This document shows positions 1 through 64,000 of a stretch of DNA of 64,000 nucleotides, piece after piece. Positions within the stretch are counted from its first letter, which is position 1. Each line of letters begins with the position of its first letter. Made by a program: the position numbers and the translations under genes. The notes beneath the pieces are model-generated. The model did not search any database, was not told the DNA's origin, and was given only the letters and a program-made list of their open reading frames with translations. Source of the DNA: Nocardia rhamnosiphila NBRC 108938 (GTDB taxonomy: Bacteria > Actinomycetota > Actinomycetes > Mycobacteriales > Mycobacteriaceae). The stretch spans positions 1-64,000 of the forward strand of contig NZ_JOAJ01000010.1 of NCBI RefSeq assembly GCF_000720425.1, in the 5' to 3' direction.

Positions 1-85
1 AGTCTCGAGGCCGAAACGGCGAGACCAAGGGGGCCTCAACCCCGCGGCGCCGCAGGCGCCGCCAAAAAACACAGCACCTTCGCGA
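1..85 (-). repeat. Dispersed structured repeat, copy A (cut by window edge)
   Basis: This is the same element as the copies near 1559, 13345, 17430 and 19435, here in reverse orientation and truncated by the start of the window. One inner arm (7-25) and one outer arm (31-42) are visible, followed by the GC-rich GGCGCC hairpin (45-62) and the run of A (64-69, T in the other orientation). The inner arm carries the CCGAAACGG variant, as in copy E. It lies downstream of the DUF445 gene. Confidence 0.85.
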
Positions 86-137
86 GTAAGCCCACATCCA
101 CACCTTCACGAGCAAGCCCACGCCAGTCTTCGCCCAA

Positions 138-192
138 GCTCGCCATCCCCGGTACTCACACTCACCCCACGCTCGCCATCCCCGGTACTCAC
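138..192. repeat. Two tandem copies of a 22-bp unit, 33-bp period
   Basis: The 22 bases at 138-159 recur exactly at 171-192, so the repeat period is 33 bp. They sit at the 3' end of the DUF445 gene, just past its stop codon. No function is evident. Confidence 0.6.
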
Positions 193-194
193 GC

Positions 195-1547
195 TCACCC
201 CCCGAACATCAACTGCGAGACCGCATAGATCGCCAACCCCGCCAAACTGCCGACCACCGTTCCGTTGATCCGGATGAACTGCAGGTCACGCCCCACCTGG
301 ACCTCGATCTTCTTACTGGCCTCCTCCGCGTCCCAGCGGGCGACCGTATCGCTGACGATGGTGGCGATCTCGTCGGCGTAGTTGGCGGCCAGATAGCGGG
401 CGCCGCGCTCGATCCAGCCGTCGACCTTGGCTCGGGTCTCGGTGTCGTCGCGCAGGCGTTCGCCCAGCTGTTGCACATTTTCGGCGACCTTGCGGCGCAG
501 AGTGCTGTTCGGGTCGTCGGCGGATTCGAGGATCAGGCGTTTGGCGGCCCGCCAGGTCGCTTCGGCGAGGCCGGTGATCTCCTCCCGGCCCATGATCTCG
601 GTTTTGATCCGCTCGGCCTTGGCGATCATCGTCTCGTCGTACTGCAGGTCGTGGGCGAAATCCTCCAGGAAGCGGTTGGCGGCCAGCCGGACCTCGTGAT
701 CGGGGGTGGAGCGCACCTTCCAGGTGAACTCGACCAGCTCCCGGTACACCTTCTCCGACAGCAGGACGTTCACGAATTTCGGCGCCCACTGCGGCGCCTC
801 GCCGTTGACGATCCGGTCGATCGTCTCCTGGCTGCCGAGTGCCCACTGGTGGGCGCGTTCGGCGAGCAGATCCAGCAGCGGCAGCTGCCGGTTGTCGGCC
901 AGCAACTCGGCGAGGACTCGGCCGATCGGCGGACCCCACAGCGGTTCGGCGATCCGTTTCACGATGGTGTTGTCGATGACCTGTTCGACATCCTCGTCGC
1001 GCAGCACCCCCACGACCGCGCGCAGAATCGTCGAACTCTCGTCGGCCACCCGGGCCGCGTTACCGGGCGCGGCCATCCAGCGCCCGATCCGCCACGGGAT
1101 CTGCGCGGAGTTCACCTTCGCGGTGACCACCTCCGGGGACAGGAAGTTGGTGCCCACGAAATCGCCGAGACTGGCCCCGAGCTGATCCTTCTTCCGGCGG
1201 ATGATCGCGGTGTGCGGAATCGGCAATCCCAGCGGATGCCGGAACAGCGCCGTCACCGCGAACCAGTCGGCCAGCGCACCGACCATCCCCGCTTCGGAGG
1301 CCGCCCGCACATACCCGACCCAGTCGCCGGCGCCGCCGCGCGACTCCAGCCACCGGCACACCAGGTAGATCACCGTGGCCACGGCCAGCAGGCCGGTGGC
1401 GACCGCCTTCATCCGCCACAGGTCACGTCGTTTGGCCGCGTCATCGGTGAGGGTCGCGAACACACCCGGCGGTTCCGCCTGCCCGCCGGGGGCGGTCGTC
1501 CCGGGAGCGGAATCGAGCACCGCACTACTACCGGTCGGTTTCTGCAT
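195..1547 (-). CDS. DUF445 family membrane protein
   Basis: This 450-residue protein matches the DUF445 family of bacterial membrane-anchored proteins of unknown function. A hydrophobic segment lies at about residues 47-66, followed by the family's conserved block around 85-115 (GALADWFAVTALFRHPLGLP). A long, charged, mostly helical middle follows, and a second hydrophobic segment ends the protein (about 429-448). This gives two membrane anchors flanking a large soluble domain. The ATG at 1547 has a GGGAG only one base upstream, so a slightly later start is possible. The N-terminal 40 residues are rich in Pro, Ala and Gly. No operon partner is visible: the TetR gene beyond it is divergent and a structured repeat lies between. 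Confidence 0.85.
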   Translation of the reverse strand: MQKPTGSSAVLDSAPGTTAPGGQAEPPGVFATLTDDAAKRRDLWRMKAVATGLLAVATVIYLVCRWLESRGGAGDWVGYVRAASEAGMVGALADWFAVTALFRHPLGLPIPHTAIIRRKKDQLGASLGDFVGTNFLSPEVVTAKVNSAQIPWRIGRWMAAPGNAARVADESSTILRAVVGVLRDEDVEQVIDNTIVKRIAEPLWGPPIGRVLAELLADNRQLPLLDLLAERAHQWALGSQETIDRIVNGEAPQWAPKFVNVLLSEKVYRELVEFTWKVRSTPDHEVRLAANRFLEDFAHDLQYDETMIAKAERIKTEIMGREEITGLAEATWRAAKRLILESADDPNSTLRRKVAENVQQLGERLRDDTETRAKVDGWIERGARYLAANYADEIATIVSDTVARWDAEEASKKIEVQVGRDLQFIRINGTVVGSLAGLAIYAVSQLMFGG

Positions 1548-1558
1548 ACTCCCATTCT

Positions 1559-1712
1559 GCTGTGTTTATTTGCGGCGCCTCCGGCGCCGCGGGGTCGAGG
1601 CCCCCTTGATCCCGCCGTTCAGGCCTCGGGACTCGCGCCTTCGGCGCATGCACTTCGAGGCCTGAACGGCGGGACGGGCCTCGACCCTTTCAGGGCCTCG
1701 TAAGACTCGGCA
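1559..1712 (+). repeat. Dispersed structured repeat, copy B
   Basis: A leading GGCGCC hairpin is followed by an outer arm (1592-1603), an inner arm (1610-1627), a loop with its own small hairpin (GCGCC/GGCGC around 1635-1647), the inner right arm (1657-1674) and the outer right arm (1676-1687). The tail reads GGCCTCGTAAGACTCGGCAC. Relative to copies C and E the arms differ at several positions, always with a matching change on the other arm. It fills part of the 518-bp gap between the divergent DUF445 and TetR genes; the rest (1713-2065) is GC-rich and shows no gene I can support. Confidence 0.9.
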
Positions 1713-2065
1713 CGGGAGGAGGTCGGGCACCGCTGGGTCGATCGGATGGCCGGCGGATACGGAAGTGCGCTCGGCGGAGCGTGGACAGGGGCGGGGGCCG
1801 TCGGTTCCCGCGGAGATCCGGACTCAGGATGGCTGCGGCACGCGAGCGGTCGACGGGGGAGGTGTTCTGGTCGGCCTGGTTGCGCCGGCGGCACAGCGCC
1901 CACCGCGACGGTTCCGTCCGGCACGCGGCCGACCACACACGCCCGCCGGCCACGGGACGCGCGGGGAAGTGTGGGATCGGTTGCACAAGGACCAAACGAA
2001 CCACCTGGGCTGGGATGGGGCCTAGAGTGGAACGCACGTGAACCGTCCGGACCGAGGAGCCCACG

Positions 2066-2806
2066 CTGTCCACCGAAGACCTGCTCGATATCGGGACATC
2101 CGCCGATCGATCGGCGCCGGTGCGTACCCCGCGGACCGACGGGCGCAAGCGACGCTGGCGCCAGCACAAGATCGACCGCCGCGAGGAGCTCGTCGACGGC
2201 ACGCTGGCCGCGGTGCGCACCCGCGGCGGGAGTGCCGGCATGGACGAGATCGCCGCCGAGATCGGTGTGTCCAAGACCGTTCTCTATCGCTATTTCTCCG
2301 ATAAGAACGACCTGGTCAACGCCGCGATGCAGCGGTTCATCGAGATCACTCTGATGCCGCGCGTCTACGGCGCGATCAGCCTCGATGCCGACGAGTATCA
2401 GCTGGTGCGGTCGGCGCTGGCCGAATACGTGGGCGCGGTCGACGAGGATCCCGAGGTGTACCGGTTCATCATGGGCACCGGTTCGGGCGATCCGTCGTCG
2501 CTGGCCGATTTCGAGAGGCTGTTCGCGGAGGTCGTCGCGGCCGCCATCACCGAGCGCGGCAGTGCCCGCGGTATCGAGACCGAAGGGGTGATGCTGTGGT
2601 CCTATGTGCTGGTCGGCGGCATCCAGCTCGCGACCCACTGGTGGACCACCCATAAGACACTGCCCCGGGAAGAGGTCATCGACTACCTCACGATGATGGT
2701 GTGGAGTGCCATCGAGGGCATGGCGCGCGCCGGCGGTTCGCGGACCAAGTTCGCCGAACAGGAGCATGTGCTGCCCCCGGTCTCCCCCGACGACCAGGCC
2801 GTCTGA
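2066..2806 (+). CDS. TetR family transcriptional regulator
   Basis: The helix-turn-helix is clear: 'MDEIAAEIGVSKTVLYRYFSD' is the classical TetR recognition region, preceded by the usual helix 'RREELVDGTLAAVRTRGG'. The C-terminal ligand/dimer domain ends with a hydrophobic helix rich in Trp. The start is uncertain. A CTG at 2066 has a perfect GAGGAG six bases upstream (2054-2059) and adds 18 residues starting STEDLLDIG. The first GTG is at 2120 and has no such site. I chose the CTG because the added sequence keeps the same codon style as the gene. The effector and target genes are unknown; the UbiB-type kinase gene follows 127 bp downstream on the same strand. Confidence 0.85.
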   Translation: MSTEDLLDIGTSADRSAPVRTPRTDGRKRRWRQHKIDRREELVDGTLAAVRTRGGSAGMDEIAAEIGVSKTVLYRYFSDKNDLVNAAMQRFIEITLMPRVYGAISLDADEYQLVRSALAEYVGAVDEDPEVYRFIMGTGSGDPSSLADFERLFAEVVAAAITERGSARGIETEGVMLWSYVLVGGIQLATHWWTTHKTLPREEVIDYLTMMVWSAIEGMARAGGSRTKFAEQEHVLPPVSPDDQAV

Positions 2807-2933
2807 GTCGGCGGACTCGCCTGGCTCGACAACCCGGCCGGGTTGGCTAGTCTGATTGCCGTGCGGTGACGAGGAACCGGCTGTGTTCCTCTGTTGCCGT
2901 AGGCGCGGCGTCGGCACCAACGGAGGTTCCTCG

Positions 2934-4337
2934 ATGGCGAAACAAGTGCCGACATCCAGGCTGGCCCGCGGCACCAAGCTGGGTGCGGTGGCGGCCGGCT
3001 CGATGATGCGCAAACAACGCGCCCGGCTCTCGATGCGCGGCCGGTCCGAGGCGGTACGGGCCCGGATGGCCGAGGAGTCGATCCTGCGCAGTACCGAACA
3101 GCTGGTCATGGTGCTGGGCACCATGAAGGGCGTGGCCATGAAACTGGGCCAGATGATGTCGGTACTCGACCTGGACCTGGTGCCGCCGGAGCATCGGGAA
3201 CGGTTCCAGAAACGGCTCGCGGTACTGCGCAATGCCGCGCCCTCGGTGTCTTTCGAGGCCATGCGCGCGGTGATCGAAGAGGATTACGGGCAGCCGCTGG
3301 ACGCGGTATTCGCCGAATTCGAACCCGAGGCCATCGCGGCGGCCTCCATCGGGCAGGTCTATCTCGCCCGGTTGCACGACGGCCGCCAGGTCGCGGTGAA
3401 GGTGCAGTATCCGGGCATCGATGCGGCGGTCCGGGCGGATCTGAAGAACCTGAACATGTTCCGGCGGGTCCTGCAGTCGGCGATGCCGTGGGTCACCCCG
3501 GCGGTTCTCGACGAACTGCGGCTGAACATGGAAGCCGAACTCGACTATCACATCGAGGCCGAAACCCAGCGCGATATCGCGGAGCTCTACGCCGACCACC
3601 CGTTCGTCGTGGTCCCGCGGCCGGTCCTCGAGCACAGCACCAGACGGGTGCTGGTCACCGAGTATCTGGCCGGTACCGCGTTCGAGGACATCCGCCGGAT
3701 GCCCCCGCCCGACCGCGACCGGGTCGGCGAAATCATCTACCGCTTCTATGTGGGATCGCTGTTCAATTTCAACGAGTTCTGCGGCGACCCGCACCCGGGC
3801 AATGTGCTGCTCGCCGCGGACGGCCGGGTCGGATTCCTCGATTTCGGGCTGTTCAACCGGATGGATCCCGAACACGTCCGATTCGAGGCGATCTGTCTGT
3901 GTGCGGCCGCCGAGGACCGCGGCGCGGATCTGCGTGAGCTGATGATCCAGCGCGGGGTCATCGATTCGGCGGACGAGATCGGCGTCGAGGAATGCCTGGA
4001 GTATGTGCTCTCGGCCTCGGAATGGTGCCTGGTGGACCAGGAACTCACCATCACCCCGGAACTGGCCAGTGGCGCATTCCTGCTGGCAGTGGACCCGCGA
4101 TCCAGTGAGTTCTCCGGGATGAAACAACAGAATCTGCCGCCGGAGCATCTGTTCTCGCGGCGGGCCGATTTTCTGACCTTCGGCATGCTGGGTCAGCTCG
4201 AGGCGACCGCCAATTGGCATCGCATCGCCCGGGAATGGTTGTACGGCGAAGAGCCGGTCACCGAACTCGGGCGCCTCCACCGACAGTGGCTGGCCGGGCG
4301 CCGGCCGGCCAAACGCGGTAAGCGGCGTACGGGTTAG
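2934..4337 (+). CDS. ABC1/UbiB (AarF) family atypical kinase
   Basis: This 467-residue protein belongs to the UbiB/ADCK family of atypical protein-kinase-like ATPases. Visible motifs are KLGQ (the KxGQ helix, in AMKLGQMMS), the Ala-rich loop AAASIGQV that replaces the glycine loop, the ATP lysine in VAVKVQYPG, and the catalytic/metal motifs CGDPHPGNVLL and FLDFGLF. In quinone-making bacteria UbiB supports ubiquinone synthesis; actinobacteria make menaquinone and carry several paralogues whose role is unsettled. The ATG at 2934 has GGAGG eight bases upstream. The ATG-less extension to 2856 reads into Cys/Arg-rich sequence and is unlikely to be translated. Confidence 0.9.
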   Translation: MAKQVPTSRLARGTKLGAVAAGSMMRKQRARLSMRGRSEAVRARMAEESILRSTEQLVMVLGTMKGVAMKLGQMMSVLDLDLVPPEHRERFQKRLAVLRNAAPSVSFEAMRAVIEEDYGQPLDAVFAEFEPEAIAAASIGQVYLARLHDGRQVAVKVQYPGIDAAVRADLKNLNMFRRVLQSAMPWVTPAVLDELRLNMEAELDYHIEAETQRDIAELYADHPFVVVPRPVLEHSTRRVLVTEYLAGTAFEDIRRMPPPDRDRVGEIIYRFYVGSLFNFNEFCGDPHPGNVLLAADGRVGFLDFGLFNRMDPEHVRFEAICLCAAAEDRGADLRELMIQRGVIDSADEIGVEECLEYVLSASEWCLVDQELTITPELASGAFLLAVDPRSSEFSGMKQQNLPPEHLFSRRADFLTFGMLGQLEATANWHRIAREWLYGEEPVTELGRLHRQWLAGRRPAKRGKRRTG

Positions 4338-4373
4338 CGCCACGGCACCGGACATATCCAAGGGGTTCTATCC

Positions 4374-5615
4374 ATGACCGACACTCGCGAATTCGACCTG
4401 ATCATCTTCGGCGCCACCGGCTTCGTCGGTAAGCTCACCGCCGGGTACCTGCTGGGCGCGGCACCGGCCGGGGCGCGGATCGCGCTGGCCGGACGTTCGG
4501 CGGACAAACTCGCCGCGGTCCGCGACGAGATCGGAGCCGCCGACTGGGGCCTGGTGGTGGCCGATACCACCGATCAGGAGTCGATGGACGCCCTCGCCGC
4601 TCGCACGACCGCGGTCATCACCACGGTCGGCCCGTATCTGCGCTACGGGATGCCGATGGTCGCGGCCTGCGCGAAGGCCGGTACCCACTACGCGGACCTC
4701 ACCGGCGAACCGCTGTTCATCCGCGACGCCATCGACACCTACCACGACGAGGCCGCGCGCACGGGCGCCAAGATCGTGAACTCGTGCGGCTACGACTCGG
4801 TCCCCTCGGATCTGAGCGTCTATCAGCTCTACCGGCGGTCGGTCGCGGACAACACCGGCGAACTCGGCGACACCACCCTGGTCGCGACCCTGCGCGGCGG
4901 AGTCAGCGGCGGCACCATCGATTCCGGCCGGGCGATGATGGAGGCGGTCGCGGCGGACAGATCGAAGGGCGCGGTACTCGGCCACCCCTATTCGCTGAGT
5001 CCCGACAGGTCCATGGACCCCGAGGTGGGCCGCCAGTCCGACCTCACCCTGCAGCGGGGACGCGAGATCGACCCGAGTCTGGACGGCTGGGTCGGCACCT
5101 TCGTCATGGCCTCGCACAACACCAAGATCGTGCGCCGGAGCAACGGCCTGCTCGGCTGGGTGTACGGCAAGAACTTCCGCTACCGCGAGACCATGGGTGC
5201 CGGGAACTCGGCCCTGGCGCCGGTGATCGCGGCGGGTATCACCGGTGGTGTCGTCGCCGGGATGGCGGTCGGCGGTCTGCTATCCCGGTTCGGCGCCGGT
5301 CGCGCGGTGCTCGACCGGGTGCTGCCCGCGCCGGGCACCGGCCCGAGCGAGGCCACCCGGGAGAGCGGTTGGTTCCGCATGCGCACCTACACCCGTACCT
5401 CTTCGGGTGCCCGGTATCGCGCCGATTTCGCCGGTCTCGGTGACCCCGGGTACAAGGCGACCGCGGTCATGCTCGGCGAGAGCGGTCTCGCACTGGCCTT
5501 CGACGACAAGCCCGAGCTCGCCGGTGTGCTGACGCCCGCCGCGGCCATGGGCGACGCGCTGACCGCGCGGCTGCGCGCGGCCGGGATGACGATCGATGTC
5601 GAGCCGCTGGGATGA
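4374..5615 (+). CDS. Saccharopine dehydrogenase-like oxidoreductase (trans-acting enoyl reductase family)
   Basis: A 413-residue protein with an N-terminal Rossmann nucleotide site (FDLIIFGATGFVGKLTAGYLL, residues 5-25) and the saccharopine-dehydrogenase-like NAD(P)-binding domain. This group includes mycobacterial Rv2449c and Rv2953; the latter is the trans-acting enoyl reductase of phthiocerol/phenolglycolipid synthesis. Here no polyketide synthase is adjacent, so the lipid substrate is unknown. A hydrophobic Gly/Ala segment at about 283-302 may associate with membrane. The stop overlaps the start of the methyltransferase gene by 4 nt (ATGA), which points to translational coupling and a shared pathway. 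Confidence 0.85.
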   Translation: MTDTREFDLIIFGATGFVGKLTAGYLLGAAPAGARIALAGRSADKLAAVRDEIGAADWGLVVADTTDQESMDALAARTTAVITTVGPYLRYGMPMVAACAKAGTHYADLTGEPLFIRDAIDTYHDEAARTGAKIVNSCGYDSVPSDLSVYQLYRRSVADNTGELGDTTLVATLRGGVSGGTIDSGRAMMEAVAADRSKGAVLGHPYSLSPDRSMDPEVGRQSDLTLQRGREIDPSLDGWVGTFVMASHNTKIVRRSNGLLGWVYGKNFRYRETMGAGNSALAPVIAAGITGGVVAGMAVGGLLSRFGAGRAVLDRVLPAPGTGPSEATRESGWFRMRTYTRTSSGARYRADFAGLGDPGYKATAVMLGESGLALAFDDKPELAGVLTPAAAMGDALTARLRAAGMTIDVEPLG

Positions 5616-6292
5616 ACCTCGCTCGGCGCACCATGAACGCCCCGGCACTGGCGGCGGTCTACGAAAGGGTCTGGCGGCCCACGGTGTTCTATCTGGCCAC
5701 CGGCCGCACCACCGCCGCCGATCGCCGGTTCGCGGTGGAGTCGCTACACCTCGACAGATCGCGGCGGGTCCTGGATATCGCCTGCGGCCCCGGTAATTTC
5801 ACCCATTTCCTGAGCGAGCACGTACCGGCCGACGGGTACGTCACGGGGATCGACTATTCGCCGCCCATGCTGGCGCGTGCCCGCGCCGACAATGCCGGGC
5901 CGCGCGTCGGATATGTACGCGGCGATGCGCGCTATCTGCCCTTCGCCGACGAGACCTTCGACGCGGTCTGCTGTTTCGGCGCGCTGTACCTCATCCCCGA
6001 CCCACTGGTCGCGGCCCGGGAGATGATCCGCGTGCTGGCGCCCGGCGGCCGGATCGCCGTCACCACCAGCCATCGCCCGGACAACCCGGTCGGCGAATTG
6101 ACCCGGCTGACCGCGGGAGTGAGCGGACTGCGCATGTTCGGCGGCCGGACCTTCCCGGAGCTGTTCGCGACGGCCGGATTGGTCGATATCGACCAATCGG
6201 TACACCGCTTCTTCCAATACGTGACCGCCACCCGGCCGACCGCGAGCGCGGCGGGGCGCGCGGCCGGCCGGCCGGCGACGTCCGGCGTCTGA
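5612..6292 (+). CDS. Class I SAM-dependent methyltransferase
   Basis: A 226-residue protein with the class I methyltransferase signature: motif I VLDIACGPGNF (about residues 53-63), an acidic ribose-binding end of strand 2 (GIDYSPPML), motif II/III FDAVCCFGALYLIPDP, and the post-motif 'EMIRVLAPGGRIAVT'. The family methylates small molecules or lipids such as menaquinone precursors; nothing here fixes the substrate. It starts inside the stop codon of the oxidoreductase (ATGA), and an internal ATG seven codons later is an alternative start. The C-terminus is Ala/Arg-rich and probably disordered. Confidence 0.88.
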   Translation: MNLARRTMNAPALAAVYERVWRPTVFYLATGRTTAADRRFAVESLHLDRSRRVLDIACGPGNFTHFLSEHVPADGYVTGIDYSPPMLARARADNAGPRVGYVRGDARYLPFADETFDAVCCFGALYLIPDPLVAAREMIRVLAPGGRIAVTTSHRPDNPVGELTRLTAGVSGLRMFGGRTFPELFATAGLVDIDQSVHRFFQYVTATRPTASAAGRAAGRPATSGV

Positions 6293-6473
6293 CGGGTTCC
6301 GCGAGAGAAGTGCTCGACCCGTTGCCACCCCTCGATACACTGCTGCCCGCGGCCCGCCATGCGTGCGCCAATTCACAGCCGAATCCCCATGACCGGCGGG
6401 TTTTCCCCCGCGGGCGCGGCTACTCGTCGGTAGAGTCGGCTGGCGTACCCACGGGCCGGAAGGGGGATTCCAG

Positions 6474-6902
6474 ATGTCGGTACCGGAGGTGGGGCAGAGC
6501 GCGGCTCGGCAGCTCTACACCGCGGCCACGGCCGGAGGCGAGAATTCCTTCACCCTTGCCGAGGACGTCGCGCTGCGCCTGGCCCAGGCATGCGACACCC
6601 TGGTCGCAGATCTGGAAGCGGCACGGGACGGCGGCCACCGCATCGCCGAAACCCACGGCACCGCCGGTTTCCCCGATCTGCCCACCGGGCACGCCCTCGC
6701 CGCGGGGTTCCGCGGCAAGGCGGTGCAGTACCTGGAAACCCTCACCGCGCTCCAGGAGGCGGCGCTCCGCTTCAAAGCCGCCTATCTCGCCGCCGGCGGA
6801 CGGCTCGCCGAGGCCGATCTCGCCAACCGCGCCGCCCTCGCGGTGGTGGCGGCGCATCCCGGCCTCGGCCCCGACCACCACGACGAGGACAGCCATGGCT
6901 GA
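6474..6902 (+). CDS. ESX-like small helical protein (cassette gene 1)
   Basis: A 142-residue, Ala-rich, almost entirely helical protein I cannot assign to a named family. It has no signal peptide, membrane segment or Cys. Its helical composition and position suggest a WXG100/PE-like partner: the next gene carries a W-x-G motif and the third gene is an EspG-type chaperone. It has a purine-rich ribosome site (AAGGGGG) upstream of the ATG and overlaps the next gene by 8 nt. No YxxxD/E secretion signal is visible near the C-terminus, so secretion by a type VII system is only an inference from context. Confidence 0.6.
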   Translation: MSVPEVGQSAARQLYTAATAGGENSFTLAEDVALRLAQACDTLVADLEAARDGGHRIAETHGTAGFPDLPTGHALAAGFRGKAVQYLETLTALQEAALRFKAAYLAAGGRLAEADLANRAALAVVAAHPGLGPDHHDEDSHG

Positions 6903-7470
6903 ACCCGCCGGCACCGATCCGCCCTACGCGCCCGAACGCGAATGTTTCCGCAGTTTCACCCATCAGGAGATCTGGGACCGGGTGCACGAGGTCCTCGATC
7001 CCGGTGCGCTCGCCGCCGCGGCGGCGGCGTGGCAGTCGAACGCGGACGCCGTGGCGGATGCCTTCGCCGTGTTCACCGACAACACCCGGCGCGAATTCGA
7101 GCGCTGGTCGGGGTATTCGGCGAACGCGGCCCGGCAGGCGACACGGGAGTTCATCGCCGGCGGTGACGAAACCCATGAGGCGTGCCGTGCGCTCCAGCGC
7201 CTGATGGAGGGCAATACCGAAGCGGCACAGACATTGCGGTCCGCGCTGGCCCCACCGCAACCCTATCGGCCGCTCGACGATCCGGCGGCCGAGGCCGTAC
7301 ACGGTGGCCGCCGCCGGATGGACCACGATATCGCCGCCGCCGCGGCCGCCGCCGATGCGCAGGACGCGATGAACAGCATCTACAACCCCACTCTCCCGGC
7401 TTCCGGCGACCGGGTGCCCCGGTTCCCCGGCACGTCCACCGGTACCGGCGGCGGGAGCCCGCGCCGGTGA
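6895..7470 (+). CDS. WXG/PPE-like protein (cassette gene 2)
   Basis: This 191-residue protein has a helix-turn-helix hairpin with W-S-G in the turn (FERWSGYSANAARQ), as in WXG100 and PPE substrates of type VII secretion. It is flanked by Ala-rich amphipathic helices and a Pro/Gly-rich, probably disordered tail. The ATG at 6895 overlaps the stop of gene 1, and its own stop overlaps the GTG of the EspG gene. The three genes are therefore tightly coupled. The likely role is an ESX substrate or an intracellular pair protein; a PPE-type N-terminus is not convincingly present. Confidence 0.65.
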   Translation: MAEPAGTDPPYAPERECFRSFTHQEIWDRVHEVLDPGALAAAAAAWQSNADAVADAFAVFTDNTRREFERWSGYSANAARQATREFIAGGDETHEACRALQRLMEGNTEAAQTLRSALAPPQPYRPLDDPAAEAVHGGRRRMDHDIAAAAAAADAQDAMNSIYNPTLPASGDRVPRFPGTSTGTGGGSPRR

Positions 7471-8207
7471 AGTGGATCCTGACCCCGGACGAGTTCAGTT
7501 ACGTCTGGGCCAATGAGACAAGCCTGGACCGCCGGCCCTACCCGGTGAATCTGGCCCCGGCCAGCGCCGTGCGCACCGAATCCGAACTGGATGCGCTGCG
7601 ATTACCACAGCGGTTCGCCAGACAGGCCGACCCGGATCTGGCAGCCGCGCTCATGCTCTGCGCCCGCCCGGACGCCACCGCAGTCACGATTTCCGGAGAG
7701 CGCCCGGCGCTCCCCCGCAACGGCGACCAGCCGCATACCGAGCAGATCCTCGGCTTCGCCGCCGTTATCGATCATCACGCCGCCGTCCTGCACGCCACGC
7801 CCACGAAGGTCACCGTTCACATGTGCCATGCCCGGGACCTCGGAGGCCGGCTGGTCCAGCTGATCGGTTCCGCCCGCCCCGGTGCCCACGGCCCGTTCCA
7901 CCAGCCCCAGGACGCGGTACTCACCGACGCCCCCCTGTCCACCTGCGACGGAGACGGAGACGCCGCCCGCTTTCGTGCGGCGCTGCGCGAACCCGTCGAC
8001 GCCCGCGGCTTCATCACCGTCACGGTGGCGCCGGACGAGCCCATGTCACCACCCACGCTGCACCGCAGCTGGCTCGATATCCGTGACGACGGCCGCTATC
8101 TGCTCACCACCGCCGATGTCCTGACTCTCGCACCGGTCAGCGACGCCGAATTCGCCGACAATCTGCAGAGCCTGGCCCGCATCCGCGGCAGCACTCCCGG
8201 ACTGTGA
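7467..8207 (+). CDS. ESX secretion-associated protein, EspG family
   Basis: A 246-residue protein that opens with the family's hallmark 'WxLTPDEFxYxW' (here KWILTPDEFSYVWANE), matching EspG proteins. EspG proteins are cytosolic chaperones that bind the tip of PE-PPE or related heterodimers and keep them soluble for the EccC ATPase. The GTG start overlaps the previous stop (GTGA), which makes a three-gene unit. No ecc/myc secretion genes lie in this window, so the cassette must use a machine encoded elsewhere or act alone. The middle (about 100-180) contains conserved-looking beta strands typical of the family. Confidence 0.8.
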   Translation: MKWILTPDEFSYVWANETSLDRRPYPVNLAPASAVRTESELDALRLPQRFARQADPDLAAALMLCARPDATAVTISGERPALPRNGDQPHTEQILGFAAVIDHHAAVLHATPTKVTVHMCHARDLGGRLVQLIGSARPGAHGPFHQPQDAVLTDAPLSTCDGDGDAARFRAALREPVDARGFITVTVAPDEPMSPPTLHRSWLDIRDDGRYLLTTADVLTLAPVSDAEFADNLQSLARIRGSTPGL

Positions 8208-8219
8208 TAGGTCTGTCCG

Positions 8220-9065
8220 ATGTCCGAGCTATGGAAAGCCCCCGCGAGCCGGGCCCTGCGCGCCGACGGCCTGCGTATCACCGATATCGATACCTCTGCC
8301 CGGCCCGGGTTCCGCGGCCGCAAGAAGGACGGGGACACGCTGCTGCCCGAACGCGGCAAGGTACTGGCCGGTTTGCAGGAGAAGCTCTACGCCAACGGCC
8401 GCTCCGGTGACAATCGCAGCGTGCTGTTGGTCCTGCAGGGTATGGACACCGCCGGCAAGGGTGGAATCGTGCGCCATGTCATCGGCTCGGTGGACCCGCA
8501 GGGCGTCGATCACGCCGCGTTCGGCGTGCCGACCGAGGAGGAGAAGCGGCATCACTTCCTGTGGCGGATCCGCAAAGCCCTGCCGCGCGGCGGGCAACTC
8601 GGGGTGTTCGATCGTTCACATTACGAAGATGTCCTGGTCGCCCGGGTCCACGAGCTCGTGCCCGAAGCGGTCTGGCAGCAGCGCTACACCGAGATCAACG
8701 ATTTCGAGCAGGAGCTGACCGAAGCGGGAACGACACTGGTGAAGGTCGCGATGTTCGTTTCGCTCGACGAACAGAAGAAAAGGCTGCGGGAGCGGCTGGA
8801 ACGGCCGGACAAGTATTGGAAGTTCAGCCCCGGCGATATCGACGAACGCGCCTATTGGCCCGCCTACCAGCAGGCTTATCAGGATGTGCTGGACCGCACC
8901 TCCACCGATTACGCACCCTGGTATGTGCTGCCCGCCGACGCGAAGTGGTTCTCCCGCCTGGCCGTCACCGAACTACTGATCGAGGCGTTCGAGAAACTGG
9001 ACCTGAGCTGGCCGCCGGCGAATTTCGACCCGGCTGCCGAACTGCGCCGGCTCGACACAGCCTGA
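8220..9065 (+). CDS. Polyphosphate kinase 2 (PPK2) family protein
   Basis: A 281-residue PPK2 enzyme, which transfers phosphate between polyphosphate and nucleoside mono- or diphosphates. The Walker A loop is GMDTAGKGG (residues 74-82), Walker B/catalytic is GVFDRSHYEDVLVARVH (about 134-150), and the lid-side RLERPDKYWKFSPGDIDER motif follows. The usual paired arginines are present. The family splits into class I (NDP), II (NMP) and III (both); sequence alone does not settle which applies, though the length fits a one-domain enzyme. It lies 12 nt after the EspG gene, but a functional link is not obvious. Confidence 0.9.
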   Translation: MSELWKAPASRALRADGLRITDIDTSARPGFRGRKKDGDTLLPERGKVLAGLQEKLYANGRSGDNRSVLLVLQGMDTAGKGGIVRHVIGSVDPQGVDHAAFGVPTEEEKRHHFLWRIRKALPRGGQLGVFDRSHYEDVLVARVHELVPEAVWQQRYTEINDFEQELTEAGTTLVKVAMFVSLDEQKKRLRERLERPDKYWKFSPGDIDERAYWPAYQQAYQDVLDRTSTDYAPWYVLPADAKWFSRLAVTELLIEAFEKLDLSWPPANFDPAAELRRLDTA

Positions 9066-9204
9066 CCGGCGCGAACCGGTGAGTTATGGAAACTCTCAGC
9101 AAGCCGGACAATGATGGGCGGTGCGCCGGGCAGCCCGGCGCCCCCCGGCGAACCTCCGAGTGGCCGGGGCAGGCGAGGCGAGGGAAAGGCGTGGTGAACG
9201 CACG

Positions 9205-9951
9205 GTGAGCAAAAACCCCGGGCGGCCGAATCCGCTGGCGGCGGGCGCGCGCGCGGACCGCAACCGCAAGATCGCGATACAGGTCGGCGTGGCCGCCGTA
9301 CTGGTCGCGCTGGTCGCGGCGATCGGTATCGGCCTGGCCGTGCGCAACTCCGGCTCCGACGAGGTGGGCGCCGTCCCGGCGGTGGCAACCGATAACGGCG
9401 CCATCCGGGTGGGACAGCCCGACGCGAAAGCGACCGTGCGGATCGTCGCGGATATGCAGTGCCCCGTCTGTAAACAGTTCGAGGCCGACCACGCCGAACT
9501 GCTGAGCAAATCGGTCACCGACGGCACCGCCGCGATCGAATACAACATCGTGGCCTACCTGGACAAGATGTCCAGCACCGAATATTCCACCCGGGCCGCG
9601 AACGCCTCCTACTGTGTCGCCGATACGGGCACCGACAAATACCAGGATTGGCTGAAGCTGATGTTCGGGCAGCAGCCGTCCGAAGGCGGCGCCGGCTTGA
9701 CCGACGAGCAGCTCATCGCCATCGCGCAGCAGGCGGGCTATACCGACCCCGCCATCGCCGACTGCATCACCGACCGCAAATACGACGGCTTCGTCGGCGC
9801 GAAATCCCAGGAATCGCTGGACGAGGGCATCGACGGCACTCCGACGGTTTTCGTCAACGGTGAGAAGGTCGACCTCGCGCTGAAGCAGGACCGGACGGGC
9901 TTCGACACCGCGCCGCTGACCGCCGCGATCCAGGCGGCTGCGGGCCGGTGA
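9205..9951 (+). CDS. Membrane-anchored DsbA-like thioredoxin-fold protein
   Basis: A 248-residue protein with one N-terminal membrane segment (about residues 24-44), so the rest faces outside the cell. The thioredoxin-fold domain has the active site CPVC (in DMQCPVCKQFEADH), and the cis-Pro loop is GTPTVFVNG. Such proteins put disulfides into secreted proteins. I take the GTG at 9205 as start because it gives the short basic N-terminus typical of the mycobacterial homologue Rv2969c. The stop overlaps the GTG of the VKOR gene, the enzyme that re-oxidises DsbA in actinobacteria. Confidence 0.88.
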   Translation: MSKNPGRPNPLAAGARADRNRKIAIQVGVAAVLVALVAAIGIGLAVRNSGSDEVGAVPAVATDNGAIRVGQPDAKATVRIVADMQCPVCKQFEADHAELLSKSVTDGTAAIEYNIVAYLDKMSSTEYSTRAANASYCVADTGTDKYQDWLKLMFGQQPSEGGAGLTDEQLIAIAQQAGYTDPAIADCITDRKYDGFVGAKSQESLDEGIDGTPTVFVNGEKVDLALKQDRTGFDTAPLTAAIQAAAGR

Positions 9952-10514
9952 CCCGGACTTCGCCGCCTGCCGCCTGGACGCTGCTGCTGTGCGGTCTGGC
10001 CGGCTGGATCGCCGCATTCGTCCTGCTGGTCGAAGACTTCAAACTGCTCAGCGAGCCCGGCTACATCCCCTCGTGCAGCTTGAATCCGGTGCTGTCCTGC
10101 GGTTCGGTGATGGCCACCGATCAGGCGGCGGTGCTGGGTTTCCCGAACCCGATCATCGGGCTGGTCGGTTTCTCGGTGGTGGTGACACTCGGTGTGCTCT
10201 CGGTCGCGGGGGTGGTGCTGCCCCGCTGGATCTGGACCGGTCTGTGGCTGGGGACGGTCGCCGGAACACTGTTCATCTGCTGGCTGATCTTCCAGAGCCT
10301 GTACCGCATCAACGCGCTGTGCCCCTACTGCATGGTGGTGTGGGCCATCATCACGCCGCTGCTCGCCGTACTCACCGAACAGCTGTGGGGTAACGACCGG
10401 GGTGCGCTGCGGGTGGTCGCGGAATGGCGCTGGACCTTCGTCGCTGTCTTCTACGCCGTGGTGCTGGTGCTGGTGTTCCTGCGCTTCCAGGACTACTGGC
10501 TGTCGCTGTTCTGA
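9948..10514 (+). CDS. Vitamin K epoxide reductase (VKOR) family protein
   Basis: A 188-residue integral membrane protein with four to five hydrophobic helices. It carries the VKOR redox Cys pairs: the loop pair in CSLNPVLSCGSVM (between helices 1 and 2) and the active-site pair CPYC (in NALCPYCMVVW). Bacterial VKOR takes electrons from a DsbA partner and passes them to menaquinone. The gene starts inside the stop codon of that partner. The convergent protease gene ends 19 bp downstream, and the short GGCGTCGCCGGCC between them may form a small shared hairpin. Confidence 0.92.
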   Translation: MTRTSPPAAWTLLLCGLAGWIAAFVLLVEDFKLLSEPGYIPSCSLNPVLSCGSVMATDQAAVLGFPNPIIGLVGFSVVVTLGVLSVAGVVLPRWIWTGLWLGTVAGTLFICWLIFQSLYRINALCPYCMVVWAIITPLLAVLTEQLWGNDRGALRVVAEWRWTFVAVFYAVVLVLVFLRFQDYWLSLF

Positions 10515-10533
10515 CCGGCGTCGCCGGCCCGCC

Positions 10534-11658
10534 CTAGCCCGGTGTGCCGGCGACCAGCCGCACCGCCACGAACCGTTCGCCGCCGTCCGGTGCCCGCACG
10601 CCCAGCCGCACCGTTTCGGCCGGCTTGCGGGTGTCGATCGCCGCGCGCAGCGCGCGCGCACTCGTGATGGCGCGACCGTCCAGCGAGGTGATGATCTCCC
10701 CGGCCGTCAGGCCCGCCACCTGCGCGGGCAGCCCGCGGATCGCCATATCGATGCGGGCGCCGGGCGGTCGGGCATCGGAGACCAGTACCCCCAGGGTGGC
10801 GGTGGGGCCGATGTGCACGGAGTCGGTGGGCGTACCGGACCGGATCTGCCGCACGATCCGCATGGCGGCGTCGATGGGCACCGCGTAACCGTTGGGTGGG
10901 TCCTCGGCCGCGCCGGGTGGCGGGTCCCGGTTGCCGGAGGCCGCGGCGATCACCCCGACGACCGCGCCGGTGGAATCGGTCACCGCCCCGCCGGACTGGC
11001 CCGCGCTCACCGCCGCCTCGATCTCCAGCATTCCGGTCAATGCCTGCCGGGACAGATCCTGCTGGTTCAGGGCCATGATCGTGCTGTCCAGATCGCTGAT
11101 CTCGCCGGTGACCGCGGTGGCCGTCCCGCTGCCGCCGGCGTTACCGATGGCCAGGACCTCGTCCCGTACCCGCAGCCCGGCCGAACTGCCGATCCGCGCG
11201 GTGGCCAGCCCGCGCGCGCCCGCAAGGGAGAGCAGGGCGATATCGGCGTGGGCGTCGTAGCCGAGTACCTCGGCGGTGTACACGGCACCGTCGGAGACGC
11301 GGCTGACCCGGACCGTCTTCGCGCCCTTCACGACATGGTGGCTGGTGAGCACCTGTCCTTCTCCGGTGAGGACTATTCCGGATCCGGCCGCCGCGGCGCC
11401 GAACGGACGGGCGGCGGCGGTGATGTTGACCAGTACCGGGGAGATACCGCGCGTCACCTCGCTCGCGTTCAGCGGGGGCCGCGGCGCGGGACGGACGGGT
11501 GTGGCGACAACACTGCGGCCGGGCTGCGCCAGCCCGGGCAGTTCGCCCCGGTAGCCGAACAGGGCCCCGAGGGCCAGCACCGCGGCGAAGACGGTAACGA
11601 GCACGCGGCCCCCGCCGGTGGGCCCGCGGGAGCCGGTGCTCTGCCACTGGTTGTCCAA
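10534..11658 (-). CDS. HtrA/DegP-type membrane-anchored serine protease with PDZ domain
   Basis: A 374-residue S1C protease with one N-terminal membrane helix (about 17-36). Its catalytic triad reads as His108 (TSHHVVK), Asp139 (HADIAL) and Ser222 (AGQSGGAV). A PDZ domain fills about residues 285-365 (VSDARPPGARIDMAIRG then GEIITSLDGRAI). Such proteases degrade or refold damaged exported proteins. The gene converges on the DsbA-VKOR pair, which also handles extracytoplasmic folding. Its upstream side faces the DnaA-box block, so that block could contain its promoter. Confidence 0.9.
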   Translation of the reverse strand: MDNQWQSTGSRGPTGGGRVLVTVFAAVLALGALFGYRGELPGLAQPGRSVVATPVRPAPRPPLNASEVTRGISPVLVNITAAARPFGAAAAGSGIVLTGEGQVLTSHHVVKGAKTVRVSRVSDGAVYTAEVLGYDAHADIALLSLAGARGLATARIGSSAGLRVRDEVLAIGNAGGSGTATAVTGEISDLDSTIMALNQQDLSRQALTGMLEIEAAVSAGQSGGAVTDSTGAVVGVIAAASGNRDPPPGAAEDPPNGYAVPIDAAMRIVRQIRSGTPTDSVHIGPTATLGVLVSDARPPGARIDMAIRGLPAQVAGLTAGEIITSLDGRAITSARALRAAIDTRKPAETVRLGVRAPDGGERFVAVRLVAGTPG

Positions 11659-12206
11659 GGAGCCTCCCGCTGCCGCAGCCGATCACGACCATTGTCGCCC
11701 GGATCAACACGCGACAGTCGAGTTTCTTCCCCTTACCGCAAGTTATCCACAGGCATCCCTAGTTATCCACAGGCCGGCGCGGGCCTGGGGAAACACCGGC
11801 CGGATACCTGTTGATTCGTTACCACCGGCCCGATGCGGTCACATCCGTGTCACGTCCCCCGCGGCGGCCCTTTACACCGTCCGCGCGAAAACCGCCCTGG
11901 ATGTCGGCGTCTGCCCGCGCGAACCGGCCGACCGGTGCGATCGCAAATACGGCCCGCTCGTTATCCGGCGGAAACCGAATCAATAGAATTCCGTATCCCC
12001 GGCCCGGCCACCAGGAAATCCATCCACAGCCGCTCGGCCTTCATCCACACTGCGGAGCGCGGTTTTCCACAGCCTTCTCCACAGTGTGGATAATCGACGG
12101 GTACGAGCCGGAATCCCTTTGTTCGACGGTGACCGATTATTCGACGACGACCGATCGAATCGACTTCGCGGACCGGGAGTCCGCCGGATGATGCCGGCGG
12201 AAACAC
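11659..12206. promoter_or_regulatory. Non-coding block with a cluster of DnaA boxes
   Basis: This 548-bp gap between two genes holds perfect DnaA boxes (TTATCCACA) at 11743-11751 and 11763-11771 and a perfect inverse copy at 12085-12093. One-mismatch copies lie at 12041-12049 (TCATCCACA), 12063-12071 (TTTTCCACA) and 12075-12083 (TTCTCCACA), and a two-mismatch copy at 12020-12028. The first two are exactly 20 bp apart within a 13-base direct repeat. The middle is more AT-rich than its surroundings (around 11970-11995 and 12110-12160). No replication gene is adjacent. It may be a DnaA titration or regulatory site. No gene is seen here. Confidence 0.8.
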
Positions 12207-13262
12207 TCAGATGGTCGCGGTATCGATGACGAACCGATACCGCACATCACTGGCCACCACTCGCTCGTACGCGCTGTCGATCTCGTCCGCGGAAATCAAC
12301 TCGATTTCCGCCCCGATTCCGTGCTCGGCGCAGAAATTCAACATCTCCTGTGTTTGCTCGATACCGCCGATCATCGAACCCGAGAGCGAACGCCGGCGAC
12401 CGGCCAGCACCCGGGCCTGAACCTGGAGCGGGGCCTCCGGCAACCCCAGCACGACCAGTGTCCCATCCAGTCGCAGCAGCTTCATGTAGTCGTTGATGGG
12501 CAGGTCCGCGGATACGGTGTTGATGACGAGATCGAAGCTGCTGCGCAACTCCCGGAACACCTGGGCATCGCTGGTGGCGTAGTAGTGGTGCGCGCCGAAT
12601 CGCTTTCCGTCGTCCTGTTTGCTCAGCGAATGGCTGAGCACCGTCACCTCGGCGCCCAGCGCGGCGGCGATTTTCACACCGATATGGCCGAGCCCGCCCA
12701 TTCCGATGATCGCGACCTTTTTCCCGGGTCCCGCACCCCATTGTCGTAAAGGCGAATACAGGGTGATTCCGGCGCACAACAGCGGCGCGGCCACCGACAG
12801 ATCGATTCCCTCCGGGATGGCGACCACGAAGTTCTCGGTCACCACGATCCGGGTGGCGTATCCGCCCATGGTGTGCCCACCCGGCTGCACCTCCTCCGGC
12901 ACCCGGGAGTTGTAGGTCATCACCGCGCCGCGGGTACAGAACTGCTCCTCGCCCGCCAGACACGGCTCGCACACTCCGCAGGAATCCACCATGCAGCCGA
13001 CACCCACCCGGTCGCCCACCCGGTGGCGGCTCACCGCCGAGCCCACAGCAGCGACAGTCCCCGCGATCTCGTGCCCGGGCACACACGGATAGGCCGCGCC
13101 ACCCCACTCGTTACGGGCGGTGTGGATATCGGAATGGCAGATCCCGGCATACGCGATATCGATCAGGACATCATGGGGTCCGAGCTCCCGGCGCTCGATG
13201 GTGACCTTCTCGAACTCGGCGTCGGGACCGGCCATCGCGTACGCGGCTACAGCAGTACTCAT
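12207..13262 (-). CDS. Zinc-dependent NAD(P) alcohol dehydrogenase, AdhC/cinnamyl-alcohol-type
   Basis: A 351-residue medium-chain dehydrogenase. Catalytic zinc ligands are visible in GICHSD, PGHEIAG and LLCAGITLY. The structural zinc site is the four-Cys stretch [15 protein letters not shown]. The cofactor fold is [11 protein letters not shown]. It closely resembles mycobacterial AdhC (NADPH-dependent, acting on aliphatic and aromatic aldehydes). I start at the ATG at 13262 ([10 protein letters not shown]), which matches the family; 12 further in-frame residues upstream are possible. The DnaA-box block lies immediately downstream. A structured repeat sits upstream, between it and the MetE-like gene. 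Confidence 0.92.
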
Positions 13263-13344
13263 GCGTCCATGCCTACCGGCGCATACCGGATTTGCCAAGG
13301 TGGTGTGACTTTCGGCGCCGACCGCGAAGGTAGGGTCTGGGCCT

Positions 13345-13513
13345 GCTGTGTTTTTTGGCGCCGCCTGCGGCGGCGCGGGGTTGAGGCCCCCTTGGTCTCG
13401 CCGTTCAGGCCTCGAGACTCGCGCCTGCGGCGCATGCGCTTCGAGGCCTGAACGGCGAGACGGGCCTCAACCCTTGGAGGTGTCTCGTAAAACTCGACGC
13501 ATGAGGTTGCGTC
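13345..13513 (+). repeat. Dispersed structured repeat, copy C
   Basis: Full copy: leading GCTGTG plus T-run and a GGCGCC-type hairpin, then outer arms 13378-13389 / 13462-13473 and inner arms 13395-13413 / 13443-13461 (GTCTCGCCGTTCAGGCCTC against its exact complement). The loop contains GCGCC/GGCGC. The tail GTGTCTCGTAAAACTCGACG is shared with copy E. It occupies much of the 410-bp gap between the 3' end of the MetE-like gene and the 5' end of the alcohol dehydrogenase; the remaining 150 bp (13514-13672) show no supported gene. Confidence 0.92.
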
Positions 13514-13672
13514 GGCATTCGATGATCGCTTCCGCAGGTGGAGTTCGGGTGCCGACGCGGCAGAAGTAGGCCACCCGTTGTCCACCCGCTGCTGGTTGTC
13601 TTGGAGACCGTGCGGATAGACACGAGGAGGCGCACGCGGCCCCGTTCCCGGGAGTTGCGCAGCGTTCTGCGC

Positions 13673-16000
13673 TCATTCCGGGGCGGGATCGCGGTCCTGC
13701 TCGGTTTCCAGGCGGCGGCGGACGCGGCGGGCGGCGGCGACCATATTGCGGAGGGCGGGGTCGAGCTGCCAGTGGTGGCGGGTCTTGAGGCCGCCGTCCG
13801 GGTTGGCCCAGAGCCGGTCCGGGCCGACCGCCGCGGCAGCCGCGGTGAGCAGCTCGTCCAGTTCGTCGATATCCGGGATGCGGGCCGAACGGCTCTCGTA
13901 CACGCCCGGGCCGACCCCGTGACTGAGACCGTGGCCGGAGGCGTAGTCCTCCTCCAGCGCTTTCAACACCCACTCGATGGACCGGGTGGCGACGATCGCG
14001 GTGACGTCGGCGTCGAGCTGTTCGATGGCCTGGACGATCTCGGTGCGGCCCGAGTAGGGGATATGGGTGTGGATCTGGGTACTGGGCGCCACACCGGAGG
14101 TCGCGAGCCGGAATGCCCCGATCGCCCAGCGCAGGTATTCGGCGCGGCCTTCGGGCCGGGCCGGCCACAGCTCCCGCAGCGCCGGTTCGTCGACCTGGAT
14201 GATGCCGATACCCGCGCGTTCCAGGTCCACGACTTCGTCGCGGATCGCCAGCGCCACCTGGTCGGCCGTCTCGTAGAGCGGCTGGTCCTGCCGGACGAAC
14301 GAACGCGCCACCATGGTGACGGGGCCGGTGACCATGCCCTTCACCGGTTTGTCGGTCAGCGATTGGGCATAGGTGATCCACTCCACCGACATCGGCGCCG
14401 GCCGCGACACGTCGCCGTAGATGATCGGCGGACGCACACAGCGCGATCCGTACACCTGCACCCAACCGAAATGCGTGGTGGCGAAACCGTCCAGTAATTC
14501 GGCGAAATACTGGATCATGTCGTTGCGCTCGTGCTCGCCGTGCACCAGCACGTCGAGACCGATATCTTCCTGCAATGCGATGGTGGCGGCGATCTCCGCC
14601 TCGATCTTCTTGCGGTATTCGTCGTAGGACAACCGGCCCTCGCCCAGCTGGTGGCGGGCCTGCCGGGCTTCGACACTCTGCGGATACGACCCCAGCGTGG
14701 TGGCGGGCACCGGCGGCAGCTGCAATTTCTCCTGCTGCGCGGCCCGGCGCTCGGCATAGGGTGCGCGTTCCCGCATCTGCGGGGTGATCGCGTAGACCCG
14801 CTGGCGCACCGCGTGTTTCTGCTTGAAATGCACTTCACCGGGGCGTTTACGCCATTTGTCCGAGGGACCTTCGGTAAGCGCTTTGGCCAGTGAGACGACC
14901 TCGCCGACCTTTTGTTTCGCGAAAGCGAGCCGATCGGCCACATTTCCGTCGATATCGTATTCGGCGAGTACGTCGTAGGGAACATGCAGCAGTGTGGTCC
15001 CGGTGGAGACCACCAGATCCGGGCAGACCTTGGTGAGTTCGTTCAGGTATTCCAGGGTGACGTAGCGGTCGGCCCGCCACACATTCGTGCCGCTGATAAC
15101 GCCCGCGTAGAGCCGTTTGCGCCGGATACCCGGGATCTGCGCCAGGTCTTCGGGCCGGATCCGGTAGGACGCCAGATCGAGGCCGATCGCCTCCACCCCG
15201 GTACCGGCGAGAATGCGCAGCGCTTCCCCGAAATCGCCGTACTGTCCGGTGACCAGGATGCGCGGCCGCAGCGGCGCTTTGGACAGCCGGTCGTAGACGC
15301 GTTCGAAGGCGGCGAGTTCGGCGGCCGAGCGTTCGGCGGTGAAACAGGGTTCGTCCAGCTGTACACAGGTGGCACCGCGCCGTGCCAGGATCTCGAACAG
15401 CTGCTCGTAGACCGGGAGCAGCCGATCCAGCAGATCGATGGTGTCGAACCCGGCCGATTCACCGGGCACACTGCCCGCCTTCGACAGCAGCAGCAGCGAC
15501 ACCGGCCCCAGCACCACCGGCCGCTGCTCGATGCCCACCGCCATCGCCCGGTCCCATTCGTCCAGCAGCGCCTCGGCGTGCAGGGAGAATTCCGTATCGG
15601 CATCGAGTTCCGGCTGCCGGTAGTGGTAGTTGGTACCGAAGAAACGCACCAGTTCCAGCGGCGGTAGATCGGGCCGGCCGCGCGCCATCAGGAAATAGAA
15701 ATCCAGCGGGTCCAGATCGGCGCGGTATTCGGCGAAACGGGATGGGTACGCGCCGAAGAGCAGTGCGTTGTCGAGGACATGGTCATAGAAGGAAAAGGTG
15801 TTCCCGGGGACCTGGGTGAGCCCGGTGGCGGCGAGCTCGTTGAACTGCTGCTCCTGAATATCGCGTCCTACCGCGCGCAGCTCTTCCCGGGTGATCGCCT
15901 GCCGCCAGTACGCCTCGAGCGCGCGCTTGAGCTCCCGGTGCGTACCGATCCGCGGATACCCGAGCACACTCGAGCCGAACCCTTCACCGACGTTGACCAT
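13673..16000 (-). CDS. MetE-like protein lacking most zinc ligands
   Basis: A full-length (775 aa) homologue of cobalamin-independent methionine synthase, with both halves of the family: SVLGYPRIGTHRELKRALE and RFFGTNYHY in the N-terminal domain, and LGSYPQSVEARQAR, GEHERNDM, GSRCVRPP and IIQVDEPALRE in the catalytic domain. In E. coli MetE, zinc is held by His641, Cys643, Glu665 and Cys726. Here the same places read His646, Pro648 (HTHIPY), Val670 (TAIVATRS) and Gly736 (NPDGGLKT). The proton-donor His (E. coli 707) is Arg704, and NWSF of the family is ARSF. The reading frame is intact. It may no longer methylate homocysteine through zinc. ATG 16000 has GGAGG upstream. Confidence 0.9.
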   Translation of the reverse strand: MVNVGEGFGSSVLGYPRIGTHRELKRALEAYWRQAITREELRAVGRDIQEQQFNELAATGLTQVPGNTFSFYDHVLDNALLFGAYPSRFAEYRADLDPLDFYFLMARGRPDLPPLELVRFFGTNYHYRQPELDADTEFSLHAEALLDEWDRAMAVGIEQRPVVLGPVSLLLLSKAGSVPGESAGFDTIDLLDRLLPVYEQLFEILARRGATCVQLDEPCFTAERSAAELAAFERVYDRLSKAPLRPRILVTGQYGDFGEALRILAGTGVEAIGLDLASYRIRPEDLAQIPGIRRKRLYAGVISGTNVWRADRYVTLEYLNELTKVCPDLVVSTGTTLLHVPYDVLAEYDIDGNVADRLAFAKQKVGEVVSLAKALTEGPSDKWRKRPGEVHFKQKHAVRQRVYAITPQMRERAPYAERRAAQQEKLQLPPVPATTLGSYPQSVEARQARHQLGEGRLSYDEYRKKIEAEIAATIALQEDIGLDVLVHGEHERNDMIQYFAELLDGFATTHFGWVQVYGSRCVRPPIIYGDVSRPAPMSVEWITYAQSLTDKPVKGMVTGPVTMVARSFVRQDQPLYETADQVALAIRDEVVDLERAGIGIIQVDEPALRELWPARPEGRAEYLRWAIGAFRLATSGVAPSTQIHTHIPYSGRTEIVQAIEQLDADVTAIVATRSIEWVLKALEEDYASGHGLSHGVGPGVYESRSARIPDIDELDELLTAAAAAVGPDRLWANPDGGLKTRHHWQLDPALRNMVAAARRVRRRLETEQDRDPAPE

Positions 16001-16023
16001 TGCCGACCTCCGTGTCTGTTTGC

Positions 16024-16043
16024 CCCGCCTTCGGCAGGGCGGG
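16024..16043. terminator. Short GC hairpin between fadB2 and the MetE-like gene
   Basis: CCCGCC and GGCGGG pair across an 8-base loop, in the 103-bp gap between the FadB2 stop and the MetE-like start. No long T tract follows. It could be a weak terminator or attenuator. I see no cobalamin or SAM riboswitch in this gap. Confidence 0.4.
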
Positions 16044-16103
16044 TCGGGGCCCTGTTAACCCCGGTTCTTCACTCCGCCGCTCATCTCGGTGACCACCGAC
16101 TAC

Positions 16104-16973
16104 CTACGCCTTGTTGTACTGGTAGAAGCCCGTACCGGACTTCTTGCCCAGCAGCCCCGCCTCGACCATGCGCATGAGCAGCGGCGGCGCCGAGTACAGC
16201 GGCTCCTTGAATTCGCCGTACATCGAGTCGGCGATCGATTTCACCGTATCCAGGCCGACCAGGTCGGTGAGTGCGAGCGGGCCCATGGGGTGGGCACAAC
16301 CGAGCACCATCGCCTTGTCGACATCCTCCTTGGTGGCGAAACCGGATTCCACCATCCGGATGGCCGAGAGCAGGTACGGGACCAGCAGCGCATTGACCAC
16401 GAAGCCGGAGCGGTCCGAGGAACGCACGATCTCCTTGCCGAGGACCTCGGCCGCGAATTTCTCGGCCCGCTCGGTGACGGCGCCACTGGTCTTGAGCGTG
16501 GTCACCAGTTCGACCAAGGGCAGCACCGGCACCGGGTTGAAGAAGTGCATACCGACGACCCGTTCGGGGTTGTTGGTGGCCACCGCGATCTTCATGATCG
16601 GAATGGAGGAGGTGTTGGAGGCCAGAACCGCGCTGGGATCGGTGACCACCTTGTCGAGTTCGGCGAAGATGGAGGTTTTGACCTTCTCGTCCTCCAGGAC
16701 GGCCTCCACCACGAGCTGCCGGTCGGCGAAATCGCCGAGGTCGGAGGTGAAGCGCAGCCGCCAGGCCGCCTGTTCCCGCTCGCGCTCGGTGATTTTGCCG
16801 CTGCTCACACCCCGGTCCAGGGACCGCAGAATCCGCGACCGACCGGCCGCGGCGAGGTCCCGGGTCTGTTCGTACACGAGCACATCGACATGCGCGCGAG
16901 CACACACTTCCGCGATACCCGCGCCCATCTGGCCGGCACCGATGACACCGACACGCTGAATCTTCTCGTTCAC
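16104..16973 (-). CDS. fadB2: 3-hydroxybutyryl-CoA dehydrogenase
   Basis: A 289-residue 3-hydroxyacyl-CoA dehydrogenase that interconverts acetoacetyl-CoA and 3-hydroxybutyryl-CoA with NAD(P)H. The Rossmann motif is GVIGAGQMGAGIAEVCA (residues 9-25). The catalytic Ser-His-Glu-Asn set is seen in SNTSSIPI, GMHFFNPVPVLPLVELV and GFVVNALL. The C-terminal dimer domain ends GKKSGTGFYQYNKA. It matches mycobacterial FadB2, which is also the neighbour of isocitrate lyase in M. tuberculosis. Here the two genes are in the same orientation but are separated by a 630-bp gap with repeats, so separate transcription is likely. Confidence 0.93.
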   Translation of the reverse strand: MNEKIQRVGVIGAGQMGAGIAEVCARAHVDVLVYEQTRDLAAAGRSRILRSLDRGVSSGKITEREREQAAWRLRFTSDLGDFADRQLVVEAVLEDEKVKTSIFAELDKVVTDPSAVLASNTSSIPIMKIAVATNNPERVVGMHFFNPVPVLPLVELVTTLKTSGAVTERAEKFAAEVLGKEIVRSSDRSGFVVNALLVPYLLSAIRMVESGFATKEDVDKAMVLGCAHPMGPLALTDLVGLDTVKSIADSMYGEFKEPLYSAPPLLMRMVEAGLLGKKSGTGFYQYNKA

Positions 16974-17429
16974 GTCCCACTCCTGTGTTCGTGGCGCCGC
17001 TTCGGCGGCGCGGGGCTGTGTTCATCGGCGCCGCATCCGGCAGCGCGGGCTCGGAGCCCTCGGGACCCCGTCGACAATGCCGACCGCCCGGCAAGAGGGT
17101 GAGCGCCGACGGCGGTCGGGTTCGGCGCTTCCGGCTCGCCGGAGAGACCGAAGCCCCCTCGCCGGGCTGTTGCGAGGGGGCGGTACACCCCTACCGAGGT
17201 AGTGGGTCCGGGATACCCGTCGGAAGACGGAGTACCACGATCGGTCCCGGAGGACTCGGCCCCGTGGGCCCGAGTCCGGCCCGGAGCAGAAACCCCGAGC
17301 CGGGGCCGTACTTCCGGCACCTTGTCGCGGACGGCCGACAGACCCGTTCCCCGCGCCGGTTCCGATAACAACCGGAACCCGGACCGCAGAACACCGATCC
17401 TCACCGCAACCACCACCTGGTGCCGAGTC
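16974..17429. other. Non-coding gap with hairpins upstream of fadB2
   Basis: This stretch holds two short copies of the GGCGCC-type hairpin that begins the dispersed repeat (about 16985-17010 and 17020-17045), without the nested arms. A perfect 10-bp stem follows (GCCCCCTCGC 17153-17162 with GCGAGGGGGC 17172-17181, 9-base loop), which could end transcripts. I see no supported gene; short reading frames here are Arg/Pro/Gly-rich and disagree with neighbouring codon use. Confidence 0.6.
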
Positions 17430-17601
17430 TTACGAGGCCTATAAAGGGTTGAGGCCCGTCTCGCCCCTTGGCCGAAGGTGCTCAATGGTCCCTCTATGGA
17501 CGGCCCACCGCACATCGCATGAGCCGAAGGCTCGAGTCCCGAAGCCGAAACAGCGAGACCAAGGGGGCCTCAACCCCGCGGCGCCGAAGGCGCCGCAGAC
17601 A
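17430..17601 (-). repeat. Dispersed structured repeat, copy D (decayed inner stem)
   Basis: Reverse-oriented copy just after the isocitrate lyase stop. The outer arms are intact (17446-17457 and 17565-17576), and the small loop hairpin GAGCC/GGCTC is present (17521-17533). The inner arm is kept on one side (17541-17559, with two changes) but on the other side only 8 bases survive (17458-17465) before unrelated sequence. The tail is of the copy B type. Confidence 0.85.
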
Positions 17602-17603
17602 AC

Positions 17604-18893
17604 TCAGTGAAACTGTCCTTCTTCGGTGGAGCCCTTCAGCGCCGCCGTCGAGGTGTTGGGGTCGACGGTGGTGGCGATGGTGTCGAAGTAACCGGCACCG
17701 ACCTCACGCTGGTGCTTGATGGCGGTGAAGCCACGCTCGGCGGCGGCCTTGAACTCGCGCTCCTGCAGGTCGACGAAGGCGGTCATACCCTCGCGGGCGT
17801 AGCCGTAGGCCAGGTCGAACATGCCGTAGTTGAGCGAGTGGAAGCCGGCCAGGGTGATGAACTGGAACTTGAAGCCCATGGCGCCGAGTTCACGCTGGAA
17901 CTTCGCGATGGTGGCGTCGTCCAGGTGGGCCTTCCAGTTGAAGGACGGCGAGCAGTTGTAGGCCAGCAGCTGGTCCGGGAATTCGCTGCGGACGGATTCG
18001 GCGAACTTGCGCGCGACCTCGAGGTCCGGCACACCGGTCTCCATCCAGATGAGGTCGGCGTAGGGGGCGTAGGCCTTGGCGCGCGCGATGCAGGGCTCGA
18101 TGCCGTTCTTCACTCCGAAGAAGCCTTCGGCAGTGCGGGTGCCGTCGAGGAACTCACGGTCGCGCTCGTCCACATCGGAGGTGATGAGGGTGGCGGCTTC
18201 GGCGTCGGTGCGGGCGATGATCACCGAGGGCACCTCGGCGACGTCGGCGGCCAGGCGCGCGGAGGTCAGGGTGCGGATGTGCTGCTGGGTGGGGATGAGC
18301 ACCTTGCCACCGAGGTGGCCACATTTCTTCTCCGAGGCCAGCTGGTCTTCCCAGTGCACACCGGCGGCGCCGGCGGCGATCATGGCCTTCTGCAGTTCGT
18401 AGGCGTTGAGCGCGCCACCGAAGCCGGCTTCGGCGTCGGCGACGATCGGGGCCAGCCAGTTCTCGACGGCGGTATCGCCTTCGACCTTGGCGATCTCGTC
18501 GGCGCGCAGCAACGCGTTGTTGATGCGGCGGACCACGGCGGGCACCGAGTTGGCCGGGTAGAGGCTCTGGTCGGGGTAGGTGTGACCGGAGAGGTTCGCG
18601 TCACCGGCGACCTGCCAGCCCGACAGGTAGATGGCCTTGAGCCCGGCGCGGACCTGCTGCACCGCCATATTGCCGGTGAGGGCGCCCAGCGAGTTGATGT
18701 AGTCCTCGTTGTTCACCAGATCCCAGAGGATCTCCGAGCCACGCCGCGCGAGGGTGTGCTCTTCGACAACGGTGCCCTGCAGCTTGGAAACCTGCTCGGC
18801 GGTGTAGTTGCGGGTGACGCCCTTCCAGCGCGGGTTGGTGTCCCAATCCTTCTGGATTTCCTCGGCGGTCTTCGGGGTGCCGGTGGTCGACAT
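17604..18893 (-). CDS. aceA: Isocitrate lyase
   Basis: A 429-residue isocitrate lyase that splits isocitrate into glyoxylate and succinate, the first step of the glyoxylate shunt used on acetate and fatty acids. The signature [11 protein letters not shown] with the catalytic Cys is present, as are the metal/substrate residues in [22 protein letters not shown] and [11 protein letters not shown]. The length equals mycobacterial Icl1 (428 aa). The ATG at 18893 has GGAG about 8 bases upstream; the in-frame upstream extension does not resemble the family. RamB, its usual regulator, is encoded 3 kb away. Confidence 0.96.
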
Positions 18894-19434
18894 CTTGCGA
18901 CTCCACTTCCTTGGTCGGTCGGTCCGCCGTGTCCGCGTCGACGAAGCGTTTCCGCGTCGCACTGCTGGAACGACGATTTGCAGGCTTGCAATGCCCGGTG
19001 GGTGTACTTCCACACCATGGCACACCATCAAAATGCCGTCTACCTGTTGCTTCTGTGAATCTGAGCTAGGATCGGCCACGACTTTGCTAAGCCTGTGAAA
19101 GTTGCCAGCGCGTAACCACCGTCAAGTCTACTCACCAGTAGCTCTGACATGGGGTTTTAGCGTAACGCTTGTACTGTTAGCGGGGGCGGGGATCGGGGGC
19201 AAACCCACTCGTCACGTTTCGACCCTGTGAGGACGTTCATAACTGACGGCGTTTGCCTTCAGATGTGACGTGTGTCTGTGTCGGGCTTCCTGGCGCAAGC
19301 GATAGGCAGGCTTCCCGGCGAAAGCGCCAGGGGGCTCGCTCGCACAGGCGTGAGGTGAGTGGGCCCGCCCCGAAAGGCAGAGACGCTGGGCTCGCCGGCA
19401 AAGGCGACAGGCGAGCTCGCTCGTGAAGGTGCTG
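18894..19434. promoter_or_regulatory. Upstream region of aceA with a RamB-like site
   Basis: The non-coding region upstream of isocitrate lyase holds ACTTTGCTAA at 19081-19090, one base from the reverse core of the corynebacterial RamB site (TTTGCAAAGT). A similar TTAGCAA core lies upstream of ramB itself. TGTGAGGACGTTCATA at 19226-19241 loosely resembles a CRP/GlxR site. The part from 19260 to 19430 is GC-rich, with short near-repeats such as GGCTTCC(T/C)GGCG and GGC(G/A)AGC. No gene is supported here. Confidence 0.4.
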
Positions 19435-19600
19435 TGTTTTTGGCGCCGCCTGCGGCGTCGCGGGGTTGAGGCCCCCTTGGTCTCGCCGTTTCGGCCTCGG
19501 GACTCGAGCCTTCGGCTCCTGCGCTTTCGAGGCCGAAACGGCGAGACGGGCCTCAACCCTTCGAGGTGTCTCGTAAAACTCGACGCATGCGGGTTGCGTA
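19435..19600 (+). repeat. Dispersed structured repeat, copy E
   Basis: Full copy with T-run and GGCGCC-type hairpin, outer arms 19463-19474 / 19548-19559 and inner arms 19480-19498 / 19529-19547 (GTCTCGCCGTTTCGGCCTC with its exact complement). Its loop hairpin is GAGCC/GGCTC, where copies B and C have GCGCC/GGCGC. The tail matches copy C. It lies between the divergent aceA and XdhC genes; the remaining 19601-19803 holds the XdhC promoter side and no other gene. Confidence 0.92.
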
Positions 19601-19803
19601 AGATTTCACAACATGCCCAGAAAGGGACAGTGTCGGCACACAACACTTGGCCAACCATTCATGTTCTCGCCCGACGAGATTTTCGCAGGCGTGCCAAATT
19701 CACGGAGAACAGCGCTAGGGTGTCCGTCACGTGCGCGGTCATCGGTGACGGGTGCCGATGGTGAGCGCCTGCCCTCCGTCGCACGGTGGGATCGGAGCTG
19801 TTG

Positions 19804-20793
19804 ATGCGCGACATCGTCGACGACCTGCTGCAGGTGTGGCGTTCGGGCCGGACCGGCGGGCTGGCCACCATCGTGCGCACGGGTGGTCAGGTGGACATTC
19901 CGGTGGGTACGGCGATTCTGGTGGATCCCGACGGCATGATCTACGGATCCATGGCGGCCACCGGGATCGAGGACACCGTCTACGAATCCACCCTGCAGTC
20001 GGCCCGGACCGGGCAGCGCGCTCTGCACCGGCTTCCGGTACCCGGCGGTGAGGGCGCGGTGATAGATGTGTTCACCGAACCGTTCTCCCGCGGACATTTT
20101 CCGGAATTCCCGACCATTGCCGCCGAAATAGCCGAGCATCGGCGGGTCACGCTTTTCACCGTGGTGTGGAATCCGGAGCCGGGAATGATCGGGCAGCATC
20201 TGATCACCGATAAAAGACACGCGACGGAACTGGTCTCGCTACCGCAGTCCGATATTTTCGTCGCCTCGTTCGCCCCGCCCCCGCTGCTGGTGGTGTTCGG
20301 CGCCAATACCGTCGCCGCGGCGCTCTCGGCGCAGGCGCGGCTGCTCGGCTACCGGGTCGCCATCTGCGATCCGCGCCCCACGTTCGCGGTGCCGGAATCC
20401 TTCCCCGGGGCCGAGGTCGTCTGCGATTGGCCGCACCGCTATCTGAACATGCTGGTCTCCGAGGGGGAGGTCGATTCCTCCACCGGTATCGTGCTGGCCT
20501 CCCACGACCCGCAGTTCGAGATCCCGCTGCTGACGGTCGCGCTCCGGCTACCCGAGATCGGCTACATCGGCGCGGTCGGCTCGCTGGTATCCAGTGCGCG
20601 CCGCCTCGACGACCTGCGCGCGAGCGGGTTCGACGAGACACAGCTGGCCCGGCTGCACTCTCCCGCCGGAATGGATATCGGCGCGGCCACGGCCACCGAA
20701 ACAGCTTTGGCGGTGACCGCGGAGATGGTGGCCGCGCGGAACGGGCGGCTGGGCCGGATCACCGTGCCGTTCCCGGCGGAGGCGGCGATCTGA
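19804..20793 (+). CDS. XdhC/CoxI family protein
   Basis: A 329-residue XdhC-family protein. The family inserts sulfurated molybdenum cofactor into xanthine dehydrogenase or CO dehydrogenase-type enzymes. The N-terminal XdhC/CoxI domain (about 1-75: IVDDLLQVWRSGRTGGLATIV then GTAILVDPDGMIYGSM) is followed by a Rossmann domain (LLVVFGANTVAAALSAQARLLGYRVAICDPR). The C-terminal part reads GYIGAVGSLVSSARR then LHSPAGMDIGAATATETAL, as usual for the family. ATG 19804 has GGAG at the right distance. No molybdenum hydroxylase gene is in the window, so the client enzyme is unknown. Confidence 0.88.
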   Translation: MRDIVDDLLQVWRSGRTGGLATIVRTGGQVDIPVGTAILVDPDGMIYGSMAATGIEDTVYESTLQSARTGQRALHRLPVPGGEGAVIDVFTEPFSRGHFPEFPTIAAEIAEHRRVTLFTVVWNPEPGMIGQHLITDKRHATELVSLPQSDIFVASFAPPPLLVVFGANTVAAALSAQARLLGYRVAICDPRPTFAVPESFPGAEVVCDWPHRYLNMLVSEGEVDSSTGIVLASHDPQFEIPLLTVALRLPEIGYIGAVGSLVSSARRLDDLRASGFDETQLARLHSPAGMDIGAATATETALAVTAEMVAARNGRLGRITVPFPAEAAI

Positions 20794-20898
20794 GCGCGGC
20801 GCGCCCTCGCCCCGGCCCGGCCGAGGGCGACCGGAATCACCCTCGCAATCCCGCCCCTCGATCTTGTGCCGTGCCGACTCTCGTGGACAGTGGTTCTC

Positions 20899-21846
20899 GT
20901 GATCCTCACCGTGACAATGAATCCCGCTTACGATGTGACCTACCGCGTCGAGAATTTCACCTGCGGGCAGGCCCACCGGGTTCGCTCGGTGGAGCAGCGC
21001 CTCGGCGGTAAGGGCATCAACGTCACCCGAGTGCTCAACCAATTGGGCCGTTATGCCCGTGCCACCGGTTTCGCCGATCACGCCTTCGCCGCGGCCGCGG
21101 AGGCCGAGATGCCGGTGGATTTCGTGCACGCGCTGCCGTGGGTCCGGCGCACCGTGGTGATCAGTGAATCCGATACCGGCACCGCGACCGCGTTACGCGA
21201 ACCGGGAGCGCGGATATCGAACCCGCACGCCTCCGAACAACTCGAGGTCCGCGTATCAGGCATGCTGACGCATATCTCGGGCCTGGTGATCGCCGGGTCC
21301 CTACCCGACGGGATCGATCCCGGCCTACCCGCCCGCATCGCCCGAACCGCCCTCGACGCGGGGGTGCCCACGGTCTGTGACCTGCACGGACCGGCCCTGC
21401 GAATGGCCGCACGGGTGCCCGGGGTGGTCCTGCTGCCCGGCCTCGACGAATTCGAATCGCTCACCCATTGCCGCCCCGAAACCCCGGAGGCGCTGGTCAC
21501 CGCGACCCGGCCGCTGGTGGATCGCGGGGTGGGCGCGGTGATCATCACCCGGGGGGCACAGGGCATGGTCGCGGTGACCCCGGACGGGTCCTGGGAGGCC
21601 CGGCTGCCGGAGCCGCTGACCGGTAATCCGACCGGCGCGGGGGACCCGGTGACCGCCGCCGTGATCGCGGCCCTGGCCACCACGCAGACTCCGGATTGGC
21701 CGGCGATCCTGGTCGACGCGGTCGCCACCTCGGCCGCCTCGGTGGTCATTCCGGTGGCCGGTGAGATCGATCGGCGGCTGCGCGGTCACCTGGCCCCGAC
21801 CGTGCTGATCTCCGAACTGGAGACACCGGGCCGGGAATCGGCCTGA
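20899..21846 (+). CDS. PfkB-family hexose kinase, 1-phosphofructokinase-like
   Basis: A 315-residue PfkB-fold sugar kinase of the 1-phosphofructokinase/tagatose-6-phosphate kinase type. The first signature is RLGGKGINVTRVLNQLG (residues about 33-49). The second is NPTGAGDPVTAAVIAAL with the catalytic Asp; the family more often has GAGDS(F/M)xAG, so the residue after Asp is Pro here. The GTG at 20899 gives the typical ILTVTMNPAYD start but lacks a strong ribosome site. No PTS genes are adjacent, so the substrate (fructose-1-phosphate or fructose-6-phosphate) is open. It converges on ramB with only 22 bp between stops. Confidence 0.85.
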   Translation: MILTVTMNPAYDVTYRVENFTCGQAHRVRSVEQRLGGKGINVTRVLNQLGRYARATGFADHAFAAAAEAEMPVDFVHALPWVRRTVVISESDTGTATALREPGARISNPHASEQLEVRVSGMLTHISGLVIAGSLPDGIDPGLPARIARTALDAGVPTVCDLHGPALRMAARVPGVVLLPGLDEFESLTHCRPETPEALVTATRPLVDRGVGAVIITRGAQGMVAVTPDGSWEARLPEPLTGNPTGAGDPVTAAVIAALATTQTPDWPAILVDAVATSAASVVIPVAGEIDRRLRGHLAPTVLISELETPGRESA

Positions 21847-21868
21847 CCGCACGTCGCGGCGGCATCGC

Positions 21869-23275
21869 CTATTTCAGGACATACGGGGAAACCGAACTCC
21901 GGTGTTCGCTGATATCGAGCGTTTTACCGAGCGGGGGGAAGGCGCGCTGGGGGCAGTTGGCGCGATCGCAGACCCGGCAGCCCGCGCCGATGGGGGTGGC
22001 ATTGGCCTCCCGGAGATCGATACCGTCGGCGTACACCACCCGCGCCGCGTGCCGGATCTCGCAACCCAACCCGATCGCGAAGGTTTTACTCGGCTGCCCG
22101 TACCGGGTCGCGCGGCGTTCCACGGTGCGCGCCACCCACAGATATTTCCGGCCGTCGGGCATCTGCGCGATCTGCGTCATGATCTTGCCCGGGTAGGCGA
22201 AGGTCTCGTACACATTCCACAGCGGGCAGGTACCGCCGCTGGAGGAGAAGTGGAAACCGGTGGCGGACTGTCGTTTCGACATATTCCCCGCCCGGTCCAC
22301 CCGGACGAACGAGAAGGGCACCCCGCGCAGTTCCGGCCGCTGCAAGGTGGACAGGCGGTGGCAGATGGTCTCGTAGCTCTGCGCGAAGAACGCCGATAAT
22401 CGTTCGATGTCGTAGCGGAAGCCTTCGGCGACCTCGTGGAAGTAGGTGTAGGGCAGCACGGTGGCGGCGGCGAAATAGTTCGCCAGACCGAGCATGGCGA
22501 GCCTGCGCGCGTCCGGACCGGAGAAATTACCCTCGTCCACCAGCTTCTCCAGCAGTTGCCCGCATTCGAAATAGGCCAGTTCGGCGGCCAGTTTGAACAG
22601 GCGCTGGCCACCGGACAGATGCGGCGCGATCTCGAGCAGCTGGTTCTCCGGGTCGTACCGGTGCAGTACGCCCTCACCGAGATCGATACGTTCCATGATC
22701 CGCACGCCGTAGCTGCGCAGCACCTTGGGGATCTCGCTGTGCGCGTCGCCGTTGTGGAAGCGGATACGGTTGGCCAGTTCCTCGGCCGCGGTGTCGAGCT
22801 CGTGGATATAGTTCTGCCGCTGATAGAAGTAGTCGCGTACTTCCTCGTGCGGTTTGCTGATGGTGGCGCTGCCCGAGCCGTCGGCGAATCGGTCCTCGGT
22901 GGCCGCGGCCAGCTGGGCGCTGGTGTTGCGGTAGCGGTTGTGCATATTGACCAGTGCCCGGGCCATGCTCGGATGGGCCGACACCATCTCCGCGATCTCC
23001 CGGGCGTCGGCTTCGATACCGAGCTCTTGGTCCATCACCACTTCCTGCAGCTCGGCGATGAGCCGGGTGTCGTCCTGCGGGGAGAAGAAGGTGGCCTCGA
23101 CACCGAAGACCTCACTGATCCGCAGCAGAACCGGCACGGTGAGTGGCCGGACATCGTGCTCGATCTGGTTGAGATAGCTGGCCGATATTTCCAGCTGCTG
23201 GGCCAGCGCCACCTGGCTGAGCCCGCGTTCGGTCCGCAGTTGCCGCAACCGGGCGCCGACATAAGTCTTGGCCAT
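21869..23275 (-). CDS. ramB: RamB-type regulator of acetate/glyoxylate metabolism
   Basis: A 468-residue short-chain fatty acyl regulator. An XRE helix-turn-helix at residues 1-60 (RLRQLRTERGLSQVALAQQLEISASYLNQIEH) leads into the long conserved central domain (HLSGGQRLFKLAAELAYFE). The Cys-rich C-terminus is GAGCRVCDRANCPQR. This architecture is that of RamB (M. tuberculosis Rv0465c), which represses icl1 and itself. The ATG start at 23275 matches the family N-terminus (MAKTYVGARLRQLR). TTAGCAAGAA at 23317-23326 lies 42 bp upstream and resembles the site upstream of aceA. Confidence 0.93.
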   Translation of the reverse strand: MAKTYVGARLRQLRTERGLSQVALAQQLEISASYLNQIEHDVRPLTVPVLLRISEVFGVEATFFSPQDDTRLIAELQEVVMDQELGIEADAREIAEMVSAHPSMARALVNMHNRYRNTSAQLAAATEDRFADGSGSATISKPHEEVRDYFYQRQNYIHELDTAAEELANRIRFHNGDAHSEIPKVLRSYGVRIMERIDLGEGVLHRYDPENQLLEIAPHLSGGQRLFKLAAELAYFECGQLLEKLVDEGNFSGPDARRLAMLGLANYFAAATVLPYTYFHEVAEGFRYDIERLSAFFAQSYETICHRLSTLQRPELRGVPFSFVRVDRAGNMSKRQSATGFHFSSSGGTCPLWNVYETFAYPGKIMTQIAQMPDGRKYLWVARTVERRATRYGQPSKTFAIGLGCEIRHAARVVYADGIDLREANATPIGAGCRVCDRANCPQRAFPPLGKTLDISEHRSSVSPYVLK

Positions 23276-23316
23276 ATGTCCAGCTTAGGGGTCGTTCGCA
23301 CGATGCGATAAGCGGG

Positions 23317-23326
23317 TTAGCAAGAA
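23317..23326 (-). promoter_or_regulatory. Possible RamB operator upstream of ramB
   Basis: TTAGCAAGAA shares the TTAGCAA core with the reverse complement of the site at 19081-19090 upstream of aceA. RamB is known to act on its own gene in relatives. The match is short, so this is an inference. Confidence 0.35.
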
Positions 23327-23411
23327 TTTCGCTTCCGAGACCCGACTCCGGCACGCCCGGGACGATCCCGCCGCGGCCGGTCCACGATCGAATCCAGCGG
23401 GTGCGGCACTC

Positions 23412-23765
23412 TCACCGCTCCCCGTCCGGCTGCGCGATCTCGGCCAACGGCGAGGCCAGCGGCCAGCCGCCGGCGGCCAGATGCGAGGCCACCCGCGCGA
23501 TGTCCTCCGGACCCGCCTGCTCCCGGGCGTGCCGGCTGACCGCGTCCTCGACCTCGGCGTGGGTGATCTCCCGGTCCCCCCGGTCGCGTACCAACTCCTC
23601 GGCGACCAGCACCACCTCGTACTCGGTCAGGTCCCGGTGCAGTACGGCGAACAGCGCCACATAGTCCGATCGGGGCACACCCTGCGGATACCCGGCCCGC
23701 AGCCACGCGAGCACCCGTGCCAGCAGTCCCGACCGCTCCGGCGGCAACTCGCTCCCGGTGGTCAT
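23412..23765 (-). CDS. DUF3349 family protein
   Basis: A 117-residue protein of the DUF3349 family, with the characteristic 'LARVLAWLRAGYPQGVPRSDYVALFAVLHRDLT' followed by a small helical domain. The function is unknown. The ATG shares one base with the stop of the small membrane protein gene (TGATG), so it is the last gene of a pitA operon. The same three-gene order (pitA, small membrane protein, DUF3349) occurs in M. tuberculosis as Rv0545c-Rv0544c-Rv0543c, which supports a role tied to phosphate. Confidence 0.85.
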   Translation of the reverse strand: MTTGSELPPERSGLLARVLAWLRAGYPQGVPRSDYVALFAVLHRDLTEYEVVLVAEELVRDRGDREITHAEVEDAVSRHAREQAGPEDIARVASHLAAGGWPLASPLAEIAQPDGER

Positions 23766-24046
23766 CACGCCTGCCCGAACAGGTGGATACCGAGCCGGTC
23801 GGCCAGAAACGCCTTCGCGACGAACAGCACCGCGACCACCACCACCGCCAGCACGGCGATCAGGCAGAGGTACGCACCGGCCAGGGCGACCGGGTTACGC
23901 CGTACCGTTCCGCCGGGCCCGGCCGGCGCCGCCGCCGACCACAGCCGTACCCCGAGTGCGAACACCATGGGCAGGCCGGCGCCCAGCACCAGCGCCGCCA
24001 GGGTCACCTCCCCCAGCGAACGCAGATTGGTCAACACGGTTTCCAT
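23765..24046 (-). CDS. Small two-helix membrane protein downstream of pitA
   Basis: A 93-residue protein with two hydrophobic segments (about residues 14-36 and 55-80) separated by a basic, Pro/Gly loop. It starts at ATG 24046 with a perfect AGGAGG, overlapping the pitA stop (TAATG), and its stop overlaps the DUF3349 gene. Length and position match Rv0544c. It may be an accessory subunit of the phosphate transporter; there is no direct evidence for that. Confidence 0.85.
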   Translation of the reverse strand: METVLTNLRSLGEVTLAALVLGAGLPMVFALGVRLWSAAAPAGPGGTVRRNPVALAGAYLCLIAVLAVVVVAVLFVAKAFLADRLGIHLFGQA

Positions 24047-25260
24047 TACGCCTCCTCGGATGTCGACCCGGCGACCCGTGGCTGCTGCGCGGGCGAGGGA
24101 TCCCCCGGCCCGAGGCCGGTGTCGGGGGCAGCGTTGACATTGCCGCTGGACACCTTGTCCCGCAACGAGCGCCGATAGATCACGGTAGCCAGCGCGATGA
24201 GCAACGTGAACACCACCAGCACCCCGGCGAGGCCGCCGATGTAGTAGGCGAGCGTCCAGCAGATGGCGCCCACGATGCCGGCGGCGGGCAGGGTCAGCAG
24301 CCAGGCCACGACCATCCGCCCCATCACCCCCCAGCGCACCTCCGCCCCCTTGCCGAGGCCCGTACCGAGGATCGCGCCGGTGACGGTCTGGGTCGTCGAG
24401 AGCGGCAGCCCGAAATGGGCAGAGGTCAGGATGATCGCCGCCGACGCCGATTCGGCTGCCAACCCCTGCGGCGAATCGATATCGACCAGTTTCTTGCCGA
24501 GGGTGCGAATGATCCGCCAGCCGCCGAGATAGGTGCCGGCCGCGATCGCGAACGCGCACGCGGCCATCACCCACAGCGGCATGGCCGAGTCCGGGGAGAG
24601 CTCGCCGTAGGCGATCAGGGCCAGGAAGATGACGCCCATCGTCTTCTGCGCGTCGTTGGTGCCGTGTGCCAACGACACGAGCGATGCCGACCCGACCTGG
24701 CCCCACCGGAAACCGGTGGTCACCTTGCCCTGGTCGGCGCCGCGGGTGATCCGGTACACCGACCAGGTCCCGATGGCGGAGACCAGACCGGCGACGACCG
24801 GCGCGAGCAGCGCCGGGATCACGATCTTGTTGATCACCCCGCCCTCCGCGGAGATCCACACCACACCGCTCCAGCCCAGCGCCGCCAGGGTCGCGCCGAT
24901 CAATCCGCCGAACAGTGCGTGCGAGGAACTCGACGGCAGACCGAACAACCAGGTGAGCAGGTTCCAGAGGATGCCGCCGACCAATCCGGCGTAGACGATG
25001 AGCAGCAGGTCGTGCCCGGATACCTCGCCGAGCCGGACGATTCCCTCGGCCACTGTCGCCGCGACCGCCACCGATAGGAACGCGCCCACCAGGTTCAAGA
25101 CCGCGGACAAGGTGACCGCGACTCTGGGGCGGAGCGCCCCGGTAGCTATCGAGGTCGCCATGGCATTGGCCGTGTCGTGGAAACCGTTGGTGAAGTCGAA
25201 GGCCAGCGCCGTGACAATGACGACCAAGAGAATGAGCAGCTCAACTGTCACGCCCTGCAT
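24046..25260 (-). CDS. pitA: Low-affinity inorganic phosphate transporter, PiT family
   Basis: A 404-residue PiT permease with about ten membrane helices and the two inverted signature repeats: DFTNGFHDTANAMATSIATGAL near the N-terminus and SLAHGTNDAQKTMGVIFLAL in the second half. The family moves phosphate, often as a metal-phosphate complex, with protons or sodium. The central cytoplasmic loop is short. It heads a three-gene overlapping operon with the small membrane protein and DUF3349. The C-terminal tail after the last helix is Pro/Gly-rich. Confidence 0.94.
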   Translation of the reverse strand: MQGVTVELLILLVVIVTALAFDFTNGFHDTANAMATSIATGALRPRVAVTLSAVLNLVGAFLSVAVAATVAEGIVRLGEVSGHDLLLIVYAGLVGGILWNLLTWLFGLPSSSSHALFGGLIGATLAALGWSGVVWISAEGGVINKIVIPALLAPVVAGLVSAIGTWSVYRITRGADQGKVTTGFRWGQVGSASLVSLAHGTNDAQKTMGVIFLALIAYGELSPDSAMPLWVMAACAFAIAAGTYLGGWRIIRTLGKKLVDIDSPQGLAAESASAAIILTSAHFGLPLSTTQTVTGAILGTGLGKGAEVRWGVMGRMVVAWLLTLPAAGIVGAICWTLAYYIGGLAGVLVVFTLLIALATVIYRRSLRDKVSSGNVNAAPDTGLGPGDPSPAQQPRVAGSTSEEA

Positions 25261-25347
25261 TGTGCGTCATACCCCGGCCGTCCTCTTCCGGCGGGATCGG
25301 CCGGTCGCCGAAAGATAGCGGTCACCTGCGTGTATCGGACGGCCGGA

Positions 25348-26574
25348 TCACGCGTGGGCGGGCTCCGGTTCCGGCCGCACCACCGCACCCGCCGTGTCCC
25401 CCACTCGCCGCGCGACGATGCCCAGGCAGGCGCAGATCACGATCGCCACCCCCATCGGCACGCCGGTGGCGGGCCCGCCGAGACCCACCAGCGGGGACAC
25501 CACCGCACCCAGCCCGAACTGCAGCGCGCCCATGAGCGCCGAGGCGGAACCGGCGGCATGGCGCGCCCGGCCGATCGCCAGTGCGCTGGCGGTACCCATG
25601 ACCGTCGGCGTGGCGGCCACCATCACGAACAGGACGGGCAGCACCAGCGCCGGGGGCGCGCCGGTGGCCAGCAGTACGAGCAATACGGTCGCGGCCGCCA
25701 GGATCACCCGCTGCCCGATCCGCAGGATCGGCGCCGGGCCGAACCGGCCGACGAGCCGGGAGACCACCACTCCGGCCGCCACCATGCCGGCGGCATTGGT
25801 GGCGAAGACGATCGTGTAGGCCCGGTTGGACATACCGAGCACGTTCTCGATCACGAACGGTGAGGCCGAGATATAGGACATCATCGCGGCGAATCCGAGC
25901 GCGAAGGCGAAGATGTAGCCGAGATAGCCGCGATCGGAGCCGATACCACGCAGCGTACGAAGGGTCCCACCGGCTCCGGCGGGGTGACGTTGCTGCGGAG
26001 GCAGCGATTCCGGCACCACGATCAGCGCGCCCAGGAACATCAGCACGAAGATCCCGCTCAGCACCCAGAATTCCGCCCGCCAACCGGCGCTCACCAGCAC
26101 GCCACCGAGCAGTGGGGCCACCACCGGCGCGATACCGCCGATGGCGGAGAACAGGGTGAAGATCCGGGCGGTGGCCGCGCCTTCGGTGCGGTCGGCGCCG
26201 ACCGCGCGGCCGATGACCAGGCCGGCGGAGGCAGTCAGCCCCTGCACGAACCGCATGGCGACGAGCAGCCAGATGGTGGGTGCCAGCGCACAGATCACGG
26301 TGACGACGACGGTGATCGCGGTGGCCACGACGAGTGGCCTGCGTCTGCCGTACCGATCGGAAAGCGGGCCGATGAGCAACTGACCCGCGGCCAGTCCGAC
26401 GAGGAATGCCGTCAGTGTGAGCTGCACGCTCGCCGCGCTGGTGTCCAGATCGGCGGCGAGGTCGGTGAACGCCGGCAAGTACATGTCCACCGCGAACGGC
26501 GCGGCCGCCGAGAGCAGTGCCAGCACCACCAGCAGCAGCCCGGATACCCCGGGGCGCGTTCGGATCGGTAGCAC
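25348..26574 (-). CDS. MFS drug/multidrug efflux transporter, Bcr/CflA-like
   Basis: A 408-residue major facilitator with twelve hydrophobic segments. Motif A is GPLSDRYGRRRPLV between helices 2 and 3, and the Bcr/CflA/DHA1 hallmark PAFTDLAADLDTSAASVQLTLTAFLVG follows helix 1. The GTG at 26574 has GGAGGAGG just upstream; longer in-frame starts lie in the divergent regulator. A near-perfect palindrome and the MarR gene lie immediately beyond, so the pump is almost certainly controlled by that regulator. The substrate is unknown. Confidence 0.9.
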   Translation of the reverse strand: MLPIRTRPGVSGLLLVVLALLSAAAPFAVDMYLPAFTDLAADLDTSAASVQLTLTAFLVGLAAGQLLIGPLSDRYGRRRPLVVATAITVVVTVICALAPTIWLLVAMRFVQGLTASAGLVIGRAVGADRTEGAATARIFTLFSAIGGIAPVVAPLLGGVLVSAGWRAEFWVLSGIFVLMFLGALIVVPESLPPQQRHPAGAGGTLRTLRGIGSDRGYLGYIFAFALGFAAMMSYISASPFVIENVLGMSNRAYTIVFATNAAGMVAAGVVVSRLVGRFGPAPILRIGQRVILAAATVLLVLLATGAPPALVLPVLFVMVAATPTVMGTASALAIGRARHAAGSASALMGALQFGLGAVVSPLVGLGGPATGVPMGVAIVICACLGIVARRVGDTAGAVVRPEPEPAHA

Positions 26575-26592
26575 GGTGCCTCCTCCAAGATA

Positions 26593-26612
26593 CTTATGTA
26601 TACATACATAAG
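26593..26612. promoter_or_regulatory. MarR-type operator between efflux pump and regulator
   Basis: CTTATGTATACATACATAAG has perfect 8-base arms (CTTATGTA/TACATAAG) around TACA. It lies 18 bp upstream of the pump GTG and 13 bp upstream of the regulator GTG, so one protein bound here could control both directions. Confidence 0.8.
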
Positions 26613-26625
26613 CTATCATGGCCGG

Positions 26626-27105
26626 GTGAGCAGTTACCCCTCCGATCTTCGTGCGCTGGACCACGCGCTGCGCGAGGTCGCGCGGGCGGTTCGCAAAGCC
26701 ACCCCGCGTCTCACCGGCGCCGAACCGCTCACCGATACCCAGTTCGAAGCGCTGCGGATCATCGTGCACAACCCCGGCGCCGCGGCGGGCGAACTGGCCG
26801 CGCTGGCCGGTATGCAGCCGAGCAATATGAGTGCGACGCTGCGCCAACTGGGCGAATACGGCCTCATCGACCGCGAACCCGACCCGGCGGACCGGCGCTG
26901 CAGCCGGATCCTGCCCACCGAAAAGGCCATCGCGCACGCCCGCGAGATAGAAGCGGTACGTACCCGGCTCGTCCTCGACGCCCTCGGCACCCTGGCTCCG
27001 GACGATCAGCAGAGTCTGACCGCGGCCATCGGCGGCCTGCGCGCCCTGGCCGACGCGCTCACCGGCGCGACACCGGCGCGGACGACCCGCCCGCGCACCG
27101 GCTGA
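26626..27105 (+). CDS. MarR family transcriptional regulator
   Basis: A 159-residue MarR protein with a winged helix at about residues 40-110 (GELAALAGMQPSNMSATLRQLGEYGLIDREPDPADRR) and the wing DPADRRCSRILPT. The GTG at 26626 leaves the palindrome just upstream; an earlier in-frame ATG at 26596 would read through the operator. No ribosome site is evident, so the transcript may be leaderless. It is divergent from the MFS pump and presumably represses it until a toxic ligand binds. Confidence 0.88.
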   Translation: MSSYPSDLRALDHALREVARAVRKATPRLTGAEPLTDTQFEALRIIVHNPGAAAGELAALAGMQPSNMSATLRQLGEYGLIDREPDPADRRCSRILPTEKAIAHAREIEAVRTRLVLDALGTLAPDDQQSLTAAIGGLRALADALTGATPARTTRPRTG

Positions 27106-27127
27106 CCGCCGCTACCGCCCGCATACA

Positions 27128-27166
27128 CCCGTATGACCCACCCGGTTTCCGGGCGGGTCATACGGG
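27128..27166. terminator. Bidirectional terminator between MarR and FadE5 genes
   Basis: Eighteen-base arms (27128-27145 and 27149-27166) pair with a single mismatch around a TTT loop. The hairpin fills the 66-bp gap between two convergent genes, so it can serve both. Confidence 0.85.
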
Positions 27167-27171
27167 TCGGA

Positions 27172-28995
27172 TCAGAATGCCTCTTCGGGCATGCTCATGA
27201 TGTCGGTGTCGATCGCCGCGATGATCTCCTTGGTCGCGGCGAGGGTGGGCAGCACGTTCTTCGCGAAGAAGCTCGCCACCGCGACCTTGCCCGTGTAGAA
27301 CGGCCGATCGCGCTCGTCCGCCGTGGCCAGCGCCGCCGTGGCGACCTCCGCCTGTACCAGCAGCCGCCAGCCGATCAGCAGATCGCCCACCGCCAGCAGG
27401 AACCGCACCGAGCCCAGCCCCACCTTGTACAGCTCGGTGGGTTCGGACTGCGCGGCCATGGCATAGCCGGACAGCGACCCCGCCATCGCCTGGACGTCCG
27501 CCAGTGCGGTGCGCAGCAGGGCGCGCTCGGTGTGCAGCCGGCCCGTGGGCGCATCCAGGAAGGCGGTGATCTGGCCGAAGATCTGCCCCGCCGCGGCGCC
27601 CTTGTCCCGGATGATCTTGCGGAAGAAGAAGTCCTGCGCCTGGATGGCGGTGGTGCCCTCGTAGAGCGAGTCGATCTTCGCGTCGCGGATGTACTGCTCG
27701 ATCGGATAGTCCTGGAGGTAGCCGGAACCACCCAGGGTCTGCAGCGATTCGGTGAGGTACTGGTAGGCCCGCTCGGAGCCGACGCCCTTGACGATGGGCA
27801 GCAGGAAATCGTCGATCCGGTGCGCCGTTTCGGCATCCACTCCGGAAACCAGTTGCGCCACATCGGCATCCTGGTGAATCGCGGTGTAGAGGTAGACCGC
27901 GCGCATCCCCTCGGCATAGGCCTTCTGCATGGCCAGGCTGCGCCGCACATCGGGATGCCGGGTGATCGGGACCCGGGGCGCGGACTTATCGGTCATCCGG
28001 GTCAGGTCGGCGCCCTGCACCCGCTCCTTCGCGTAGGCGAGCGCATTCAGGTACCCGGTGGACAGCGTCCCACTGGATTTGACGCCGACCGTCATGCGCG
28101 CGTTCTCGATGACCTTGAACATCTGGGCGATTCCGTCGTGACTGTCGCCGACCAGCCAGCCCACGGCGGGCTTCGCGCCACCGAAGGTGAGTTCACAGGT
28201 GGGCGAGGACTTCAGGCCCATCTTGTGTTCGACATTGGTCACGTACACGCCGTTGCGCTCGCCCAGTTCCAGGGTCTGCGGGTCGAACAGGAATTTCGGT
28301 ACGTAGAACAGGGACAGGCCCTTGGTGCCCGGTCCCGCACCCTCGGGCCGCGCCAGCACCAGGTGGAAGACATTCTCCGCGGTCTCGCCGACATCGGCGC
28401 CGGAGATGAAACGTTTGACACCTTCGATATGCCAGGTGCCGTCGGGCTGTTCGACGGCTTTGGCCCGGCCCGCACCCACATCCGAACCCGCGTCGGGTTC
28501 GGTGAGCACCATGGTGCCCTGCCAGTGCCGCTCGAAACCGGCGGCCGCCCAGTGCTTCTGCTGGTCGGTACCGATGCCGAACAGGACCTGCGCCATCACC
28601 GAACCCATATCGAAGAACACCGCGGCCGGGTTGGCGCAGGTGATCATCTCGCTCACCGCCCAGCACAGCGCGGCGGGTGCGGGCAGCCCCCCCATCGCCT
28701 CGGGTTTGCCGAGACGGTTCCACCCGGCTTCCCGGACGGCGTACACGGTCTTGGCCAACGGTTCCGGGACGGTGATCGAATGAGTGTCCGGGACGAACTC
28801 GACCGGATCCCGGTCGGCTGCCGCGAAGGATTCCGCCACCGGCCCCTCGGCCAGGCGCTTCACCTCCGCCAGGATCTCCCGCGCGGTATCGGTGTCCAGA
28901 TCCCCGTACGCCCCGGCGTCGAGAATTTTGCCCAGTTCGAACACCTCGAAGAGGTTGAACTCGATATCACGCAGATTCGCCTGGTAGTGACCCAC
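27172..28995 (-). CDS. Acyl-CoA dehydrogenase, FadE5-like
   Basis: A 607-residue acyl-CoA dehydrogenase, longer than the usual 380-400 because of the extra C-terminal domain found in FadE5/very-long-chain types. FAD and substrate motifs are [15 protein letters not shown] and [16 protein letters not shown]. The catalytic Glu lies in [19 protein letters not shown]. Similarity to M. tuberculosis FadE5 (Rv0244c) runs from the first residues ([18 protein letters not shown]) to the end. It starts fatty acid beta-oxidation with broad chain-length range. It stands alone here, ending at a shared terminator. Confidence 0.94.
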
Positions 28996-29166
28996 GGCTG
29001 TCCTCCTGGTCGGTACGGTGGGCGGCCGGGCCGACCGCCTGGTTACAGGCTTTTTGACATCGTACGAACTGAAGGGTGCCGGACCCGGCGCCGGGTACGC
29101 AACCGTAGCCTCACCGGGCCCGGCCCCTCTCCGCCGGCAGTGTCCGGGACGGCGCGCTTTATCGCC

Positions 29167-30036
29167 TCAGCAACCCGGCTGCAACGGCCAGCACTCCACC
29201 GGGCCCGCGGGCGCGGGTACGGCCGGCGCGACAGTGGTGCTGGGGGCCGCCGGTTCGGCGGCGGGACCGTCGGCGAGCAGGGAACCGGCGATCGCGCCCA
29301 GCACTATCAATACGCCCAGTACCGCGACCCCCAGTACCGCCCAGCCGAGGAGGTCCTGGGTGCGGCCGGAATCCGGACGGCGCCAGCCGGGCCGCTCCCG
29401 CGGTTTCCGCGGCGGCTCCGGCAGTTTGTCCTCGAAGCCGGCGGCGATGAGTTCGGCGCGATCCGGCGCCCAGCCGGTGAGTGCCCGGGTGGCCGCACAG
29501 ACCCGGCCCAGCGTCCAGCGGGGTGGCCCGGGGGCGAAATTCTCCAGGAAGATCCGCAATTCGGTGGAGTCGACCGCGTTCCCGACCACCACATCCAGTC
29601 CCGGCCGCAAAGTTTCCCGGCCCGGCCGCAGCACCACGCCCCGCATGGGTACCAGCACCACCGCCCCGCACAGCTGTCCGGGATCGTAGGTGGCGCGTTC
29701 GAAGGTGAGCTCGACCTCCCGCACCGCGCTCTCCAGCTGCCGGATCGGATTCGCGCCGAATTCCACTTCCAGATCCGCGGCGGCCGCGCCCACCTGCCAC
29801 GGCCGGTCCTGGGAAACCGTGAGCACACCGCTCTGCCGGCTACGGAACCCGACCACCTCGATCACGAGAACACCCTGCGGCGTCCAGATCACCGCCCCGA
29901 TCTGCCGGGTTCCGCGCTGGGTGCCGATTCGCAGGTCGACGATGGCCAGGCCGGTCGTCGGCAACTGCCGCAGGCATTCCACGAATTCCTTTTCGGCCGC
30001 GGATAGTTCCGCCCGATCGTCGACCTTCACCAGCAT
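29167..30036 (-). CDS. NERD-domain membrane protein
   Basis: A 289-residue protein. Residues about 10-125 resemble the nuclease-related (NERD) domain: strand pattern 'IGAVIWTPQGVLVIEVVGF' with the acidic and Glu positions of a PD-(D/E)xK-like core, though the usual Lys after Glu-Val is Val-Gly here, so nuclease activity is doubtful. A second soluble part follows, then a basic Pro-rich linker and one membrane helix (about 229-256), with a short Pro/Ala tail outside ending in a Cys pair. No partner gene is evident. Confidence 0.7.
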   Translation of the reverse strand: MLVKVDDRAELSAAEKEFVECLRQLPTTGLAIVDLRIGTQRGTRQIGAVIWTPQGVLVIEVVGFRSRQSGVLTVSQDRPWQVGAAAADLEVEFGANPIRQLESAVREVELTFERATYDPGQLCGAVVLVPMRGVVLRPGRETLRPGLDVVVGNAVDSTELRIFLENFAPGPPRWTLGRVCAATRALTGWAPDRAELIAAGFEDKLPEPPRKPRERPGWRRPDSGRTQDLLGWAVLGVAVLGVLIVLGAIAGSLLADGPAAEPAAPSTTVAPAVPAPAGPVECWPLQPGC

Positions 30037-30156
30037 CGTGCTCTACCTCTGCCGTGTGTCGTTGCCCCTCATGCCACCACCGACCCCCGTGTCGATCATG
30101 GCCCGCCAGCCACTTTCGTACCACTCATATGACCTGCGGTTCAGGCGAATCGGGAA

Positions 30157-30184
30157 TCAGCGCCCCCGGACCCAGGGGCGCTGA
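30157..30184. terminator. Hairpin downstream of the VOC gene
   Basis: TCAGCGCCCC (30157-30166) pairs perfectly with GGGGCGCTGA (30175-30184) across an 8-base loop, 27 bp past the VOC stop codon. It probably ends that transcript before the NERD gene. Confidence 0.7.
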
Positions 30185-30210
30185 CACCCATTACGGCACC
30201 CGTGCGGGTA

Positions 30211-30588
30211 TCAGACCCATTGCACGAGCTGGTAGATGATCCCGTTCCGATCGGTCGTCTGGAAGTAGCGCTCCCCCCATTCCTCGGTTTCGACGGGGGT
30301 GACGATCGGGGCACCTTCCTTCTGCAGGCGCGCGTATTCGGTGTCGATATCGGTCACCACGAACACCACGAGCAGTCCATCCCCGGCGGAGCCGGCGGCG
30401 CGTTCGGGTTTGAAGGTGGACAGGCCGGTGCGCAGGTAGATGAGGTTCATCCCGGCTTCCGGGTGGGCGAGCGAGACGAAACCGTCGGCCGCCATCTGCT
30501 CGGTGAAGCCGAAATGGGTGGTGACGAACTCCGCCGATGCGGCCGGGTCGGCAACGTTCAGCGAGATGGCAGATCCGGTGATGCGCAT
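30211..30588 (-). CDS. VOC family (glyoxalase/bleomycin-resistance-like) protein
   Basis: A 125-residue vicinal-oxygen-chelate protein: two beta-alpha-beta-beta-beta units (ITGSAISLNVADPAASAEFVTTHFGF, then VVFVVTDIDTEYARLQKEG and RYFQTTDRNGIIYQLVQWV). Members include glyoxalases, dioxygenases and drug-binding proteins. Metal ligands are not obvious, so a binding role is possible. ATG 30588 has GGAGG seven bases upstream. Confidence 0.85.
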   Translation of the reverse strand: MRITGSAISLNVADPAASAEFVTTHFGFTEQMAADGFVSLAHPEAGMNLIYLRTGLSTFKPERAAGSAGDGLLVVFVVTDIDTEYARLQKEGAPIVTPVETEEWGERYFQTTDRNGIIYQLVQWV

Positions 30589-30765
30589 TTGACCTCCGTA
30601 TTCCGAAAACACCGTATGGTGTACGTAGTATTTGTACCGGATCGGATCGTGCACCGCACCGTGATCCGCCGCACGCCGGAGACTTCCCGGCGCGGACCAC
30701 CGGCCTTCGGCGATACCGACCGGTCGCGCCGGGCGGAACCCGCCCCGTGGCGCTAATCTCGTGCC

Positions 30766-31659
30766 ATGCCTGATGCCCGGCCCACCGCAACGCCCACGAT
30801 CGCGCTGGTACTGGGAGGCGGTGGCCCGGTCGGCATCGCCTGGCTGAGCGGCCTGGCGATCGGTCTACGTGACGCCGGAATCGAGCTGGCGCTGGCCGAC
30901 CGCATCATCGGCACCTCCGCCGGGGCGGTTGTCGGCTCGGCCCTCGCCTCCGGGATCGATATCGCCACGCTGCTGACCCCACGACCGCGGGACGCCGAGC
31001 CGGCCCGGCACGACTACGCACCGCTGCTGGAGATCGCTTCGCTGCTGCGCGCCGTCGACCAGGATCGCGACCTGGTACTCCAACGGGTCGGCGAGCTCGC
31101 ACTGGGCGCCGGCACCGGCGACCCGGCGGTACACATCGACCGCATCGGCTCACTCGTCGGCTTCGCCGAATGGCCCGAGCACGATCTGCGGATCGCCGCC
31201 ATCGATATCGGATCGGGGACGCTCACCGCCTGGACCAGGGACGGCGCTGCCACCCTCGTCGAGGCGCTCGCCTCGAGTACCGCGGTGCCCGGCGTATTCC
31301 CCCCGATCGAGATCGCCGGCCGGCACTACATCGACGGCGGTGTCCGCTCCACGGTCAATGCCGACCTCGCCGTGGGCCACGATGTGATCGTGATCCTGGA
31401 ACCGCTGGCACATGTGTATCCGCGCACCCGCGCCGACCGGGAACTCGGACCGGCCCGGGAAATCTCGATACGCCCGGACGATATCGCCGTCGCCGCGTTC
31501 GGCACCGACCTCTTCGCCGACACCGCCCTCTATCCGGCCTACGAATCCGGCGTCCGGCAGGCGGCGGCAGCGGCGGCGGAGCTGAAAGAATTCTGGCCCG
31601 CCGCACCGGCCACCGGTCGGTCCGGGTCAGATCACGCGCGGACCGCGGGCGGCGCGTAG
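30766..31659 (+). CDS. Patatin-like phospholipase
   Basis: A 297-residue patatin-family lipid acyl hydrolase. The oxyanion loop is LVLGGGGPVGIAWL (residues 14-27), the nucleophile elbow GTSAGAVVG (about 46-54), and the catalytic Asp is in IDGGVRS (about 188-194), giving the Ser-Asp dyad. No signal peptide is seen, so it is cytosolic or exported by another route. Its last 33 bases overlap the 3' end of the convergent TPR-XRE regulator. Confidence 0.9.
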   Translation: MPDARPTATPTIALVLGGGGPVGIAWLSGLAIGLRDAGIELALADRIIGTSAGAVVGSALASGIDIATLLTPRPRDAEPARHDYAPLLEIASLLRAVDQDRDLVLQRVGELALGAGTGDPAVHIDRIGSLVGFAEWPEHDLRIAAIDIGSGTLTAWTRDGAATLVEALASSTAVPGVFPPIEIAGRHYIDGGVRSTVNADLAVGHDVIVILEPLAHVYPRTRADRELGPAREISIRPDDIAVAAFGTDLFADTALYPAYESGVRQAAAAAAELKEFWPAAPATGRSGSDHARTAGGA

Positions 31660-32898
31660 ACCGCCGCGCGCCTGACCGGCACGGGCCGGCACCGGTTGGA
31701 TGAGTGCCGCGTCCACCCCGATCCGCTGCGCGAAGACGCCGAGGCCAGGGGTGGCCCGGTCCATGCTGAGCAGGTCCGCGGTCGTCGACCGGACCGACTT
31801 GTGCCGGTAGAGCTGTTCCGGGGCGAGTACTTCGGCCTCGAGCAGGAGGGCCAGTGCGCGTTCGGGACTGCGGCGCTGGGCCCACGCGCGAGCGGTATCG
31901 ATGAGCAGTCCGCCGTGGCGTGCTGGTGAGAGCCGCTCCCGGTCGATCTTTTCGGCGAGCCGGATCGCGGTGCCGGCGTCGCCGAGTTCCACCGCGACCG
32001 CGACCTCGTGCAGATCCACGGCGGTGGGGCCGAATTCCGTATGGTGATCGTCGCGGTCCACGCCGAGACCGTCCGCTGTCGCGCGGGCGGCGGCGATCAT
32101 GTCGTAGGCCTGTTCGGCCTCTTCGGTGCGCGCCGCGATCAGGGCGAGTTGCAGGGTCAGCGCGCCGTACACACTCGCGGCTTGCGGCTCGCCCCGGCCG
32201 ATGAGCTTCCCGAGTGCCGCACGGGCGGTTTCCGCGGTGCGCTCGGCCTGGTCGAGGCGGTGAGCGCGCTGGAAGACGAGGGCGAGACGAAAAGCGCCCG
32301 CCGCCATCAGAATCGGATCGCCCGCCTGCTGAGCCGCGGTGATCGCGCGCTCGGCGGCGACCCAGGCGGCATCGAACTGCTGCAGATCGGCGAGCGCGAC
32401 GGCGTAGGCCTGACAGGTGTGGGCGAGCAGTATCTGGGCACGGCGGGAGCCGGCGTGCACGACCGCCGCGGCCAGTTCGGGAAGCAGCGATTCCAGCAGC
32501 TCCCGCAGCTCGGTGTAATGGCCCAGCCGGGTGAATGTCCACGCCGCGTCGGCACCCTCGGCGAGGCGGTCGATATCCGGGCCCGTGCCCCCGCCGGCCG
32601 CCATCGCCCGCAGGGCGTGGTTACCGGTGAGCAGCAGACGCAGCCGTACCGCGTCCGCCGGGATCTGCTCGGCCTGCGCGGTGGGCGCCGACGGCGCCAG
32701 CTCGGCGACGGGCATCTCGAGGACATCGGCGATACGTTCGAGCACATCCAGCGCCTTGACCGGGCGCACGCCGCGTTCCACCTGGGAGACCCAGGCCTCC
32801 GACCGTTTGATCAGCGGTGCGAAATCCCGCTGGGACAGACCTTTCCGCGCCCGGTAGTAGGCGATCTTGCGGCCGATCCCGGAATCGTGCTCCGCCAT
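31627..32898 (-). CDS. XRE-type regulator with C-terminal TPR-like repeats
   Basis: A 423-residue regulator. The N-terminal XRE helix-turn-helix is at residues 8-65 (GRKIAYYRARKGLSQRDFAPLIKRSEAWVSQVERG). The rest is helical repeat sequence of TPR type (for example QILLAHTCQAYAVALADLQQFDAAWVAAERAI). Such HTH-TPR proteins often sense small peptides or metabolites (Rap/PlcR/RRNPP-like) in firmicutes and control antibiotic or morphology genes in streptomycetes. Its ATG shares one base with the stop of an upstream 47-codon gene that has a strong ribosome site. This gives strict coupling and suggests the peptide works with the regulator. Confidence 0.85.
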   Translation of the reverse strand: MAEHDSGIGRKIAYYRARKGLSQRDFAPLIKRSEAWVSQVERGVRPVKALDVLERIADVLEMPVAELAPSAPTAQAEQIPADAVRLRLLLTGNHALRAMAAGGGTGPDIDRLAEGADAAWTFTRLGHYTELRELLESLLPELAAAVVHAGSRRAQILLAHTCQAYAVALADLQQFDAAWVAAERAITAAQQAGDPILMAAGAFRLALVFQRAHRLDQAERTAETARAALGKLIGRGEPQAASVYGALTLQLALIAARTEEAEQAYDMIAAARATADGLGVDRDDHHTEFGPTAVDLHEVAVAVELGDAGTAIRLAEKIDRERLSPARHGGLLIDTARAWAQRRSPERALALLLEAEVLAPEQLYRHKSVRSTTADLLSMDRATPGLGVFAQRIGVDAALIQPVPARAGQARGGLRAARGPRVI

Positions 32899-33041
32899 CA
32901 GCCGAGCGCACCTTCGGCCGCGGCCGGGCCCGGCCGTGCGATGCCCCGGCGCAATGCGCGCCGCCGGGTTCCCGTCGCCGGGTCGAGTACTGCCGCGCCC
33001 GTCGGGGTGTGCATATCGAAGCGGGGCACCAGTTCTTGCAT
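32898..33041 (-). CDS. 47-residue peptide gene coupled to the TPR-XRE regulator
   Basis: ATG 33041 is preceded by AAGGAG at ideal spacing, and the stop overlaps the regulator's start (TGATG). The 47-residue product begins MQELVPRFDMHTPTG, has a central RRRALRRG basic patch and a Pro/Ala-rich end. It has no signal peptide, no Cys and no membrane segment, and I do not recognise a family. Codon use agrees with the regulator. It could be a signalling or modified peptide, an antitoxin-like partner, or simply a leader that sets translation of the regulator. Confidence 0.7.
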   Translation of the reverse strand: MQELVPRFDMHTPTGAAVLDPATGTRRRALRRGIARPGPAAAEGALG

Positions 33042-33400
33042 ATCCGGCTCCTTCGTTGCGACTCCGGCTTGTGACTGATCGTAGGACGACAAGCTCTTCA
33101 CGAAATGCTAACCAGTATTTCGCTACCACTGGAGTAGCGAATTGATCCATTACCCGCCCGAGCCGGGCGCAGTCGCCTCGGACCGGACCACGCGCGGGCT
33201 CCGGCGATACCGAATTCCGCCGCGAAATCCCACCCCGCGGTCCGCCCGCCACTTTATCCCGACGAGTGCCCGGATAAACACGGTCGATTTCCCGCCGCGG
33301 GTCCGCGCGTTCGCCCCGAAACGGTTGCGGGGTCTGCGTTTCCGGACCGCCTCGCCCGCCCGGCGCTTCCGGCCTGGCGCAACCCGCCACACCGCGCTAA
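33042..33400. promoter_or_regulatory. Upstream region of the peptide/regulator unit with palindromes
   Basis: TTCGCTAC (33119-33126) and GTAGCGAA (33134-33141) form perfect arms around 7 bases. An overlapping CGAAAT/ATTTCG pair with a 10-base spacer covers about 33101-33122. These lie 60-100 bp upstream of the peptide start and are the likeliest operator of the regulator. The rest of this 360-bp gap, towards the SRPBCC gene, is GC-rich and holds no supported gene. Confidence 0.6.
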
Positions 33401-33418
33401 TATAAGTTGAAACTTATA
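33401..33418. promoter_or_regulatory. ArsR-type operator
   Basis: TATAAGTTGAAACTTATA is a perfect 8-base inverted repeat around GA, ending 13 bp before the SRPBCC start codon and overlapping the likely promoter. It is a probable binding site of the ArsR protein encoded in the same operon. Confidence 0.82.
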
Positions 33419-33431
33419 AAGGGAGGAAGAC

Positions 33432-34088
33432 ATGGGTTTGCTCACCGATCCCACCGCCATCGCAGGACTGGTCGCCCGGGAGGTCCGCACCGCCGAACGA
33501 CAGGGAGCGGTCACCCGGATCGCCGTGGCGCGGCGCACCTACGCCACCGATCCGGACGATCTGTGGGAGGCACTCACCGATAGCGAACGGATTCCGCGCT
33601 GGTTCCTGCCGATCACCGGCGAGTTGGCCGTCGGCGGCAGGTACCAGCTCGAAGGAAATGCCGGCGGTGTGGTCGAAGAATGTGAACGACCGAAACGGTT
33701 CGCGGTGACCTGGGAGATGGGACCCATGGTTTCCTGGCTCGAAATCCGGCTGGAACCCGGCGCCGGCGGGACCACACTCGAATTGGTACACGAAGCACCG
33801 GTCGATCCGGATATGTGGAAACAATTCGGTCCTGGCGCGGTGGGTGTCGGCTGGGATCTGGCACTCATGGGACTCGGCCTGCACCTGGAAACCGGTGCGG
33901 GAGTCGACCCGGCGGTGGCGCTGGAATTCCCGGCCACCCCGGAGGGTCTGGAATTCGTCCGGGCCGCGGCGACCGGCTGGGCGGAGGCGGCGATCGCCGA
34001 CGGTGACGATCCGGCGCAGGCCCACGCGGGCGCCGAGGCGACCACCGGCTTCTACACCGTCACCCCCGAGGAGGAGGAGCGGTCCTGA
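33432..34088 (+). CDS. SRPBCC (AHSA1-like) domain protein
   Basis: A 218-residue START/SRPBCC protein. After an N-terminal helix, the AHSA1-type domain runs from RRTYATDPDDLWEALTDSERIPRWFLPITGELAVGGRYQLE to LELVHEAP. These proteins hold hydrophobic ligands in a deep cavity, and SRPBCC-ArsR pairs are common in actinobacteria. The ATG has GGGAGGAAG upstream. The stop shares one base with the ArsR start, so the two are co-translated. Confidence 0.88.
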   Translation: MGLLTDPTAIAGLVAREVRTAERQGAVTRIAVARRTYATDPDDLWEALTDSERIPRWFLPITGELAVGGRYQLEGNAGGVVEECERPKRFAVTWEMGPMVSWLEIRLEPGAGGTTLELVHEAPVDPDMWKQFGPGAVGVGWDLALMGLGLHLETGAGVDPAVALEFPATPEGLEFVRAAATGWAEAAIADGDDPAQAHAGAEATTGFYTVTPEEEERS

Positions 34089-34486
34089 TGAGCCGGCCTT
34101 CCCCGGCGGGCGTGTTCGAGGCACTCGGCGATCCGGTGCGCCGCGCGATACTGCAACTGGTGGCCGGCGGTGAACGGTCCGCCGGCACCCTGGTCGAGGA
34201 GATCCGCGGGCACTCCCCGATCTCGCAACCCGCGGTGTCCCAGCACCTCAAAGTATTACGGGACGCCGGGCTGGTCCGCGTGCGGTCGGAAGCCAATCGC
34301 CGGTACTACGCCCTGGACCCGGAGGGATTCGCCGACGCCCGGGAATGGCTCGCCGAACTGGTGGATCCGCTGACCCGGTTCGCCCAGCCCCTCGACGCCC
34401 TCGCGACCGAGGTCGCCCGCGGCAAACGCGAACGCCGTGGGACGAGCACTGGAACGGGAACGGATCGTACGGACCGCACCGCCTGA
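34088..34486 (+). CDS. ArsR family transcriptional regulator
   Basis: A 132-residue ArsR/SmtB winged helix (FEALGDPVRRAILQLVAGGERSAGTLVEEI, then SQPAVSQHLKVLRDAGLVRVRSEANRRYYALDPEG). No metal-binding CxC is present, so it is of the non-metal class that pairs with SRPBCC proteins. It overlaps the previous gene (TGATG) and probably represses the pair through the palindrome at 33401-33418. The tail after residue 115 is Thr/Arg-rich and disordered. Confidence 0.9.
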   Translation: MSRPSPAGVFEALGDPVRRAILQLVAGGERSAGTLVEEIRGHSPISQPAVSQHLKVLRDAGLVRVRSEANRRYYALDPEGFADAREWLAELVDPLTRFAQPLDALATEVARGKRERRGTSTGTGTDRTDRTA

Positions 34487-34601
34487 CGGTCGCTTCGATT
34501 CCGCTGCACCACTGACGTGGACCGGACCACCGGACGTGACGCCGCCCGAGGTCTGCGGCGCACTCCTACGCCGGCCGCCCGGCACCTGATATACACCTGG
34601 G

Positions 34602-35318
34602 ATGCGAAAGTGGTTGGCGGGGTCGGCAGTCGCCGTGGTGACAGTACTGATCGTCGCGGTCGGCGGCTATTTCCTGATGAACTCACGGACCTACCAGCTG
34701 GCCGGACGGCTGGTGGACCGCGTGGAGACCACCGAGAAGGTGGTGGCCCTGACGCTGGACGACGGACCGTCCGAGCGCGCCCCCGAGGTGCTCGACCTGC
34801 TCGCCACCGCCGGTATCCCCGCCACCTTCTATCTCAACGGCCGTGATCTGGCCGCCCGCCCCGAGCTGGGCCGGGCGATCGTGGCGGCCGGTCACGAGAT
34901 GGGCAACCACACCTACAACCACCGGCGGATGGTGCTGGTCTCGTCCGGCACGGTCGCCGACGAGGTGGAAGGTACCGATACCGAGATCCGGGCCGCCGGA
35001 TACCAGGGCGACATCACCTTCCGCCCGCCCTACGGCAAGAAATTGTGGACCCTGCCCAACTACCTCGCCGACCACGACCGCACCACGGTCACCTGGGATG
35101 TCGAACCCGAGGACGGCAACACCACCACCGAGGACATCGTCGACGCCGCCGTCGACCAGGTGCGCCCGGGGTCGATCGTTCTGCTGCACACCATGTACGC
35201 CACCGGGGCGGCCTCCCGGGCCGCCATCGTCCCGATCGCCGCGAAACTGCACGCGCAGGGCTACCGGTTCGTCACGGTCTCCGAACTGCTCGAGCACGCC
35301 GACTCCGCGCGCTCGTGA
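34602..35318 (+). CDS. Polysaccharide deacetylase (NodB-type) with membrane anchor
   Basis: A 238-residue CE4 deacetylase with one N-terminal membrane helix (about 5-26), so it acts outside the membrane on cell-wall glycans. NodB motifs are TLDDGPSERA (metal Asp pair), GNHTYNHRRM (His pair), RPPYGKK and VLLHTMY. It removes acetyl groups from peptidoglycan or another N-acetyl sugar polymer. It stands alone, 115 bp after the ArsR gene. Confidence 0.92.
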   Translation: MRKWLAGSAVAVVTVLIVAVGGYFLMNSRTYQLAGRLVDRVETTEKVVALTLDDGPSERAPEVLDLLATAGIPATFYLNGRDLAARPELGRAIVAAGHEMGNHTYNHRRMVLVSSGTVADEVEGTDTEIRAAGYQGDITFRPPYGKKLWTLPNYLADHDRTTVTWDVEPEDGNTTTEDIVDAAVDQVRPGSIVLLHTMYATGAASRAAIVPIAAKLHAQGYRFVTVSELLEHADSARS

Positions 35319-35439
35319 TACACAGGCCGAGAAGCCGCCTGTTCGAGCGGCACACCGGCGGGTAGGTTCGGGAGCGGTGCCGCGCCACGAGAGCCCGGCG
35401 GGCACCGTGGCCGTACGACGCACCGGAGAGGACGATGTC

Positions 35440-35985
35440 ATGGTTTCGCAGGAGCGACCACGGATAACCCCCGGCCGGCTCCGCGAGCTGGGTCCGGTCA
35501 ACTGGGCGGCCTGGCAGGTGCTCTCGCGGGCCTCGGGTACGGCCGACGCGCAGCTGTTCAGCACGCTGGGGCGGGCCGGGCGGCTGTTCCGCGGCTGGCT
35601 GCACTTCTCGGGAACTCTGATGCCGGGTGGGCGGCTGCGTCGGCACGACACCGAACTGGTCATCCTGCGTGTGGCCCATCTGCGCGACTGCGCGTACGAG
35701 ACCGACCACCACATCCGTCTGGGCCGGCGGGCCGGGGTGACACCGGAGATCCTGGAGCGGATCCGTGCCGGAGCCGGCGCGGAGGGCTGGACCGACAAGC
35801 ACCGGGCCCTGCTCACCGCGGTCGATCAGCTGGTCCGCACCCGCGATATCGACGATGCCGCCTGGGAACACCTGTCCACCTACTACGACGACCGCCGTCT
35901 CATCGAAATCGTGCTGCTGGTCAATCAATACGAGGGACTGGCCGCCACCATCACCACCCTCCGCATCCGCCGCGACGATTTCTGA
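35440..35985 (+). CDS. Carboxymuconolactone decarboxylase (AhpD-like) family protein
   Basis: A 181-residue all-helical CMD-family protein. The core HDTELVILRVAHLRDCAYETDHHIRLGRRAGVT carries a single Cys and the conserved His; the AhpD CxxC is absent, so a peroxidase role is unlikely. Related proteins act as decarboxylases or have unknown roles. ATG 35440 has GGAGAGG upstream. The following 200 bp (to 36196) hold no clear gene. Confidence 0.8.
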   Translation: MVSQERPRITPGRLRELGPVNWAAWQVLSRASGTADAQLFSTLGRAGRLFRGWLHFSGTLMPGGRLRRHDTELVILRVAHLRDCAYETDHHIRLGRRAGVTPEILERIRAGAGAEGWTDKHRALLTAVDQLVRTRDIDDAAWEHLSTYYDDRRLIEIVLLVNQYEGLAATITTLRIRRDDF

Positions 35986-36196
35986 TCGCCCGCGTGACCC
36001 GAACTGCCGCAAGCCCGCGTAGGCCTCCTGCTCGTGCCGGGCGATCACCACACCGCCCGGGCCGGTGAGATCCGCGGTGTGAGTAGTGCGCGAGGACCCG
36101 CTCTCTGCGACATTGCGCCGGATGAGTTACTGCGGGCCGACATTCTGGGTGAACAGCTGTGCCACTGACGACATGACCTCACTTCGTCGGGTGTGG

Positions 36197-36586
36197 CTAC
36201 CTGCCACCGGTGAAAGCATCCGCGGGGACGAATATCTCGTGTCCGGAGTCGAGGCGGATCGCCACTCCCTCCGGGCTCCAGCGCGCCGAGGCGAGTTCGG
36301 GATCGCGGTTGCCGAGGATCTCGAAGTACACCGGGTGGCCGTATCCCATACCCGGATCCCGGCCGACCACGATCGCATCCGGCAGCCGCCGGTGCAGCAG
36401 CAGGCTCTCCCGGCGCAGTAGGCCCGCGTAATAGGCGGCACCGTCGTACTCGACGGTGGCCGACCGGGTTTCGGTGCGCAGCACCTCGGTGCGCACCATC
36501 CGAGTGTCGACGAAGACCGCGATCAGCAGGAGCACGAACAGCAGCAGGGCCGCCGCCGCGCCGAGAAGCAGGCGTATTCCGGGCAT
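36197..36586 (-). CDS. Single-pass membrane protein of unknown function
   Basis: A 129-residue protein with one membrane helix (about residues 4-26, LLLGAAAALLLFVLLLIAVFV) and a soluble C-terminal domain of mixed strands (VEYDGAAYYAGLLRRESLLLHRRLPDAIVVGRDPGMGYGHPVYFEILGNRDP). Codon use looks coding throughout. I do not recognise the family. The in-frame sequence continues upstream into the C-terminal fragment of a broken DNA methyltransferase, so a deletion may have joined them. The ATG at 36586 has no good ribosome site, and the gene may be a remnant itself. Confidence 0.55.
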   Translation of the reverse strand: MPGIRLLLGAAAALLLFVLLLIAVFVDTRMVRTEVLRTETRSATVEYDGAAYYAGLLRRESLLLHRRLPDAIVVGRDPGMGYGHPVYFEILGNRDPELASARWSPEGVAIRLDSGHEIFVPADAFTGGR

Positions 36587-36622
36587 TCGGGCTCGGCCGG
36601 GTGACGGTTGCGGGCTCACCGC

Positions 36623-37108
36623 CGGAATATAGGCCATCCCGCGCCGGATCTCCGAGGTCTCCAGTATCCGGAACATGCAGGCCTCGATGATCCGCTCCGG
36701 ATCGACACCGAGAAGCCCGTGTCGGTCGCGGGTGGTCACGGTACCCAGGGGCTCTGTCACCGGTCGCGCTACACATGATTCCGGCGAGCACCGGGGTGCC
36801 GCGGCCGGCCATCGACCGCAGGTAGCGCGGGATCAGCTCGATCAGTGCCCGGGACCGGCTCTCGTCGGGGTCCTCGGTGACACAGCCGAGTTCGTCGTCG
36901 CTGATGAGGCTGTACTGGTTGGACTTGTCGAAATAGCGTTTCTTGCCCTTGGCGTCGGTCCAGGCGGGGCACGCCGGCGAAGCCCAGAACAGTTCGCTGT
37001 AGGGCAGTTTCGCCAGGTCGATATCCTCCACTCTCCCGGTGGGAGGTGGTCGGCGGTCGGGAAGTTCGGCGAGTGGATATCGACGCATTCGGGGTTGTGG
37101 TTGGCCGC
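36623..37108 (-). pseudogene. Broken phage/plasmid-type C5-cytosine DNA methyltransferase
   Basis: Three pieces in different frames match a cytosine DNA methyltransferase: AANHNPECVDIHSPNFPTAD (37108-37049), then EDIDLAKLPYSELFWASPACPAW with KGKKRYF and RGTPVLAG (37037-36768, motif IV around the SPAC Cys), then EPLGTVTTRDRHGL and MFRILETSEIRRGMAYIP (36754-36623, the family's C-terminal motifs). The SAM-binding motif I at the N-terminus is missing. At least two frame changes and deletions separate the pieces. It is fused upstream to a relaxase fragment. Confidence 0.8.
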
Positions 37109-37437
37109 TCGATCTGGCGGACACCACCGGCACCACGGCGCGTGAACACCACCTCGTTCTCCAGGAACTCGACCACCTCACCGATCGCGGCCCGGTGCCC
37201 GGCCTCGATCACCGCGGCGTCTTCGGGTTCGGACAGACCCCACAGCACCGACACCCTCTCGACCGGCGTGAAAGTCGAGTCGAACCCGGCCACCGAGTTC
37301 GGTCGCGGTTGCGCGGCGCGCGCGACCCACGACGACAGTTCATGCTCATCGAGGGGCAGGCGCCCGGTTTCCTCGGCGAACATCACCGCCGCGACCTCGG
37401 TGCGGATCCGCGCCCGCTCCTCCTCCGGGATCGGCGC
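37108..37437 (-). pseudogene. MobF (TrwC/TraI) conjugative relaxase fragment
   Basis: About 110 residues match actinobacterial MobF relaxases: PEEERARIRTEVAAVMFAEETGRLPLDEHELSSWVAR, then SVAGFDSTFTPVERVSVLWGL and FLENEVVFTRRGAGGVRQIE. The usual FDLTFTPVKSVS is altered. The N-terminal Tyr motif, the His-triad region (GDPDLHTH) and the helicase domain are absent. The fragment runs directly into methyltransferase sequence at 37108. It is a relic of an integrated plasmid or conjugative element. Confidence 0.82.
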
Positions 37438-37975
37438 GTTGCAGGACGCCGCGCCGGCGGAGTGCGCCGAACTCCTGGCACGGCGACCCGGCAACGAGAG
37501 GTCCCGGTAATAGCCGCCGAAAACCAACGGATATGGCGGAGCTGCTGGTCAGTGGCGGCGGTCGGCTCCCGGGCTCGAGCATCGAGGGTCCGGCTCGAGT
37601 GCCTGAGTTCGTGTAGATCCCAGCCGGTTCCGGGTCCGTTGGCTGCGGTGGCGGCATCGAGCAGGTCACGCTCGGCGCGGTGCTTACCGGGCCCGGCCCG
37701 TCGGTGCGGTCGCGGAGCGGGGGCTGAGGTTCAGCCGGGTGGAACCACGCTAAGCAGGCTGGCCGAATCCTGTGTTGAGCTGGTGATTCAGGGGAACACA
37801 CCGGCCGCTGCGCGATCCCCGATGCCTCCGACGAGGATGAGCTGCCGGACCTGGCGGTCTTCACCGCGGCACCTTTTTATCGGTCATGCGAATAACTAAT
37901 GGGTGGTGTGGGATAGGCTGCTGTCCGCTCGAAGGATCTGTCCCACCACCTGCCCATATCGAAAGGCCCGAAACA
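37438..37975. other. Gap without supported gene in the mobile-element relic
   Basis: The reading frames here are Pro/Ser/Arg-rich and inconsistent. A short plus-strand stretch just before 37892 (GRCAIPDASDEDELPDLAVF then a stop) looks like the end of a lost coding region, but nothing upstream supports it. Confidence 0.5.
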
Positions 37976-38431
37976 GTGGTCCGTGGAACATTTTTCGCTT
38001 CGACCGTGGCGTTGACCGGCGTCCTGATGATCGCCGTGGCCGGTCCCGCCGCCGCTGATACGACGCTCTCGATCGAATCAGCACACGTAGCAGGAACCGA
38101 ACCGGATTCGCCACTGGTTGTCAGGGTCAATTACATGTGTAAACCCGGTGAGGCAAACGAAGTGATGGTCACGGCCGAGGTCGATCACGATGAAGGCGAG
38201 GTGAGTCGGGGATGGACGGAGGCGGTCTGTGACGGCGAATTCGGACCGCAAACGATCGAGGTGCCGTCGTTTGCGGAGGCTGGGGGCGATCCGCGGGAGA
38301 GCGAGCTTGATCCATCGCCCGGCTACCGGAAGGGCCAAAAGCTCTGGCTCACTGTAGAACTCCTGAAAACCCCGAAGATCGGGGACAGCGAAGTGGTCGA
38401 TACCATCGTCCGACATGTAACCATCGAATAG
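37976..38431 (+). CDS. Small secreted protein of unknown function
   Basis: A 151-residue protein from GTG 37976, with a Sec signal peptide (FFASTVALTGVLMIAVAGPAAA, cleavage after AAA) and a mature part of about 125 residues that looks like a beta-sandwich. It has two Cys (YMCKPGE and AVCDGE) that may bond. GAAAGG upstream serves as ribosome site. I do not recognise the family. It lies inside the mobile-element relic and is one of the few intact genes there. Confidence 0.65.
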   Translation: MVRGTFFASTVALTGVLMIAVAGPAAADTTLSIESAHVAGTEPDSPLVVRVNYMCKPGEANEVMVTAEVDHDEGEVSRGWTEAVCDGEFGPQTIEVPSFAEAGGDPRESELDPSPGYRKGQKLWLTVELLKTPKIGDSEVVDTIVRHVTIE

Positions 38432-38565
38432 CCCACCGGCGGGGCCGGGCGCGGGTGCCGCGAGGGGTTCGTCGGGGCCCAGCTCGATATCGAAGCGTTC
38501 GTCGCGGAAGCGCGGGATCACCGCGGCCTCCCCCGATCCGGACGTGCGGCCGTCGTGTCTCCAGC

Positions 38566-38781
38566 TCATCTCTCTTCTTTCTTTCCCTTGGGTTCACCGG
38601 CGCTCGATTCGGCGTCGGCAGCTCCCGCGAGGTAGCGGTACAAGGTGGCCCGCGATACCCCGAACGCCTGGGCGACCTGCTCGACCGGCTGGTCCTCGCG
38701 CAGCGCGGCGCGGGCCATGGCGAGTTGGGCGGGGCTGAGCTTGCGTGGCCGGCCGGGCTGCTTGCCCTGGGCGGCTTCACA
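38566..38781 (-). pseudogene. C-terminal DNA-binding domain of a serine recombinase
   Basis: The stretch GRPRKLSPAQLAMARAALRE, then VEQVAQAFGVSRATLYRYLAG, is the Hin-type helix-turn-helix that ends resolvases and invertases. No catalytic domain precedes it in this frame; upstream sequence is unrelated. A catalytic-domain piece on the same strand lies at 41107-41190, so an ancestral gene may have been split. An in-frame tail ESSAGEPKGKKEER ends it. Confidence 0.75.
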
Positions 38782-38946
38782 TGCCTTTCTGCCCAGCGGG
38801 CAGGGTTGTCGCGGTGACCGCATCGAGGAGGTGGTCCGGGGCGCGGTAGAGCCCGAGTCGTCCCGGGCCCGGGTTCGGGATCTCGAAGGGCCGGGCGTCG
38901 CCGAGGACCCAGTGGAAGGTGTCCGGGTCCTGGAATTGCCACAGGG
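38777..38946 (-). pseudogene. Fragment resembling the end of an ASCH-like protein
   Basis: A frame with WQFQDPDTFHWVLGDARPFEIP, then GPGRLGLYRAPDHLLDAV, ends at a TGA (38779-38777). The 'WHWVL.D.RP...P.P.RG.LGLW' pattern is that of plasmid and phage ASCH-domain proteins. The N-terminal part is missing. The assignment is tentative. Confidence 0.4.
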
Positions 38947-39303
38947 CGCAGCGTGTGGGCGTTCAGGGCTGTTGATGGCATCCGCTTTGTCCGTGAGGCG
39001 GTCAGAGCGTAAAGGGTTGCGTCGGGTGCGTTTCGGTGCCACCGACCGGTGAACGCGCTACTGGCCGACGCATGTCCTTTGTGTGCTGTGTTGCGTCGGG
39101 GTTGTGTACTTGATGCAAGAATTTGGCTGTTTCCGCTGGTATGCGGCATTTCGGGGTGCTGGGTGGTTCGGTCCCCGGATTCCTTTCGAGCAGGTCGCTG
39201 GGCCGTTGTCGGCGAGTAGGCTGGTTTTTATCCGCAGGCACCTCGTACGCCGACCGGCCAGGGTTGCGTCGTCTCGGATTCGATTCCGGCTCCGGTGAGG
39301 GCT
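38947..39303. other. Gap before the DUF5994 genes
   Basis: No supported gene. The region is less GC-rich than the window average (for example around 39100-39160) and probably carries the promoter of the first DUF5994 gene. A GTAGGCT near 39217 recurs near 39924, upstream of the second DUF5994 gene. Confidence 0.4.
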
Positions 39304-39319
39304 GTGACAGGAGCGTCTC

Positions 39320-39763
39320 ATGACGCCACGATCGATCGGCTTGCCTTCCGTACCGTCTCGTCGCCTACCGCGTTATGCGCCACGGTTGGGACCGCAGTTG
39401 CGGTTGCGGTTGTGTCCGCGCGGTGACGGTACCGGTGGTGTCCACGGTGTGTGGTGGCCGCGCACGCAGGACCTCGTCGCCGAAGTCCCGGGACTGTTCA
39501 CCGTCTTGAGGCCGCACCTGGGGCCGGTGTGGCGGGTTGTGTACGACCCTGCCGGATGGTCGCCCTCGGCACGGCGCCTGCAGTTCGGCAGTCGTGCGGT
39601 CCGGCTGGATCCCTATCCTTTCGAGCTGTTCAACACGATGTATGTGTGCAGTGTGTACGACATCGCCGTCGTGCTGCGGGTTATCGCCTCCACCACCAAC
39701 AGCAGCAAGGCGAACGCGGCGCTGGCGGCGGTGCCGGGTACACGGAACGCAGGTCGATCATGA
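39320..39763 (+). CDS. DUF5994 family protein, copy 1
   Basis: A 147-residue protein with the DUF5994 pattern: PQLRLRLCPRGDGTGGVHGVWWPRTQDLVAEVPGLFTVLRPHLGPVWRVVYDPAGW, then RLDPYPFELFNTMYVCSVYDIAVVLRVIAS. The function is unknown; the family is actinobacterial. The ATG has AGGAG at good spacing. The 14-base GTGACAGGAGCGTC upstream and the first 16 coding bases recur at the second copy, so the two derive from a tandem duplication that included the control region. Confidence 0.75.
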   Translation: MTPRSIGLPSVPSRRLPRYAPRLGPQLRLRLCPRGDGTGGVHGVWWPRTQDLVAEVPGLFTVLRPHLGPVWRVVYDPAGWSPSARRLQFGSRAVRLDPYPFELFNTMYVCSVYDIAVVLRVIASTTNSSKANAALAAVPGTRNAGRS

Positions 39764-40032
39764 TCGACCACAGCGCGGCGTCCTCTCGGCAACCACCCGC
39801 CCTGGCCGGCGACACGGTTTCATCCGCACCCACCGGCGGCCCTCCCCTGTCCCGGCCCTGCCGACGGCGCCTGGTGGCCGCGCACTGCTCTGCCGCTGTG
39901 ACGCCACACGGGTGCCCCTGCGTGTAGGCTCGACGGTATTCGGTGGCAACACGCGCGCTGACCAGCAGAGGTTGCGCCGTCCCCGAGTTCATCCGACCCG
40001 GCTTCTTTCCCGGGGCGTGACAGGAGCGTCCG

Positions 40033-40461
40033 ATGACGCCACGATCGAAGACTGTGCCTCGGGCACCGTTCGACAGCACCTCCACGCGTACGCCACGGCT
40101 ACGTCTGCGTCCGGATTCGGAGGCGAGCGGCTACATCGATGCGGCCTGGTGGCCACGATCGAGCAACCTCGCGACCGAACTGCGCGATCTGATCCCGGCA
40201 CTGCGGGCGCTGACCGGGCCGATAGGGCGTATCGTCTACGATCCGCGCGCCTGGTCGCCGGCCGATCGGCACCGGATCACCGACGGCACCATCCGGCTGG
40301 ACCCGTATCCGTTCGAACTGTTCGGCACCATGTACCTGTGCGGCATCGACGGCACGGTGATCGTGTTGCAGGCCATCCCCTCGGGCACCGGCGACGCCCT
40401 GGCGGCGTCCATGCTCGCGGCGTCCGGGGAACCAGCCCGGTCCGACCTGATGCCGAGGTGA
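40033..40461 (+). CDS. DUF5994 family protein, copy 2
   Basis: A 142-residue paralogue of copies 1 and 3 (TPRLRLRPDSEASGYIDAAWWPRSSNLATELRDLIPALRALTGPIGRIVYDPRAW, then RLDPYPFELFGTMYLCGIDGTVIVLQAIPSGT). The gene starts with the same ATGACGCCACGATCGA as copy 1 and has the same AGGAG site. It is separated from copy 1 by 269 bp that hold no supported gene but repeat parts of copy 1's upstream sequence. Confidence 0.8.
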   Translation: MTPRSKTVPRAPFDSTSTRTPRLRLRPDSEASGYIDAAWWPRSSNLATELRDLIPALRALTGPIGRIVYDPRAWSPADRHRITDGTIRLDPYPFELFGTMYLCGIDGTVIVLQAIPSGTGDALAASMLAASGEPARSDLMPR

Positions 40462-40466
40462 AGGTC

Positions 40467-40916
40467 ATGAGCCACGAACCACGATCGCGCCCCATCACCA
40501 ACCACGCCGCCATGGGCGCGGCGACACCGCCCGTCGGTAACCACCAGCCCTTCCCTGCCCCGACCCGCACGCCGCGCCTGCTGCTCCGAGACCGCGGGAC
40601 CGGACCGGCACCGGTAGACGGAGCCTGGTGGCCGTGGACCCAGAACCTCACCACCGAACTGCACGACCTGATCAGCGCGCTCACGCCACGGCTGGGCATC
40701 CTCGCCCGCATAGAGTTCGCCTGGAACGCGATCAGTCTCGCGCAACGCCGCATCGACGCCGAAGACGGCGTGGGCATCCACGGCCCCGCACCCGATCAAC
40801 CACCCGATGTCATGCAGTTGCTCGGCACGAACGGCACCAGCCTGACCCTGCTGATCGTCGCCTCCGACACCGACCTACGCCTCGCCGGCCAGCGAATGCG
40901 GCAATCACTGGCATGA
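40467..40916 (+). CDS. DUF5994 family protein, copy 3
   Basis: A 149-residue paralogue, more diverged (TRTPRLLLRDRGTGPAPVDGAWWPWTQNLTTELHDLISALTPRLG, then MQLLGTNGTSLTLLIVASDTD). It begins 5 bp after the stop of copy 2 with GGTGAAGGTC upstream, so the two form an operon. A hairpin terminator follows at 40950-40976. Confidence 0.78.
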   Translation: MSHEPRSRPITNHAAMGAATPPVGNHQPFPAPTRTPRLLLRDRGTGPAPVDGAWWPWTQNLTTELHDLISALTPRLGILARIEFAWNAISLAQRRIDAEDGVGIHGPAPDQPPDVMQLLGTNGTSLTLLIVASDTDLRLAGQRMRQSLA

Positions 40917-40949
40917 CCACCACCGCCGCCGCCGCGTATACTTTCCCGA

Positions 40950-40976
40950 GTCACCGGAGCACGCAACCCCGGTGAC
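40950..40976 (+). terminator. Hairpin after the DUF5994 operon
   Basis: GTCACCGG (40950-40957) pairs perfectly with CCGGTGAC (40969-40976) across an 11-base loop, 34 bp past the last DUF5994 stop. Confidence 0.55.
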
Positions 40977-41106
40977 GCCGGAAGACACGCGTCACGGGCC
41001 CACCCGGAGAACATCACCGACTCCGGGCGGGCTGGTTCGACCCTGCAGCACCCGAGCGCTGTCGGTGAGCTCCGGCAGGTACCGGCCCGGGCGGCGGCTG
41101 GGTCGT

Positions 41107-41190
41107 TCGTGGGTGCCGTCGACGATGAGCTCGCGGATGAAATTGGCCAGCGCGGCGAAGACGTGGAACACCAGGCGCCCAGTGACGGGT
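41107..41190 (-). pseudogene. Serine recombinase catalytic-domain fragment
   Basis: About 28 residues read VTGRLVFHVFAALANFIREL, then IVDGTHE. This is the conserved helix E start of resolvase/invertase proteins ('GRLVFHVFAALAEFIRELI'). Sequence on both sides is out of frame or unrelated. With the HTH fragment at 38566-38781, it suggests a recombinase gene broken by insertion and decay. Confidence 0.65.
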
Positions 41191-41322
41191 TGGGTGCGGG
41201 ACTACGGGTTGTACCTGCTGGTCAGGATGAGTTGTGGAGACGGTGGCGGGCGGTGAGTCGCTCTACACCCGAAACGGGCCCGCAAACCCGACGGGCGAGG
41301 CGTGATCCGGGAACTCGTGCCC

Positions 41323-41705
41323 ATCAGTGAGCGTCCGGCCGAGGTCGAAACCCGGCAGGTCGCCGGTCACTGGGGAGGTATTTGGTGATGGGCTCGCGCC
41401 CGTCGGCGATCGCCTCGCTGGTGGAGCGGACCAGCCGGTTCACTGTCCTGGTGGCGCTGCCCGACGGCATCAAAGCCGAGCAGGTCACACCGCACCTGAC
41501 ACGGGTCCTACTCGGGCTGCCCGCGCCGATGCGGCGGACCCTGACCTGGGACCGCGGCCGCGAGATCGCCGGCCACCGAGCGATCACTGCGGCGACGCAG
41601 ACACCGATCTATCTCTGCAAACCTCGCAGCCCTGGCAGCGCGGCACCAACGAGAACACCAAGCTCGCCCGGCACGTCGTCCGGAAACGAACCGACCCGGC
41701 ACCGT
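41323..41705 (+). pseudogene. IS30-family transposase remnant
   Basis: Three frames together read an IS30 transposase C-terminal half: ISERPAEVETRQVAGHWG (from 41323), then LVMGSRPSAIASLVERTSRF with TPHLTRVLLGLP and RTLTWDRGREIAGHRA (to 41624), then SQPWQRGTNENTKLARHV. A one-base shift occurs near 41380 and another at 41624. The first catalytic Asp (GDLVMG) is lost, the second (TWDRG) and the Glu (NEN) remain. It abuts the 3' side of lpdC. Confidence 0.85.
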
Positions 41706-41750
41706 GGCGGGCACGACACCGGGTCGGGTAGCGAAAGGATTCGAGCGGGA

Positions 41751-43154
41751 TCAGAAGTTGATCATGTGCCCGGCCAGGCCGTGGATGGCCTCCTGCAGCG
41801 CCTCGCTCAGCGTCGGGTGCGTATGCACATTGCGGGCCAGCTCGTTGACCGTGAGGTCCCACTTCTGGGCCAGGGTCAGTTCGGGCAGCAGCTCGGAGAC
41901 ATCGGGGCCGATCAGGTGGCCACCGATCAGTTCGCCGTAGGTGTTGTCCGAGATCAGCTTGACGAAACCGGTGGCGTCGCCGAGGCCGTGCGCCTTGCCG
42001 TTGGCGGTGAAGGGGAAGGTGGCGACCTTCACGTCGTAGCCCTCGTCGCGCGCCTGCTGCTCGGTGAGACCGAAGCTGGCGACCTGCGGCTGACAGAAGG
42101 TGGCGCGCGGCATCATCCGGTAGTCACCCAGGGGCAGCGTCTCCGCACCGCCGATGGTCTCGGCCGCGACCACGCCTTGGGCCTCCGCCACGTGCGCGAG
42201 CTGCAGTTTCGCGGTGACATCGCCGATAGCGTAGATATGCGGCACATTGGTGCGCATAGTGTCGTCGATGGCGATCGCGCCGCGGTCGGTGAGCGCCACA
42301 CCGGTGTTCTCCAGGCCATAGCCCTCGACCCGGGGCGCGAAGCCGACGGCCTGCAGCACCTTGTCCACAGTCACGGTCTCCACCTGGCCGGACTTGTTGT
42401 CCTTGATCGCGACGGTGACCTTGGACCCGTCGTCGTCGATGGACTGCACGGCCGCACCGGTGGTGATGGTGATACCGAGCTTCTTGTACGCCTTGGTGAT
42501 CTCCTTGGAGACATCGGCGTCCTCGTTGGGCAGCGCGCGGTCCAGGAACTCCACGATGCGCACGTCCACGCCATAGTTGCGCAGGACGTAGCCGAACTCC
42601 ATACCGATGGCGCCGGCGCCGACGATCAGGATCGAACCCGGCAGGTCGCGGGTGAGGATCTGCTCCTCGTAGGTGACGACGTTCTTGCTCAGGGAGGTGC
42701 CCGGCAGCAGTTTGGTGTTGGTGCCGGTGGCGATGATGACATTGTCGAAGGTGATCGACTCCGTGCCGCCCTTGCCGAGCTCGACCGAGAGCGCGTTCGG
42801 GCCGGTGAACGAACCCTTGCCGTCGTACTCGGTGATCTTGTTCTTCTTCATCAGGAAGTGGACGCCCTTGACCCGGCCGTCCGCGACCTTACGGCTGCGA
42901 TCGAAGGCCGCCCCGAAATCGAAGGTCGCCTCCCCGCTGATACCGAAGGTTTTCGCTTCCTTGGTGAAGATATGGGCCAGCTCCGCATTGCGCAGCAGCG
43001 CCTTGGACGGGATGCAGCCCACATTCAGGCACACGCCACCCCAGTATTTCTGCTCGACGATCGCTGTTCGCAGGCCGAGTTGAGCGGCGCGGATCGCGGC
43101 GACGTAACCGCCGGGACCAGCACCGAGAACGACGACATCGTAGTGGGAAGTCAC
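41751..43154 (-). CDS. lpdC: Dihydrolipoyl dehydrogenase
   Basis: A 467-residue flavoprotein, the E3 component of 2-oxoacid dehydrogenase complexes (and of the peroxidase system in mycobacteria). FAD site: [21 protein letters not shown]; redox disulfide: [19 protein letters not shown] site: [13 protein letters not shown]-terminal His-Glu pair: [13 protein letters not shown]. It resembles M. tuberculosis LpdC (Rv0462) along its length. I chose GTG 43154 ([10 protein letters not shown]), which matches the family start. No E1/E2 genes are near. Confidence 0.95.
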
Positions 43155-43268
43155 GGTGTCGAGCCTAACTCTCCCGGCTCCGGCCGGGGCCACCCGCCCG
43201 CCTCCCGCCGCTGAGCACACCGATGCCGCGCCGACGGCCCCACCGGGCCCTGACGGGCCGTGACGGTG

Positions 43269-44582
43269 CTACGACGCCTCGACCGGGTCCGCCGCGGGCC
43301 CCCGCCGGGGGGTCGCGGATGTGCGCATGGTCACCCGGACGGCGACGGTACAGCCGAGCAGTGCCACCGCGACCCCTACCGCCACATATTCGACTCCGGT
43401 GAGCGCCCACCCGCCCGCGATCATCCCCGCCGGGACACCCGCGGCACCCAGGAAACCTTCCACCGAACCGAACACCCCGAGCTCCTCGGTCGGCAGTTCC
43501 GCCTGGATCAGCGACTGCCAGACGATGCCGGTGACCGAGACCGCGAACCCGGCGATCAGACAACCGGCGAACAGCAACACCGGTCCACTCACCTCCCGGC
43601 CGTAACCGGCCAGCGCGGCCAGCTCCAGGACGACAGCGGCGGCCAGCGCGGCGCAGGCCGTGCGCCAGCCGAACCGCGCGGCACCGGCTATCACCGACAG
43701 CGATCCGGCCAGGGCGGCCAGGGCCATACCGGTCGCGAGCGCCGCCCACAGCCCACCGCCGCCGGTCGCCGTGACCGTCAGCGCCGGGCCGGCCACCGCG
43801 ACCAGTCCGATCGCGAAGGACACCGCGAACCACAGCCCGGCCGACCAGCCGAGCCAGGGCGCACGGGCCACGATCCCGCGCATCGATGTCCACCCGGCGC
43901 GCACCGCCGGCCCGCCCATCCCCCGCGCTCCGCCGACCCCCACCGGTCCGCCCGGACCGGGAGCAAGCCCGGCCGCGCGCCGGGCGTGGACCAGGGCGAG
44001 CAGGTTCGCGCCGAAGGTCAGCGAATCCAGCACCAGAATCCAGACGAATCCGACCGTCGCCGATAACGCCACGGCCGCTGCCGGACCGACGAGCACGCTG
44101 ATATCGGCAACCAGCGCGATCAGGGCGTTGGCCCGGGGCAGTCCGGGTCCGGGCACCACCCGGGGCAGCACCGTGGCAAGGGCGGGAGCGTAGAAAGCGG
44201 TGGCCGCGCCGTAGAGGGCGGCCGACACCGCCATGGCCGGCAGCGAATCCCGGCCGGTGCCCACCAGCACGAGCGCCAGCCCGGCCTGGGCGAGGATGCG
44301 GGCCAGATCGGACCCGATCATGATCGCGAACTGGTCGCGGCGGGCGGCGGCGATCCCGGCGACGGGTGTGCACACGAACCGCCCGGCCCAGAGCGCGATC
44401 AGGATGACGGTCAGGGATCCGGCGGAACCGAACACGTCTATCGAATGAACAGCGAAGGCCACGGGCACGATTCCGTCGGTCGCACCCGAGCACGCAGCAC
44501 CCAGGAAGATTCCGCGAAAGGACCGGTCCCGCAGCAGCCGGAGGTCGCGGGGGAATACAGGGCGGGATGCGTCGGCAGCCAT
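43269..44582 (-). CDS. MFS transporter (EntS-like exporter family)
   Basis: A 437-residue membrane protein with about 12 hydrophobic segments. The pattern 'FRGIFLGAACSGATDGIVPVAFAVH', then VWQSLIQAELPTEELGVFGSVEGFLGA, fits the MFS subgroup of enterobactin exporter-like and macrolide efflux proteins. ATG 44582 is preferred; the six upstream codons are in frame too. The C-terminus is Arg/Pro-rich. The substrate is unknown. Confidence 0.85.
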   Translation of the reverse strand: MAADASRPVFPRDLRLLRDRSFRGIFLGAACSGATDGIVPVAFAVHSIDVFGSAGSLTVILIALWAGRFVCTPVAGIAAARRDQFAIMIGSDLARILAQAGLALVLVGTGRDSLPAMAVSAALYGAATAFYAPALATVLPRVVPGPGLPRANALIALVADISVLVGPAAAVALSATVGFVWILVLDSLTFGANLLALVHARRAAGLAPGPGGPVGVGGARGMGGPAVRAGWTSMRGIVARAPWLGWSAGLWFAVSFAIGLVAVAGPALTVTATGGGGLWAALATGMALAALAGSLSVIAGAARFGWRTACAALAAAVVLELAALAGYGREVSGPVLLFAGCLIAGFAVSVTGIVWQSLIQAELPTEELGVFGSVEGFLGAAGVPAGMIAGGWALTGVEYVAVGVAVALLGCTVAVRVTMRTSATPRRGPAADPVEAS

Positions 44583-44644
44583 ACCGCTGCCATCCTGCAC
44601 CGACCGGCCGGGCGGGAAAACCGATTATCCGCCTGTCCGGCCGG

Positions 44645-45331
44645 TCATCCCAGCAGGAAGGCGACCAGGAAACCGATCGAGGTCGCCATGCCGACCCACC
44701 AGCCACCCTCCCGGTACGCCTCGGGCATGAGCGAATCGGCGAGGACCGCGATGGTGGCGCCGCCCGCGAAGGCCTGGATCGCACTGATATGGGTCGGCTC
44801 GAGATGGTCGGAGAGCAGGTTTCCGGCGACGGTGACCACGACGAGGACCGCGCCGGTGAGAAGCCACAGGGTGAACGCCCTGCCGCGGGCGACGTTTCGC
44901 TGCCGGTGCAGCAGGGCCGATCCCCCGATCGCCTCCGGTACATTGCCCGCGGCGATGGCGACCAGCAGCACGATCCCGCCGCCCGACCCGAGCGATACCC
45001 CGAGGGCCGTATTCTCCGGAACACCGTCGAGAACTGTTCCGAGCATGAGTGCCCAGCCGACCGCTCCCGTGCCCTGCCGGCGTTCGAGGAGCCGGTTGGC
45101 GACCACGTACACGGCGGCGCCGAGAAACAACGCGGCGCCGGCGGTGAATGCCCCTGCCTGCAGGAAGGCGGGTTCGAACAGTTCGTTGGTCACGGCGGCG
45201 ATCATGGTGCCCGCACCGAACGCCATCAGCGAAGCGAGCAATGGCTGGGGCAATGTGGTTCGCAAACCGATGGCCGCACCGATCAGCAATGGAATTGCCG
45301 TACCCAGCCCATACAGCAGTGCGGTTCCCAT
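44645..45331 (-). CDS. ZIP family metal transporter
   Basis: A 229-residue protein with about eight hydrophobic segments. The metal-path helices read LDGVPENTALGVSL and GNVPEAIGGSALL, where classic ZIPs have HNxPEG and HExPHE. This actinobacterial subgroup thus lacks several His ligands and may carry other divalent metals or have a different role. No cytoplasmic His-rich loop is present. It stands alone between the MFS gene and the divergent TetR gene. Confidence 0.82.
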   Translation of the reverse strand: MGTALLYGLGTAIPLLIGAAIGLRTTLPQPLLASLMAFGAGTMIAAVTNELFEPAFLQAGAFTAGAALFLGAAVYVVANRLLERRQGTGAVGWALMLGTVLDGVPENTALGVSLGSGGGIVLLVAIAAGNVPEAIGGSALLHRQRNVARGRAFTLWLLTGAVLVVVTVAGNLLSDHLEPTHISAIQAFAGGATIAVLADSLMPEAYREGGWWVGMATSIGFLVAFLLG

Positions 45332-45577
45332 AAGGTGAACCCTATGTGTTGCCGGGTTATTGCAATGGTCATGCCCGGCCGATGGAAATTATTCTAGAAA
45401 TTCCCTCTAAAATCCGCTGGACCAGCGGGGATCCGGGTATTGTCCGGTTTGACAGTTTCGCCGGTGACCCGAGTTGCGGGCAGCCAACTTTCGGCAAACC
45501 CGTACTGTGCTACCGGTATGCTACGAAAGGCACGATCGATGACGTGAGGATCGGGCTTTTCGGTATTGTTCTGCGCG

Positions 45578-46210
45578 ATGTCACAGGAAGCGAATTCGGG
45601 ACGACGGTATGCCGGGCAGCCCGTAGAAGATCGGCAACGCGAGCGACGCGCTCGTTTTCTCGAATCCGGCCTGACGGTTTTTGCGAGAGACGGGTATGCC
45701 AATAGCTCGGTAGGGGCCATTTGCAAAGACGCGGGGTTGTCCTCGCGCCAGTTCTACGAAGAGTTCACCGGCCGCGAATCGCTCCTTGTCGAACTCTTCG
45801 CTCTCATCGACCGGGAATCGCGGACCGCGGTACTCGCCTCCCTCGACCAGAGCACCGACCAGAGCGCGCTGGAGCGGATCGACGGCGCCATCCGCGCCTA
45901 TGTGCAATCCATCGGCACCGATATGCGGCGGGCTCGGGTCGTGCTCGTCGAAGTGGTCGGTGCCGGGACCAAAGTCGAGAAGATGCGCGGGGAGTCGCGC
46001 CGGGCCTGGAGTTCGGTGCTCGCCAAGGCCGCCGAGGACGCCGCACTGCACGGTGAAATCCCGACCGGTGACTACGACCTGCGCATGCTCGCCATCATCG
46101 GCGCGGTCAACTATGTGGTGGACGAATGGAGCGGGGCCGAACCGCGGCAACCGCTCGACGAGGTGATCCGGGTGCTGAGCCGGATCATCGTGGGCGCGAT
46201 CCGGGCCTGA
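45578..46210 (+). CDS. TetR family transcriptional regulator
   Basis: A 210-residue TetR protein with the helix-turn-helix VFARDGYANSSVGAICKDAGLSSRQFYEEFTGRESLL (about 35-70). ATG 45578 is taken as start; a TTG four codons upstream is possible. The 246-bp gap before it is unusually AT-rich for this window (45385-45415) and probably holds divergent promoters for this gene and the ZIP transporter. It may control the hydrolase that follows 43 bp downstream. Confidence 0.88.
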   Translation: MSQEANSGRRYAGQPVEDRQRERRARFLESGLTVFARDGYANSSVGAICKDAGLSSRQFYEEFTGRESLLVELFALIDRESRTAVLASLDQSTDQSALERIDGAIRAYVQSIGTDMRRARVVLVEVVGAGTKVEKMRGESRRAWSSVLAKAAEDAALHGEIPTGDYDLRMLAIIGAVNYVVDEWSGAEPRQPLDEVIRVLSRIIVGAIRA

Positions 46211-46253
46211 CCACACCGCCGGGCGCGGGCGTCCGGCGGCTAGCCTTGACCCG

Positions 46254-47114
46254 GTGGAGACCGTTGCGATCCAGATGCCCGACGGCAGTACCGTCCCGGT
46301 GCGGCTGGTCCCCGCCACGGGGTCGGACGGGCATCCGGTCACCCCGGATACACCTCGCCCGGTGGTCGTACTGATACCCGGGCTCGGCGTTCCGGGCGAG
46401 TACTACCTCTATTTCGCTCGTGCGCTCGCCCGGCGCGGCATCGATGTCGCGGTGGGCGAACTGCGCGGCAACGGCGCCAGCTCACCGAAACCGAGTGCGG
46501 CCAGCACCTACGGATACCACGAACTCGCCGCGGTGGATTTCCCGGCGATCTTCGAGGTGGTACGCACCCGCTTTCCCGACCGCACCCCGTACGTGCTGGG
46601 CCACAGTATGGGCGGGCAACTGTCGGCGCTGTACGCGGCGCGGGCCCGCGGCCGCCTCGCGGGACTGATCCTCGTCGCGTCCGGGACCCCCTACTACCGG
46701 GGTTTTCGCGGCCTGCTCGCACCGGGCATGCTGGTCGGCACCGCCGCGGTCTCGCTGACCGCCGGACTGGCCGGGGTGTGGCCGGGTGACAAACTCGGCC
46801 CCAACGGTTTCGGCCGCCAGTCGAAGGTGCTCGTCTCCGACTGGGCCCGGCTGGCCCGCACCGGCCGGTTCGACCCGGCCGGTGCCGATATCGACTACGA
46901 GGAACGTCTCTCCCGGCTGAAACTGCCCGTACTCTCGATCACCCTGACCGGCGACGAACTGGCCCCGCAGACGTCGGCCGGGCATCTGCTGGACAAACTG
47001 CCGAACGCCGACAAGACGACCTGGCACGCACCCCGGCCGCTCGGCCACAACGGCTGGATCTCCGAACCCGCCGACGTGGTCGACCGTATCGAGAAGTGGT
47101 TACACGATCGGTGA
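46254..47114 (+). CDS. Alpha/beta hydrolase
   Basis: A 286-residue alpha/beta hydrolase (serine hydrolase). The oxyanion region is VVVLIPGLGVPGEYYLYFARALA, the nucleophile elbow is GHSMGGQLSAL, and the catalytic His is in PLGHNGW near the C-terminus. Acid residues lie in TLTGDELAP. The GTG start at 46254 agrees with the family (ETVAIQMPDGSTVPVRLV). The substrate is unknown; lysophospholipase or lipid-ester activity is plausible. Confidence 0.88.
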   Translation: METVAIQMPDGSTVPVRLVPATGSDGHPVTPDTPRPVVVLIPGLGVPGEYYLYFARALARRGIDVAVGELRGNGASSPKPSAASTYGYHELAAVDFPAIFEVVRTRFPDRTPYVLGHSMGGQLSALYAARARGRLAGLILVASGTPYYRGFRGLLAPGMLVGTAAVSLTAGLAGVWPGDKLGPNGFGRQSKVLVSDWARLARTGRFDPAGADIDYEERLSRLKLPVLSITLTGDELAPQTSAGHLLDKLPNADKTTWHAPRPLGHNGWISEPADVVDRIEKWLHDR

Positions 47115-47123
47115 CCGGCCGGA

Positions 47124-49196
47124 TCACTTCGCGGTCCGGCCCTCGATGAGCATCTGGGTGAAGAACTCGTAGATCAGAGCCGCCTGGAATGCCGACTGCT
47201 TGTTGTCGGCGGCGCCGCCGTGCCCGCCCTCGATGTTCTCGTGGTACCAGACCCGGTGTCCCTGATCCTCCAGCAGCGCCGCCATTTTGCGGGCATGCCC
47301 CGGATGCACGCGATCGTCACGGGTGGAGGTGGTCAGCAGGATCGGCGGGTAGGTCGCGCCCGCACCGGTTTCCGCGGCCCGCTGATAGGGGGAGTACCGG
47401 CTGATATAGGCCCATTCCTCCGGCACATCCGGGTCACCGTATTCGGCCACCCAGGACGCACCCGCCAGCAGGCGGTGGTACCGCCGCATATCCAGTAGCG
47501 GCACCTGGCAGACGATCGCCCCGAACAATTCCGGGTAGCGGGTGAGCATCACGCCCATCAGCAGACCGCCGTTGCTGCCGCCGACGGCGCCGAGCCGATC
47601 GGCGGTGGTTACTCCGCGGGCCACCAGATCGCGGGCGATCGAGGAGAAATCCTCGTACACCTTGTACCGGTTCTCCTTCTGCACCGAGGTATGCCACTGC
47701 GGCCCGTATTCCCCGCCGCCGCGGATATTGGTCATCACATAGGTGCCGCCCTGTTCCAGCCATCCGATACCGGAAGCGCCGCCGTAGCCGGGGGTCCGGG
47801 ACACCTCGAACCCGCCGTAGCCCGACATCACCGTGGGCGCCGGCGTATCCCGGGTATCGCGGTGCCGGATCACGAAGTACGGGATCGATGTTCCGTCATC
47901 CGAGCGCGCGAAGTACTGTTCGGTCTCGATACCGGTCGCGTCGAAGAACGCGGGCTCCTGTTTCCATTCGGTCACCGGCGCACCGACCGACCCCGCGAGC
48001 AGTGTCGTGGGTGTGGTGAACCCACTGGTCATCAGCATGTAGTCGTCCCCGCCCTCGAGCGGGTCGAGATTCATGATGCCGGTGGTGGCCATGGCGGGAG
48101 TGTCGGCGAGCGGTTCCGTGCGCCAGCCATCGGCACCCGGAGTGAGCACGTACAGCTTGGTCTGCACATCCTCGAGGGTCACCAGCAGCAGATGGTTCTC
48201 GGTCCAGCCGTATCCGTGCAGCGAGGTGTGCGCGTCCGGCTCGAACAGCACATCGAAATCGCGCCCGCCGGCGAGGAAATCGGTGAAATTCGTGGCGACC
48301 AGGGCGCCGGCGGGATAGGTGTTGCCCCCGACCTCCCACGGCGATTTCAACCGGACCAGCAGCCATTCCTTGTACCACGACTCGTCGGCGTCCGACGGTG
48401 TCTCCAGGCGGGTCCGGGAACCGTCGTCCTCCAGCAGGAAGACCTCTTCGTGGAAGAAATCGGTCGCCTGTGCGATGTAGTGCCGCTCGTAGCCGGGGGT
48501 CCGGTCGTAACCCGCCGAGACGGAGACATCGGTTACCGCGCCCTCGAAAACTGTTTCCGCGGCGTCGAGCGCGGTACCCCGGCGCCAGCGTTTCGCGATC
48601 CGCGGATATCCGGACCCGGTGAGCGAGCCGGGGCCGAAATCGGTTCCTACATATACGGAATCGATATCGATCCAACTGATCCGCGACTTCGCTTCCGGCA
48701 GGAAGTAGCCCCCGTTCTCCGGGGCGATGAATTCGCGGGCTTCCATATCGAATTCACGGACGACCTTGGCGTCCGCACCACCCCGCGACAGACTGATCAG
48801 CGCCCGGCTCTGGGCCGGGCGCAGTACTCCGGCACCGCCCCAGACCCAGTTCTCGTCCTCGGCGGCGGCGACCGCGTCGAGGTCGATCAGCACATCCCAT
48901 TCGGGCTCCGCCTTCACGTATTCGGCGAAGGTGGTGCGCCGCCACAGACCGCGCGGATGTGCCGCGTCGCGCCAGAAGTTGTACAGCCACTGCCCGCGCC
49001 GCCCGGGGAAGGCGATCTTGGCGTCGGTATCCAGCATGTCCAGGATCCGGCGCTGGAGCACATCGAACCGGTCGGCCGCGGCGAACCGCTCCATGACGAC
49101 CTCGTTGTGCGCCCGGGCGAAATCGAGTGCCCGCTCGCCGGTGACCTCTTCGAGCCAGAGGTAGGGATCGGCTTCGCTGTCCTGTACGCCACTCAT
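47124..49196 (-). CDS. Prolyl oligopeptidase family serine peptidase (S9)
   Basis: A 690-residue S9A peptidase. The N-terminal part is the beta-propeller; the C-terminal hydrolase domain carries the nucleophile in GGSNGGLLMGVM, the Asp in TTSTRDDRVHPGHARKM and the His in IEGGHGGAADN. It cleaves short proline-containing peptides in the cytoplasm. ATG 49196 (MSGVQDSEADPYLWLEEVTGERAL) matches the family start. It converges on the preceding hydrolase gene with a 9-bp gap. Confidence 0.93.
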   Translation of the reverse strand: MSGVQDSEADPYLWLEEVTGERALDFARAHNEVVMERFAAADRFDVLQRRILDMLDTDAKIAFPGRRGQWLYNFWRDAAHPRGLWRRTTFAEYVKAEPEWDVLIDLDAVAAAEDENWVWGGAGVLRPAQSRALISLSRGGADAKVVREFDMEAREFIAPENGGYFLPEAKSRISWIDIDSVYVGTDFGPGSLTGSGYPRIAKRWRRGTALDAAETVFEGAVTDVSVSAGYDRTPGYERHYIAQATDFFHEEVFLLEDDGSRTRLETPSDADESWYKEWLLVRLKSPWEVGGNTYPAGALVATNFTDFLAGGRDFDVLFEPDAHTSLHGYGWTENHLLLVTLEDVQTKLYVLTPGADGWRTEPLADTPAMATTGIMNLDPLEGGDDYMLMTSGFTTPTTLLAGSVGAPVTEWKQEPAFFDATGIETEQYFARSDDGTSIPYFVIRHRDTRDTPAPTVMSGYGGFEVSRTPGYGGASGIGWLEQGGTYVMTNIRGGGEYGPQWHTSVQKENRYKVYEDFSSIARDLVARGVTTADRLGAVGGSNGGLLMGVMLTRYPELFGAIVCQVPLLDMRRYHRLLAGASWVAEYGDPDVPEEWAYISRYSPYQRAAETGAGATYPPILLTTSTRDDRVHPGHARKMAALLEDQGHRVWYHENIEGGHGGAADNKQSAFQAALIYEFFTQMLIEGRTAK

Positions 49197-49319
49197 CCGA
49201 CCATTGTCACCCAACCGGGCGGGCGGTACGGAACCGTGGCGGATCCCACACGGCCGCACCCACGCGCACGGCCGTCGCGCAGGTCGGCGAAGGCCACCGC
49301 CCGCGCTACTCTTCCGTAC

Positions 49320-50432
49320 TCACGCGGCCCCGGGCTCGGCCAGCTTCGTCCACTGGTCGAGTCCGGTGGGGATGGCGGCACCGGGCGGATGATCGGAGGA
49401 TGCACTGGCCGGGAAGAGGGCCAGATCTTCCTGCCCGGACAGCCATGCATAGGCGCCGGGTTTGGTCTCCATAGCACCCAGATGCCCCACCTCGCCGCCG
49501 GGCACCGTATACATCCGAACTTGCTCCGGCCGTAGTTGTTCAGCGATTCTGTGCGCATGGGCGGAAGGTGTGAGTCCGTCTCCGCTCGCGGTCCATATCA
49601 TCGTCGGACAGCTGATATCGCCGAGTTCGAAACCCCAGGGTTTGCCCATGCAAGTCGTAAGATCCTCCTTCCATGCCACCTCGCCCTTCGTCAAGGCTTC
49701 GGTGTACACAGCGCACAGATGCTCGGCGTTTCTCTCCACGGTTTCTCTGTCGGCCGCACCGAGCTCATCTCTCGGAATACCGATGATCGTTGTCGGATCG
49801 GTCGGAGCGGCCCGAAAATTCATGATCTTGGAATCACACGCGTCGATGAGTTGCCCCACCTTGGTATCTATGCCCTTGGCCGATATATCCAATCCGGCCT
49901 GCTGGGTCATGCCCGCGAAGTAGTCATTTTTCATCACGGCAGGCGGTGCGAGTGGGACGAGCAGCGCGAGCCTGGTGACCCGGTCGGGCAGGCCGGCCGC
50001 TACAGCCGCCGCATGGGGAGTGCCGCCGGACCTACCGACGACAGCGAATTCCCTGATTCCCAGATGGTCTGCGATCGCTCGGACATGCTCGGCGGAATCG
50101 GCGATTCTCGCTCCCGGCTGTAGATCGGAGCCGCCGTAACCCGCGCGGTCGTAGGTGATCAGCCGGACGTCCAAACGATCGAGTAGCTCGGGTGGAGCGG
50201 TGTCCACTCGGCTGCCCGGCGTTCCGTGGATCTGGATTATCGGTATTCCGCCTTCCGGCCCCTCGGCACGGCACTGCAACCTGCTCCCGTTGGGGAGAGT
50301 GACAACGAAATCTCCAGGATGCCGATCCCCGCCCCGCATTCCTGGGCTTGGCGGACCACCACCGGATCCGGAGCCACCGGACATTTCGTTCCGGTGGCCA
50401 TGGCCACCGCTGACGTTCGTGGTGCTATGCAT
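49320..50432 (-). CDS. Alpha/beta hydrolase with disordered N-terminus
   Basis: A hydrolase of about 370 residues. The core begins near FVVTLPNGSRLQCRAEG; the oxyanion part is IIQIHGTPGSR, the nucleophile GRSGGTPHAAA, the Asp in TASGDGLTPSAHA, and the His in GGEVGHLGAM. The first 40 residues are Gly/Ser-rich. The frame stays open for another 400 bp upstream with plausible coding sequence (to 50831), so the true start may be earlier, and the long form would be a two-part protein. No strong ribosome site settles it. Confidence 0.78.
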   Translation of the reverse strand: MHSTTNVSGGHGHRNEMSGGSGSGGGPPSPGMRGGDRHPGDFVVTLPNGSRLQCRAEGPEGGIPIIQIHGTPGSRVDTAPPELLDRLDVRLITYDRAGYGGSDLQPGARIADSAEHVRAIADHLGIREFAVVGRSGGTPHAAAVAAGLPDRVTRLALLVPLAPPAVMKNDYFAGMTQQAGLDISAKGIDTKVGQLIDACDSKIMNFRAAPTDPTTIIGIPRDELGAADRETVERNAEHLCAVYTEALTKGEVAWKEDLTTCMGKPWGFELGDISCPTMIWTASGDGLTPSAHAHRIAEQLRPEQVRMYTVPGGEVGHLGAMETKPGAYAWLSGQEDLALFPASASSDHPPGAAIPTGLDQWTKLAEPGAA

Positions 50433-50928
50433 GGGCGACACGCTGCGCGACGCGCCGAGGTCACCGGGGGTGGGCTTTCGGAATCGATCGGCACCGATGT
50501 GCTTGGACACTGCGGACGGAAGAGCATGCCCGACGGACCCGGACGCAGTCGCGAATATCGTCGCGTAACCGCCGGTGACTGCCCGCAATCTATTGCCAAC
50601 AGCCGCACACAGATTCTGAAGGCTATCTCCGAGCACGAATTCGACCGCATCCAGCCGTGACCTGGACTGCGGCGAACTTCGTATCGGATAGCGAACCAGG
50701 AGGGACCGGTGTGGACCGGTCGATCTCAGCGAAGGAAGAACCGCTACAGCCGACCGCTGACAACTTCCACGTCGACATCGACCCACACCTCTACAACACT
50801 GGGAAACAACCCTGGGAAACCGGGGCCTCATCTAACCACGAAGATCGATGCCGGGCACTGAACGAGGTAGCCGCCTTCGGGCAGTCGACCGGTCGGGATG
50901 CGCGAGAATCGGGCGCCACTACCGATGG
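50433..50928. other. Region upstream of the hydrolase; coding status unclear
   Basis: The minus-strand frame of the hydrolase stays open here and has helical sequence such as VEFVLGDSLQNLCAAVGNRL. A plus-strand frame (50657-50932) is also open but shows no family pattern. Either this is the 5' part of the hydrolase gene or a control region. Confidence 0.4.
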
Positions 50929-50947
50929 TTAGGCTTTGCTAACCTAA
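50929..50947. promoter_or_regulatory. IdeR/DtxR-type iron box before the SIP gene
   Basis: TTAGGCTTTGCTAACCTAA matches 16 of 19 bases of the IdeR consensus, including a perfect right half. It ends 5 bp before the start codon, so iron-loaded IdeR would block transcription or the start of a leaderless message. Confidence 0.85.
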
Positions 50948-50952
50948 CCGAC

Positions 50953-51786
50953 ATGGCGACGCGCACCAAATACGTCAAACCGGAGCAGCGGCGGATCTGC
51001 ACCGCCGAGACCCTGGCCGCCGAACGTATCGGCGACAGCTTCATCCGGGTCACGGTGGGCGGGCCCGACCTCGCCGATTTCGCGCCGATGGGCTACGACC
51101 AGTGGCTACGCCTCTTCCTGCCGCGGGACCGGCGCACCGGCCTGCGCCTGCCCACCGCGGCGGAGAACACCCTCTGGTACGCGCAATGTCTGGCGATGAG
51201 CAGTGCTACCCGGCCGCTGATCCGCAACTACACCGTGCGTGGATTCCGCCCCGCCGGCGCCGGATTCTTCGGCGAGCACGCCGAGATCGATGTGGACTTC
51301 GTCGCCCACGGGGATTCCGGCCCGGCCTCCGCATGGGCCGGCCGGGTGCGCCCGGGCATGCCCGTCGGCCTGCTCGACGAAGGCATCATGTATCAGGCCC
51401 CGGCGCATACCGGCTGGTCACTGCTGGTCGGCGACGAGAGCGCACTGCCCGCGATCGCCGGCGTGTTGCGATCGGCGCCGCGGGATCTGTGCGGCGCGGC
51501 GTATATCGAAGTCCCCCACCACACGGACATCCAGGATCTCGGTGAGCCGGCGGGCGTGCGAGTGCACTGGCTGCCCCGCGCCGACTCCCGCGTCCGGATC
51601 GGCGCGCCGGCCACCGAGGCCGTACGCGAGGCGGACCTCCCGCACGGGCCCGGCTACGCCTTCGTCGCGGGTGAGCAGCAACTCGTGTCCGGAGTCCGCC
51701 GCCATCTGGTACGCGACCGCGGAATGGACAAGTCCGACATCATGTTCAGCGGCTTCTGGCGCCTCGGCAAGGCCGCTGCGAGTTGA
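50953..51786 (+). CDS. Siderophore-interacting protein (ferric-siderophore reductase, SIP family)
   Basis: A 277-residue FAD-dependent SIP reductase, which releases iron from ferric siderophores in the cytoplasm. The FAD motif is RNYTVRGFRPAG; the NAD(P)H domain starts WSLLVGDESALPAIAGVL; the C-terminus FVAGEQQLVSGVRRHLVRDRG then FSGFWRLG is typical. An iron box overlaps its promoter. The binding protein and permease genes of the same uptake path follow. Confidence 0.93.
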   Translation: MATRTKYVKPEQRRICTAETLAAERIGDSFIRVTVGGPDLADFAPMGYDQWLRLFLPRDRRTGLRLPTAAENTLWYAQCLAMSSATRPLIRNYTVRGFRPAGAGFFGEHAEIDVDFVAHGDSGPASAWAGRVRPGMPVGLLDEGIMYQAPAHTGWSLLVGDESALPAIAGVLRSAPRDLCGAAYIEVPHHTDIQDLGEPAGVRVHWLPRADSRVRIGAPATEAVREADLPHGPGYAFVAGEQQLVSGVRRHLVRDRGMDKSDIMFSGFWRLGKAAAS

Positions 51787-51833
51787 CCTTGTGCCTACGA
51801 CTCCCCAGCAGTCGATGATCGACGCCCGATCGA

Positions 51834-52850
51834 TCAGGGGATCAGGTCCTTGCGTGGATCGACGCCGAAGTGCTCGGCGAGCGTGGTGATCGAGGCGTGG
51901 GCGCCCTGCACACTCACCGAGAGGACGAACGGCTCGTCGTCGACGTGGACGACATCGCCGGTGAGGCGGTGCCACAGCGGATTGGCTTCGAAGGACCTCT
52001 GCTGATCCCGGCTGGAATCCCCTTCGGCGCCCGGCGGGGTATAGGCCGACACCATGACGATTCCCGCGTCGGCCGCGAGGATCTGTTCCACCGACAGCGG
52101 GGTGAAGATCTTGTCGTCGGTGTCGGGTGCGCCGGCGGGGCGTGGGATACCCATATCCGCCATGATCTCGCCGATGAACGAACTGCTGGAGTAGAGCCGG
52201 GCGGTGTTCTCACCGGCGAATCGGACCAGCGAATAGGTGACGCCGGGATGCGCGGCCCGGATCTGTTCACCCACCGCGGCGGCGCGCTCCTCATAGCCGG
52301 TCACCAATTCTTCGGCTCGGTCCTTCCGGCCCAGCGCCTCGCCGAGGAGTACGACGTTCTGCTTCCACGTGGGGCCGGTGGTCTCCGAGAACACCGTCGG
52401 CGCGATCTTGGACAGCTGATCGTAGAGCGGCTCGTGGCGCACTTTCGCCGAGATGATCAGGTCGGGCTCGAGTTCCAGAATCTGTTCCAGGTTCGGCTCG
52501 GCTATCGTGCCGACGTTGACCGAATCGGCCACCACATCGTCGATATCGCCCAGGTAGTCCGGGAAGGGATTGTCCCGGTCCTCGCGATACTGGACGTAAC
52601 CGACGAGGGGGGCGTCGAGCAGCAGCGCGGCGTCGGAGAAGCTCGGATCCAGTGCGACAACGCGTTCCGGCGGCGCCTCGATGGTCGTGGTTCCCATGGC
52701 GTGCTCGATCGAAATCGGGGCGCCCTCCGCACCCACGGGCGCACTCGAACTCGGCTCGCCCGAACCACACGCTGTGGCGAACAGCAGTCCGCCCACCACC
52801 AGGGGAGCCAGTGATCGCTGGGCTATCGACCGCGGGGACATCACTCGCAT
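51834..52850 (-). CDS. Iron-siderophore ABC transporter substrate-binding lipoprotein
   Basis: A 338-residue periplasmic-binding protein of the FepB/FhuD type. The N-terminus is a lipoprotein signal (lipobox LFATAC, residue about 28), which anchors it outside the membrane. The domain then shows ERVVALDPSFSDAALLLDAPLVGY and LEQILELEPDLIIS. It is divergent from the permease genes with a shared 93-bp control region that contains a probable iron box. Confidence 0.93.
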   Translation of the reverse strand: MRVMSPRSIAQRSLAPLVVGGLLFATACGSGEPSSSAPVGAEGAPISIEHAMGTTTIEAPPERVVALDPSFSDAALLLDAPLVGYVQYREDRDNPFPDYLGDIDDVVADSVNVGTIAEPNLEQILELEPDLIISAKVRHEPLYDQLSKIAPTVFSETTGPTWKQNVVLLGEALGRKDRAEELVTGYEERAAAVGEQIRAAHPGVTYSLVRFAGENTARLYSSSSFIGEIMADMGIPRPAGAPDTDDKIFTPLSVEQILAADAGIVMVSAYTPPGAEGDSSRDQQRSFEANPLWHRLTGDVVHVDDEPFVLSVSVQGAHASITTLAEHFGVDPRKDLIP

Positions 52851-52893
52851 GAGGTCACCTTTCCTTCAGGTGGGCTACCACGCGACATCCCGG

Positions 52894-52912
52894 TAAGGAT
52901 AGGCTGCCCAAT
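52894..52912. promoter_or_regulatory. Probable iron box in the divergent promoter
   Basis: TAAGGATAGGCTGCCCAAT matches 13 of 19 bases of the IdeR consensus, with the central TAGGCT intact. It lies between the divergent binding-protein and permease genes, where one site can serve both. Confidence 0.55.
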
Positions 52913-52943
52913 GCGTTGCTGAACCTTAGCAAGGAGAACCGAG

Positions 52944-54035
52944 ATGGCGACAGGTGCCGGTGCGAGCGAACCGGTGACCGGCGATACCACCTCGAAGGTG
53001 CCGGGATCGTCGGTCTCGCCGCGCAGCGGGGCCACACCTCGTCTCGGCCGCTCGCCGCTGGTCATGGTGGTCGTGCCGGTCGCCGCGGTGGTGGCGGCCG
53101 TTCTGGTGAGCGTCTGCGTCGGCAGCAGCCCGTCGACCCTGCCGGAGGCGTGGCATGCGATCTTCACCCCCACCGGCACCGATATGGACGTGACGATCCG
53201 GGAACTCCGCTGGCCGCGCACCCTCGTCGGCATCGCCGCGGGAGCGTGCCTGGGTGTAGCCGGAATCCTGACCCAGGGGCATACGCGCAACGCTGTCGCC
53301 GAGCCGGGACTGCTCGGTATCAACCAGGGCGCGGCGCTCGCGATCGTCTCCGCCACATTCCTGTTCGGCGCCCTGCCGGTGCATGCCCAGGCCGGTTTGG
53401 CCTTCGTGGGCGCCCTGATCGCCGGCGTGGTGGTTTTCGCGGTCGGTACCGCCGCCCGTCACGGGGCGACGCCGATCACGCTGGTGCTGTCCGGCGCGGC
53501 CGTCACCGCACTGTGCGGCGGCCTGGTCACCGGACTGGTACTGCTCGACAGCGCGTCCTTGGACACGCTGCGGTTCTGGCAGGTGGGATCACTCGCGGCG
53601 CGTCCACACACGCTCGAGGCGATCTGGCCTTTCGCGGTCGCGGGCCTGGTGCTCGCCGTGCTCAATATCGGCGCACTCAACACGCTCGCTCTCGGCGAGG
53701 ACGCGGCGCGATCGCTCGGCACCTCCATACCGATCGCGCGATGTGCCGGCATCGTGGCGATCACGCTGCTGGCCGGCTCCGCGGTCACCATGTCCGGGCC
53801 GATCGCCTTCGCCGGGTTGCTGGTGCCCCATATCGCCCGGGCACTCGTCGGTGCCGACTACCGTCGTTCGGTGCCCGCGGCGGCCGCGTTCGGCATATTC
53901 CTGGTCCTGATCGCCGATACCGCCGGCCGGGTCATCGCCCGGCCGGGTGAATTGTCGGTCGGGGTCGTGCTCGCGGTCATCGGGGCCCCGTTCTTCGTAC
54001 TTCTCGCTCGTCGCCGCCGGCTGGTGACCGTATGA
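52944..54035 (+). CDS. Iron-siderophore ABC transporter permease (FecCD type), subunit 1
   Basis: A 363-residue FecCD permease with about nine to ten membrane helices after a 40-residue Pro/Ser-rich cytoplasmic start. Family patterns are LRWPRTLVGIAAGACLGVAGILTQGHTRNAVAEPGLLGINQGAA and GPIAFAGLLVPHIARALVG (coupling helix to the ATPase). It heads a three-gene run with 4-nt overlaps: permease 1, permease 2, ATPase. Confidence 0.94.
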   Translation: MATGAGASEPVTGDTTSKVPGSSVSPRSGATPRLGRSPLVMVVVPVAAVVAAVLVSVCVGSSPSTLPEAWHAIFTPTGTDMDVTIRELRWPRTLVGIAAGACLGVAGILTQGHTRNAVAEPGLLGINQGAALAIVSATFLFGALPVHAQAGLAFVGALIAGVVVFAVGTAARHGATPITLVLSGAAVTALCGGLVTGLVLLDSASLDTLRFWQVGSLAARPHTLEAIWPFAVAGLVLAVLNIGALNTLALGEDAARSLGTSIPIARCAGIVAITLLAGSAVTMSGPIAFAGLLVPHIARALVGADYRRSVPAAAAFGIFLVLIADTAGRVIARPGELSVGVVLAVIGAPFFVLLARRRRLVTV

Positions 54036-55114
54036 GCGGCACGGCCCCGAACCTGCTCGCGCCCACCCGTGTCGTGCGGTGGGGCCCGGTCTCGGTGCGC
54101 GTCACGCCCCGAACACTGTGGGTCGGTGTGGCGTTGTCCCTGCTGGCCTTGGCGGCCACCGCGTTCCATATCGCCAACGGCGGGTCCGCGCTACCGCTCG
54201 ACGCGGTCGTCCGGGCACTGCTGGGCGACGACTCGAATTCCCGCCTCCACCTTGCCGTGACGGAATTCCGGGCGCCGCGCGCCGTGGGGGCCGTCATCGC
54301 GGGCGGCTGTCTGGCCATGGCGGGGGCGATCACCCAGACCGTCGCACGCAACCCGCTCGCCAGCCCCGATGTCCTCGGCGTGACGGCCGGCGCCTCGCTC
54401 GGCGCGGTCTCCGTGCTGGTGCTGGCCGGTGGTGGCGCCGCCGGGCTCAGTGGGTTCGCCGCCCGCGTCGGTCTGCCGGCCGCCGCGTTCGGCGGCGGGA
54501 TCCTGGCCGGAGTCCTGCTCTTCCTGCTGGCCTTTTCCGCGACTCTCGACAGCTACCGCCTGGTGCTCGTCGGGCTCGGCATCAACGGCCTCGCGGTGAG
54601 CCTGACGACCTGGATGCTGACCCTCGGTGATGTCAGCAACGCCGCCCAGGCGCTGACCTGGATGTCCGGTTCACTCAACGGCAAGGACTGGCCGCTGATC
54701 CGGCCGATGGGACTGCTGGCGCTGGTCCTGCTGGTGGGTGCGCTGCTGCTGGGGCGGCGGCTGACGCTGCTCACCGTGGACGACGATATCGCGCTCGGAC
54801 TGGGCATCCGGATCGGCCGCCTTCGGCTGTACGCCCTGGCCCTCGCGACGCTGCTGGCTTCCACCGGTGTCGTGGTCGCGGGTCCGCTGGTCTTCGTCGC
54901 GCTGGCGAGTCCCCAGATCGCGCGGCTGCTCACCCGGTCGACCGTGCCACCGATCCTGGCTTCCGGATTGGTCGGCATCGTATTCGTCTCGGTCGCCGAC
55001 ACCCTGGCCGCGAACGCGCTGCCGGTATCGCTACCGGTCGGTGTGGCCACCGCGGTGCTGGGCGGACCGTATCTCCTCTTTCTGGTCCTGCGGAACCAAA
55101 GGAAGCTGACGTGA
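54032..55114 (+). CDS. Iron-siderophore ABC transporter permease (FecCD type), subunit 2
   Basis: A 360-residue FecCD permease, the partner of subunit 1. It shows FRAPRAVGAVIAGGCLAMAGAITQTVARNPLASPDVLGVTAGASLGA and VAGPLVFVALASPQIARLL. It starts inside the stop codon of subunit 1 (ATGA), and its own stop overlaps the ATPase GTG. Confidence 0.94.
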   Translation: MSGTAPNLLAPTRVVRWGPVSVRVTPRTLWVGVALSLLALAATAFHIANGGSALPLDAVVRALLGDDSNSRLHLAVTEFRAPRAVGAVIAGGCLAMAGAITQTVARNPLASPDVLGVTAGASLGAVSVLVLAGGGAAGLSGFAARVGLPAAAFGGGILAGVLLFLLAFSATLDSYRLVLVGLGINGLAVSLTTWMLTLGDVSNAAQALTWMSGSLNGKDWPLIRPMGLLALVLLVGALLLGRRLTLLTVDDDIALGLGIRIGRLRLYALALATLLASTGVVVAGPLVFVALASPQIARLLTRSTVPPILASGLVGIVFVSVADTLAANALPVSLPVGVATAVLGGPYLLFLVLRNQRKLT

Positions 55115-55902
55115 GTCACCCGGAAACGATGTCCGTACTACGCGCGGAAAATCTCACCCTCGGCTACGACGGCGCCGATATCGTCACCGATCTGACCTTC
55201 GATGTCCCGACCGGATCGGTCACGTCGATCATCGGCCCCAACGGCTGCGGGAAGTCGACATTGTTGCGCGGCCTCGGCCGGCTGATCACTCCCCGGGCCG
55301 GTCGAGTCCTGCTCGACGGCAGGCCGATCGGCACACTGCCCACCCGGCAGGTCGCCCGGCACGTCAGCATCCTGCCCCAATCGCCCATCGCGCCACCCGG
55401 TCTCACGGTCGCCGATCTCGTCTCGCGCGGGCGCCATCCCAGGCAACGCTGGTACGAACAGTTCTCCGTCCTCGATGAGACAACGCTGCGGCACGTCCTG
55501 AACAGCACCGGAATGCTCGACCTGGCCGGCGCAAGGCTCGAAGAACTCTCCGGGGGCCAACGGCAACGGGCGTGGATATCCATGACACTCGCCCAGGAAA
55601 CCGACATCATGCTGCTGGACGAGCCGACGACCTATCTGGATCTGGCGCATCAGGTGGATCTGCTGAAATTGATCGTGCGGATGAACCGCGAACACAACCG
55701 GACCGTTCTCATGGTGCTGCACGACATCTCGCTGGCCGCCCGATACAGCGACCATCTCGTCGCGATGAAGAACGGAGCCATCGTGGTTGAGGGCACCCCC
55801 GAGCACGTGGTGCGCCCGGACGTGCTGCGGGACGTATTCGGTCTCGCCGCGCAGGTGGTCGCCGAGCCGACCGAAGGTCGGCCGCACGTCGTCCCGCTCT
55901 GA
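55111..55902 (+). CDS. Iron-siderophore ABC transporter ATP-binding protein
   Basis: A 263-residue ABC ATPase of the FepC/FecE type. Walker A GPNGCGKST, Q-loop in LPQSPIAPPG, signature LSGGQRQRAW, Walker B IMLLDEPTTYLD and the switch His in VLHDISLA are all present. The GTG start overlaps the permease stop (GTGA). It completes the uptake system fed by the binding protein; the SIP protein then reduces the iron. Confidence 0.95.
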   Translation: MSHPETMSVLRAENLTLGYDGADIVTDLTFDVPTGSVTSIIGPNGCGKSTLLRGLGRLITPRAGRVLLDGRPIGTLPTRQVARHVSILPQSPIAPPGLTVADLVSRGRHPRQRWYEQFSVLDETTLRHVLNSTGMLDLAGARLEELSGGQRQRAWISMTLAQETDIMLLDEPTTYLDLAHQVDLLKLIVRMNREHNRTVLMVLHDISLAARYSDHLVAMKNGAIVVEGTPEHVVRPDVLRDVFGLAAQVVAEPTEGRPHVVPL

Positions 55903-56065
55903 TCGGTACGGAAAGCCCGAAGGCCGGGTGGGGGGCGCGGAGATCCATGCCGCCGGTTCGTCGGTGAGCAGCACTCGGCCTCACCGGGCTGTCGAACTGT
56001 CGACGCCCCGCCGGGCGCCCGGGATGGAACGGCGGTCACCGCCGTCCGAATCGTGATCGCGGGAC

Positions 56066-56545
56066 CTACTTCTCGGTGCGGTCGACGGCGAAAGCCGCCG
56101 GTACGTCCACCCGAGCGGTATCGAACAGATCGGCGCAGCGGGTGAGCAGCCGGCACAGCGTTTCCCGTTCGGCATCGGTGAACCCGTCGCCGACGGTTCG
56201 CTCCACTGCGATCGCGCGGGCGTCGGCCTCCCCCATCACCGATTCACCCCTTTCCGTGAGCCGCGTTTCCAGCATGTTCTTATGCCACGGATGCGGGGTG
56301 CGTTCGATCAGGCCGCGGTCGACGAGGTTGGTGAGCACCGTGTTCATCGTCGGGGGTGTCACTCCGCACAGCCGGGCCAGCGCCGCCGCCGAAATACCGG
56401 GATTATCGCTGAGGAACAACAGCGCCGCGTATTGCGCCTCGGTGACGCCGATGGGTTTGAGCGCAGCGCTCTTGGCCGCGTTCCGCGCTTGTTCGGCGCG
56501 TTTGACATACGAACCGATGCGCTCCTCGGCGGGCATTGACGTCAT
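56066..56545 (-). CDS. MarR family transcriptional regulator
   Basis: A 159-residue MarR protein with winged-helix pattern AALARLCGVTPPTMNTVLTNLVDRGLIERTPHPWHKNMLETRLTERG. No strong ribosome site precedes the ATG, so the message may be leaderless. It is divergent from a lipoprotein gene; two palindromes lie between them. It probably controls both directions. Confidence 0.88.
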   Translation of the reverse strand: MTSMPAEERIGSYVKRAEQARNAAKSAALKPIGVTEAQYAALLFLSDNPGISAAALARLCGVTPPTMNTVLTNLVDRGLIERTPHPWHKNMLETRLTERGESVMGEADARAIAVERTVGDGFTDAERETLCRLLTRCADLFDTARVDVPAAFAVDRTEK

Positions 56546-56591
56546 GCAGGCATGGTATCCATGCCCGCATGACGTTAGAGTCTTGACGAAT

Positions 56592-56605
56592 ATTAGAACT
56601 CTAAT
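56592..56605. promoter_or_regulatory. MarR-type operator in the divergent promoter
   Basis: ATTAGAACTCTAAT is a perfect inverted repeat (ATTAGA/TCTAAT) around AC. A second, shorter one, CATGG-TAT-CCATG, lies just before the MarR start, about 56548-56560. Either could be the regulator's site. Confidence 0.65.
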
Positions 56606-56668
56606 CTAACTTAGCCTTCACACTGTACTGTCAGGCCGAACGTAATGCGTGCAGAAAGAGCAGGAGCC

Positions 56669-57673
56669 ATGTCTCGTACCACCCGCCGTTGCTGGTCCAC
56701 CACCGTTCTCGCGGCGGCCGCCGGCCTTGTCCTGGCGGGCTGCGGGCGCCCGGCGGAACCCGCCCCGGCACCCCGCATCGACACCGCATTCGAATTACCC
56801 GGCGACCGCGTCTATCCCGAGGGCGTAGCCGTGGACGAACACACGGGGGACGTCTATGTCGGCTCCTACGCCGACGGGACGATCTACCGGAACACCGTCG
56901 GCGCGACCCGCGCCGAAGTCTTCCTACCGCCCGGAACCGACGGCCGCCGGACCGCAAACGGTCTTCGAATCGACCGAGCCGGACGGCTGTGGGTCCTCGA
57001 CTCGACCGCCGGAGCAGCCGTCTACGACCTGGGGTCACGGCGATTACGCGCGCGATTCGACGTACCGGGAACCGGCGACCGCTTCGTCAACGACATCGCC
57101 TTCGGCCCCGACGGGACGGCTTACCTCACCGACAGCCGACGCCACCTCATCTACCAGGTCACCCCCGCAGACCTGGACCGGGCACTGACCGGGGACGGGC
57201 ACGGGGAACTGGGCCGGGCCTTCGATCTGGCGTCCGCCCTGGAACCCCACGGCCCCGACGCCTACACCCTCAACGGAATAGTCACCGACCCCACCGGCGC
57301 CTATCTGCTCACCGCGGACACCACCGGAGGCGACCTCTACCGGGTCGCCCTCACCCCCGGCCCCACTCCGATCCGCCGAGTGAATCTCGTCGGCGGCGAA
57401 CTCACCCTCGCCGACGGTCTCGATCTGGACGGCACCACCCTGCGGGCGGCCCACAACACCGACGACATCGTCAGCACCTGGACACTGTCGGATACCGGCG
57501 ACACCGCCACCCGGACAGCCGAATACCACGACGACGCCCTCGGCGTTCCCACCACCCTGGTCCACGACAGAGACCGCGTACTCGTGGTCGCCTCGCAATT
57601 CGACAAAGGCGGTCCACTGGGCACCGGCACACCCACCGCCCCGTTCCGTGTGCTCGCGGTAACCGGCCTCTGA
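56669..57673 (+). CDS. SMP-30/gluconolactonase-like lipoprotein
   Basis: A 334-residue exported protein. The lipobox LVLAGC is at about residues 20-25, so it is a lipid-anchored surface protein. The rest is a six-bladed beta-propeller of the SMP-30/gluconolactonase/strictosidine synthase type (VYPEGVAVDEHTGDVYVGSYADGTIYR and TANGLRIDRAGRLWVLDS and NDIAFGPDGTAYLTDS). AGGAG precedes ATG 56669. It is divergent from a MarR gene and ends in a strong terminator. The substrate is unknown. Confidence 0.87.
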   Translation: MSRTTRRCWSTTVLAAAAGLVLAGCGRPAEPAPAPRIDTAFELPGDRVYPEGVAVDEHTGDVYVGSYADGTIYRNTVGATRAEVFLPPGTDGRRTANGLRIDRAGRLWVLDSTAGAAVYDLGSRRLRARFDVPGTGDRFVNDIAFGPDGTAYLTDSRRHLIYQVTPADLDRALTGDGHGELGRAFDLASALEPHGPDAYTLNGIVTDPTGAYLLTADTTGGDLYRVALTPGPTPIRRVNLVGGELTLADGLDLDGTTLRAAHNTDDIVSTWTLSDTGDTATRTAEYHDDALGVPTTLVHDRDRVLVVASQFDKGGPLGTGTPTAPFRVLAVTGL

Positions 57674-57698
57674 GTACCGGCCGATCAGAACACCGGAG

Positions 57699-57723
57699 GT
57701 CGGCCCGCCGAAGGCGGGCCGAC
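57699..57723 (+). terminator. Strong hairpin after the propeller lipoprotein gene
   Basis: GTCGGCCCGCC (57699-57709) pairs perfectly with GGCGGGCCGAC (57713-57723) across a GAA loop, 25 bp past the stop codon. A short TTCC follows rather than a T tract. Confidence 0.8.
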
Positions 57724-57874
57724 TTCCGCTCGTAGCCAAGGCCCGGACGCCCATCGTGCCGACCGGTCGCGTACGCGAACAGGCCGAGGGCCGCGACCGG
57801 CGGCCCGGCCTTCGGTTCGAAAATGAGGCGCCGTGTGGCCCGACTCGACACCACTCGATCAGCCCCTGCGGTGG

Positions 57875-58291
57875 TCAGGCGGAAGTGCCGGTCACAAAAG
57901 CCACCTGTTGCCCGGTAATTCGGGCCACAGTCGCAAAATCGTTGTCATCGCACAGGACTGTGAGTCGACCGTGTTCGGCGGTCGCCGCAATGAGGAGGTC
58001 GACCGGGCCGGCCGAACGGTGAGTCCCGTGCTCGGTCATCAACTGCTGGACCTCCTCGGCGCGCTCGTACGCCCGGTCCGACATCGGGGTCCAACCGAAC
58101 AGATCATTCAGTAGCCGCCGCTTCTCGAGCCGATCGGCCAGGGATCGGGACGAGTACAGGAATTCGAGTTCCACCATCGGACAGGTAGCGATCACTCCCG
58201 CGGCCAGCTGATCTGCCCACGCCTTCCGGTAGGGCTCCTGGAGGATCCGGAACAGTCCGGAAGTATCGATGAGGTAGATGGCGGGGCTCAA
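57875..58291 (-). CDS. vapC: VapC-type PIN-domain toxin
   Basis: A 138-residue PIN-domain ribonuclease. Acidic metal-site residues are seen in YLIDTSGLFR (Asp near the start), MVELEFLYSSR (Glu), and GPVDLLIAATAEHGRLTVLCDDNDF (Asp residues). It is the toxin of a type II pair and likely cuts tRNA or rRNA. The start codon is TTG, overlapping the antitoxin stop (TTGA). A weak start inside the stop of vapB would favour making less toxin than antitoxin. Confidence 0.92.
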   Translation of the reverse strand: MSPAIYLIDTSGLFRILQEPYRKAWADQLAAGVIATCPMVELEFLYSSRSLADRLEKRRLLNDLFGWTPMSDRAYERAEEVQQLMTEHGTHRSAGPVDLLIAATAEHGRLTVLCDDNDFATVARITGQQVAFVTGTSA

Positions 58292-58506
58292 CGGCGGTAG
58301 GCCGCCTTGTTGCCGAGGAACTCGTCGAAGTCTCCTCCGTCGGCCATCTCGCCGAGGCGGGCGAGAGCCCGCATGCGGACCAATCGTTGGCCGACTTCTC
58401 GTAGGGCGGCATTGACCGTGTCTTTCTTGGTCTTGGTACCGAGCACTTCCGCGGCGATCGCCAGCGCTTCGTCATCGATCTCGATCGGCGTCTTGGAAGA
58501 TCCCAT
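58288..58506 (-). CDS. vapB: VapB-type antitoxin
   Basis: A 72-residue antitoxin: N-terminal ribbon-helix-helix-like DNA-binding part (TPIEIDDEALAIAAEVLGTKTKKDTVNAALREV) and a C-terminal toxin-binding tail (GEMADGGDFDEFLGNKAAYRR). ATG 58506 has GAGGTG upstream. It is the first gene of the pair and probably represses it. The palindrome-rich, AT-richer sequence near 58530-58565 is the likely promoter. Confidence 0.9.
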   Translation of the reverse strand: MGSSKTPIEIDDEALAIAAEVLGTKTKKDTVNAALREVGQRLVRMRALARLGEMADGGDFDEFLGNKAAYRR

Positions 58507-58660
58507 GGTCACCCACCTCTGATGGACGTCTGATATATGAAATACGGGTATCCAGGGTACCTCTAGCGCCTCGTCTACACAGCTGGATAACGACCGAGGG
58601 CCGGCCCACCGTAACGGTGGGCCGGCCCTCGATTCGAAAAGGATTGCCGGGTGGCGGGAC

Positions 58661-60349
<1,689 letters not shown>

Positions 60350-60429
60350 TTAGCTACGCTTGTGGCCAGGTTCGGTGCCCGCGACGGACGACCAGGGGTG
60401 TCGTGGTACCCGATCTCACCGTCCCGACC

Positions 60430-60456
60430 TTGGCACTCTCCGGTGGGGAGTGCCAA
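60430..60456. promoter_or_regulatory. CIRCE element 1 (HrcA operator)
   Basis: TTGGCACTC and GAGTGCCAA are perfect arms around 9 bases, one base per arm from the CIRCE consensus TTAGCACTC-N9-GAGTGCTAA. Confidence 0.92.
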
Positions 60457-60464
60457 AGCCATTT

Positions 60465-60491
60465 TTAGCACTCGCCGGTGCCGAGTGCAAG
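60465..60491. promoter_or_regulatory. CIRCE element 2 (HrcA operator)
   Basis: TTAGCACTC (exact left arm) and GAGTGCAAG surround 9 bases; it lies 8 bp beyond element 1. Two tandem CIRCE copies are known before groEL genes in actinobacteria. The rest of the 375-bp gap (60492-60661) holds one GC hairpin (CGCCGCCGGAGGCGGCG) next to the hypothetical gene's stop and no other gene. Confidence 0.93.
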
Positions 60492-60661
60492 GTCGGTCGA
60501 CACGAAGAATGCAACGACCCCGATACGGCTACCCGAATAAGTCCGGCGCCCGTGTCGATTCCGGAGCGACAGGGCGAAGAAACACTGCGACCGATCGGCG
60601 GAGTGAAGAATGGAGACCGAGGCACCCCGGACCCTGCGCCGCCGGAGGCGGCGCCGAAAAC

Positions 60662-60955
60662 TCAGAGACTGTCGGTGACCCGCAGGGCAAGAGCCAGAAA
60701 GGCATCCGCACGACGCTCCTCCGGGGTGCGCGGCTCCCCCTCGTCGATTGTGACGAATTCGGCATCGTGCAGCAGCAGCTCGGCCTCGACCCGCATGATG
60801 GCGCGAATGAACGGCGGCGCGACCTCCGGCGGTAGATCACCGTTGACCACATAGCTCCCGTCCGACAACGATTCGGTGGAGACGTAGGTCAATGCGCGCA
60901 GCAGATCATCCCGGTGCTCACCGGCCACCAGGTCGGAGTCCGTTTCATCCGCCAT
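60662..60955 (-). CDS. Conserved-looking hypothetical protein
   Basis: A 97-residue acidic protein with no signal peptide, Cys or membrane segment. The start has an acidic disordered stretch, followed by helix and strand pattern (LLRALTYVSTESLSDGSYVVNGDLPPEV, then FIRAIMRVEAELLLHDAEFVTI). Codon use is coding. I do not recognise the family. It is in the same direction as groEL2, but the CIRCE elements separate them. Confidence 0.65.
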   Translation of the reverse strand: MADETDSDLVAGEHRDDLLRALTYVSTESLSDGSYVVNGDLPPEVAPPFIRAIMRVEAELLLHDAEFVTIDEGEPRTPEERRADAFLALALRVTDSL

Positions 60956-61126
60956 TGCTATAGATTACCGGGACACCGGCCCGGATCGGGCGCATCGGAG
61001 CCCCCGCCTGCGGTAACACCAGCGCGGCGGACGGGCGCCGCCCGGCACAGGACGCACTGCGGACCGGTTCGAATCGCGGTGATCGCACGGCGCGGAGTCC
61101 CGGGCGCCTCCGCGGCCGGGCGTACG

Positions 61127-61885
61127 CTATTCCTTCTCGGCGACGATCTGCCGCAGCAATTCGAGCAATCGGGTCTCGATCGGCTCCTTGCGCAATCCGG
61201 CATCGCTCAGGATGCCCGAGCCGTTCTCCAATTCGAGCACGGCGAGCAGGATGTGCTCGGTGCCGATGTAGTTGTGCGCGAGCCGCAGGGCCTCACGGAA
61301 GGTCAGCTCCAGTGCTTTTTTCGCGTCGGCGCCGAAGGGGATGAGTCCGCTCATCTTGCCGGCGGCGGTCGCGGCCTTGAGGGCCTCCGGCCCGGCTGTC
61401 GCGTCGCCGCCGACCGCGGCCAGCGCCGCGCTCGCGAGATCCGCGAGGGCGACCCTCTGTTCCACGATCAGCTGACCGGCGAGACCGTCCGCCTCACTGA
61501 GCAGGCCCAGCACCAGATGACCGAGGGAGATCTCGGCGCTGCCGGTGATACTCGCGGCCTCCTGGGCCGCGACCACGACCGTGCGGGCGCGCGGGGTGAA
61601 TTTGCCGAATCCGGCATTGGGGTCCATCTCGGCGGAGGGATCGCCCGGCGGTTTGGGCACGAAGCGTTTCTGGGCCGCCTGCTTGCTCACACCCATACTG
61701 GCGCCGATCTCGGTCCACGAGGCGCCCGACCGGCGGGCCTGATCCACGAAATGACCGATCAGATGGTCGGCCAGCTCACCGAGATGCCCCGCGGTGACCA
61801 CCGCGTCGGAGAGTTGATCCAGCGCGTTGTCGGGCCGGGCCTTCTTGATGACCTCGATGAGGTCGTCCAGACGTACTGTTGTCAT
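61127..61885 (-). CDS. ClpC2-like protein: HTH plus Clp N-terminal domain
   Basis: A 252-residue protein without any ATPase module. Residues about 50-75 form a helix-turn-helix (SGASWTEIGASMGVSKQAAQKRF). Residues 90-245 are two Clp-N repeats (FTPRARTVVVAAQEAASITGSAEISLGHLVLGLL and LELTFREALRLAHNYIGTEHILLAVL). The length and layout match mycobacterial ClpC2 (Rv2667), which binds compounds such as cyclomarin that hit the ClpC1 N-domain and so shields the protease. The HTH and the paired operators just upstream suggest it also represses its own gene. Confidence 0.88.
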   Translation of the reverse strand: MTTVRLDDLIEVIKKARPDNALDQLSDAVVTAGHLGELADHLIGHFVDQARRSGASWTEIGASMGVSKQAAQKRFVPKPPGDPSAEMDPNAGFGKFTPRARTVVVAAQEAASITGSAEISLGHLVLGLLSEADGLAGQLIVEQRVALADLASAALAAVGGDATAGPEALKAATAAGKMSGLIPFGADAKKALELTFREALRLAHNYIGTEHILLAVLELENGSGILSDAGLRKEPIETRLLELLRQIVAEKE

Positions 61886-61908
61886 GCGTCAACTATAGGT
61901 TGACGCAT
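61884..61908. promoter_or_regulatory. Operator 1 at the clpC2-like start
   Basis: ATGCGTCAAC and GTTGACGCAT are perfect 10-base arms around TATAG. The element overlaps the start codon of the gene. Confidence 0.85.
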
Positions 61909-61915
61909 GACTTAT

Positions 61916-61934
61916 CGTCAACCACAAGTTGACG
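61916..61934. promoter_or_regulatory. Operator 2 upstream of the clpC2-like gene
   Basis: CGTCAAC-N5-GTTGACG repeats the core of operator 1, centre to centre 29 bp. It lies between the clpC2-like start and the pssA stop, within the promoter. Confidence 0.82.
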
Positions 61935-61944
61935 AAATGACCCG

Positions 61945-62868
61945 TCAGTTCCGCCCACCCGGCCGGCGCAACCGCAACCGCGAATCGCCCCGCAGCGCGG
62001 GCCGCCGGATATCGGGGCGGCGCAGCACCGGCCGCCGGATCTCCGGGCGCCGCAGGACGGTCAACCGGCGGTCGGCCCGGCGCTGCGCGCGACGCTCGGA
62101 CGGTTTGTACTGCCAGGTCTCGGGCCGGGCCGCCACCCAGCGCCGCGAGTACCACGCGAAGGGGATGTGCCCCAGGTACAGCACGATCAGTACGAGCAAC
62201 AGCACGATGGGGTAGGTGATCAGCGCCGCGCCGGCCAGCGCGACCAGCACGAGCAGGCCGGCGGCGGCCTGCGGGGCGACCGAGACCGACTTCAGGGCCA
62301 GTGTGGGAATGGTGCTCACGCACAGCGCCGCGGCGAAGATCGTCCAGGCCGCGACCACCGGGAAACTCGTCCACCAGCCGTCGCCGAACTGCACGTACAC
62401 CGCGATGGGAGCCATCGCGATGAGCGCGCCGGCCGGAGCCGGGACCCCGACGAAGTACTCGCGCGCCCAATCGGGACGGGTGTCGTCGTCGAGCAGGGTG
62501 TTGAACCGGGCCAGCCGCAGCACGATGCTCACCGCGAAGAGCAGCGCGATGATCCAGCCCGAGCCGCTGCTCGCACCGTTGAACAGCACCACATAGAGCA
62601 CCAGCGCCGGCGCCACCCCGAAAGAGATGGCATCGGAGAGGGAGTCCAGCTCCGCGCCGATCTTGGTGGTCGCCGACAGCAACCGCGCCAGCCGGCCGTC
62701 GAGGGTATCCAGGACCGCGGCCGCGCCGATCATGGCGAGCGCGATCTTCAGTTCCCCCTCCAGGCCGAACCGAACCGCGGACAGTCCCGAGCACAGCGCC
62801 AGGATGGTGACGATACTGGGCAGCAGCCGGATCGATCGGCGCCGCCTGCCTTCGATGACCTGCTCCAT
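61945..62868 (-). CDS. pssA: CDP-diacylglycerol-serine O-phosphatidyltransferase
   Basis: A membrane enzyme of about 307 residues that makes phosphatidylserine from CDP-diacylglycerol and serine. The CDP-alcohol phosphotransferase motif is complete: DTLDGRLARLLSATTKIGAELDSLSD (DGxxAR-x8-GxxxDxxxD). Seven to eight hydrophobic helices follow. The C-terminus is an Arg/Pro-rich tail with a ten-residue unit repeated twice (RRPEIRRPVL then RRPDIRRPAL), unusual for the family. The ATG shares one base with the psd stop (TGATG), so the two steps to phosphatidylethanolamine are coupled. Confidence 0.94.
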   Translation of the reverse strand: MEQVIEGRRRRSIRLLPSIVTILALCSGLSAVRFGLEGELKIALAMIGAAAVLDTLDGRLARLLSATTKIGAELDSLSDAISFGVAPALVLYVVLFNGASSGSGWIIALLFAVSIVLRLARFNTLLDDDTRPDWAREYFVGVPAPAGALIAMAPIAVYVQFGDGWWTSFPVVAAWTIFAAALCVSTIPTLALKSVSVAPQAAAGLLVLVALAGAALITYPIVLLLVLIVLYLGHIPFAWYSRRWVAARPETWQYKPSERRAQRRADRRLTVLRRPEIRRPVLRRPDIRRPALRGDSRLRLRRPGGRN

Positions 62869-63593
62869 CACGCGCCTGCCGACGGCAGGATCGCCAGCAC
62901 CGTCTCCCCCCCGATCGTCCGCTGGCCGATGTTCACCAGCAGTTCGGTCCCGGCCGGGAAGTAGGTGTCCACGCGCGACCCGAAACGGATCAGGCCGTAG
63001 GTGTCGCCGATGGTGATCCGGTCACCGGCGGCGGCGTCACAGACGATGCGCCGGGCCAGCAGACCGGCGATCTGGACCACCACCACCTGTTGCCCGTCCG
63101 CGGTATCGATCAGCATGCTGCTGCGTTCGTTGACCTCGCTGGCATCGGCCAGGTCGGCGGATTTGAACTGCCCGCGCCGGTAGCGCACATCGCGCACCAC
63201 GCCCGAGACCGGCGTGCGCTGTACGTGCACGTCCAGCACCGACAGGAAGATGCTCACCCTGGGCAGCGGCTGATCGCCCAAACCCAGCTCGGGCGGGGGC
63301 GCCGCCGTGTCGACCAGGGCGACCTCACCGTCGGCGGGGGCGACCACCACTCCGGCCCGATTCGGCGGGACCCGGTGGGGATGCCGGAAGAAGGCGGCGC
63401 TCGCCGCGGCCGCCGCGAGCGCGGTCCGGCGGACCCAGCGCCGCCTGCGGCCCAGGACGGCGACCCCCAGCGGAACGGCCACGAAGGGCAATCCGGCCGG
63501 ATGCATCGGCGGGATCGCACTGCGCACCAGATCGGCCAGATGGGCCGGGCCGGTGGTTTCCGGGGTGCCGGGCGGCGTGGGACGGCGTGCCAC
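62868..63593 (-). CDS. psd: Phosphatidylserine decarboxylase
   Basis: A 241-residue decarboxylase that turns phosphatidylserine into phosphatidylethanolamine. The autocleavage site Gly-Ser is in [12 protein letters not shown] near the C-terminus, which would split the protein and leave a pyruvoyl group on the alpha chain. The short form is usual in mycobacteria. I chose GTG 63593 (GAGGA upstream); the frame is open to 63650. The N-terminus has a Pro-rich start and two hydrophobic stretches (about 38-52 and 62-74). Confidence 0.93.
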
Positions 63594-63735
63594 TGATTCC
63601 TCTTTCGTACTCGGTTCGATCGGCGCGGACTCCGGGTGGCGACCGGTCACCGCGCACGGGCCGGCCGAACCTGTCGGCGCAAGCGTTCACACCTTACGCC
63701 GAACAGGCCGGTGGCACCGGGTGTCGAACCGAGGC

Positions 63736-63996
63736 CTACCTCCGTACGACCAACTTCACCAGGAACAAGAGGATGACGGCGCCGGCCAGGCAGGTGAAGA
63801 AGCTGAACCACCAGCCTCCACTGTTCACGTCGACACCGAATGCCGAGAGCAGGAAGCCGCCGAGCAGGCCGCCGACGATACCTACCACGATATTGAGAAG
63901 AATGCCCTGCTGGGCGTCGGTTTTCATGATCTTACTGGCGATCCAGCCGGCGATACCGCCGATGATGATCCAGCCGATGATGCCGAGTCCGAGCAT
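63736..63996 (-). CDS. GlsB/YeaQ/YmgE family membrane protein
   Basis: An 86-residue protein with three hydrophobic helices and the family pattern GIIGWIIIGGIAGWIASKIMK, then ILLNIVVGIVGGLLGGFLL. The family is induced by general stress in many bacteria; its function is unknown. It stands alone at the window edge, and its promoter lies beyond the sequence. Confidence 0.9.
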   Translation of the reverse strand: MLGLGIIGWIIIGGIAGWIASKIMKTDAQQGILLNIVVGIVGGLLGGFLLSAFGVDVNSGGWWFSFFTCLAGAVILLFLVKLVVRR

Positions 63997-64000
63997 GAGT

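Follow-up and report, generated by a model that had tools for sequence, protein, structure and literature searches.

The 64-kb window, by which we mean the whole 64,000-nucleotide stretch analyzed here, carries a dispersed repeat whose nested stems differ between copies by paired base changes. This raises the question of whether the fold is kept as an RNA or belongs to a palindromic DNA element. Five copies had been reported by the first-pass annotation, and all five were found where it placed them, exactly or within a few bases. Copy A (positions 1..75, minus strand) is truncated by the contig start; read from the sequence, it is the outer part of a half-unit with the 5′ module, the outer stem, and part of the inner stem. 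In an inverted-repeat comparison, its arms are 88–96% complementary to those of copies B, C, and E. Copy B (1560..1711, plus strand; covariance-model match 1557–1708, 170.3 bits) is a solo half-unit of subfamily B, and its 5′ end lies 12 bp off the called start (1547) of a minus-strand gene (195–1547); here and below, gene ends were taken from a purpose-made gene caller, starts are approximate, and gene names were assigned by eye. Copy C (13346..13518, plus strand, right limit set by eye; match 13343–13495, 184.2 bits) is a solo half-unit flanked by two minus-strand genes (12207–13235 and 13673–16000). Copy D (17425..17601, minus strand; match 17425–17610, 92.5 bits) is a half-unit with a longer, inverted tip segment, and its 5′ module is located directly behind the stop codon of an isocitrate-lyase-like gene (17604–18893, minus strand). 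Copy E (19432..19599, plus strand; match 19429–19581, 177.3 bits) is a solo subfamily A half-unit, and short GTGAAGG-type repeats form a tail on its left side. The loci of copies D and E were compared with those of seven and six relatives, respectively.

The window also contains a fragment of a second family (family II), a nested-stem repeat of the same kind with a different inner sequence. The fragment (16012..16083, plus strand) matches the family II query with 82% identity over query positions 5–74 and lies between the minus-strand genes 13673–16000 and 16104–16973. Relatives carry longer versions of it.

The half-unit of the main repeat is about 150 bp long. Its 5′ module is made of CTGTG, a T-run, and a GC hairpin whose loop has three bases; next come the outer stem and the inner stem, which bears the tip hairpin, and then a CTCGTAAGACTCG-type tail. 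The hairpin after the T-run, the 12-pair outer stem, the inner stem (about 21 pairs), and the tip hairpin of the first description are all present. Folded as single-stranded DNA, copy C has an energy of −62.8 kcal/mol (z = −10.4), which was equaled by none of 200 shuffled sequences. Two subfamilies, A and B, are told apart by TCTCGCC/TCCCGCC and GGGTTG/GGGTCG, and the complete unit in the clade of this genome is a tail-to-tail A–B heterodimer of about 430 bp (mostly 400–450 bp). In the hand-sorted set of this genome, 29 of 30 close pairs are arranged tail to tail. Among the distinct close pairs, 24 of 26 are A–B or B–A, and 18 of 26 have a spacer of 106–115 bp. Solo copies are halves of the A–B unit. 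The dimer has the same CTGTG module at both outer ends in inverted orientation; terminal inverted repeats are therefore present. That A and B are unit halves, and that many copies start at stop codons, was not visible to the earlier reader.

The small loops read T-N-C 256 times and G-N-A once; on the minus strand, both small loops accordingly read G-N-A. The tip segment is inverted between copies. An identity with UNCG tetraloops was considered and rejected, as it fits the CCTNCGG loops but fails for the GCTNCGC loops, whereas the G-N-A loop of the other strand fits both. The stability of G-N-A loops has been described (PMC4686876). The T-run precedes the hairpin, and on the opposite strand an A-run comes after it; neither strand presents the hairpin and U-run of a classical terminator.

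The four arm exchanges named in the first-pass annotation are all readable in the sequence. Counting them as four independent double changes was an overstatement for three copies: two of them mark subfamilies A and B, whereas copy C is mosaic, combining arms of type A with a TTCAGG stretch of type B. The exchanges are not four independent events because part of the pattern is the A/B difference between the halves of the unit. The claim that the fold is kept was borne out. In an alignment of 41 copies built without reference to structure, 96.1% of the cells pair, compared with 29–40% when the partner is slid by 1–3 columns. The statistical test of covariation that had been proposed found both-sided changes in 27 of 45 pairs of this alignment, a value reached by none of 500 shuffles.

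The further claim that the double changes show a fold kept as RNA was not supported. After removal of three positions, which hold most of the G-T cells, the one-sided mismatches were 25 G-T versus 38 A-C, and in a second set 34 versus 31. Within the inner stem, the 41-copy alignment shows 6 G-T and 19 A-C mismatches, and a further count gave 140 versus 186, or 86 versus 72 as distinct contexts; this wobble share was assessed on the repeat copies alone. Because G-T is no commoner than A-C outside the three positions, the paired changes do not point to RNA. One fixed G-T pair atop the inner stem supplies 71 G-T cells in one set and 88 in the other, and this pair would be open to an RNA interpretation. 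Judging from the mismatch counts, the near equality of G-T and A-C would fit palindromic DNA in which one arm serves as the copying template for the other. Double changes of this kind can arise by template switching within a palindrome (PMC8794818, PMC8604942), and the repeat resembles template-switch or quasipalindrome correction in its multi-base paired changes and perfect arms, and possibly in spacer inversion. However, its three-base loops are uninverted. Free template switching would not yield such loops; therefore, template switching cannot be the whole story. The repeat is a clear natural case of covariation that could be taken as proof of a functional RNA but whose likely explanation lies at the DNA level, a caution for RNA searches by covariance in GC-rich genomes.

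A covariance-model scan of the genome and its relatives, as had been advised, showed that further copies exist. The repeat occupies about 70 places in this genome after the matches were sorted by hand (raw counts of 79 blast and 109 covariance-model matches both include opposite-strand self-matches), and four of the weaker entries among these places coincide with family II. When at most 20 matches were scored per genome under strict filters, the repeat was detected in 126 of 148 sampled Nocardia genomes, leaving 22 without a detected copy. In an order-wide sample of 121 genomes, none of the 118 outside Nocardia carries it. Both the copy number and the restriction to the genus are direct observations in the samples searched. 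The same holds for where the copies lie, how they are oriented, and which inner stem they have, all of which differ between species. One region carries a copy in three species, forward in the first, reversed in the second, and at a different place in the third, and has none in four others examined. At one start codon, three relatives retain the 5′ module with the stems of family II. Sister species that carry different hairpins at one and the same stop or start codon make a gene-end function of hairpins testable. A private tip signature marks 23 of the 28 N. testacea copies and 0 of 65 from elsewhere. It runs through the species and is present at old shared sites too, and to judge by the sequences, the copies of this species, old sites included, appear to evolve in concert.

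The placement set was drawn from 300 aligned matches (the best 150 of 199 and the best 150 of 165), which were filtered to 190 primary matches of at least 126 bases, 180 non-identical copies, and 156 copies with both neighbors; its counts are not independent events because orthologues and sister copies remain in it. The copies are intergenic in 179 of 180 cases. Of 156 copies, 44 have their 5′ end between −13 and +15 nt from a stop codon, whereas 5000 null draws gave a mean of 9.0 and at most 19; the stop codon is often within the first bases of the repeat. For 76 of 156 copies, the 5′ end faces a start codon, and a 3′ role is therefore inapplicable to them. The mixed gene contexts noted earlier are found in the larger set as well. 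Integron attC sites were considered because copies sit behind stop codons, and their core motifs were not seen by eye.

We regard the repeat as probably REP/REPIN-like palindromic mobile DNA, a family of Nocardia with a possible double role as a 3′ hairpin; among the early suggestions, that of a REP-like or other non-autonomous mobile element is favored with the same degree of confidence. The unit would be copied or moved in trans at the DNA level by a putative enzyme, and mobilization might proceed via a minus-strand hairpin with the G-N-A small loops. The perfect arms may be maintained by template switching or hairpin repair, together with selection. A copy behind a stop codon would be tolerated or kept because it could be used as the 3′ hairpin of that gene, as a terminator or an mRNA end. 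Points that weigh against this overall reading are that the search of the Y1 family yielded no mobilizing enzyme, that the junctions read gave no clean empty site with a target duplication, that the small loops keep their orientation, that one G-T pair is fixed, and that many copies face a start codon.

The repeat resembles an oversized REP and not a new regulatory RNA. REP, BIME, and REPIN elements likewise comprise many extragenic palindromes per genome, organized as inverted doublets that are heterodimeric in many families, and they have ends that supply stop codons (PMC2817692, PMC3116915, PMC3733652). Many copies of the E. coli REPs lie within 15 nt of a stop codon, as in Nocardia (PMC12306157). 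However, the known elements are single stems of 20–40 bp, while the Nocardia repeat of about 150 bp has two nested stems and an extra hairpin. Known REPs have a GTAG tag and are linked to RAYT, whereas neither GTAG nor CGTC was seen by eye at the foot of the large stem, and no Y1/RAYT gene tracks the repeat. The CGTC-tagged REPs are also palindromic dimers without a dedicated transposase, but they are short single stems, mostly head-to-head dimers, and mostly from alpha-Proteobacteria (PMC3733652). A term search of PMC3733652 and PMC2817692 found no mention of Actinobacteria or Nocardia. With the present family, the range of REP-like elements reaches Nocardia, where they are dimeric and unusually large; no Y1 transposase was found to track it. 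Clustered-hairpin intrinsic terminators are similar in that hairpins are grouped just behind the stop codon (PMC8355165), but the Nocardia repeat is a dispersed family, and half of its copies are not sense-downstream of a gene.

Y1 (PF01797) was the sole enzyme family searched, and it does not track the repeat. It was found in 8 of 14 carrier genomes, several with fragments, and in 2 of 10 genomes in which no copy was detected, a weak trend towards association; it is absent from the other 6 carriers, copy-rich ones included. This genome has one decayed Y1 locus. A 1.2-kb interval between converging copies (C5:677074-678459) was set aside as a candidate autonomous form, since by eye it seems to hold a host-type, release-factor-methyltransferase-like gene. 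A more specific proposal is tentative, and we would not favor it at present: the repeat may represent a REPIN-like class independent of RAYT, an A–B nested-palindrome heterodimer whose single-stranded hairpins would be recognized by a putative Nocardia enzyme through the minus-strand G-N-A minihairpin loops. In this proposal, the anchor sites would stay fixed while inner cassettes are swapped; sister species would thereby have unrelated hairpin families serving one and the same start or stop codon. Within a genome, the copies would undergo concerted evolution.

A structured RNA (a 3′ UTR element, sRNA, or regulatory RNA) with its fold selected on the transcript and its multiplication secondary is a rather unlikely alternative. 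The very strong covariation, the fixed G-T pair, and the excess of sense placement behind stop codons are in keeping with it, as is the conservation of the internal-loop and tail sequences across the genus. However, the G-T share outside the three positions argues against it, and so do the start-facing half of the copies and the replacement of the inner stem by unrelated sequence at the same place. In addition, no Rfam family matched within the window at gathering thresholds.

MITEs are small, non-autonomous, and intergenic elements with inverted ends, and the Nocardia repeat is alike in these respects. A purely selfish MITE that is moved by a conventional transposase and does nothing for the host, with the stop-codon placement as a target preference, would account for the inverted CTGTG modules of the dimer and for the varying place and orientation among species. 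We consider this improbable. Unlike MITEs, the repeat contains nested palindromes whose geometry is constant. At the junctions read, where several differences are deletions, neither a clean empty site nor a target duplication was seen, and PF01797, the one transposase family searched, is missing from the carriers mentioned above. Plasmid and phage collections gave no match at E 1e-5, in a search that possibly left out near records. The concerted evolution suggested for the old sites of N. testacea also disagrees with a simple MITE.

Very improbable is a chromosome-organizing site near the replication origin, bound by a nucleoid or segregation protein, because 22 of 148 Nocardia genomes have no detected copy and the copies listed have no replication-direction bias (14/38, 23/45, 21/37, and 8/21 codirectional in four complete genomes), which also argues against a role tied to replication direction. 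Its attraction lies in the distribution of the copies listed in these genomes, weak ones excepted, of which the dnaA half holds 31/38, 41/45, 32/37, and 14/21 (p = 1e-4, 9e-9, 7e-6, and 0.19, measured for repeat copies alone), with the largest gap roughly opposite dnaA.

The first-pass annotation had placed five copies of the repeat in the window, and both a reading of the sequence and a repeat-pair search located them there: copy A at 1-75 (reverse strand), B at 1560-1711 (forward), C at 13346-13518 (forward), D at 17425-17601 (reverse) and E at 19432-19599 (forward). A covariance model, R1, was built from 20 copies, with copies A and D outside the training set. It matched the window copies, D included; A was too short for listing. 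Against the window's own genome, R1 gave 109 matches at E ≤ 0.001, and 70 places were left after opposite-strand self-matches were removed by hand. Four of the weaker places coincide with a second nested-stem repeat that has another inner sequence (family II). The further copies that the annotation's reading called for were thus found at about 70 places, and scanning of relatives showed that R1 finds the repeat in 126 of the 148 Nocardia genomes sampled, the genome of the window counted. In an order-wide sample, R1 matched 3 of 121 genomes, all three of them Nocardia. Plain blast found the repeat in 23 of 35 other Nocardia genomes and in none of 24 genomes from other genera. The carriers among the matches listed were Nocardia grenadensis, N. 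sienata, N. fusca, N. testacea, N. jinanensis and one Nocardia metagenome bin. No description of the repeat was found in open-licence papers on palindromic or REP-type repeats of Nocardia, which is weak evidence that it is unpublished. Position 1 of the window falls inside copy A, so that the contig start cuts the repeat, and in draft genomes several copies are found at the ends of contigs, as expected of an assembly-breaking repeat.

The half-unit of about 150 bp starts with CTGTG and a T-run, followed by a GC hairpin. Its outer stem is of the GGGTTGAGGCCC type in the clade of the window genome and of the GTGTTCGCGGCCC type in many others, and an unpaired stretch is present between the outer and inner stems on the 5′ side only. 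The inner stem has 21 pairs, the tip above it bears a small hairpin, and the tail is CTCGTAAGACTCG or a near variant in most copies. Some copies have a longer tip segment, which is oppositely oriented between copies (for example, in copy D and a copy of the relative G112). Copy C folded as single-stranded DNA gave z = -10.4. Clusters of short degenerate repeats of the CACCTTCACGAGCAAGCCCAC type flank copy A (window 77-199) and copy E (about 19300-19431) at their outer ends, and such clusters are also found beside the outer end of many A-type copies at other loci.

The complete unit is a heterodimer of two such halves. Subfamily A is marked by TCTCGCC, usually TTTCGG, and a GAGGTGTCTCG tail, and subfamily B by TCCCGCC, TTCAGG and a AGGGCCTCG tail. 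The 204 primary matches include 30 pairs of neighbours no more than 700 bp apart; 29 of these pairs are tail to tail and one is tandem (some genomic pairs are counted twice). The 26 distinct tail-to-tail pairs with a spacer below 300 bp comprise 13 A-B, 11 B-A, one A-A and one unclear pair, and the spacer is 106-115 bp in 18 of them. Most of the paired copies were seen in the clade of the window genome; matches in remoter species are mostly single. All eight close pairs in the genome of the window are tail to tail, as are nine in four complete relatives, where the exceptions are a pair of minus copies separated by 158 bp and a pair of plus copies separated by 1203 bp. Window copies B, C and E are solo halves. 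Much of the allele difference that had been read as independent double changes in scattered copies therefore distinguishes the two halves of a single heterodimer, which is inserted in either orientation; the exchanges themselves are real. Two A-B dimers on contig C9 of the window genome (L235:7569-7570 and L235:14799-14800) stop within the stem and run directly into the next gene past its usual start, whereas in relatives the outer end and the gene's start region are present; this may be a genuine deletion or a misassembly at a palindrome.

Covariation was tested on 41 copies, in most cases a single one from each genome, in an alignment built without structure. Pairing is kept in 96.1% of the cells, both sides have changed in 254 cells against a shuffled mean of 70.6, and changes of this kind are present at 27 of the 45 pairs. 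Several inner pairs exist as three or four Watson-Crick types. The pairing on which the annotation based a fold kept as RNA or as a DNA cruciform is therefore upheld; its RNA stems are less well served by the one-sided states. In the inner stem of this alignment, six G-T states stand against 19 A-C (p = 0.015, ancestry uncorrected), 14 of the latter at three adjacent pairs. Two larger model-fitted sets show a raw G-T excess (127 against 43 and 133 against 33), but 71 and 88 of these G-T cells belong to one fixed G-T pair atop the inner stem; with this pair, its neighbour and the outermost pair set aside, the counts are 25 G-T against 38 A-C and 34 against 31. Symmetric pairing of 173 well-formed copies gave 140 G-T and 186 A-C (p = 0.013), or 86 and 72 when counted as distinct contexts. 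Taken together, the one-sided mismatches are about strand-symmetric. Such a pattern would not be expected of transcripts with wobble intermediates, and it fits a DNA palindrome whose arms are copied one from the other.

Template switching is described as able to produce multi-base compensatory changes (PMC8794818), and as homogenising arms and inverting spacers (PMC8604942). It is probably not the whole account, because the small loops are almost never inverted. In 180 copies, the plus-strand loop is T-N-C in 119 of the 5′ hairpins and 137 of the tips, and G-N-A in none and one, respectively; in the remaining hairpins the loop is of another kind or was not detected. The central loop base is variable, whereas the bases beside it and the closing C-G pair are mostly constant. 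Free inversion would mix the two loop types, and template switching would leave this bias unexplained. A plus-strand T-N-C loop is a G-N-A loop on the minus strand, and the G-N-A loop is reported to form an extraordinarily stable DNA minihairpin (PMC4686876). We infer from the one-way loops that selection is strand-specific, with either a DNA hairpin or an RNA of the minus strand as its target.

The species comparison covered five intergenic regions of the window, each in as many as seven relatives, and three regions outside the window in some of these relatives. Old copies common to several species lie behind the stop of an isocitrate-lyase-like gene and before the start of a DUF445-like gene. 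The former is missing in N. sienata, G074 and G112, the last two of which have other hairpins there (by eye). At the DUF445-like start in G113 (probably N. fusca), N. jinanensis and G074, the 5′ module stands at about the same distance and is followed by family II (CCCCGGTTCT...AGAACCGGGG); N. jinanensis shows the same swap behind another gene's stop. Family II has nested hairpins and the same 5′ module (window 16012-16083; L207:1405-1545), and nine of its matches in the genome of the window span 100 or more of the 141 bases in the query. Region T1 contains a forward copy in the window genome, a reverse copy in N. testacea, a forward copy elsewhere in G113, and none in N. sienata, N. grenadensis, N. 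jinanensis and G112. The G113 copy occupies the site of a simple hairpin in the window genome and these four relatives. A private tip signature is found in 23 of 28 N. testacea copies and in 0 of 65 from other sources. The signature is also present at shared sites. Copies within one genome thus evolve in concert, for which gene conversion would be the simplest reason.

By gene calls, 179 of the 180 copies are intergenic. Among the 156 with both neighbours, the 5′ end points toward a stop in 80 and toward a start in 76. Its distance from a stop is -13 to +15 nt in 44 of the 156 (mean 9.0, maximum 19 in 5000 random placements in the same gaps), and its distance from a start falls in that range in 20 (mean 6.3, maximum 17 in 5000 draws). 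At its 3′ end, the match comes equally close to a stop in none and to a start in one, partly because the tail is incompletely covered by the model. The stop codon often lies within the element's own first bases. Similarly, E. coli REPs often lie within 15 nt of a stop, with 260 of 496 reported earlier and 446 of 4072 in a newer count (PMC12306157), and GTAG REPs are reported to supply stop codons (PMC3733652).

Chromosome positions were taken from the best 150 matches listed, with rounded genome lengths. In four complete genomes, 31 of 38, 41 of 45, 32 of 37 and 14 of 21 matches listed lie in the half around dnaA (p = 1e-4, 9e-9, 7e-6 and 0.19), and these matches show no preference for replication direction. 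Such crowding among the matches listed is seen in the whole chromosomes of G074, G112 and G076.

The repeat family behaves like REPINs, yet we do not class it as REP/RAYT, because the Y1 family PF01797 (RAYT included), the only enzyme family searched, was lacking in 6 of the 14 carriers and was found in 2 of 10 genomes where no copy was detected. In the other 8 carriers, it is often fragmentary. The single PF01797 locus in the genome of the window is a decayed IS200/IS605-type element with a TnpB-like frame (by eye), in stretch L059 (contig C1, around 847266), near no listed repeat copy. The window also contains two 58-bp direct repeats (39299-39356 and 40012-40069), which are 76% alike and 713 bp apart, and are accompanied by a weaker repeat pair at 39429 and 39849.
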